Positions 1-20,459 of a stretch of DNA of 20,459 bases are shown piece after piece. The notes under the pieces were generated by a model. The model was not told where the DNA came from and ran no database searches. It worked only from the letters and a program-made list of their open reading frames with translations. Position 1 is the stretch's first letter. The number at the start of each line of letters is the position of its first letter. The DNA comes from a virus: IMG/VR virus record IMGVR_UViG_3300023174_000755, positions 1 through 20,459 of that record. One strand, given 5' to 3'. The position numbers and the translations under genes were made by a program.

Positions 1-177
1 GCGCAGGATCCACGTTGCATTTGGACACTGGTCGACGGCGACGACGGCAACCTGTATATAGTGAGTGGGTATCACTTGGTCAACCGCATCAATTACTTTG
101 TGACCGAGGTACCATACGAGGGCAACGGCATGGACGTGCCGTACTACATATTTGACGAAGAGGAGGAAACAGAATGA
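1..177 (+). CDS. Small phage protein, 5'-truncated by window edge
   Basis: Open from base 1 in frame 1 to TGA at 175-177, giving the last 58 residues; the start lies outside the window. I do not recognise a family. The visible part is mixed hydrophobic and polar with aromatic residues (GYHLVNRINYFVTEVPYEG) and ends in an acidic tail (FDEEEETE). The last 18 nt, GAGGAGGAAACAGAATGA, carry both a strong Shine-Dalgarno (GGAGG) and the ATG of the next gene, so the two are translationally coupled. The same 18 nt recur at 339-356 at the end of the next gene. No membrane segment or catalytic motif is seen. Confidence 0.7.
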   Translation, partial: AQDPRCIWTLVDGDDGNLYIVSGYHLVNRINYFVTEVPYEGNGMDVPYYIFDEEEETE

Positions 178-356
178 GCTACGATGCAGATTATGAAAAT
201 GTTTACATGGTCGAGTTCGAGTCGGGCAGGACTATACACGTCGGTCAATTTACAGTTGAGGATGTAATTGAATACTGCGCCGATACATACGCAGGTGACG
301 CCATAAAAACTATTTATCAAAAGGTTTATGTTGCTGATGAGGAGGAAACAGAATGA
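174..356 (+). CDS. Small acidic phage protein, unknown
   Basis: A 60-residue ORF whose ATG overlaps the upstream TGA (ATGA) and is preceded by GGAGG at 162-166. The protein is acidic (repeated Asp/Glu, ending DEEETE) with a likely beta-strand start (NVYMVEFESGRTIHVGQF). There is no recognisable domain. Its 3' end repeats exactly the 18-nt coupling module of the preceding gene, so the two tails may be products of a local duplication. It probably belongs to the early gene cluster of small accessory proteins. A reverse-strand ORF covering the same bases lacks a start signal and is not credible. Confidence 0.75.
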   Translation: MSYDADYENVYMVEFESGRTIHVGQFTVEDVIEYCADTYAGDAIKTIYQKVYVADEEETE

Positions 357-526
357 AAAAGTACAAGGCATACGCGATCATCAGCTACGAGCTCGAGTGT
401 GAGTTCGAGGCAGAGGACGATCAGGACGCATGGGATCGTGCCCAACAGCTCGATGGTGGGGAGTTCACCGAGCTCGACGGCACAGGTGACTGGAAAATCT
501 TTGAGGTACAGGAGGTGACAGTATGA
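353..526 (+). CDS. Small acidic phage protein, unknown
   Basis: A 57-residue ORF. ATG at 353 overlaps the previous stop (ATGA), preceded by GGAGG at 341-345. The translation begins MKKYKAYAIISYELECEF, a two-strand amphipathic pattern, followed by an acidic helix (AEDDQDAWDRAQQLDGGEF) and GDWKIFEVQEV. Small phage proteins of this layout (beta-beta, alpha with Ala/Leu repeats, then GDW) are common and usually unassigned. The gene is coupled to the next one by another ATGA at 523. No function can be assigned. Confidence 0.75.
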   Translation: MKKYKAYAIISYELECEFEAEDDQDAWDRAQQLDGGEFTELDGTGDWKIFEVQEVTV

Positions 527-711
527 CGCTATTAATAAACAGCACCAACGCGCAGATTAAAGAATGCGCTCGTGCCAAGGGTTATGAATTTGACGATTTT
601 GATTGTGAGGAGTTACGTCAACCCATATTTTTAAACAACGATGAAACACTAGACGACGCAGTACAAGATTACATTTACGCATATATTTGCCCATACGGAG
701 AGGATCGATAA
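523..711 (+). CDS. Small phage protein, unknown
   Basis: A 62-residue ORF with ATGA overlap to the upstream gene and AGGAGG at 509-514 ahead of the start. Acidic, with an N-terminal stretch MTLLINSTNAQIKECARAKG that could form a short helix. The stop overlaps the next ATG (TAATG at 709-713). No domain recognised; the assignment as coding rests on packing, ribosome binding site and coupling on both sides. Confidence 0.65.
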   Translation: MTLLINSTNAQIKECARAKGYEFDDFDCEELRQPIFLNNDETLDDAVQDYIYAYICPYGEDR

Positions 712-980
712 TGACACGCAAACACAGACTAGCATTTAACGCACTTAGAAAGATCAGCGCGCCAGTATACGAGCGCTGTGACATTGAGAACTTTCAGATC
801 AGCGCCGAGCATAATTTCGACCCTAAGTATGGTGACACATTGTGGGCAGATTATTATGAGGGCGACATGATGGGCAGTGACTGGGAGTTTGGCGTCAACC
901 CACGCATTACTGAGACGTTAAACAAGTACGGACTCCACGCGGAGTGGATCAACGCAGGCGAACTGGGAGTGTATGAATGA
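711..980 (+). CDS. Small phage protein, unknown
   Basis: An 89-residue protein. I chose ATG 711 because it overlaps the preceding TAA and has GGAGAGG at 697-703; an ATG at 687 in the same frame would overlap 25 nt of the previous gene and lacks a ribosome binding site. The sequence begins with basic residues (MTRKHRLAFNALRKI) and continues acidic, with a DYYEGDMMGSDWEFGVNP stretch typical of compact phage proteins. No catalytic motif seen. Stop and next ATG overlap (ATGA at 977-980). Confidence 0.7.
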   Translation: MTRKHRLAFNALRKISAPVYERCDIENFQISAEHNFDPKYGDTLWADYYEGDMMGSDWEFGVNPRITETLNKYGLHAEWINAGELGVYE

Positions 981-1252
981 GCACAAACAATGTAGACAAT
1001 TTAACAAACTGCAAAATAAACGAAATACTACGATACACAAAAGGTCTCGTCGACGGGATCCGTGACGTCTTAAAACAAGATGATGCGGATTTTAAGTTAG
1101 AAGATTACTGGTACGCGTGGGACAACACGATTGATATAAACGTAATGTATGACCCTGAAAAATATAAACACATAGTATGTTTATATCCTGTGTATAATAT
1201 GATTCGGGATGATTCAACATTTCAACGTTTTGTTTTAGAAGAAAGGATTTAA
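977..1252 (+). CDS. Small phage protein, unknown
   Basis: A 91-residue ORF coupled by ATGA to the gene before; the next ATG follows one base after the stop region. The composition is acidic and aromatic (LEDYWYAWDNTIDINVMYDPEKYKHIVCLYPVYNMI). This gene is visibly more AT-rich than its neighbours, hinting at a separate origin. No family recognised. Confidence 0.65.
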   Translation: MSTNNVDNLTNCKINEILRYTKGLVDGIRDVLKQDDADFKLEDYWYAWDNTIDINVMYDPEKYKHIVCLYPVYNMIRDDSTFQRFVLEERI

Positions 1253-1253
1253 C

Positions 1254-1562
1254 ATGGCATTCACATTAGAAGACGTAAACAATATCGAGTTCAACGAAGA
1301 GATCAGCGAGGCAGATTACTACGCCTCCATACAGCGCGCAATTAACGGCGGTATGTGGTCACTACAAGGGTCGTATGGTCGCACCATGATGGAGGCAATA
1401 GAGGCCGGCAAATGCCTTTTAGGTCTCAAGGGTGCCAGTGACTACTGGGGCAACACAATCCCATCACGCCTCCAAGTTAAGGACGGCACCAAGGGATCGT
1501 GGGAGTATGTCAAGCAACACAACGGCGTAGTATGGGCAAACAAAATGGCAGGAGTGAAATAA
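1254..1562 (+). CDS. Conserved phage hypothetical protein
   Basis: A 102-residue ORF starting after GAAAGGA at 1239-1245. The body reads YYASIQRAINGGMWSLQGSYG, then RTMMEAIEAGKCLLG, DYWGNTIPSR and GTKGSWEYVKQHNG. From memory this layout (aromatic-rich helix, LQGSYGR, a DYxGNxIPSR motif, then a GTKGS segment) recurs as an unassigned protein in many tailed phages, but I cannot name a characterised member. No transmembrane segment. It probably acts in the cytoplasm early in infection. Confidence 0.75.
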   Translation: MAFTLEDVNNIEFNEEISEADYYASIQRAINGGMWSLQGSYGRTMMEAIEAGKCLLGLKGASDYWGNTIPSRLQVKDGTKGSWEYVKQHNGVVWANKMAGVK

Positions 1563-1563
1563 C

Positions 1564-1674
1564 ATGACAGCAGAGCAATTGTATGACCTATTGGAAGAGG
1601 CAGGCATCGAGTTTGACGTTGTAGAAGTATTCGAGGGCCTGCGCACGATTAACATTGTTGTAGAGGAGGAATAA
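1564..1674 (+). CDS. Very small acidic protein, unknown
   Basis: A 36-residue ORF filling the gap between 1562 and 1677, preceded by GGAG at 1551-1554 inside the end of the upstream gene. It starts MTAEQLYDLLEEAGIEFDVVEVFEG and ends in VVEEE. The GAGGAGG in its last codons (1664-1670) doubles as the ribosome binding site of the next gene. Plausible because of packing and amphipathic pattern, but too short for family recognition. Confidence 0.55.
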   Translation: MTAEQLYDLLEEAGIEFDVVEVFEGLRTINIVVEEE

Positions 1675-1676
1675 CC

Positions 1677-1883
1677 ATGGCATTCTATTACTTTGGCGAC
1701 ATGGAGTTCGGCGACTTTGTGAAGGGCGACGACTATTACCCAGTGGCGTTGATCCACGCAGTGCACGACACCCGTGAGTTTGCCACCGAGGAGGAGGCGG
1801 ACGACTACATGGTGGAGCAAGGGTTTAGTGGGTATGTTAACGCCGACTCTAAGAACATTGAGATATACTTTGCAAAAAAGTAA
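1677..1883 (+). CDS. Small acidic phage protein, unknown
   Basis: A 68-residue ORF with strong GGAGG upstream at 1666-1670. Acidic and aromatic at the N-terminus (MAFYYFGDMEFGDFVKGDDYY), then a helix FATEEEADDYMVEQGFSGYV and a C-terminal strand NIEIYFAKK. Its last codons contain the -35 element of the promoter at 1870-1898, so it ends the first transcription block visible here. No known domain. Confidence 0.7.
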   Translation: MAFYYFGDMEFGDFVKGDDYYPVALIHAVHDTREFATEEEADDYMVEQGFSGYVNADSKNIEIYFAKK

Positions 1884-1898
1884 AAAGGTCTGTATAAT
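1870..1898 (+). promoter_or_regulatory. Sigma70-type promoter
   Basis: TTGCAA (1870-1875), a 17-nt spacer, then a perfect TATAAT (1893-1898). The expected transcription start is near 1905, giving a leader of about 15 nt with GGAGGA at 1910-1915 before ATG 1919. This is the only promoter in the window with a convincing host housekeeping layout, and it lies in the early-type cluster upstream of the sigma-like gene. Confidence 0.65.
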
Positions 1899-1918
1899 AA
1901 ATTTTTAACGGAGGAATT

Positions 1919-2227
1919 ATGAACACAATCAACGTACCATCATTTAACGAAGTACCAGCATTTACCGACGACTTGGTCGACCAGTTGGGCGCAGTCAAAC
2001 AGGCCATCGACGAGCTCGAGGCAACCGCACGCAAGTTCAAGGCCGAGCTCATCAAGCGTGGCGTAGGCACCTACGAAGGCTCAAAGTTCTTCGCCGAGGT
2101 GCAACACTATGACCGCGCCACGATCAGTCCGACACTGGTGCGCAAGCTCAGCAACGACGAGTTCGTCAAGCAGGTTACCGAGGTCAAGGCAGTCGACGCA
2201 GTTGTCGTCAAAGCACTGGGGGTGTAG
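1919..2227 (+). CDS. Phage hypothetical protein with N-terminal helix
   Basis: A 102-residue ORF served by the promoter at 1870-1898 and GGAGGA at 1910-1915. Residues 18-45 (DDLVDQLGAVKQAIDELEAT) form a likely amphipathic or coiled-coil helix. The second half (FFAEVQHYDRATISPTLVRK) has the strand-helix pattern seen in small phage proteins of unknown role. No catalytic motif. It is the first gene of what is probably a separate early transcript running toward the sigma-like gene. Confidence 0.75.
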   Translation: MNTINVPSFNEVPAFTDDLVDQLGAVKQAIDELEATARKFKAELIKRGVGTYEGSKFFAEVQHYDRATISPTLVRKLSNDEFVKQVTEVKAVDAVVVKALGV

Positions 2228-2228
2228 T

Positions 2229-2426
2229 ATGAAGATCGGTGACGTGCTACACAATGGCGCCACTGTACTCCAGTTTAGCGACAACGCTATCTTGGCAACG
2301 TGGCGCAGTAAGGTAACGCCATTCGTAACATGGCGCTACTTTGAGGGCGATCCTAGGTCAACATCATGGGGTCACTATTTTAGTAATCTTGAAGACGCAG
2401 TAAAAGACTATGAGGAAAGAAAATAA
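2229..2426 (+). CDS. Small phage protein, unknown
   Basis: A 65-residue ORF. ATG 2229 lies two bases after the previous stop; longer in-frame starts upstream would overlap the preceding gene by over 100 nt and look unlike protein. Contains MKIGDVLHNGATVLQF and several Trp/Phe residues (FVTWRYFEGDP, SWGHYFSNLEDAV), suggesting a small beta-rich fold. The stop overlaps the next start (TAATG). Confidence 0.65.
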   Translation: MKIGDVLHNGATVLQFSDNAILATWRSKVTPFVTWRYFEGDPRSTSWGHYFSNLEDAVKDYEERK

Positions 2427-2584
2427 TGCACGGACTACAAACAATCGCTTACCTAAACTACCAATCTGCCGAACAGCAGAAATTTATCAACGACGTACTA
2501 ACCAAGCCACGTCCTCCTGAGCAAAACCTGCTAGAGGTATGGCTTGACTGGAAAAAAGAACAGGAGACAAAACAGAATGGATAA
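2426..2584 (+). CDS. Small phage protein, unknown
   Basis: A 52-residue ORF starting in a TAATG overlap, with GAGGAAAGA at 2412-2420 as ribosome binding site. Translation starts MHGLQTIAYLNYQSAEQQKF and ends in a charged helix (VWLDWKKEQETKQNG). It overlaps the start of the next gene by 8 nt. No family recognised. Confidence 0.6.
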   Translation: MHGLQTIAYLNYQSAEQQKFINDVLTKPRPPEQNLLEVWLDWKKEQETKQNG

Positions 2585-2756
2585 TTTTACTAACATGTAC
2601 ACAGCAGTTTTGCGCAACGAGATCGAGGTATTGCGACACGAGTACTACAAACCCCAAGAAGAGGGTACAGGTCACTTTAATACCGCGATTAGTGTACTAC
2701 AACACCGCATAGACGAGATTAAAAATGGCAAGCCAGTACAAGTACGTGTTGATTGA
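2577..2756 (+). CDS. Small helical phage protein, unknown
   Basis: A 59-residue ORF; ATG 2577 is chosen over a non-ATG start at 2544 because AGGAG at 2562-2566 sits at the right distance. Predicted mostly helical, with heptad-like spacing in VLRNEIEVLRHEYY and ISVLQHRIDEIKNG, so it may be a short coiled coil. Its 3' end overlaps the next gene by 32 nt. Confidence 0.6.
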   Translation: MDNFTNMYTAVLRNEIEVLRHEYYKPQEEGTGHFNTAISVLQHRIDEIKNGKPVQVRVD

Positions 2757-2907
2757 CGAGTTTGGCGGGGCAGTACGCAAGTTTGCCAGTAAGGTGGAGG
2801 CTACCCCCTACCTTACTGGCGAAACGCGCCTAGAGCCCCTGCCAAAGGTTCCAAAATCGAATCCATACCAACAGGCAATGCTAATACTAGGGGAGGCACC
2901 ATTTTGA
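2725..2907 (+). CDS. Small phage protein, unknown
   Basis: A 60-residue ORF beginning inside the end of the previous gene. It starts MASQYKYVLIDEFGGAVRKF and has a Pro/Lys-rich middle (LEPLPKVPKSNPYQQAM). The opening looks like a short beta hairpin with charged turn, a pattern common in small phage proteins. Ribosome binding is weak (GAGAT at 2712-2716), consistent with translational coupling. Its TGA overlaps the TTG start of the next ORF. Confidence 0.6.
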   Translation: MASQYKYVLIDEFGGAVRKFASKVEATPYLTGETRLEPLPKVPKSNPYQQAMLILGEAPF

Positions 2908-3080
2908 CAATCATAGGATTTTTATTAACGCTAGTGTGTTGGTTTTTGATAAGCGAACAATTTAATCTGGATACTTTTATCTGGTTGATTGTCGGCGTCG
3001 TAATGATGCTACACAAACCAATCGGCGCACTAATTTCAACCTTATGGAGATCGCATGAAAGAAAACGACATACTAAGTGA
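2904..3080 (+). CDS. Small membrane protein, TTG start
   Basis: A 58-residue ORF beginning at TTG 2904 within TTGA, overlapping the previous stop. GGGGAGG at 2890-2896 gives it a good ribosome binding site. Two hydrophobic segments are visible: IIGFLLTLVCWFLI (about residues 3-16) and FIWLIVGVVMML (about 25-36), followed by a basic tail ending RSHERKRHTK. A double-spanning inner membrane protein with cytoplasmic basic tail is likely. The 3' end overlaps the start of the sigma-like gene by 26 nt in another frame. The TTG start lowers confidence. Confidence 0.55.
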   Translation: MTIIGFLLTLVCWFLISEQFNLDTFIWLIVGVVMMLHKPIGALISTLWRSHERKRHTK

Positions 3081-3627
3081 TTACCTCAAATCACTGTACG
3101 GCATCGAGCCGTTGACAGTGGAGGAGGAGCACGAGCTCGCGGGCAAGATCGCCAAGGGTGACGAGCGTGCGCTAGAGAAGTTGATCAAGCACAACCTGCG
3201 CTTTGTGGTCTACGTCGTCCGTAAAATGACGGCGTGGAACCACGGCAAGGTACCGGTGGAGGACATGGTCGCCATGGGTAACGAGGCACTGTTTACAGCA
3301 GGGCGCAGGTGGGTGCCCAAGAACAACGCGCGCTTTGCCACCTACGCCAAGACATTCATTGAGAAGGGCGTACGGCGTGACCTAGACAATACGGCAAACA
3401 TCATACGGCTACCAATCAATATCATGGAGCAGGTAAAGAAGTTGAACTACACCGAGCGCTCACTATCCCAAGTACTGGGACGCAAACCAAAGGCAAGCGA
3501 GACGGCCACGCTCATGGGCGTGACAGAAAGCAAGGTGCACCAGTTGCACGGGTACATCGCACGCGAGCCAGTCTCGCTCGATTACATTAACCAAGAAAAA
3601 TTTACCGAGGAGCACTTAGATGATTGA
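3055..3627 (+). CDS. Sigma-70-family protein lacking region 4
   Basis: A 190-residue protein with GGAG at 3045-3048. Residues 5-45 match sigma region 1.2 (YLKSLYG, LTVEEEHELAGKIAKGDERA). Residues 46-110 match region 2, which binds RNA polymerase and melts the -10 element (LIKHNLRFVVYVVRKM, VEDMVAMGNEALFTAGRRW, NARFATYAKTFIEKGVRR). Residues 111-177 match region 3 (IIRLPINIMEQVKKL, LGRKPKASETATLMGVTESK, and SLDYINQE). The protein then stops, so region 4, which contacts the -35 element and the beta flap, is missing. A separate ORF at 11234 looks like region 4 alone. Expected role: redirecting host RNA polymerase to phage promoters. It lies at the end of the early cluster, which fits an early-to-middle switch. 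Family assignment is strong; function as a split sigma is inference. Confidence 0.9.
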   Translation: MKENDILSDYLKSLYGIEPLTVEEEHELAGKIAKGDERALEKLIKHNLRFVVYVVRKMTAWNHGKVPVEDMVAMGNEALFTAGRRWVPKNNARFATYAKTFIEKGVRRDLDNTANIIRLPINIMEQVKKLNYTERSLSQVLGRKPKASETATLMGVTESKVHQLHGYIAREPVSLDYINQEKFTEEHLDD

Positions 3628-3967
3628 ACTAAACGAAGTACAACAGAAGGCATACGCACGCTTTATCAGGGCGCGCGACCGAGTTGGACTGGGCGCTGTC
3701 AAACCCAACAAAAATTATAGTTGGGTGCCACTATCCGACTACTCGGCGTGCGTGGACGTCGCAGGCATGAACCACCCCCTATTCGTACAGAACGACGAGT
3801 GGCTCGAGTACAAGGAGGCATTCTCGGCGTGGCTAGCAGTTGAGCCGGAGTTTAGAGACAGGGAGCGTATGCGCATGAGCAGGGGCGACTACGGCACGCA
3901 GGATAGTTGGGAGGAGCGTGGCAACAAGGTCACGGACATCGTCAACAAGATCAAGGAGGAGAAATGA
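3620..3967 (+). CDS. Phage hypothetical protein
   Basis: A 115-residue ORF overlapping the sigma-like gene by 8 nt, with GAGGAG at 3607-3612. It opens with a helix (MIELNEVQQKAYARFIRARD), has an aromatic middle (YSWVPLSDYSACVDVAG) and a charged helical end (VTDIVNKIKEEK). No known catalytic motif. The tight coupling to the sigma-like gene makes a role in transcription control conceivable, for example as an accessory factor, but nothing in the sequence shows this. Confidence 0.7.
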   Translation: MIELNEVQQKAYARFIRARDRVGLGAVKPNKNYSWVPLSDYSACVDVAGMNHPLFVQNDEWLEYKEAFSAWLAVEPEFRDRERMRMSRGDYGTQDSWEERGNKVTDIVNKIKEEK

Positions 3968-4158
3968 GGGTCATACCGACAGACGTATTGGATAAGGAGG
4001 GCAACCTCGAGAAGATCGAGTTTTATGACGAGCTCGGTGGCTTTCAGTTTCAGGCCATGTGGGATCCATCCGACGAGCAGAGCGCAGACAACCGCCGAGA
4101 GTTTAGGGAGTGGGCCGAGGGCATGGCAAAGCGCATGGACTACGAGGTGGTGAAATGA
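3964..4158 (+). CDS. Small phage protein, unknown
   Basis: A 64-residue ORF with ATGA overlap and AAGGAGGAG at 3953-3961, a near-perfect ribosome binding site. It starts MRVIPTDVLDKEGNLEKIEF and ends in a charged helix with REFREWAEGMAKRMDYEVVK. An upstream in-frame start at 3907 would lie inside the previous gene. Unassigned. Confidence 0.7.
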   Translation: MRVIPTDVLDKEGNLEKIEFYDELGGFQFQAMWDPSDEQSADNRREFREWAEGMAKRMDYEVVK

Positions 4159-4304
4159 AGTGGGGCGACGACATCGGCAAAAAGTACCGCAAAAGATTCT
4201 TGGGTTTTGACCCGCTTGCGGAGAAATACGACCGGTACGGGACAATCGTTCTCTTTATAGCTATTTGTTATATAGGAGGGCACCTTTTATATCATTTTTG
4301 GTAG
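4155..4304 (+). CDS. Small single-pass membrane protein
   Basis: A 49-residue ORF with ATGA overlap to the gene before (GAGGTGG at 4143-4149 upstream). A basic N-terminus (MKWGDDIGKKYRKRFLG) is followed by one hydrophobic segment, TIVLFIAICYIGGHLLYHFW, which would be a C-terminal membrane anchor with the basic end in the cytoplasm. It is the last gene of the early cluster, directly before the 206-bp control region. Function unknown. Confidence 0.65.
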   Translation: MKWGDDIGKKYRKRFLGFDPLAEKYDRYGTIVLFIAICYIGGHLLYHFW

Positions 4305-4477
4305 GAAAGACGCGCTTGACGGGGTTGCGGTACTCATTTTACTATTTTTACTATTTTTAAAAAATAAAAAATAAAGATATACATAAACTGGAAACAACCC
4401 CGTCAAGCCCGTCAAGCCCGTCAAACATCAAGGACTTACAGCAACTCATTTCACATTATGAAATATTGGCACATAAA
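4305..4477 (+). other. Candidate replication origin / control region
   Basis: Non-coding. It contains a perfect 14-bp inverted repeat (4314-4327 and 4395-4408, GCTTGACGGGGTTG and its complement). The repeat flanks a 67-bp AT-rich tract whose core is nearly pure A/T with short homopolymer runs (4335-4377). The right arm runs into three tandem 9-mers. A 6-bp inverted repeat, ATTTCA-N5-TGAAAT, follows at 4448-4464. Inverted repeats, an easily melted tract and iterons directly before a primase-helicase are the usual parts of a phage origin. A weak TTGACG-18-TACTAT promoter (4316-4345) could also be present. The origin role is inference; a transcription control region is the main alternative. Confidence 0.45.
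4399..4425 (+). repeat. Three tandem 9-bp repeats (CCCGTCAAG)
   Basis: Copies at 4399-4407, 4408-4416 and 4417-4425; the last ends in A instead of G. The same sequence in reverse complement begins the left arm of the inverted repeat (CTTGACGGG at 4315-4323), so four copies surround the AT-rich tract. They look like binding sites (iterons) for an initiator or repressor. Too short and unspaced for CRISPR. Confidence 0.8.
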
Positions 4478-4479
4478 TT

Positions 4480-4491
4480 TTTGCATTAGTA
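4480..4491 (+). promoter_or_regulatory. Phage promoter-like motif, copy 1 (primase)
   Basis: TTTGCATTAGTA, one of six identical copies on the + strand. It is 19 bp before ATG 4511, with GAAAGGAAA between. It lies at the right edge of the candidate origin region. No host -10 box is found 16-18 bp downstream. If TTAGTA marks a -10-like box, the leader would be only about 10 nt. Confidence 0.65.
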
Positions 4492-4510
4492 GGTGTGAAG
4501 AAAGGAAACT

Positions 4511-6823
4511 ATGACAGATAAACCAATTTGCTTACCCGTGCAGTTCGCCACGATACCACTGGAATTGAAACGCATTCCTAGGTGGGTACTGTGGCGCCTT
4601 GTCGAGGTAGGCGACGAGGGTAACAAGAGGTGGTCTAAACTGCCAACGCAGGTAACGGGACAACCCGCCTCGTCGACCAACCCCGCGACGTGGACAGACT
4701 TCCCGTCAGTCCAACACGCCTACGAGGAAGACCCCGAGAAGTTTGCAGGTATCGGGTTCGTCTTCACATCGGAAGACAACCTCATCGGCGTGGATTTGGA
4801 CGACTGCTTTGACCACACCACCGCGCGTTTCACAAATGCTGCACTGCAACATATCTCCGACGAGCTCGAGGGCTACCACGAGGTCTCACCCAGTGGCACC
4901 GGCATCAAGATATTCACGCGCGCCGATTTAGCGCACGCCCACGTCGACCACTCACAGGGGCTGGAGATCTACCCACAGGGTCGGTTCTTCACAGTTACCG
5001 GTCACTACCTAGGCGGGACAATACCAACCGAGGCGCAGGATCTCTCGGCGTTCATCCCCGAGCGTGCACTGCACGTGACAGGCGACGCGTTCGCGGACTA
5101 CGTGCCACCAGTGGAAGGCTACGACCTGCACCGAGTTGAGATGGAGCTACTATCCAAGCTCGACCCCGACTGCGGGTACACAGACTGGATGGGCGTTGGG
5201 TTCGCGCTTTTCCACCAGTTTGGTGGGGACGTAGAGGCATGTGAGTTGTGGGATCGGTGGAGCTCGCAGTCCGGCAAGTACGCATCAAACGGCATGAATA
5301 GCTGTGAGAGTAAGTGGCGCACGTTCAAGAGTGGTGGCGCGACTCTACGGAGCATCATCTTCAAGGTCAATCAGAAAGAGAGGGCGGATGCGCTCGCTCG
5401 GGGCGAGATAGTACTCGACTCGGGCGCGATGAATCACGCACGTACCTTTCTCGACGCGCTCTACTCCAGCGAGGAGGGCTACCGGTTAGTGCACTACGCG
5501 GAAGACTTTTTTATACACGCCGGCACACACTACGAGATCATTGAGGAGGCAACGATACGCTCGAAGTTATACGCGTTCCTTGATAAGTGTAAGAAACCGG
5601 CCAAGGGTGGTGCCTTGGCGCCGTTTAATCCATCACCGGCCAGTGTATCGGGCGCCATGGACGCGATTAAGTCAATCGTGCACCTTGCAAACCAACCCAA
5701 CACCAAGCCACCGATTTGGTTTGAAGAGTATCAGGCAAATAAACCTGACGCGTCGAAGTTGATCAGCGTCAAGAACGGCCTCTTTCACCTAGAGGACAAG
5801 ATCTTACTGCCACACTCGCTCGGGTTCTTTACACAGCACTCGCTACCATTTAAGTACGACCAAGGCGCGACCTGCCCGCAGTGGGACGCGTTTTTACAGT
5901 CGATATGGGAGGATGATCAGGAGTCGATCGACACACTGCAGGAGATCTTCGGCTACATTCTGTCGGGAGACACGAGACAGCAGAAGTTTTTTAACGTAAT
6001 TGGTCCGCGACGTAGCGGTAAGGGTACGATCAACAAGGTACTCGTATCACTATTTGGACAGCACAACACCGTCGCGCCACAACTAGAGGAGCTCTGTGAT
6101 ACATTTGGCCTACAACCATGGCTTGGAAAACCCCTTGCCTCATTTACTGACGCTCGTGCACCTGAGCGTAATCGTAGCGCTGTCGTTAGCCAGTTGTTGC
6201 GTATTGTGGGTGGTGATACTGTCACCGTTAATCGCAAAAATAAAGAGGCATGGTCGGGCTATCTGCCGACGCGTATTATCGTATACTCGAACGAGGCGTT
6301 GCAATTAACAGAAAACAGTAACGCGCTCACCGGACGTATGTTGGTGCTCAAGATGCACAAGTCATTCTATAACAACGAAGACACCGACCTGTTTAATAAG
6401 CTATCCGGCGAGTTGGCCGGTATCTTTAACTGGGCAATGCAGGGCCTCGATCGCAGACTAGCGCGTGGCGGGCACTTCATTCAACCAAAGTCAGGCCGTC
6501 AGTTGTTGCTGTTGATGGAGCAGTTGGGCAACCCACTGAACTCATTCGTGGAGGACACGTTTGTGTTTGACCCCGTGGCGCAGGTTAAGAAGGACGACGT
6601 ATTCCTATGTTGGAAACGGTGGGCACTTAAACGTAGCCTACCGCCAGGATCTGAGATGTCGTTCAAGCGCAGGTTCTTGGCCGCGACACAGGAGAAACGC
6701 ATTGAGGCAGGTGAGAATCGCACCGACGGAGACCGCACCCCGATCTACTTGGGACTACGGTTTAACACATCGGCCGGCGAGTATTTAAAATCAGTTGAGA
6801 CATTTGAAACGGAAGGATATTGA
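4511..6823 (+). CDS. Replicative primase-helicase (PrimPol + SF3 helicase)
   Basis: A 770-residue protein that should prime and unwind phage DNA at the replication fork. Residues 20-170 resemble the archaeo-eukaryotic primase/PrimPol fold of phage NrS-1-type polymerases: RWVLW, NPATWTDF, IGFVFTSEDNLIGVDLDDCF with catalytic Asp95 and Asp97, then SPSGTGIKIF (126-135) and LEIYPQGRFFTVTG. Residues 205-285 match the PriCT-2 linker (YTDWMGVGFALFHQFGGD, WSSQSGKY, CESKWRTF). The C-terminal half is a D5/P4-type superfamily 3 helicase with Walker A GPRRSGKGT at 498-506, an acidic motif B near SFTDARAPE and a sensor region IIVYSNEAL...GRMLVLKM. It is first after the candidate origin and carries a phage promoter-like motif. 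Start supported by GAAAGGA at 4499-4505. Length fits the family. Confidence 0.92.
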   Translation: MTDKPICLPVQFATIPLELKRIPRWVLWRLVEVGDEGNKRWSKLPTQVTGQPASSTNPATWTDFPSVQHAYEEDPEKFAGIGFVFTSEDNLIGVDLDDCFDHTTARFTNAALQHISDELEGYHEVSPSGTGIKIFTRADLAHAHVDHSQGLEIYPQGRFFTVTGHYLGGTIPTEAQDLSAFIPERALHVTGDAFADYVPPVEGYDLHRVEMELLSKLDPDCGYTDWMGVGFALFHQFGGDVEACELWDRWSSQSGKYASNGMNSCESKWRTFKSGGATLRSIIFKVNQKERADALARGEIVLDSGAMNHARTFLDALYSSEEGYRLVHYAEDFFIHAGTHYEIIEEATIRSKLYAFLDKCKKPAKGGALAPFNPSPASVSGAMDAIKSIVHLANQPNTKPPIWFEEYQANKPDASKLISVKNGLFHLEDKILLPHSLGFFTQHSLPFKYDQGATCPQWDAFLQSIWEDDQESIDTLQEIFGYILSGDTRQQKFFNVIGPRRSGKGTINKVLVSLFGQHNTVAPQLEELCDTFGLQPWLGKPLASFTDARAPERNRSAVVSQLLRIVGGDTVTVNRKNKEAWSGYLPTRIIVYSNEALQLTENSNALTGRMLVLKMHKSFYNNEDTDLFNKLSGELAGIFNWAMQGLDRRLARGGHFIQPKSGRQLLLLMEQLGNPLNSFVEDTFVFDPVAQVKKDDVFLCWKRWALKRSLPPGSEMSFKRRFLAATQEKRIEAGENRTDGDRTPIYLGLRFNTSAGEYLKSVETFETEGY

Positions 6824-6969
6824 TGGACAACAAAGATGAGTTGATGTTTTTTGCAGGGCTCGCATTGATGGGTCTAGTTGCGCGCGGAGAGGCACCAAGC
6901 TCCGCGTCTCAACAGGCGTGGCAATACGCTGAGTTTATGTTAAACCACAAGCCCGATGAAAAAGTTTAA
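6823..6969 (+). CDS. Small phage protein, unknown
   Basis: A 48-residue ORF with its ATG overlapping the primase TGA (TGATG) and GGAAGGA at 6811-6817. Translation begins MDNKDELMFFAGLALMGLVA and continues SASQQAWQYAEFMLNHKPDEKV. The FAGLALMGL segment is hydrophobic but short and Gly-rich, so it may be a helix of a soluble protein. Known role: none that I can name. The end overlaps the next gene by 14 nt. Confidence 0.6.
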   Translation: MDNKDELMFFAGLALMGLVARGEAPSSASQQAWQYAEFMLNHKPDEKV

Positions 6970-7204
6970 TTTTCGTAGAACCACCCTGCGCAATGGTTTC
7001 ACTGAAATCTTTGGCGGGGTGGGTAACCGACGCATTGTTTTCATTCACAAAGACGGAAAGCCAAGTCATTACAAACGCACTCACATGCAGATGTACCGCA
7101 GGGCCTCGCAGGGGTGGCGCAACCAAACATACGGGCGTTTGTGTGCACTAAAACTGTATGTAAGATTTGGCAAACGTAAACCATCGAGGAGGTTTGGATT
7201 ATGA
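6956..7204 (+). CDS. Small highly basic phage protein
   Basis: An 82-residue, strongly basic protein (Lys/Arg throughout, for example MKKFNFRRTTLRNGF, HKDGKPSHYKRTHMQMYRRA, RFGKRKPSRRFG). Net charge suggests nucleic-acid binding. No zinc-binding or HTH pattern is obvious. The ATG overlaps the end of the preceding ORF and its TGA overlaps the next ATG (ATGA at 7201-7204). The ribosome binding signal is weak, consistent with coupling. Confidence 0.65.
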   Translation: MKKFNFRRTTLRNGFTEIFGGVGNRRIVFIHKDGKPSHYKRTHMQMYRRASQGWRNQTYGRLCALKLYVRFGKRKPSRRFGL

Positions 7205-7533
7205 ATACACCCGACAGGTGGGTGGTAGTCGAGGTAATAGCTGGTGACACGCACCTCTACCGCGTGTTTGGGTGCTGGTATGGCGGGTACGCCGGATCAG
7301 ATTCGTGGCAGATGAATAGTGGCATCGTGGGCGTAGACGAGGAGAAACAATACTACGACTTTCACGGCGCCTCGGGGTCTGTGTACCGGTGCTACAAACA
7401 CAATTACGGCACACACCTGTACGGCACATCGGTGCTTAATAATTTGATCGCCAAGGCAAAGGAGCAGGGCACCACGATCAACATCATGCCGGAAGAAACA
7501 AACTGGAAGGAGTTAGTATGTACCGCACAGTGA
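7201..7533 (+). CDS. Phage hypothetical protein
   Basis: A 110-residue ORF with GAGGAGG at 7186-7192. Aromatic-rich first half (DRWVVVEVIAGDTHLYRVFG, WYGGYAGSDSWQMNSGI) followed by YYDFHGASGSVYRCYKHNYG and a helical end. The pattern of DRWVV, WxGGYxGxDSW and SGS-Y-C resembles an unassigned protein frequent in phage genomes; I know no characterised member. No membrane segment. Confidence 0.75.
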   Translation: MNTPDRWVVVEVIAGDTHLYRVFGCWYGGYAGSDSWQMNSGIVGVDEEKQYYDFHGASGSVYRCYKHNYGTHLYGTSVLNNLIAKAKEQGTTINIMPEETNWKELVCTAQ

Positions 7534-7676
7534 AAGAGTATGAGGAAGCAGTTAACCGCACGCCAATGACCGACGAAGAGATCCGCGTAATGATTATCAA
7601 TATGAATAAGACCAACCAAATGTGGAGCATGCGCGACTTTGTCAGAACAGTTGAAGAACATCATGGGATAAAATAA
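7518..7676 (+). CDS. Small protein with shared DEEI...HGIK tail
   Basis: A 52-residue ORF starting in the end of the previous gene (16-nt overlap), with AAGGAG at 7507-7512. The C-terminal half, PMTDEEIRVMIINMN then MRDFVRTVEEHHGIK, is related to the tails of the proteins at 7906 and 8304 (DEEI or NEEI followed about 20 residues later by FARAIERRHGIK). This looks like a small helical module used several times in this cluster. Function unknown. Confidence 0.65.
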   Translation: MYRTVKEYEEAVNRTPMTDEEIRVMIINMNKTNQMWSMRDFVRTVEEHHGIK

Positions 7677-7909
7677 TGAAACGCAAAATGATTGACCCGC
7701 CGAGCGGCTGGAAGTATGGCTTTCCAAAAGAAATCCCCGAGCACATCGACAACACCCTGCAGTGGCTCATTGAGAACGGCTATCCGGAACAGGAGATCAA
7801 ACGATTGGGCGACAGTTTTTATGTGCGTGGGTGGTGGGAAGAAAAGCACGAGTACGAGGTATGTAGTTTAGAAGAGGCCGAAGAGTTTGCAAAGAAGAGG
7901 AACAAATGA
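7676..7909 (+). CDS. Phage hypothetical protein (YGFPK type)
   Basis: A 77-residue ORF in TAATG overlap with the previous gene. It begins MKRKMIDPPSGWKYGFPKEI, continues LQWLIENGYPEQEIKRLG and ends with an acidic-basic helix. The PPSGW-YGFPK opening and WLIENGYP motif are familiar from unassigned phage proteins; I cannot give a function. Its stop overlaps the next start (ATGA). Confidence 0.7.
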   Translation: MKRKMIDPPSGWKYGFPKEIPEHIDNTLQWLIENGYPEQEIKRLGDSFYVRGWWEEKHEYEVCSLEEAEEFAKKRNK

Positions 7910-8307
7910 ACGCATACGAATTAGCAGACTTAATGTTTGATGTAACAGACTGCGAAACTAGCGAATATTATCAAGCAGGAATGATGCTACGCCAACAAGC
8001 AGACCGCATAGCGGAGTTGGAGAAAGCATTTATTAGTCAAAGGGTAGAAGCGTATGCTAAAAGCCTTACCGATAGAACTAAAGCAAGTGCCATAGCTAAA
8101 GTATTAAATGCTAAACCAAAAGATATTTGGACTGTTTGCTTGGATTGTGGCAAAAGGGTTACAGGGGATTCCATTCATACTTGTTCACCTCAAATAAAAG
8201 AGTTAAGTGATGAGGAAATAATGAATTTGTATAAAGAAACCAAAGCTGATAATGGTGGGATTAGGGAATTTGCTAGAGCAATACTAAAGAAAGCGAGTGA
8301 AAAGTGA
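7906..8307 (+). CDS. Phage protein with CxxC zinc-like motif
   Basis: A 133-residue ORF coupled by ATGA, with GAGGAA at 7897-7902. Residues 20-50 look coiled-coil (MMLRQQADRIAELEKAF). A CLDCGKRVTGDSIHTC segment (about residues 80-95) could bind zinc through three Cys and a His. The tail, LSDEEIMNLYKETK ... IREFARAILKKASEK, is related to the proteins at 7518 and 8304. The middle is much more AT-rich than neighbouring genes (codons such as AAA, GCT, TTA dominate), suggesting recent acquisition. Function unknown. Confidence 0.75.
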   Translation: MNAYELADLMFDVTDCETSEYYQAGMMLRQQADRIAELEKAFISQRVEAYAKSLTDRTKASAIAKVLNAKPKDIWTVCLDCGKRVTGDSIHTCSPQIKELSDEEIMNLYKETKADNGGIREFARAILKKASEK

Positions 8308-8507
8308 ACAAACCAAATTATGTGGCAGAGGCGCCGTACCAACCCGGCTACGAGGACGCAATTATTACGGAATCTAGGCCAGTTTTATACGGAATCTACA
8401 AGTCAAAACCCCTTACAAATGAAGAGATTACCGGAATTAGAATGCAAACAGAAGGTGACGCGTTGGCATTCGCCCGCGCGATAGAACGGAGGCATGGAAT
8501 CAAATGA
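8304..8507 (+). CDS. Small protein with NEEI...ERRHGIK tail, GTG start
   Basis: A 67-residue ORF starting at GTG 8304 inside GTGA, overlapping the previous stop. The first half is Pro/Tyr-rich (APYQPGYEDAIITESRPVLYG); the second, PLTNEEITGIRMQTEGDALA then FARAIERRHGIK, is the clearest version of the tail shared with 7518 and 7906. The stop overlaps the next ATG. No known function. Confidence 0.65.
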   Translation: MNKPNYVAEAPYQPGYEDAIITESRPVLYGIYKSKPLTNEEITGIRMQTEGDALAFARAIERRHGIK

Positions 8508-8695
8508 AACGTAAAGAAAAAGAATTTAAATTTAGGATCCGAACACTCAGCGAGAACGAGGACGGCTCGGCTAATTGTGAGGTGGACATGGACGACTACA
8601 CCAAGGGTAAACTAATTGAGATCGGCGTCATATCGATACTAAAAGAACACATTGCACAGGAGAAAATGAAAAATGCCAAAGAAGCCTCCGTTTAA
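8504..8695 (+). CDS. Small phage protein, unknown
   Basis: A 63-residue ORF with ATGA overlap and GGAGG at 8488-8492. Basic N-terminus (MKRKEKEFKFRIRTLSENE), acidic middle (CEVDMDDYTKGKLIEIG) and a helical end. The last 23 nt overlap the next gene. No family recognised. Confidence 0.65.
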   Translation: MKRKEKEFKFRIRTLSENEDGSANCEVDMDDYTKGKLIEIGVISILKEHIAQEKMKNAKEASV

Positions 8696-8906
8696 AGTAG
8701 TCTTTGATGAGGGTGTGTTTGATGATCTTGCAGAGGACGCAGACCTGACACAGGAAGAGCTTGACGCGTTTATTGCCGGCATCTTTGAGTTGGCAGAGAG
8801 CGGAGAGATAATCGATTACTCCACACCAGTCGAAGAGCTATCCGAAGAGGAGCAGGCGGAGATTATCAGCATGCTTGAATACAAACAAAAGAAGACGAGG
8901 CACTGA
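8673..8906 (+). CDS. Small acidic phage protein, unknown
   Basis: A 77-residue ORF starting within the end of the previous gene; AGGAG at 8659-8663 precedes it. Very acidic, with two helices (LTQEELDAFIAGIFELAESG and ELSEEEQAEIISMLEYK). Strong negative charge could suit a DNA-mimic or protein-binding role, but there is no direct evidence. The stop overlaps the next ATG (TGATG at 8904-8908). Confidence 0.7.
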   Translation: MPKKPPFKVVFDEGVFDDLAEDADLTQEELDAFIAGIFELAESGEIIDYSTPVEELSEEEQAEIISMLEYKQKKTRH

Positions 8907-9460
8907 TGAAAAAATACGACTACTACAAACTAGACGTCGGTTTTTATCCAGACGTGATGAAAGTATGCTTTTCAAACACTGTATTCCAGCGAATCCTAAA
9001 AGACCACAAGGTCACGATGAAGGCCGAGGCCTTGGACATCGGCGTCGCAGAGACGCACCTAATCGGTGACGGGCAGGACGCGTTGGTTATCCTCGTGTTT
9101 AACTTGGAGGCACTCACCGACGGCATCGACGAGGTAATCGGCGCGATTGCGCACGAGGTTAGCCACGCAATTGATCACTTGGCAGAATACATTGGGGAAG
9201 ATGATGGCATCAAGGGGGAGACGCGCGCCTATCTTAGCGAGTCACTGGTACGACAATTGTTTAAGATAACGATGGCGGAGAAAAACAATAATGCTAGAAA
9301 AGCAGATCGAAAAATATCTCGTAAAAAAAGTAACCCAAAGCAAGGGGCTAACGTTCAAGTGGATATCCACAGTGACGGGGGTGCCGGATCGAATAGTGTT
9401 TCTGAACAATCAGGTCCACTTGGTGGAGCTAAAGACGGAAACCGGCCACCTATCGCCTAG
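8906..9460 (+). CDS. HExxH metallopeptidase-like phage protein
   Basis: A 184-residue ORF. Residues 80-110 contain HEVSHAIDH (His83, Glu84, His87), the HExxH zinc-peptidase motif, followed by GETRAYLSE, where Glu105 is a good third zinc ligand. This arrangement fits the zincin-type phage proteins often called putative metallopeptidases; substrate unknown, cytoplasmic because no signal peptide is visible. After about residue 126 the sequence becomes low-complexity, basic then Gly/Ser-rich, exactly where the VRR-NUC gene begins in another frame (170-nt overlap). The true functional end may therefore be near residue 126, with the rest being run-on after loss of a stop. Family call moderate, catalysis unproven. 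Confidence 0.75.
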   Translation: MKKYDYYKLDVGFYPDVMKVCFSNTVFQRILKDHKVTMKAEALDIGVAETHLIGDGQDALVILVFNLEALTDGIDEVIGAIAHEVSHAIDHLAEYIGEDDGIKGETRAYLSESLVRQLFKITMAEKNNNARKADRKISRKKSNPKQGANVQVDIHSDGGAGSNSVSEQSGPLGGAKDGNRPPIA

Positions 9461-9560
9461 GCAGGTCTTAGTGTTTGACCAGCTAGGCGAGGCTGGCTTT
9501 CCGGTACACATACTGCGCAGTTACGAAGACATTGAGGAATTTTTAAAAAATGCAAACTAA
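9291..9560 (+). CDS. VRR-NUC domain nuclease
   Basis: An 89-residue stand-alone VRR-NUC protein of the PD-(D/E)xK nuclease superfamily. Visible motifs: FKWISTVTGVPDRIVF (GVPDR at 30-34, giving the catalytic Asp), VHLVELKTETG (Glu-x-Lys at 46-48) and HLSPRQVLVFDQLGEAGFPV with the conserved Gln. Such phage proteins are structure-specific or Holliday-junction-type nucleases acting in replication or recombination, and commonly sit next to an SNF2 helicase as here. ATG 9291 lies inside the preceding metallopeptidase ORF; GGAG at 9277-9280 provides a ribosome binding site. The 3' end overlaps the HNH gene by 11 nt. Length matches single-domain phage members. Confidence 0.88.
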   Translation: MLEKQIEKYLVKKVTQSKGLTFKWISTVTGVPDRIVFLNNQVHLVELKTETGHLSPRQVLVFDQLGEAGFPVHILRSYEDIEEFLKNAN

Positions 9561-10065
9561 AAAATTAGCGCATATAAAAAAATATTACGATAACGCACGC
9601 AGTCGAGCCAAAGCATTTAATTTACCATTTAATTTAACAGTGCCCCACCTCGTATCAATTGCACACGATGAATGCCCGATATTTAAAACCCCGTTAACTT
9701 GGGGAGTATCAAAAATGGGTAAAGGCAAAAGACGACGAGACACACCACAGTTAGACCGCATTATTCCTGAACTGGGATATGTAATTGGTAACGTCGCCTT
9801 TCTATCCGGCAAGGCAAACAAAATGAAAGATAACGGAACAATGCAAGAGCATTACGCAATTGCTGACTGGATATGGGAACATACACATGCTAAAGAGAAA
9901 TCAGTTACACCAGTATCAATTATCAATGATCGAAAAAGCCAAAATAACTCAAAATATAGCGTTATTCATGGAACCCGGTCTTGGGAAGACAGCAACGACG
10001 CTAACGATTATCGCGGAGCAGTTCAAGGGGAAAACTCTTATCGTAGCGCCAAAGAGGGTAGCTGA
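9550..10065 (+). CDS. HNH-type endonuclease overlapping the helicase start
   Basis: A 171-residue ORF. Residues 1-111 resemble phage HNH/homing-type endonucleases: a helical DNA-binding start (IKKYYDNARSRAKAFNLPFN), HDECPIFKTPLTWG, then PQLDRIIPELGYVIGNVAFL and SGKANKMKDNGT. The LDRI-GY-GNV-AN-K pattern is diagnostic. The recognisable fold ends about residue 111, and from residue 113 onward the DNA also encodes the N-terminus of the SNF2 helicase in another frame. The last 59 residues are therefore probably run-on without function. The gene is more AT-rich than the flanks. It probably is a mobile endonuclease inserted between VRR-NUC and helicase. Confidence 0.8.
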   Translation: MQTKKLAHIKKYYDNARSRAKAFNLPFNLTVPHLVSIAHDECPIFKTPLTWGVSKMGKGKRRRDTPQLDRIIPELGYVIGNVAFLSGKANKMKDNGTMQEHYAIADWIWEHTHAKEKSVTPVSIINDRKSQNNSKYSVIHGTRSWEDSNDANDYRGAVQGENSYRSAKEGS

Positions 10066-11227
10066 AACAGTATGGGACACGGAGGCCAAAAAATGGGAAC
10101 ACCTAAAAAATTTAAAGATAGCAAAGATACTCGGAACACCGAGTCAACGGTTGACAGCGTTGAAGAGTTCTTCGAACGTGTACGTAGTCAATCTCGAGAA
10201 CTTGATATGGTTGTTGGATCAACCGTCAATGCAATTCAACAATCTGATAATCGACGAGTCGAGTCGCTTCAAAGATCCTTCGACAAAAAGATTCAAGACC
10301 TTGAAAAAACACTTAAAGAGCTTCGAGAGGCGTATTATTCTGACAGGCACCCCTACCCCCCAGGGGATGAGTGATCTCTGGTCCCAGGTGGGTATATTGG
10401 ACTTAGGGAGCCGTTTAGAGACGTCCCTGACCCGGTTCAGAGATAAGTACATGGAGCCGGACCAAGTCAACCGCCATACACGGGTGGTATATAGCTGGAG
10501 GATAAAGAAAGGTATGGACAAAGTAATTCAGGACAAGATCGCGGACATTTGTTTTAGTCTAAAGGCCGAGGATTATTTGACACTACCAAAATTAACCAAA
10601 CTGTATCACAAAGTAGACATAACCACCGCAGAGCGTAAACAATATGACACACTTAAAAAAGACATGGTATCCGAAATTGAGGGAGAGACAATCACTGCCC
10701 CTACTGCGGCCGCGCTTGCAGGTAAACTCCTGCAATTTACCAGCGGGGCAATTTATTCCGAGGACGGTGAGTGGCACGAAATCCACTCGTCTAAATTGGA
10801 ATTTCTTGAGTCGATCTTGGAGGAGTCCTCGTCCCCGACACTTGTCTTCTATCACTTCAAACATTCATTACAGCGTCTTCGACTCAAATTTCCGGAGGCT
10901 GTCGTGCTTGATGATTCCAACATACAAGCGTGGCGTGATGGTAAGATCAGAGTTATGCTGGCGCATCCGCAATCTGGAGGCATCGGCATTAACCTCCAGT
11001 GTAATGTTGGAGAGACAGCGCAGACCGTCTGGTATGACCTGCCGTGGAGTTCAGAGAACTACATTCAGGCAAACGCACGAATCTACCGCCAAGGCCAAGA
11101 GAAACCTGTCATTATCCACCACCTAGCCGTATCTAACAGCATTGACGAGCAGGTAATTAAGGTATTAGACGGAAAAATAAATTTGCAAGATGCCCTGTTA
11201 AACGCCCTAAATTTTGCATTAGTATAA
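9887..11227 (+). CDS. SNF2-family DEAD-like helicase
   Basis: A 446-residue superfamily 2 helicase of the phage SNF2 type. From ATG 9887 the protein begins MLKRNQLHQYQLSMIEKA, the expected Q-like start. Motif I is EPGLGKT (29-35), motif II is IIDESSRFKD (DESS in place of DEAH, at 123-126), motif III is LTGTPTPQG, and motifs V-VI are GGIGINLQC and QANARIYRQGQEKPV. It likely moves along or remodels DNA in replication/recombination with the neighbouring VRR-NUC nuclease. An in-frame ATG at 9860 is possible but adds no conserved residues. The first 179 nt overlap the HNH gene, and the last codons (FALV and stop) lie in the promoter-like motif at 11213-11224. Confidence 0.92.
   Translation: MLKRNQLHQYQLSMIEKAKITQNIALFMEPGLGKTATTLTIIAEQFKGKTLIVAPKRVAETVWDTEAKKWEHLKNLKIAKILGTPSQRLTALKSSSNVYVVNLENLIWLLDQPSMQFNNLIIDESSRFKDPSTKRFKTLKKHLKSFERRIILTGTPTPQGMSDLWSQVGILDLGSRLETSLTRFRDKYMEPDQVNRHTRVVYSWRIKKGMDKVIQDKIADICFSLKAEDYLTLPKLTKLYHKVDITTAERKQYDTLKKDMVSEIEGETITAPTAAALAGKLLQFTSGAIYSEDGEWHEIHSSKLEFLESILEESSSPTLVFYHFKHSLQRLRLKFPEAVVLDDSNIQAWRDGKIRVMLAHPQSGGIGINLQCNVGETAQTVWYDLPWSSENYIQANARIYRQGQEKPVIIHHLAVSNSIDEQVIKVLDGKINLQDALLNALNFALV
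11213..11224 (+). promoter_or_regulatory. Phage promoter-like motif, copy 2 (region-4-like gene)
   Basis: TTTGCATTAGTA followed by TAAT, so the extended motif contains a perfect TATAAT at 11223-11228. It overlaps the stop of the helicase and ends only 9 bp before ATG 11234. If TATAAT acts as the -10 box, transcription would begin at about the start codon and the next gene would be leaderless; no ribosome binding site is visible there. Confidence 0.65.
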
Positions 11228-11233
11228 TTACGT

Positions 11234-11545
11234 ATGAAGAAAATCACAATATACAAAATTAGCGCAACAGCCCCGCGACTCAGCGATGAGGATCCGGACC
11301 CAATCGAACAGGATGAGAGCGAGGGCATCTCCTCAAATATCATTGAGGGGTGGTTACCTTGGGATCCTGAAGATATTTCTGACATACGTCGACTGATCTC
11401 AGATAAGTTGCCGCCTAAGCAACAGTTTATTATCGAGTCATTTTTAGACGGCATGACGTACACAGACGTATGTGTAACAGAAAAATACTGGCGCTATCAT
11501 TTTGCTAAGGGCATTGAACTTATTAGGAAGGAACTAAAGCTATGA
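11234..11545 (+). CDS. Sigma region 4-like DNA-binding protein
   Basis: A 103-residue protein. The first 45 residues are acidic and probably disordered. Residues 47-100 resemble sigma-70 region 4: a first helix DISDIRRLISDKLPPKQQFI corresponding to 4.1, then FLDGMTYTDVCVTEKYWRYH and AKGIELIRKEL as the helix-turn-helix of 4.2. This is the part missing from the sigma-like protein at 3055. Region 4 normally binds the -35 element and the RNA polymerase beta flap. The gene has a copy of the repeated promoter-like motif at its start, so it might be made in a feed-forward step. Alternatives are an ArpU/RinA-type phage activator or a generic HTH regulator. HTH call good; pairing with the 3055 protein is inference. 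Confidence 0.7.
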   Translation: MKKITIYKISATAPRLSDEDPDPIEQDESEGISSNIIEGWLPWDPEDISDIRRLISDKLPPKQQFIIESFLDGMTYTDVCVTEKYWRYHFAKGIELIRKELKL

Positions 11546-11742
11546 GCCACTTTATTGTAGAGTATTTATATGATGGTCGTTACATGATGGAGACACTGAT
11601 GGGCGTCGAAGACATTGACCTAAGCCACAAACGTTTTAAAGATCTAATGGGCGTCTGGCAGTGCGAGACGATGGACGAGGTAACTACTATGCAGACACAT
11701 TTAAGGGAGATGAGACGTGAACGATCCAGTAAACAAGCCTAA
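11542..11742 (+). CDS. Small phage protein, unknown
   Basis: A 66-residue ORF with ATGA overlap to the region-4-like gene and AGGAAGGA at 11525-11532. It starts MSHFIVEYLYDGRYMMETLM, a short beta-hairpin-like opening, then has a helical basic end (LREMRRERSSKQA). The last 26 nt overlap the DUF3310 gene. No family recognised. Confidence 0.65.
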   Translation: MSHFIVEYLYDGRYMMETLMGVEDIDLSHKRFKDLMGVWQCETMDEVTTMQTHLREMRRERSSKQA

Positions 11743-11920
11743 ACACTACACTGAACACCCTAGCGGTGTGGAGTGTATACAGATCACCGAACACATGGGT
11801 TTTTGTTTGGGTAATGCAGTGAAATACATTTGGCGCGCCGATCTTAAGAATGATGCAGTGGAAGATCTACGTAAGGCGCGTTGGTACATTGACAGAGAAA
11901 TTGAACGGAGAATAAAATGA
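11717..11920 (+). CDS. DUF3310 (SaV-like) phage protein, GTG start
   Basis: A 67-residue protein matching DUF3310, a small family widespread in phages near nucleotide and replication genes. Motifs: VNKPKHYTEHPSGVECI, ITEHMGFCLGNAVKYIWRA and DAVEDLRKARWYIDREI. Family function is not established. The start is GTG 11717, supported by GGGAG at 11705-11709; no ATG is available in frame. The stop overlaps the next ATG (ATGA). Length is typical for a stand-alone DUF3310 domain. Confidence 0.9.
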   Translation: MNDPVNKPKHYTEHPSGVECIQITEHMGFCLGNAVKYIWRADLKNDAVEDLRKARWYIDREIERRIK

Positions 11921-12075
11921 TTACAGGTATTGGAGTGGCGCTAATGATTACAGGCATACTGGCATACAGCGTGGTAGATAATTTTAAACCGGAATGCGCG
12001 TCTTGGAAACGAATAGTTATCAATTACATTATTGCATTTGGCGCCATATTAACACTCGCGGGGTACCTAGTATGA
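11917..12075 (+). CDS. Small double-pass membrane protein
   Basis: A 52-residue ORF coupled by ATGA. Two hydrophobic segments: ITGIGVALMITGILAYSVV (about 2-20) and IVINYIIAFGAILTLAGYLV (about 33-52), separated by a short polar loop with Lys/Arg. Probably an inner membrane protein. The first nine codons are duplicated: ATGATTACAGG occurs at 11917 and again 27 nt later at 11944, giving MITGI twice and a possible second start. Stop overlaps next ATG. Confidence 0.65.
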   Translation: MITGIGVALMITGILAYSVVDNFKPECASWKRIVINYIIAFGAILTLAGYLV

Positions 12076-12311
12076 TCCAAGGATTAACCATAACGGTAGA
12101 TTGGGACACGGCCGATGCAATTATGGAGGCACACTTACTAGACACGTATCACTCGCTAACTGACAACATAAAGGTTTTAAAGTCTAAGAAGAAACTAAAA
12201 GACTTTGAACAAGAAGATCTAGAGCAGTTTGAGCGCGTGCTCGAAAGCATTGAAGTTGTTGGCTCGTGGTACGTGTTTGACTTTGATAAAAAGAAACGGA
12301 AGAAAAAATGA
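12072..12311 (+). CDS. Phage hypothetical protein
   Basis: A 79-residue ORF with ATGA coupling. It starts MIQGLTITVDWDTADAIMEA, has a helical Lys/Glu-rich centre and ends in a poly-basic tail (DKKKRKKK). The opening GLTITVDWDTAD resembles small phage proteins of unknown role. The in-frame start at 11994 used by a longer reading lies inside the membrane-protein gene and is not preferred. Confidence 0.7.
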   Translation: MIQGLTITVDWDTADAIMEAHLLDTYHSLTDNIKVLKSKKKLKDFEQEDLEQFERVLESIEVVGSWYVFDFDKKKRKKK

Positions 12312-12601
12312 ATCTATGGAGCGAGTATGATCGGTTTGAGTTGGAGCAAGACATCATTAAGTGCGCCCAGGTAGAGGACTACCTAGACGAGTTCTTACGG
12401 CAGTACTTAGACAAGGCCGAGCATATGTCAGAGGACGACGTGTATAACTACATCAGTGGAATCAAGTATGCCGCAAAACTTCAGAATCAACGGCTGTGGG
12501 ACGGCTTTGAGCAGATGGTGCACAACGGCCACTTTGCACAATTAGATAAATATAAACCAGATGTAGACGTAGAGCTTAAAATAAAGAAAGGCAAAAAATG
12601 A
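12308..12601 (+). CDS. Phage hypothetical protein
   Basis: A 97-residue, mostly helical protein with ATGA overlaps at both ends and GGAAGA at 12298-12303. Acidic helices (FELEQDIIKCAQVEDYLDEF and DKAEHMSEDDVYNYI) and a basic end (LKIKKGKK). No domain recognised. Confidence 0.7.
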   Translation: MNLWSEYDRFELEQDIIKCAQVEDYLDEFLRQYLDKAEHMSEDDVYNYISGIKYAAKLQNQRLWDGFEQMVHNGHFAQLDKYKPDVDVELKIKKGKK

Positions 12602-12813
12602 GCAAAGAATTACTTGATGATTTTAGTGTTACGTTAGAAATGACAGTCCGAGATATTAATATATTATTAAACGCGCTTAATTTACCAGCGCAGACTCCGG
12701 CCACTACCGCAATTTATTTTATAAACAACATTCAAAGCCAAGCAGGTCCACAGGTTGAGCAGGCAAAAAGAAACCTAGAGGCCGTTGAGAAAGCGCAAAA
12801 AGATGAAACTTAA
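12598..12813 (+). CDS. Small helical phage protein
   Basis: A 71-residue ORF starting in ATGA. Predicted helical with MTVRDINILLNALNLPAQTP, then a spacer ATTAIYFINNIQSQ and a Gln/Lys/Glu-rich tail with coiled-coil character. The sequence resembles small phage proteins beginning with an LxLT-V-x-NxLLxAL pattern, which are unassigned. Its end overlaps the next gene by 11 nt. Confidence 0.65.
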   Translation: MSKELLDDFSVTLEMTVRDINILLNALNLPAQTPATTAIYFINNIQSQAGPQVEQAKRNLEAVEKAQKDET

Positions 12814-13015
12814 AGATTTGTTAGACCGGGCCGGTATCCGTAACGATATAGACAAGGCACTGGCGGACAAAGAGGCGGCCAAGGAGAAGCAGATCCAGGA
12901 AATGGCCGGGGCAGTAACCCGCCTAATCATCAACGAGTCAATTAAAGAGGCCAAGGCTCGCGCTGCAGAGCGTGACAGGCTATTAATTAACCCGGATGGG
13001 GCGGAAAAGAAGTAG
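12803..13015 (+). CDS. Small charged helical protein
   Basis: A 70-residue ORF starting at ATG 12803; a TTG start at 12785 is also in frame but sits only 3 nt after its purine-rich box. Almost entirely helical and charged (RNDIDKALADKEAAKEKQIQ, SIKEAKARAAERDRLLI). Ends directly before the promoter-like motif at 13018. Function unknown; ribosome binding signal weak, so coupled translation is likely. Confidence 0.6.
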   Translation: MKLKDLLDRAGIRNDIDKALADKEAAKEKQIQEMAGAVTRLIINESIKEAKARAAERDRLLINPDGAEKK

Positions 13016-13017
13016 AT

Positions 13018-13029
13018 TTTGCATTAGTA
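13018..13029 (+). promoter_or_regulatory. Phage promoter-like motif, copy 3
   Basis: TTTGCATTAGTA, three bases after the stop of the preceding gene and 73 bp before ATG 13103. The downstream leader contains a small GC hairpin (TCGGG-AGACA-CCCGA, 13050-13064). Confidence 0.65.
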
Positions 13030-13102
13030 GATATAGGGCTAGTAAGCTGTCGGGAGACACCCGAACGCCTTATTTTACATACACAAACACAGGAGATTTA
13101 CA

Positions 13103-13360
13103 ATGAACCCTTTTGAATTACGATATGATTTACTCAAGACCTCCAAGGAGTTCTTAACCGAGCAGTACAACGCCCAGTTAAAGGCGTGGGAAGTGGCAGA
13201 CGAGGCAGGTAAAAAACTGCTCGAAAACGCGCCCAAGTTCCCCACAATGCACGAGATCATTGACAACGCCGTGGAGATGAACAAGTTCATCAGCACCACG
13301 ATCGAGGCACAATTGGTCGACGGCGTTAAGCGCTTTAATCGTATCACAGCAGTATTTTAA
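13103..13360 (+). CDS. Phage hypothetical protein, own promoter motif
   Basis: An 85-residue ORF with GGAG at 13092-13095 and a dedicated leader. It begins MNPFELRYDLLKTSKEFLTE and is largely helical (QYNAQLKAWEVADEAGKKLL, MHEIIDNAVEMNKFISTTIE). The MNPFELR opening is familiar from unassigned proteins of marine T4-like phages, but I cannot name a function. It is the only gene between the copy-3 motif and a terminator at 13366, so it may be a monocistronic, strongly made product. Confidence 0.75.
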   Translation: MNPFELRYDLLKTSKEFLTEQYNAQLKAWEVADEAGKKLLENAPKFPTMHEIIDNAVEMNKFISTTIEAQLVDGVKRFNRITAVF

Positions 13361-13365
13361 TACCC

Positions 13366-13410
13366 GTTGCGACTTTTTAGCAGAGGTTTGCAAGAAAGTC
13401 GCGACTTTTT
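13366..13410 (+). terminator. Intrinsic terminator
   Basis: GTTGCGACTTT (13366-13376) pairs with AAAGTCGCGAC (13395-13405), an 11-bp stem with one G-U pair and an 18-nt loop, followed by TTTTT (13406-13410). It lies 6 bp after the stop of the 13103 gene. The 3' arm is also part of a perfect 14-bp palindrome (13395-13408). Confidence 0.65.
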
Positions 13411-13415
13411 AACAT

Positions 13416-13496
13416 GGGGTAGGTATAGTTTCGACGAGGGGCCAAGGCTGATATGCAACCCAGCGGACCACGGGGCAGTACCGTGCTACTCCACCA
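13416..13496 (+). ncRNA. tRNA/tmRNA-like element with Ala-type acceptor
   Basis: An 81-nt segment in a gene-free stretch. GGGGTAG (13416-13422) pairs over 7 bp with CTACTCC (13486-13492), followed by ACCA. This gives the G3-U70 wobble and A73 discriminator recognised by alanyl-tRNA synthetase. Directly before the 3' strand is a T-arm-shaped hairpin, CACGG-GGCAGTA-CCGTG (13469-13485), with 5 bp and 7 nt, but the loop lacks the TTCRA consensus. The 5' half contains TTTCGACG (13429-13436) and CCAAGG...ATGC (13442-13456), strikingly like the start of tmRNA. A GCTG/CAGC stem with a 10-nt loop holding TGC (an Ala anticodon) lies in the middle. There is no tag frame and no canonical D arm. It may be a tRNA-like mimic, a decayed tmRNA, or chance. 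Confidence 0.4.
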
Positions 13497-13501
13497 AACA
13501 C

Positions 13502-13615
13502 ATGACAACAAAAGACATTTTCTATTTTACAACCGTGCCAGTGGCGATATTCATAACCTATAAGTTATGTTTGGAGCTGTGGTGCATAACTTATGGGTTA
13601 TTCTATGGCAGCTAA
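13502..13615 (+). CDS. Possible small membrane protein
   Basis: A 37-residue ORF (starts MTTKDIFYFTTVPVAIFITY) with one hydrophobic segment, otherwise in a gene-poor stretch. It has no ribosome binding site and overlaps the next gene by 23 nt, and most of its second half is a long DNA inverted repeat. A longer reading from TTG 13367 would run through the terminator and the tRNA-like element and is not credible. Weak call. Confidence 0.25.
   Translation: MTTKDIFYFTTVPVAIFITYKLCLELWCITYGLFYGS
13552..13602 (+). promoter_or_regulatory. Long inverted repeat over the start of the 13593 gene
   Basis: CATAACCTATAAGTTATG (13552-13569) and CATAACTTATGGGTTATT (13585-13602) are reverse complements at 16 of 18 positions, the mismatch inside the stem being a possible G-U pair in RNA. 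The 15-nt loop contains GGAG (13573-13576), and ATG 13593 is in the 3' arm. Each arm is itself an imperfect palindrome. It could be an RNA hairpin controlling translation or a double operator. Confidence 0.55.
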
Positions 13616-13760
13616 ACCTGGCCTCTATGCCAACATCCAAAAAAAGCGTGAACGTATCAAGCAGGGATCCGGCGAGAAGATGCGCAAGCCTGGTGACCCC
13701 GGCGCGCCTACATCCAAGGCATTTAAAGATTCTGCAAAGACCGCTAAAAAACCAAAATGA
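13593..13760 (+). CDS. Small basic conserved phage protein (KPGLYANI type)
   Basis: A 55-residue basic protein (43 to 51 if started at ATG 13605). Sequence features KPGLYANIQKKRERIKQGSG, EKMRKPGDPGAPTSKAFKDS and AKTAKKPK. I recall near-identical small proteins (KPGLYANIHAKRKRI, GSGE-MRKPG, GAPT, SAKTAK) in many marine podo- and myoviruses, usually close to packaging or structural genes; the role is not established. No good ribosome binding site is near ATG 13593, but GGAG sits in the loop of the hairpin described at 13552-13602. The stop overlaps the terminase-like gene (ATGA). Confidence 0.8.
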   Translation: MGYSMAAKPGLYANIQKKRERIKQGSGEKMRKPGDPGAPTSKAFKDSAKTAKKPK

Positions 13761-14149
13761 CCACAAAGAAATCAACAGCTAAAAAATTATTTACTAAGGA
13801 GATGGCAGACACGCTATTAGATCTTGGTAAGCAAGGCGCGTCCCAAAAATCCATGTATGCAGCAATTGGTATTAGCAAAGCCACCGCGGCTAAATGGAAA
13901 CAGGAAGACCCGCATTTTGCTGAGACCATGGACCTAGCCACGACCTACGGGCAGAGCTTTTGGGAAATGATGCTGTTGGCTAATATTGATAACAAAAATT
14001 TTAACTCCAGAGTAGCCGAGATTGCACTACGCGGCCAGTATCCTGATGATTACAAAGACAATCGAGAGATCAAGGCAAACATCAAGCAAGAGGTGGTGGT
14101 AGATTTCAATAAAGAGGTTCAAGATTTAATACGGGCATTAAAAAGTTAG
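13757..14149 (+). CDS. Terminase small subunit-like protein
   Basis: A 130-residue protein. Residues 15-55 form a helix-turn-helix (MADTLLDLGKQGASQKSMYA, AIGISKATAAKWKQEDPHF), the type used to recognise packaging sites. Residues 60-130, with WEMMLLANIDNKNFNSRVAE, ALRGQYPDDYKDNREIKANI and a C-terminal VVDFNKEVQDLIRALK, match the small terminase/DNA-packaging families of tailed phages, where the tail contacts the large subunit. Its partner, the large terminase, is not in the window; downstream come an HNH gene and replication genes instead. Function in genome packaging is a good inference; a general HTH regulator is possible. Confidence 0.75.
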   Translation: MTTKKSTAKKLFTKEMADTLLDLGKQGASQKSMYAAIGISKATAAKWKQEDPHFAETMDLATTYGQSFWEMMLLANIDNKNFNSRVAEIALRGQYPDDYKDNREIKANIKQEVVVDFNKEVQDLIRALKS

Positions 14150-14182
14150 TATCAATCAACGGGGAACAGGCTTAGCGGCCGT

Positions 14183-14203
14183 GCCAGTACCTTAATTACT
14201 GGC
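14183..14203 (+). promoter_or_regulatory. Hairpin upstream of HNH gene
   Basis: GCCAGTA (14183-14189) and TACTGGC (14197-14203) form a perfect 7-bp stem with a 7-nt loop in the 87-nt gap before the endonuclease. A second small pairing, TACC with GGTA, lies around 14216-14230, over the ribosome binding region AAGGGG (14223-14228). No T-run follows, so it is not a terminator. It may travel with the HNH gene or control its translation. Confidence 0.45.
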
Positions 14204-14236
14204 TACCCACCAAAATACCATTAAGGGGTAACATCA

Positions 14237-14785
14237 ATGAAGCAGTGCAAAACTTGTACTATTGAAAAACCATTATCAGAATATAGTAAAAAAGGAAACG
14301 GAATACAACCGTCTTGTAAAAGTTGCTGTAAAGCATATATAAGGGATTACTATGCTAAAAATAAAAGTAGTTGGATTAAATATGCAAATAAAAAGAAACA
14401 ATGGGCAATAGCTAATCCAGAGGAAGCAAAACTAGAAAATAAAAAACGTTATGCTGTAAGGGCGGAAAAACAAAAAGCTCAAAAAAAAGCAGAATATACC
14501 CCAGAACTTGGAAGAGCTCGAAATTTATTTAGTAAGTATAAAATAACTGTTGATGAATTTGAAACATTAAAACTATCACAAAACAATTGTTGTGCAATTT
14601 GTCATGTTTCTTTAGTTAATGAAAATAAACCAAATATCGACCACGATCATAAAACTGGTAAAATACGTGGTATTTTATGTAATTTATGCAATCCGGGTTT
14701 GGGCATGTTTAAAGATTCCATTGAAAATTTAAAATCCGCCGTAAAGTACTTAAAAAAATATTCCGTAGATTCTGTCAAAAAATAG
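14237..14785 (+). CDS. Endonuclease VII-like HNH nuclease
   Basis: A 182-residue protein. Two zinc modules are visible: CKTC (4-7) with CKSC (27-30), and CCAIC (118-122) with CNLC (148-151). The catalytic part is NIDHDHKTGKIRGILCNLCN (DHDH at 135-138), the signature of recombination endonuclease VII (T4 gp49-like) of the His-Me finger/HNH group. The C-terminus, GLGMFKDSIENLKSAVKYLK, also fits. The gene is far more AT-rich than flanking genes, has its own leader, and sits between the terminase-like gene and the DUF2800 gene, so it is probably a mobile or recently acquired endonuclease. Junction resolution is the main alternative role. Start supported by AAGGGG at 14223-14228. Confidence 0.88.
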   Translation: MKQCKTCTIEKPLSEYSKKGNGIQPSCKSCCKAYIRDYYAKNKSSWIKYANKKKQWAIANPEEAKLENKKRYAVRAEKQKAQKKAEYTPELGRARNLFSKYKITVDEFETLKLSQNNCCAICHVSLVNENKPNIDHDHKTGKIRGILCNLCNPGLGMFKDSIENLKSAVKYLKKYSVDSVKK

Positions 14786-14792
14786 CTAAAAG

Positions 14793-14804
14793 TTTGCATT
14801 AGTA
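14793..14804 (+). promoter_or_regulatory. Phage promoter-like motif, copy 4 (DUF2800)
   Basis: TTTGCATTAGTA, 7 bp after the stop of the HNH gene and 31 bp before ATG 14836. AAAGA precedes the start codon. Its position suggests the HNH gene was inserted upstream of an existing promoter. Confidence 0.65.
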
Positions 14805-14835
14805 GTAATAGACTAAACTGAATTGAAAGAATAAG

Positions 14836-15969
14836 ATGACCGCACACGCTCTTTTAAGCGCCTCGGGATCTAAGCGATGGCTAACATGTACGCCAAGCGC
14901 CAGACTAGAGGCAACACTCCCCGAACCAAAGAAAAATTCAGATGCGTTTGATTTTAGCCAGGAGGGCACCACTGCCCACACACTAGCTGAGATAAAGCTC
15001 CGCCAACATTTTCAACAAATTGGAACCGAGGAATATGAAACAGAATACAACGCAGTTAAAAGCACACCCTACTACAACGACGATTTCGAGGCTAACGTCG
15101 ATAATTACGTTCTATATGTGCGTAGTCAGATCGGTGAGGGTGATACCCCGCTCTTTGAGCAACGTGTGGACTTTAGCGACTGGGTGCCTGATGGATTTGG
15201 TACGGCCGATGTGGTTATACTTTCTAAGCACACCATTCGCGTCATCGACCTCAAGTTTGGAAAAGGTGTGCCTGTCTCAGCGATCGATAACACCCAGCTA
15301 CGACTATATGCGCTGGGTGCTTATTCCAAGTTTAAAGAAGAGTATCCGGACATCAAAGAGGTATCCTACACGATCCACCAGCCTCGCCTGGACAGTATCA
15401 GTACTGACGGCACCACCGTTAATAAACTCATAGACTGGGCCAATTATTTTGTTAAACCTAAAGCAAAAAAAGCATGGAGCGGATCTGGTGAGTTTATTCC
15501 AGGTGACCACTGTCAGTTCTGTCGTGCTAAGGCACAGTGCCGCGCCCGCTCTGATTTCAATACAGAGCTAGCCAAGCAGGAGTTTAAGGACCCGCCACTG
15601 TTAGATGACGAGGAACTAGCCAACGTGTTAGCCAAGGCGCAGGACCTACGGACCTGGGTAGCGGACGTTGAAGAGTACGCGCTCGATAAGGCAGTCAACG
15701 AGAACAAACTACCAAACGGATTTAAGTTATCGACCACGGTAACGCACCGCAAGATCACCGACCAGCTACTAGCGGTTGAGGTATTAAAAGAAAAGGGCGT
15801 GCCAGAAGAACAGCTCTGGGAGGCACCAAAGCTCAAGTCAATCGCGACACTAGAAAAGCTAAGACCAAAGGGTCAAGTTGTGGCGTGGTTAGGTGAGCTA
15901 GTCCAGCGACCAGAGGGGTCACCCAAATTGGTCCGCGTCCAAGAGACCGCGTCGGAGGACTTTAAATGA
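14836..15969 (+). CDS. DUF2800 PD-(D/E)xK nuclease (Cas4/AddB-like)
   Basis: A 377-residue protein matching DUF2800, a phage exonuclease-like family. It starts AHALLSASGSKRWLTCTPSA with Cys18, then EGTTAHTLAE. The nuclease core is DGFGTADVVIL (Asp125), TIRVIDLKFGKG (Asp138, Lys140) and NTQLRLYALGAY with Gln154. Near residues 225-235, HCQFCRAKAQCRAR gives Cys226, Cys229 and Cys235, which with Cys18 could form the iron-sulfur cluster known in Cas4 and AddB nucleases. Expected role: DNA end processing for recombination or replication. In many phages this gene is followed by DUF2815 and DNA polymerase, as here. No close ribosome binding site other than GAAAGA at 14825-14830. Confidence 0.9.
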   Translation: MTAHALLSASGSKRWLTCTPSARLEATLPEPKKNSDAFDFSQEGTTAHTLAEIKLRQHFQQIGTEEYETEYNAVKSTPYYNDDFEANVDNYVLYVRSQIGEGDTPLFEQRVDFSDWVPDGFGTADVVILSKHTIRVIDLKFGKGVPVSAIDNTQLRLYALGAYSKFKEEYPDIKEVSYTIHQPRLDSISTDGTTVNKLIDWANYFVKPKAKKAWSGSGEFIPGDHCQFCRAKAQCRARSDFNTELAKQEFKDPPLLDDEELANVLAKAQDLRTWVADVEEYALDKAVNENKLPNGFKLSTTVTHRKITDQLLAVEVLKEKGVPEEQLWEAPKLKSIATLEKLRPKGQVVAWLGELVQRPEGSPKLVRVQETASEDFK

Positions 15970-16109
15970 GTACCTGGCTAATAGCAGCGATGGGCCTCGT
16001 GTATTTTATCGTGGCAATTGATCAATTTATGAAGGGCGGCGTAGGTACTGGCATCATGTTTATTGGTTACGCAATTGGAAACGTGGGGCTCATACTCGTT
16101 GCAAAATGA
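15966..16109 (+). CDS. Small membrane protein
   Basis: A 47-residue ORF with ATGA overlap to DUF2800. Two hydrophobic segments: WLIAAMGLVYFIVAI (4-18) and GIMFIGYAIGNVGLILVA (about 29-46), separated by DQFMKGGVGT. This two-helix layout with an acidic residue in the loop is common among small phage proteins inserted in such replication modules. Probably inner membrane; function unknown. Confidence 0.7.
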   Translation: MSTWLIAAMGLVYFIVAIDQFMKGGVGTGIMFIGYAIGNVGLILVAK

Positions 16110-16110
16110 A

Positions 16111-16368
16111 ATGAAGGTAAAATTTTACGGTGCGGAGTTTGATATCCCGGACCTAATGATTGACAAGTTTATAAAAGATTTTGATGGACTACCCGGGCGT
16201 GGTTTTCGCCAAGAAGTTAATATGCTCCGCGACTCAATCGGCAACATATTTGACGTGGTGGCAGAAGATCCTGAGATACTACACGAGCCAGAGTATTTAT
16301 CTGACTTTATTCAGGCGATGGCAATGAAGAAAGCGATGGAGAGACATGGAATATTCTACGACGCATGA
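16111..16368 (+). CDS. Phage hypothetical protein
   Basis: An 85-residue protein starting at ATG 16111, one base after the upstream stop. Acidic, with VKFYGAEFDIPDLMIDKFIK at the N-terminus and a helical C-terminal half (VNMLRDSIGNIFDVV, FIQAMAMKKAMERHGI). The in-frame reading from 16063 would overlap the membrane-protein gene and has no ribosome binding site. The 3' end overlaps the next ORF by 23 nt. No family recognised. Confidence 0.65.
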   Translation: MKVKFYGAEFDIPDLMIDKFIKDFDGLPGRGFRQEVNMLRDSIGNIFDVVAEDPEILHEPEYLSDFIQAMAMKKAMERHGIFYDA

Positions 16369-16492
16369 AGAGAAGTTATCACAAGAAGAGCTGTCAAAAA
16401 TGCAAATGTCCCAAGAACAAACCCTTGCAGATTATTACAGAAGACGCTTGGAATATTGGGATTATCGTATTGTGAAAAATATAAATGAATAA
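16346..16492 (+). CDS. Small helical protein, unknown
   Basis: A 48-residue ORF starting inside the previous gene, with GGAG at 16338-16341. Gln/Glu-rich helix (EEKLSQEELSKMQMSQEQTL) followed by an aromatic-basic end (YYRRRLEYWDYRIVKNINE). Its stop is immediately followed by the promoter-like motif at 16494. Probable but unassigned. Confidence 0.55.
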   Translation: MEYSTTHEEKLSQEELSKMQMSQEQTLADYYRRRLEYWDYRIVKNINE

Positions 16493-16493
16493 G

Positions 16494-16505
16494 TTTGCAT
16501 TAGTA
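16494..16505 (+). promoter_or_regulatory. Phage promoter-like motif, copy 5 (DUF2815)
   Basis: TTTGCATTAGTA followed by TATTT, so the extended motif reads TAGTATATT. It starts 1 bp after the preceding stop and is 67 bp before ATG 16573. The leader contains a 7-bp hairpin. Confidence 0.65.
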
Positions 16506-16524
16506 TATTTAGCAAAGGGTAGAC

Positions 16525-16551
16525 GAACTGGCCCCTATTGAAGTCCAGTTC
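16525..16551 (+). promoter_or_regulatory. Leader hairpin of DUF2815 gene
   Basis: GAACTGG (16525-16531) and CCAGTTC (16545-16551) form a perfect 7-bp stem with a 13-nt loop in the leader between motif copy 5 and the ribosome binding site AAGGA (16562-16566). There is no T-run. It could stabilise the transcript or serve as a binding site for the ssDNA/RNA-binding product of the gene. Confidence 0.5.
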
Positions 16552-16572
16552 TACAGTTATAAAGGAATCAAA

Positions 16573-17094
16573 ATGGCTCAAGCCACTACTAAAGTAAAAG
16601 TTGTAACAGGTAAAGTTCGTTTCTCGTATGCGAACGTATTCCAACCCGCCTCCTCAATCGAGGGTGGCACACCGAAGTACTCCGTATCAATCATCATCCC
16701 CAAGTCTGACAAGGACACCATCGCACGTCTCCAGAAAGCATTTGAAGAGACCAAGGCCGCGGCATCTGCGTACTTCGGTGGCGCAGTACCCAAAAACTTA
16801 AAGGGTGGCCTGCGTGATGGCGACGCGGAGAAGGACGACCCAGCGTACGCTAATAGCTACTTTATCAATGCAAACTCGGCACAAAAGCCGGGCGTTGTAG
16901 ATCAAGATCTTAACCCGATCATTGACACAAGTGAGTTCTACAGCGGGTGCTATGGTCGCGCATCAATCACGTTCTACCCATACAATGCTCAGGGATCTAA
17001 GGGCATCGCATGTGGATTAAACAACGTCCAGAAGTTAGAGGACGGTGAGAAGTTAGGCGGTAGCACAACAGCAGCAGCCGACTTCGCAGTTTAA
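16573..17094 (+). CDS. DUF2815 single-stranded DNA-binding-like protein
   Basis: A 173-residue protein matching DUF2815, thought to be a phage ssDNA-binding protein of OB-fold type. Features: VKVVTGKVRFSYANVFQPAS, KYSVSIIIPKSDKDTIARLQ, GLRDGDAEKDDPAYANSYFI, FYSGCYGRASITFYPYNAQG and GIACGLNNVQKLEDGEKLGG. The glycine-acidic C-terminal part could contact other replication proteins as in T7 gp2.5-type proteins. Neighbours DUF2800 nuclease and DNA polymerase form the usual module. It has its own promoter-like motif, a structured leader and AAGGA, and is followed by a terminator, so high expression is likely. Confidence 0.9.
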   Translation: MAQATTKVKVVTGKVRFSYANVFQPASSIEGGTPKYSVSIIIPKSDKDTIARLQKAFEETKAAASAYFGGAVPKNLKGGLRDGDAEKDDPAYANSYFINANSAQKPGVVDQDLNPIIDTSEFYSGCYGRASITFYPYNAQGSKGIACGLNNVQKLEDGEKLGGSTTAAADFAV

Positions 17095-17238
17095 GTTTTA
17101 CGGGGGCAAAAGGGTGAGCGCCGGCGTGTAGGCTCTTTCATGGATCACGCCACCCCCACCAATTAGTAGTGCAAGGGAGTGTCCGTAGAAACTACGGCCT
17201 CCCTTTTTCATCAACCCATATAACATAGAGAACAATAA
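17095..17238 (+). promoter_or_regulatory. Structured leader before ribonucleotide reductase
   Basis: A 144-bp gene-free stretch. GGCGTG (17123-17128) can pair with CACGCC (17146-17151) around a 17-nt loop, flanked by G-rich (17101-17116) and C-rich (17150-17159) tracts. The terminator hairpin follows. No copy of TTTGCATTAGTA is present, and no B12-box consensus of cobalamin riboswitches is visible, although the next enzyme uses adenosylcobalamin. A weak TATAAC at 17219-17224 lacks a matching -35. Confidence 0.35.
17173..17208 (+). terminator. Intrinsic terminator after DUF2815
   Basis: AAGGGAG (17173-17179) pairs with CTCCCTT (17199-17205) and CCGTAG (17183-17188) with CTACGG (17192-17197) around an AAA loop; TGT faces one C in an internal bulge. 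TTTTT (17204-17208) follows. It should end most transcripts coming through the DUF2815 gene, so downstream ribonucleotide reductase depends on read-through or an unseen promoter. Confidence 0.75.
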
Positions 17239-19113
17239 ATGGATCAGTACCAAGAATACATTGCCGCCAGTAGATACGCCCGCTTTCAAGATGACAAGCA
17301 ACGCCGAGAGACCTGGGCCGAGACAGTAGATCGCTACGTAGATTATATTTTTAGTAGAACACCGGCAATAAAAGATAAGACAGAATTACGAAATGAAATT
17401 TTTGATGCTATCCATAACCTAGATTTGATGCCGTCCATGCGCGCCATGATGACGGCAGGAAAGAGTGCCGATCGTGATAACACCTGTGTCTATAATTGCT
17501 CGTATCTCCCAGTGGATGACCCCAAATCGTTTGATGAGGCAATGTTCATATTGCTCTGCGGTACAGGAGTCGGGTTTTCGGTGGAGGCTAAATACATATC
17601 CAATCTGCCAGAAGTGCCTGAAAAACTATTTGACTCCGAGCACACCATCGTCGTCCACGACTCCAAAGAAGGATGGGCAAAATCACTCCGCCTGCTTATT
17701 GCAAATCTCTACGCAGGCGAGATCCCTAAGTGGGACGTCTCTTCCATCAGACCTGCCGGAGCAAGACTCAAAACATTTGGCGGAAGAGCTTCAGGGCCGG
17801 AACCATTAGTCGACCTGTTTAAGTTTACTGTAGCTACATTTAAACACGCGGCCGGACGTCGTCTGCATTCGTTAGAGTGCCACGATCTGATGTGTAAAAT
17901 TGGTGAGGTAGTTGTCGTGGGTGGCGTGCGCCGCTCGGCAATGATCTCGTTGTCTGACCTTGATGATGAAAGGATTCGTCATGCTAAAGCTGGACCCTGG
18001 TGGGAGACTGCACCTCACCGTGCGCTCGCCAATAATAGCGCGGTGTATAATGAGACTCCTACCGTTGGAAAGTTTATGGAAGAGTGGGTATCTTTATACA
18101 ATTCACACAGCGGAGAGCGTGGCATATTTAACCGTGAGGCTGCCAAGAATACCGTTGCTAAGTACGGACACCGTGATCCTAACTTTGAGTTCGGAACTAA
18201 CCCCTGCTCAGAAATTATTCTTCGGCCCTACCAATTTTGTAACCTTACGGAGGCAGTGGTAAGACATGACGACACTGAGGAAACGCTTCTTAGAAAGGTA
18301 CGAATCGCTTCGATTCTTGGCACAATCCAGGCCACTTTTACAAAGTTTCCGTATCTGCGCAAAGTGTGGCAACGTAACACCGAGGAAGAGAGATTGTTGG
18401 GAGTGTCGCTTACAGGCATTTACGACAACCCTCTACTAACAACACAAGGAGATAAATTAAATGGGTTACTATCACGACTTAGAGAGGAAGCTCGAAGAGC
18501 CAATGAGGAATACGCAGCTCTGCTCGGAATACCTAAGAGTGCTGCGATCACTTGCGTTAAACCATCCGGAACCGTCAGTCAACTTGTTGATAGCGCATCT
18601 GGAATACACCCAAGACATAGTAAGTTCTATATCCGCAGAGTTAGAGGCGATAAAAAAGACCCTCTTACACAGTTCTTAATTCAACAAGGGATCCCCAATG
18701 AGCCATGTGTTTACAAACCTGATCAAACGATTGTGTTCAGTTTTCCACAAAAAGCCCCAGCAGGAATCACAAGATCCGACGTCACACCAATTAGTCACTT
18801 GGCCCTTTGGCTCACCTACCAGCAACACTGGTGCGAGCACAAACCGTCGGTCACGATCTCCGTCGAAGAAAAAGACTGGCCAACAGTCGGCGCGTGGACC
18901 TGGGAAAACTTCAGCGAAATCTCAGGGGTCTCGTACCTCCCGTACGACGGCGGCACCTATCGACAAGCCCCTTATTCCGAGTGTACGGAAGAAGAGTACA
19001 ACGAGCTCAAAGCCAAAGTCCCCACAATCAACTGGGAAGACTTCAAAGAAGTGACAGACAACGTGGAAGGTGCCCAACAACTTGCTTGCAGTGCGGGCGT
19101 TTGCGAAATCTAA
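17239..19113 (+). CDS. Class II (B12-dependent) ribonucleotide reductase
   Basis: A 624-residue enzyme reducing ribonucleotides to deoxyribonucleotides with adenosylcobalamin, resembling the monomeric RTPR type. Active-site elements: NCSYL (Cys87, redox partner), LLCGTGVGFS, GTNPCSEIIL (Asn321, thiyl-radical Cys323, Glu325) and FCNLTEAV (Cys334, second redox Cys). KPSGTVSQLVDSASGIHPRH is the phosphate/substrate loop. The C-terminal ACSAGVCEI (Cys617, Cys622) is the shuttle pair that accepts electrons from thioredoxin. About 110 residues shorter than the Lactobacillus enzyme, so part of the regulatory insertion may be missing. All catalytic cysteines are present. It supplies dNTPs for phage replication. 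Start ATG 17239 has only weak GAGA at 17227-17230. The stop overlaps the next HNH start. Confidence 0.93.
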   Translation: MDQYQEYIAASRYARFQDDKQRRETWAETVDRYVDYIFSRTPAIKDKTELRNEIFDAIHNLDLMPSMRAMMTAGKSADRDNTCVYNCSYLPVDDPKSFDEAMFILLCGTGVGFSVEAKYISNLPEVPEKLFDSEHTIVVHDSKEGWAKSLRLLIANLYAGEIPKWDVSSIRPAGARLKTFGGRASGPEPLVDLFKFTVATFKHAAGRRLHSLECHDLMCKIGEVVVVGGVRRSAMISLSDLDDERIRHAKAGPWWETAPHRALANNSAVYNETPTVGKFMEEWVSLYNSHSGERGIFNREAAKNTVAKYGHRDPNFEFGTNPCSEIILRPYQFCNLTEAVVRHDDTEETLLRKVRIASILGTIQATFTKFPYLRKVWQRNTEEERLLGVSLTGIYDNPLLTTQGDKLNGLLSRLREEARRANEEYAALLGIPKSAAITCVKPSGTVSQLVDSASGIHPRHSKFYIRRVRGDKKDPLTQFLIQQGIPNEPCVYKPDQTIVFSFPQKAPAGITRSDVTPISHLALWLTYQQHWCEHKPSVTISVEEKDWPTVGAWTWENFSEISGVSYLPYDGGTYRQAPYSECTEEEYNELKAKVPTINWEDFKEVTDNVEGAQQLACSAGVCEI

Positions 19114-19601
19114 TGAAAATCACATTTAATCGGCAATGTGGCTTATGTACCAAAATGCTGCATTATAAGAACCAAAAATCTTATGATGTAGCAATACGAA
19201 AAAATACAATATGTCCGTCTTGCAGAGCAGAGAAAAGCAACAAGTCCCCAAACCGGAATGCCAAGGGGACTAAAAACCCCGCTTGGTGCGGTTATGGTGA
19301 TGTACCGGGAAAAGTACATTCTAAATTAAAAAGAGACTCCATAAAGCGTAATATTGATTTTGAAATAACTATTGAAGAGATTAGCAATCAATACGAAGAT
19401 CAGAATAAATTATGCGCTTTCACCGGCGTTCCCTTAAAGTTTGGAGTAGACGCCTCTGTGGACAGAATTAATAGTGATTTAGGGTATACACCAGATAATA
19501 TTCAAATTGTGCACAAAGATTTAAACATGATGAAGAAAGACATGCCAAATGAAGTATTTGTAGCTTGGTGTAAACTTGTAGCAAATTATGCAAAAGAGTG
19601 A
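19113..19601 (+). CDS. HNH-type endonuclease next to ribonucleotide reductase
   Basis: A 162-residue protein starting in TAATG with the reductase stop; no ribosome binding site is visible, so translation is probably coupled. CGLC (9-12) and CPSC (34-37) make a zinc finger. The HNH-like part is KLCAFTGVPLKFG then SVDRINSDLGYTPDNIQIVH (about 99-133) and LNMMKKDM, the pattern also seen in the 9550 protein (LDRI-GY-GNV). Earlier in-frame starts at 18807 would overlap the reductase gene and are not credible. The gene is AT-rich versus its flanks. Free-standing endonucleases beside reductase and polymerase genes are typical phage homing endonucleases. Confidence 0.85.
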   Translation: MKITFNRQCGLCTKMLHYKNQKSYDVAIRKNTICPSCRAEKSNKSPNRNAKGTKNPAWCGYGDVPGKVHSKLKRDSIKRNIDFEITIEEISNQYEDQNKLCAFTGVPLKFGVDASVDRINSDLGYTPDNIQIVHKDLNMMKKDMPNEVFVAWCKLVANYAKE

Positions 19602-19604
19602 TCC

Positions 19605-19793
19605 ATGGATGTGCCCACCACTCAATCTAAACAATTGGAGTCTGTCTTGGAAGTGGAAAGCCCCTGCACAGGAATCTGCCAGACAGACTTTTTCGATGTT
19701 TGCAAGGGATGTGGTAGGACACTCGAGGAGATATCAGAGTGGCCCTTTCTATCAAATCGCGAAAGACAACAGATAGTTGATCGATTGTTTTAA
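19605..19793 (+). CDS. DUF1289 cysteine-rich protein
   Basis: A 62-residue protein matching DUF1289: SPCTGICQTDFFDVCKGCGR with Cys21, Cys25, Cys33 and Cys36, followed by TLEEISEWPFLSNRERQQIV. The four cysteines could bind zinc or an iron-sulfur cluster. DUF1289 proteins are short and found mostly in Proteobacteria; the function is not established to my knowledge. In a phage it is unusual. It lies after the HNH gene, so before the HNH insertion it may have directly followed the reductase. The overlapping ORF from 19588 in another frame is a shadow. Weak ribosome binding site (AAGAG at 19594-19598). Confidence 0.85.
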   Translation: MDVPTTQSKQLESVLEVESPCTGICQTDFFDVCKGCGRTLEEISEWPFLSNRERQQIVDRLF

Positions 19794-19812
19794 TTTCACA
19801 TGGTGGTGATTT

Positions 19813-19838
19813 GGGGAGCTTCGGCTCCCCTCTTTTTT
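19813..19838 (+). terminator. Strong intrinsic terminator
   Basis: GGGGAGC-TTCG-GCTCCCC (19813-19830), a 7-bp GC stem with a stable UUCG-type tetraloop, then TCTTTTTT (19831-19838). The T-run is continuous with promoter-like motif copy 6. It closes the reductase-HNH-DUF1289 unit. Confidence 0.9.
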
Positions 19839-19847
19839 GCATTAGTA
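19836..19847 (+). promoter_or_regulatory. Phage promoter-like motif, copy 6 (DNA polymerase)
   Basis: TTTGCATTAGTA followed by TACTT, beginning in the T-run of the terminator and 35 bp before ATG 19883. A small CCGA-TACG-TCGG hairpin lies in the leader (19855-19866). A terminator joined directly to this motif is the best positional evidence that the motif starts transcription. Confidence 0.75.
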
Positions 19848-19882
19848 TACTTACCGATACGTCGGACAGCCTAAGGAGCATT

Positions 19883-20459
19883 ATGATTTATTCAATTGAC
19901 TTTGAGACACGCAGTAAGGCCAACCTACCAGACGTAGGCTTGGACATCTACGCCAACGACGAGAGCACAGAAGTATTGTGTATTGCGTTCGGCACCCAAC
20001 CCGACAATGTGCATGTTTCATCACCGCACGATTTATACCCTGAAGAAGACTTTTTAGACCACGTTCGCATGGGTGGCAAAATCGCCGCATGGAACGCTAT
20101 GTTTGAGTACGCAATCTGGAACTGTGTCTGCGTGCCTAAGTACGGCTGGCCCGTTCTAAAGCTCGAGCAGTGCATCGACACCATGGCCGTAGCCGCGGCC
20201 AATAACATACCACAGGGCTTGGATGAGGCCGGTGCCTTTATGGACGCCCAGTACCAGAAAGACCCTATTGGCAAGAGGCTTATTCAAAAGCTATGCAAGC
20301 CCAATAGCAAGGGCGGCTTTAATGACGACCCAGAGCTATTAAAGCAGCTCTTTGATTACTGCGCCCAAGACGTACGCACGGAGATGGCCCTAGGAGCCGT
20401 TTTAAGGCCCCTAGAAGACGTCGAACAGGCAGTCTGGACCCTCACCCAGCGGATCAATA
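19883..20459 (+). CDS. DNA polymerase, proofreading domain (partial)
   Basis: The first 192 codons of a gene that runs off the window. It has AAGGAG at 19873-19878. It begins MIYSIDFETRS, exonuclease motif I of the DnaQ-like 3'-5' proofreading domain (Asp6, Glu8). Motif II is AAWNAMFEYAIWN and motif III is DYCAQDVRTEMAL, with Tyr and Asp. After about residue 180, VEQAVWTLTQRIN matches the link toward the palm of phage family A (Pol I-type) polymerases. It should be the replicative DNA polymerase working with the primase-helicase and the DUF2815 protein. The polymerase domain itself is not visible here. The DnaQ assignment is firm; the family A call is by similarity of arrangement. Confidence 0.88.
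   Translation, partial: MIYSIDFETRSKANLPDVGLDIYANDESTEVLCIAFGTQPDNVHVSSPHDLYPEEDFLDHVRMGGKIAAWNAMFEYAIWNCVCVPKYGWPVLKLEQCIDTMAVAAANNIPQGLDEAGAFMDAQYQKDPIGKRLIQKLCKPNSKGGFNDDPELLKQLFDYCAQDVRTEMALGAVLRPLEDVEQAVWTLTQRIN

Follow-up and report, generated by a model that had tools for sequence, protein, structure and literature searches.

An apparently split sigma factor and two promoter classes in an uncultured freshwater phage group

Two sigma-like genes and their distribution

The window analysed here is the whole of IMG/VR record IMGVR_UViG_3300023174_000755 (20,459 bases), a phage fragment whose viral origin is beyond doubt and which belongs to a large, abundant group of uncultured freshwater phages. 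It carries genes for a primase-helicase, a SNF2-type helicase, an exonuclease, a Gp2.5-like single-stranded DNA-binding protein (SSB) and a ribonucleotide reductase, together with the start of a DNA polymerase gene, named from its own sequence (MIYSIDFETRS). A search for a T7-type polymerase gave no match, and its positive control likewise gave none. Two further open reading frames, both present at the coordinates given in Table 1, encode the sigma-like proteins considered here, which we call piece 1 and piece 2.

Table 1. Genes, promoter elements and associated features in the window
Feature	Position	Strand	Inferred +1	Basis
Sigma piece 1, 190 aa; regions 1.2, 2 and 3.0/3.1, ending before 3.2	3055..3627	+		Pfam, SigA alignment, fixed C-terminus
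Dyad TTTCACATTATGAAA, centred at -41 of the primase promoter	4449..4463	.		
Extended -10, no -35 box, before primase-helicase	4480..4491	+	4497	
Primase-helicase (middle class)	4511..6823	+		PHROGs
Extended -10, no -35 box, before piece 2 gene	11213..11224	+	11230 (many relatives: A of ATG)	
Sigma piece 2, 103 aa; region-4-like HTH at residues ~45-101, conserved acidic N-terminus PRLSDEDxDPIEQDD	11234..11545	+		Pfam r4_2 in 20/53 members, AF2, Foldseek
-35-like box GGGGCGG at fixed offset -20 from motif	12998..13004	+		
Extended -10 of boxed (late-class) promoter, before gene 13103-13360 and terminase small subunit gene	13018..13029	+	13035	
Terminase small subunit (late class)	13757..14149	+		PHROGs
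Extended -10, no box, before exonuclease	14793..14804	+		
Extended -10, no box, before SSB	16494..16505	+		
Intrinsic terminator-like hairpin directly upstream of DNA polymerase promoter	19813..19830	+		
Extended -10, no box, before DNA polymerase (starts ~19883); T-run overlaps terminator tail	19836..19847	+		

Piece 1 gives Pfam matches to Sigma70_r1_2 (2.5e-5), Sigma70_r2 (2.2e-5) and Sigma70_r3 (1.1e-7), all above the curated cut-offs, as well as 79 PDB matches. Its alignment with SigA runs from region 1.2 to 'EPVSLD' at the end of region 3.1, where the protein stops. The C-terminus lies within two residues of the model end in all 99 intact homologues, and in none of these is region 4 found on the same chain. 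Because the homologues share this end, piece 1 is neither frameshifted nor truncated, and the missing region 4 is a fixed character of the protein. The gene is located in the early region with no copy of the phage motif upstream, and host-type early promoters could not be convincingly distinguished from chance. Records of the phage collection that seemed to hold close sigma homologues proved, where examined, to contain either complete bacterial SigA/RpoD as a result of mis-binning or ordinary complete phage sigmas. Two phage records, L107 (MK416018.1) and L104 (OR846618.1), contain apparent dnaG-rpoD regions that are probably host DNA.

Piece 2 belongs to a strongly conserved family, the conservation extending to the acidic N-terminus and a C-terminal EKYWRYHF helix. 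The window protein scores below the cut-off against Sigma70_r4_2 (Pfam, E=0.13) and no locus reaches the curated region-4 cut-off; among 53 diverse members 20 match Sigma70_r4_2 (best E 4.7e-5), and any other family is matched by at most five. AlphaFold predicts a helical domain (pLDDT ~94 over residues 61-100) on which two models agree. In a Foldseek search of the PDB the top seven matches to this model were sigma region-4 chains (E 0.7-2, none individually significant); every match had E>0.4, sigma region 4 led in both runs, and domain 4 of SigW on -35 DNA gave a TM score of 0.72. LuxR/NarL-type HTHs rank after sigma region 4 in this list, as expected for a related fold. A PDB profile search gave no sigma match to piece 2, profile-profile comparison was not robust, and the HTH is short of about four residues in its first helix. 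A resemblance of piece 2 to sigma region 4 is probable, though not proven, over residues ~45-101 only.

Other readings of piece 2 did not hold. One alignment made it tempting to take the acidic N-terminus for a sigma finger (region 3.2), but column shuffles scored as high in 131 of 200 cases, and matches to PEPCK and a ubiquitin variant are due to chance. A paralogue of piece 2 is present in three related contigs (L016 7610-7948, L061 1061-1366 and L212 8982-9275) and not in the window; the copies in L016 and L061 are found immediately upstream of the Gam-like and sigma genes.

Profile searches for both genes covered 97 related contigs and the window. The two genes occur together in 55 contigs, always on the same strand with the sigma gene upstream, at a distance of 5.8-11.4 kb except in G087, whose contig seems to break the gene order at a different point. 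Only one gene was seen in 24 sigma-only and 18 small-protein-only contigs, with longest relevant flanks of 10.3 and 8.5 kb respectively, too short to tell; among contigs with enough flanking sequence no pair was broken. Within 34 contigs, two of them longer than 63 kb, we found no second region-2 protein, no full-length sigma and no region-4 match at the cut-off. Phages related through the portal protein (Caulobacter RW and MW202545, both related also by TerL, HTVC027P, CRP-901 and two others) gave no region-2 match and lack the motif in the stretches examined; the search for the small protein in them, run without a positive control, was likewise empty.

These results bear directly on the initial annotation of this DNA, which had proposed a single sigma factor split over two genes. 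On the side of piece 1 the split is confirmed by the Pfam matches and the fixed end, and neither independent loss of one gene nor, within the 34 contigs, a complete sigma elsewhere, either of which would have counted against it, was encountered. The region-4 similarity that it anticipated from an HMM search is present, in the predicted fold and in the Pfam matches of other family members. Its description of piece 2 as mostly region 4 probably holds for the fold, is weak by sequence and applies to residues ~45-101 only.

Two classes of promoter

Six exact copies of the 12-mer TTTGCATTAGTA are present in the window; all lie on the + strand, each before a gene. Allowing up to two mismatches, the corresponding 13-mer has eight matches against 0.86 expected from shuffles. 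As the initial annotation had observed, the region-4 gene carries this repeated motif, one copy beginning 21 bases before its start codon. In loci from relatives the motif favours the sigma strand by 200 to 9. It varies by lineage, in step across the promoters of one genome (TTTGTATTATTA, TTTGCATTATTG, TTTGCATTAATA, TGCGTATTAGTA), and some lineages have no motif directly before the region-4-like gene.

Promoter sites anchored on genes in 26 contigs fall into two classes, which we call middle and late by gene function and not by measured timing. None of the 81 sites before the primase, piece 2, exonuclease, SSB and DNA polymerase genes has a -35-like box. At the 98 late sites, which lie before the TerS-side gene, the TerL-side gene and the portal, head and tail genes, AGGGCGG (up to two mismatches) stands at exactly -20 from the motif in 90, and GGGCGG (up to one mismatch) at exactly -19 in 89. 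The difference at -20 between replication and packaging/virion sites gives a Fisher value of 3e-42, which overstates independence because the contigs are related; counted by gene family, the box is found in 0 of 5 replication and 8 of 8 late families. The weakest of these is the YVYQI gene, whose promoter has a degenerate box (7/14). A leftward 177-aa gene among the virion genes (G007 29037-29570) has the extended -10 motif without a -35 box, and a different expression time is possible for it.

Almost all late sites and the majority of the remaining ones have A at motif position 17, preceded by a pyrimidine, and 97 of the 98 late sites read T-1/A+1. Taking this position as +1 places TG at -15/-14, makes ATTAGT the -10 element and sets the box at -36 to -30, the canonical sigma-70 layout. 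The start codon begins exactly at position 17 in 14/14 YVYQI genes, 14/15 MKDF genes and most piece 2 lineages with the motif directly upstream; piece 2 of the window has its ATG at +5. An ATG at the inferred +1 would give leaderless mRNAs, for which these genes are candidates. Two other layouts were rejected: TATRTA (positions 12-17) as the -10, because the ATG begins at position 17 in three gene families, and the motif as a SigA-like -35 box, because no conserved -10 lies 17 bp downstream.

The T's upstream of the motif's G are intact in 80/81 box-less replication promoters versus 58/90 boxed late promoters (p=1.4e-9), and in 7/8 late promoters that lack the box. Similarly, TGCG is retained at the replication promoters of the TGCGT lineages, where most boxed late promoters read AGCG or GGCG instead. 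Loss of the upstream T's is thus tolerated by boxed promoters only, which would follow if either of the two contacts, extended -10 or -35, can stand in for the other as it does in E. coli. Region 3.0 of E. coli sigma contacts extended -10 DNA, and region 3.0 of the phage sigma varies with the motif, reading RLP[IV]NI with TTTGC and RIPIKVREE with TGCGT; the change to TGCGT seems to have arisen only once in evolution. G028 (L088, L182) combines a TTTGC-type sigma and primase promoter with other promoters of TGCGT type, and may be a recombinant or a chimeric assembly. The box and the recognition helix are both invariant and so show no covariation.

Further elements accompany some promoters. In many relatives the primase and SSB promoters carry a TTTCACATTGTGAAA-like dyad with its centre at -41 (in the window, 4449-4463 and ~16463-16477), which is the position of a class II activator or operator. 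Hairpin terminators abut the motif (19813-19847 in the window, and at exonuclease promoters in relatives), so that the U-tract and the T-run of the motif are shared.

A proposed stepwise sigma factor and its alternatives

To account for these features we propose that the sigma factor is delivered in two pieces at two times, the second adding -35 recognition, and we consider this reading probable. Piece 1 (regions 1.2-3.1), made from the early operon, would bind host core RNA polymerase and with it read the extended -10 promoters (TTTGCATTAGTA, TG at -15/-14) with no -35 contact needed. E. coli TGn/-10 promoters offer a precedent, as they need no contact between region 4 and a -35 element (PMC2988021). 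The box-less promoters would switch on the replication genes and piece 2. Piece 2, a free-standing region-4-like domain, would then join this holoenzyme, with the beta flap as the probable docking site, and would probably read the GGGCGG box, which precedes the -10 by 17-18 bp, whereupon the boxed promoters would open the terminase, portal, head and tail genes. Both the reading of the motif by piece 1 and the timing of the steps are inferred. We regard this as the best explanation; in its favour are the domain content, the 55 co-occurrences, the predicted region-4 fold, the promoter classes and their spacing, the placing of the start, the retention of upstream T's in box-less promoters, the region 3.0 change and the TGn/-10 precedent. 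Against it count the weak sequence evidence for region 4, the single origin of the TGCGT change and the mixed contig G028, the degenerate YVYQI box and the box-less 177-aa gene, and the lineages whose region-4-like gene has no motif directly before it.

The initial annotation had suggested a feed-forward switch, with an early region 2-3 protein completed later. This idea is strengthened, since the region-4 gene lies behind a box-less promoter and the late genes have -35 boxes, and the promoter classes lend it strong new support. What changes is the role of piece 1, which is predicted to be active alone at extended -10 promoters and not to be a half that waits for its partner; besides, single-element promoters served by a sigma without region 4 were already known from phiEco32 gp36 (PMC8948821). 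That earlier interpretation is, overall, partly supported.

An alternative is that piece 1 reads both promoter classes, that GGGCGG is bound by another activator of phage or host, and that the region-4-like protein is an independent regulator such as an autoregulator or repressor. The marginal sequence similarity of piece 2 to region 4 would fit such a role, as would the match of LuxR-type HTHs to its fold and the occurrence of a paralogue, which precedes sigma in two of the three contigs that have it. However, the box has a fixed spacing and the canonical -35 location, which is the site of action of sigma region 4, and piece 2 is the only protein of region-4 fold found, always paired with a sigma that lacks region 4. 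We judge this alternative unlikely.

Rather less probable still is that piece 2 occupies the region-4 site without reading DNA, as a flap-binding coactivator or host-shut-off factor. In its favour, T4 gp33, like region 4, clamps the tip of the flap (PMC7892883), and phiEco32 gp79 inhibits sigma70 and stimulates gp36 (PMC8948821). Yet gp33 is structurally unrelated to region 4, which the piece 2 model probably resembles, and a sequence-specific, late-only -35 box would be left unexplained. That the two proteins are functionally unrelated and co-occur through common ancestry of a conserved genome core, as other core genes likewise do, is very improbable given their complementary domain content, the late-only -35 box, and the structural-gene relatives without sigma that also lack the motif and, in the search without positive control, the small protein.

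Comparison with known systems

Two-part or region-4-less sigmas are already known, namely SigO-RsoA, T4 gp55/gp33, SPO1 gp33/gp34 and phiEco32 gp36/gp79. SPO1 gp33/gp34 is a two-protein late phage sigma for which no middle class read by one piece alone is reported. In phiEco32, gp36 is a phage sigma without region 4 that uses single-element promoters for middle and late genes and is stimulated by the small middle protein gp79 (PMC8948821). Piece 1 resembles gp36 in its missing region 4 and, if it reads the motif, would do so in using single-element promoters. For phiEco32 neither a late -35 class nor a region-4 identity of gp79 is described (PMC8948821), whereas the phages studied here have a region-4-like domain on a gene of its own and two-element promoters at their late genes.

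Bacillus subtilis SigO-RsoA likewise places sigma-2 and sigma-4 functions on two proteins (PMC8103513), and the unbroken pairing of the two phage genes in 55 contigs fits a two-subunit sigma of that type. Both proteins are needed for transcription in that system, whereas piece 1, in which regions 1.2 and 3 are present as well, is expected to serve one promoter class by itself. Late promoters of the phages have both elements, replication promoters one. T4 gp55/gp33/gp45 is similar in being a two-part late factor acting on host RNA polymerase (PMC7892883). T4 gp33, however, does not resemble region 4 and acts together with the sliding clamp, and T4 late promoters have a single TATAAATA-type element without a -35 box, in contrast to the predicted region-4-like fold of piece 2 and the bipartite late promoters of these phages. 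Phage 7-11 gp47 also reads bipartite late promoters (PMC8948821), with region 4 on the same protein instead of a separate gene. In the open-access literature we found no precedent with a single piece sufficing for one promoter class and the second piece adding a -35 class.

The full sequence of events, in which a region-4-less form acts first, one extended -10 promoter drives a free-standing region 4, and -35 boxes and late genes follow, so that promoter class mirrors the sigma domains present, has in our estimate an even chance of being correct. If so, the virus times its life cycle by assembling its sigma factor stepwise, and the modular domains of sigma serve as a developmental timer, the -35-reading domain being supplied later as a separate protein. 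With dozens of lineages and co-varying promoters, this would be a natural system for separating what region 4 does from what the extended -10 contact does. For this phage group, the analysis also provides maps of promoters and a set of candidate leaderless mRNAs. Among the genes behind the motif in G008, G011 and G016 is a small one resembling acyl carrier protein (DSLD motif), inserted between the helicase and region-4 genes.

Follow-up and report, generated by a model that had tools for sequence, protein, structure and literature searches.

Motif copies and gene content of the window

The stretch of DNA analysed here, referred to as the window, is the entire IMG/VR fragment of 20,459 bp. The 12-mer TTTGCATTAGTA occurs in it in six exact copies, all on the + strand and starting at positions 4480, 11213, 13018, 14793, 16494 and 19836, and a renewed search of the window bore out the number, strand and coordinates given in an earlier note on this DNA. 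No one-mismatch copy exists in the whole 20,459-bp window, and the three two-mismatch matches all lie on the minus strand. The earlier note put the number of chance copies at about 0.002; a second-order Markov shuffle of the window gives 0.003, and in 300 window shuffles the most frequent 12-mer never exceeded three copies, compared with the six occurrences of TTTGCATTAGTA. The early cluster at positions 1-4300 contains no copies, as had also been claimed, and the distance from a copy to the next start codon in the window is 9-73 bp, which keeps the upper bound of the proposed 8-73 bp and corrects the lower one.

Two genes for sigma-like proteins are present. The sigma2-3 protein (190 aa; 3055..3627, + strand), identified by Pfam, PHROG 351 and alignment to E. 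coli sigma70, is encoded within the early cluster by a gene that has no motif before it, and the sigma4-like protein (103 aa; 11234..11545, + strand), a putative reader of a late -35-position box, is preceded by the motif copy at 11213. Copy 1 (4480..4491, +) forms the predicted -10 region of the promoter of the primase gene at 4511, with a predicted +1 at 4497; upstream of it lies the palindrome TTTCACATTATGAAA (4449..4463, +; centre near -41), a candidate operator whose spacing to the motif is constant in the primase and SSB promoters of relatives. Copy 2 (11213..11224, +; predicted +1 at 11230) is the putative promoter of the sigma4-like gene and overlaps the last codons of an SNF2-type helicase gene. 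Copy 3 (13018..13029, +; predicted +1 at 13035) is a candidate late-type promoter for an ORF at 13103-13360 and the terminase small subunit gene at 13757-14149 (PHROG match, E=1.8e-7). This copy has the window's only GGGGCG box (12998..13003, +), which occupies the -35 position and is separated by 18 bp from the first base of the -10 hexamer.

The remaining copies are predicted to serve the DUF2800/PD-(D/E)XK exonuclease gene at 14836-15969 (copy 4, 14793..14804, +; predicted +1 at 14810), the SSB/annealing protein gene at 16573-17094 (copy 5, 16494..16505, +; predicted +1 at 16511) and the DNA polymerase gene, which starts at 19883 and runs past the window end (copy 6, 19836..19847, +; predicted +1 at 19853). 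The T run of an intrinsic terminator hairpin (19813..19830, +) merges into copy 6; at this site RNA from upstream would end where the next transcript begins. In many relatives the exonuclease promoter has a similar hairpin in front of it. The view that every copy stands before a replication gene holds in part: five of the six front replication or regulatory genes, and the one at 13018 leads a packaging operon, consisting of the ORF at 13103-13360 and the terminase small subunit gene.

Placement and anatomy of the motif in relatives

Related stretches were found in viral contigs with the SSB (335), sigma2-3 (235) and sigma4-like (474) proteins as queries, and relatives of up to 80 kb were taken from IMG/VR and examined piecewise. 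Ribosome-binding sites and a separate TGTTTAAACA repeat dominated the result of a de novo k-mer search around the sigma2-3 loci; the motif in relatives was recovered by orthologous-site anchoring. Random placement of further copies inside genes had been named as an observation that would speak against a promoter, and the core motif was counted in 21 records, comprising the window's own and 20 relatives, in which about 81% of the sequence is coding according to our own simple gene caller. Intergenic matches directed at a gene start account for 144 of the 171 core matches; another 13 are in sense within a gene, several of them overlapping the end of the gene upstream, and the remaining 14 are wrongly oriented (10 antisense within a gene and four intergenic). 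In three relatives (G003, G006 and G007) replication genes and structural genes alike have the motif in front of them, its strand flipping with the two gene arms, and some relatives carry a host-type promoter before the primase gene in place of the motif. The pattern RGGGC-N20-ATTADT occurs in all of 30 further records (30/30), with about 117 matches that almost all read TGCATTADT; the same records have no match to the reversed pattern used as a control. Megablast against phage genomes returned no match; the motif is absent from named phages with a shared portal protein (Caulobacter phage RW, MW202545), in which no such sigma was found either. A search of the open-access literature found no publication describing this phage family.

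For the aligned copies, positions were numbered with the second T of TTTGCATTAGTA as 0 and the invariant A of ATTA as 4. The copies show a T-rich stretch, already noted before the motif in the window, followed by the motif itself and by T15 and A16, at which conservation reaches 80-95%. This Inr-like TA, at motif positions 17-18 and 7-8 nt past the -10, is the feature conserved downstream. TATAAT-like bases do follow three of the window's copies, as reported earlier, but no host -10 box is shared among them, and no TATAAT consensus emerges after the motif over 58 distinct clade-A and 65 clade-B copies. Farther upstream, 65 of 161 sites have [AG]GGGC at precisely -21..-17; each other register holds zero to two occurrences, except for eight at +8, because terminator hairpins fall there.

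If A4 is taken as the flipped -11 base, position 3 corresponds to -12 and position 8 to -7, the box stands 18 bp from the -10 hexamer, and A16 lies 8 nt after the hexamer; under this assignment the elements would have ordinary sigma70 geometry. Gene starts lend independent support to the predicted start site: none lies nearer than A16 except one at 6 nt (MTMKK), apparently mis-called, which has a second ATG at 12. For 14 genes from six families, A16 is itself the first base of the ATG, 12 nt after the -11 A, so that those transcripts would be leaderless. The arrangement in relatives indicates a promoter specific to the phage, with the motif as its (extended) -10 element.

The predicted promoters fall into two classes, of which only the putative late subset carries [AG]GGGCG 18 bp upstream, at the -35 position. 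This box precedes the ORF 13103-terminase small subunit unit in 18/18 cases and the portal gene in 7/7, and it is also present before other virion-region genes of arm 2 (clusters 3 proximal, 8, 9 and 13). It is absent before the exonuclease (0/19), SSB (0/18), sigma4-like (0/12) and primase (0/8) genes, and is scored once before the polymerase gene (1/10), where the terminator hairpin mimics it; at terminase-leading and lysis promoters it is mixed or missing. By site, 51/56 packaging/virion-side promoters are boxed versus 1/73 on the replication side. The sites are orthologous, so the fair count is by gene family (6/9 versus 0/6, P = 0.028). The primase and SSB promoters have an upstream feature of their own, a palindrome TTTCAYANNRTGRAA that starts at -32 in 13/13 matches, with its centre near -41 from the predicted start, which suggests an operator or activator site.

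The two sigma-like proteins

The sigma2-3 protein comprises sigma70 regions 1.2, 2 and 3 and ends where region 3.2 would begin. It matches Pfam PF04542 with 24.6 bits (cut-off 24), PF04539 with 32.3 (25.3) and PF00140 with 24.6 (22), as well as the PHROG 351 sigma factor family; the region 2 associated with core binding and -10 reading is thus recognized, and no Pfam match to region 4 was obtained in this chain. To relate the protein to the motif, the motif version of each contig was compared with 97 distinct sigma2-3 proteins. The TTTGCATTAGT version (53 proteins) goes with A95, T96, N122 and mostly R107, the TTTGCATTATT version (eight proteins) with P93 and G96, the TTTGCATTAAT version (five proteins on two branches) with S95 and A/S96, and the GCGTATTAGT version (23 proteins) with E107, K122 and R124. 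The motif versions compared in this way have G, A or T at -7 and either TTTGC or GCGT in the 5' half.

Columns 93 and 95 align to K426 and S428 of sigma70 (Taq K249 and S251), which hold the -7 base in the -7 pocket (PMC5101437). Columns 104 and 107 align to Q437 and T440, which read -12 and whose mutants Q437H and T440I accept C at that position, and column 122 aligns to H455, implicated at -14 (PMC2613000). C is found at -12 in three of the four motif versions, and nearly all sigma2-3 members have K or R at the Q437 position. Out of the 190 columns, the one most strongly associated with the 5' switch is 122 and the one most strongly associated with the -7 base is 96, and the predicted contacts are enriched among the top columns (hypergeometric P = 0.003 and 0.02), although columns 26, 18 and 19 associate with the motif version nearly as well. 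Since the motif version changes only four times on the sigma2-3 tree, the association partly reflects shared ancestry, and it is consistent with, rather than proof of, recognition. Across relatives, the motif and the predicted DNA-reading residues of sigma2-3 change together.

The resemblance of the sigma4-like protein to sigma region 4 is weak at the sequence level and moderate in fold. Pfam Sigma70_r4_2 (PF08281) matches 25 of 61 family members, the best with an E of 0.0023 and none at a score that reaches the curated cut-off, and the window's protein gives an E of 0.13 (12.4 bits, cut-off 25.7). In the AlphaFold model, the C-terminal half has a pLDDT of about 90, and the best Foldseek matches are sigma region 4 structures, with a probability of 0.6-0.92, yet an E of about 0.75 or higher; the top ones, region 4 of SigR, SigF and SigW, have a probability of 0.82-0.92 and a TM by target of 0.64-0.69, again with an E of 0.75 or higher. 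A clear HTH scaffold helix is lacking. EKYWRYHF, the putative recognition helix, hardly varies among the 61 members, and the box, which the protein may read, is invariant. A tblastn search against named phages gave no match at E 0.01, and a PDB profile search with the family gave no meaningful match.

Proposed mechanism, alternatives and known systems

Taken as a whole, the motif is in all likelihood the -10 region of promoters for host RNA polymerase carrying a phage-made split sigma. The earlier note had proposed a phage-specific middle promoter read by the split sigma, and this is still the best-supported reading, now covering both middle and late promoters. The sigma2-3 protein (3055-3627), made early, would read the region from about -16 to -7 (TTTGCATTAG: -12 C, -11 A, -7 G) and initiate at the conserved A that follows the -10 by 7-8 nt. 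Promoters with the motif only would drive the middle (replication) genes, including the sigma4-like gene (11234-11545), and the sigma4-like protein, once made, would open to the polymerase the late promoters with [AG]GGGCG at the -35 position, placed before packaging and virion genes. The sequences themselves show the element with its geometry and orientation, the two promoter classes and the joint change of motif and sigma2-3 residues; the use of host RNA polymerase, the parts played by the two proteins and the timing are inferred. We give even chances to a phage family whose sigma is cut in two, each half reading an element of its own and the halves being made in sequence: sigma2-3, early and alone, would open middle promoters, the later sigma4 half would add recognition of the -35 box and so switch on the late genes, and sigma2-3 would have diversified into at least four natural -10 specificities.

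Three other accounts of the motif were weighed. An operator for a phage activator or repressor acting on ordinary host sigma70 promoters would fit an exact and contiguous 12-mer and the TATAAT-like bases after three copies; we consider it improbable, because no set of TATAAT columns follows the motif in either clade and the motif is directional and asymmetric, has an invariant ATTA with -11 A, -12 and -7 rightly placed, keeps an 18-bp box spacing and an Inr, and exists in versions that track sigma residues. A single-subunit or multisubunit RNA polymerase encoded by the phage outside the fragment is very improbable, even though T7-like enzymes typically have contiguous, highly conserved promoters. 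In 15 relatives with incomplete genomes, neither a single-subunit RNA polymerase (PF00940; the T7 positive control was found) nor a beta' domain was matched, and most of the ten large or marker ORFs tested in the late arm encode virion or packaging proteins. In addition, T7-type promoters have no -35-position box 18 bp away, and the element here changes along with the sigma. As no phage polymerase was found in these relatives, host RNA polymerase is the likely enzyme at the motif promoters. Scarcely credible, finally, is an RNA element of 5' leaders for ribosome binding, processing or stability: the motif always stands before genes, at 5' ends, but at the 14 sites in six families where the start codon begins on the conserved A, 12 nt past the -11 A, it would precede the transcript under any promoter reading, and the upstream box and palindrome at set distances fit recognition as DNA.

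A different division of labour, which leaves the sigma2-3 promoter as proposed, is a doubtful but appreciable possibility: the sigma4-like protein could be a DNA-blind co-activator, with another phage or host protein reading the box. T4 gp33 occupies the sigma4 site without recognizing DNA (PMC2988020), and the sigma4-like family is weakly supported as DNA-binding. Against this, the box lies exactly at the -35 position in two clades, its register unchanged, and EKYWRYHF is nearly invariant in the 61 members while the box is invariant.

The split-sigma system inferred here is most likely a variant of the T4 gp55/gp33 kind. Late transcription in T4 depends on gp55 and gp33 (with gp45) on host RNA polymerase, a pair called a split sigma, at late promoters without a -35 element, and gp33 does not read DNA (PMC2988020). 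As in T4, separate genes would provide stand-ins for sigma2 and sigma4, clearly so for sigma2-3 and likely for sigma4, and the promoters are of a contiguous -10 type presumably used by the host core enzyme. Unlike gp55, the first protein retains regions 1.2, 2 and 3; unlike T4 late promoters, the late promoters here carry a fixed -35-position box, and middle genes use the same -10 element. T4 late transcription is activated by a DNA-bound sliding clamp, and no such dependence is indicated here. If the sigma4-like protein alone reads the -35 box, the two DNA-reading sigma halves would be separate switches, unlike T4.

Two-part sigma factors also include SigO-RsoA of Bacillus subtilis and gp33-gp34 of SPO1; these likewise spread sigma function over two polypeptides and differ in proteins, hosts and promoters. 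Phage phiEco32 and Salmonella phage 7-11 use a phage sigma with middle and late motifs, and the likeness lies in a short conserved motif (TAATGTATA, or a TGATGT core there) with an extra late-class element (PMC4331800). The phiEco32-type sigma, however, is a single, distantly related protein, and its extra late element is a downstream TATA in place of a box at -35; our searches found no relatedness to this type of sigma. Compared with E. coli sigma70 extended -10 promoters, the spacing of -35, extended -10, -10 and start is alike, and Q437, T440, H455, E458 and the -7 pocket would be the expected readers (PMC2613000, PMC5101437, PMC4593229); the differences are C at -12 in most versions, G, A or T instead of T at -7, and RGGGCG instead of TTGACA as the -35 box.

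Judged from sequence comparison, TTTGCATTAGTA is very probably the transcription-start signal of a freshwater phage family, read by a two-piece phage sigma on host RNA polymerase. For an abundant, uncultured group of freshwater phages comprising several hundred contigs, it provides a temporal programme that can be read and tested. The proteins also form a natural sigma series in which the -10 preference, including the rarely altered -7 base, shifts with identifiable residues, a route to understanding promoter reading by sigma and to designing orthogonal sigma-promoter pairs. Two related sigma2-3 genes occur in freshwater betaproteobacterial MAG contigs, a weak hint at the host.

Candidate regulatory sites upstream of genes

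A palindrome, TTTCACATNGTGAAA, lies upstream of the primase promoter in the window (4449-4463) and also accompanies the SSB and primase promoters of relatives, for example the related viral records G020 and G015. Its position is constant, at -32 to -18 ahead of the repeated 12-mer, in two otherwise unrelated middle promoters (primase and SSB), which places its centre at about -41 relative to the predicted start and marks it as a candidate activator or repressor site. Some relatives carry another repeated motif, TGTTTAAACA, ahead of as many as 11-13 genes, in upstream regions of contigs L147, L148, L153, L156, L162, and L211; it is absent from the repeated words of the window and may represent a further operator.

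Predicted transcript starts and possible shifts in primase timing

The predicted +1 coincides with the ATG of the primase gene and of the gene downstream of the helicase in G020, of the sigma4-like gene in G013-G016, and of the 'MKDF' gene in G007, G010, and G013-G015; leaderless transcripts are therefore predicted for these genes. In some relatives (contigs L162, L173, L177, L182, and L183), the primase is preceded by a host-type TATACAAT-like promoter rather than the phage motif, so that one lineage may express primase as an early gene and another as a middle gene.

Module histories and accessory genes

The portal protein of the related contig L093 (3990-6737) shares 48% identity with that of Caulobacter phages RW, KcrB, RLK, and GB2A, yet neither the motif nor a sigma of the window's kind was found in these phages; the structural and transcription modules thus seem to have separate histories. 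A distant sigma4-like homologue (29% identity) carrying GFTEKKWRYNI is encoded by a clade-B contig (L299 8982-9275), possibly as a paralogue.

Endonuclease VII/HNH-type genes occur at the 5′ end of the SNF2-like helicase gene (9550-10065), after the RNR gene (19125-19601, recognized by inspection of the sequence only), and immediately 5′ of the exonuclease promoter (14237-14785), where several relatives carry a terminator instead.
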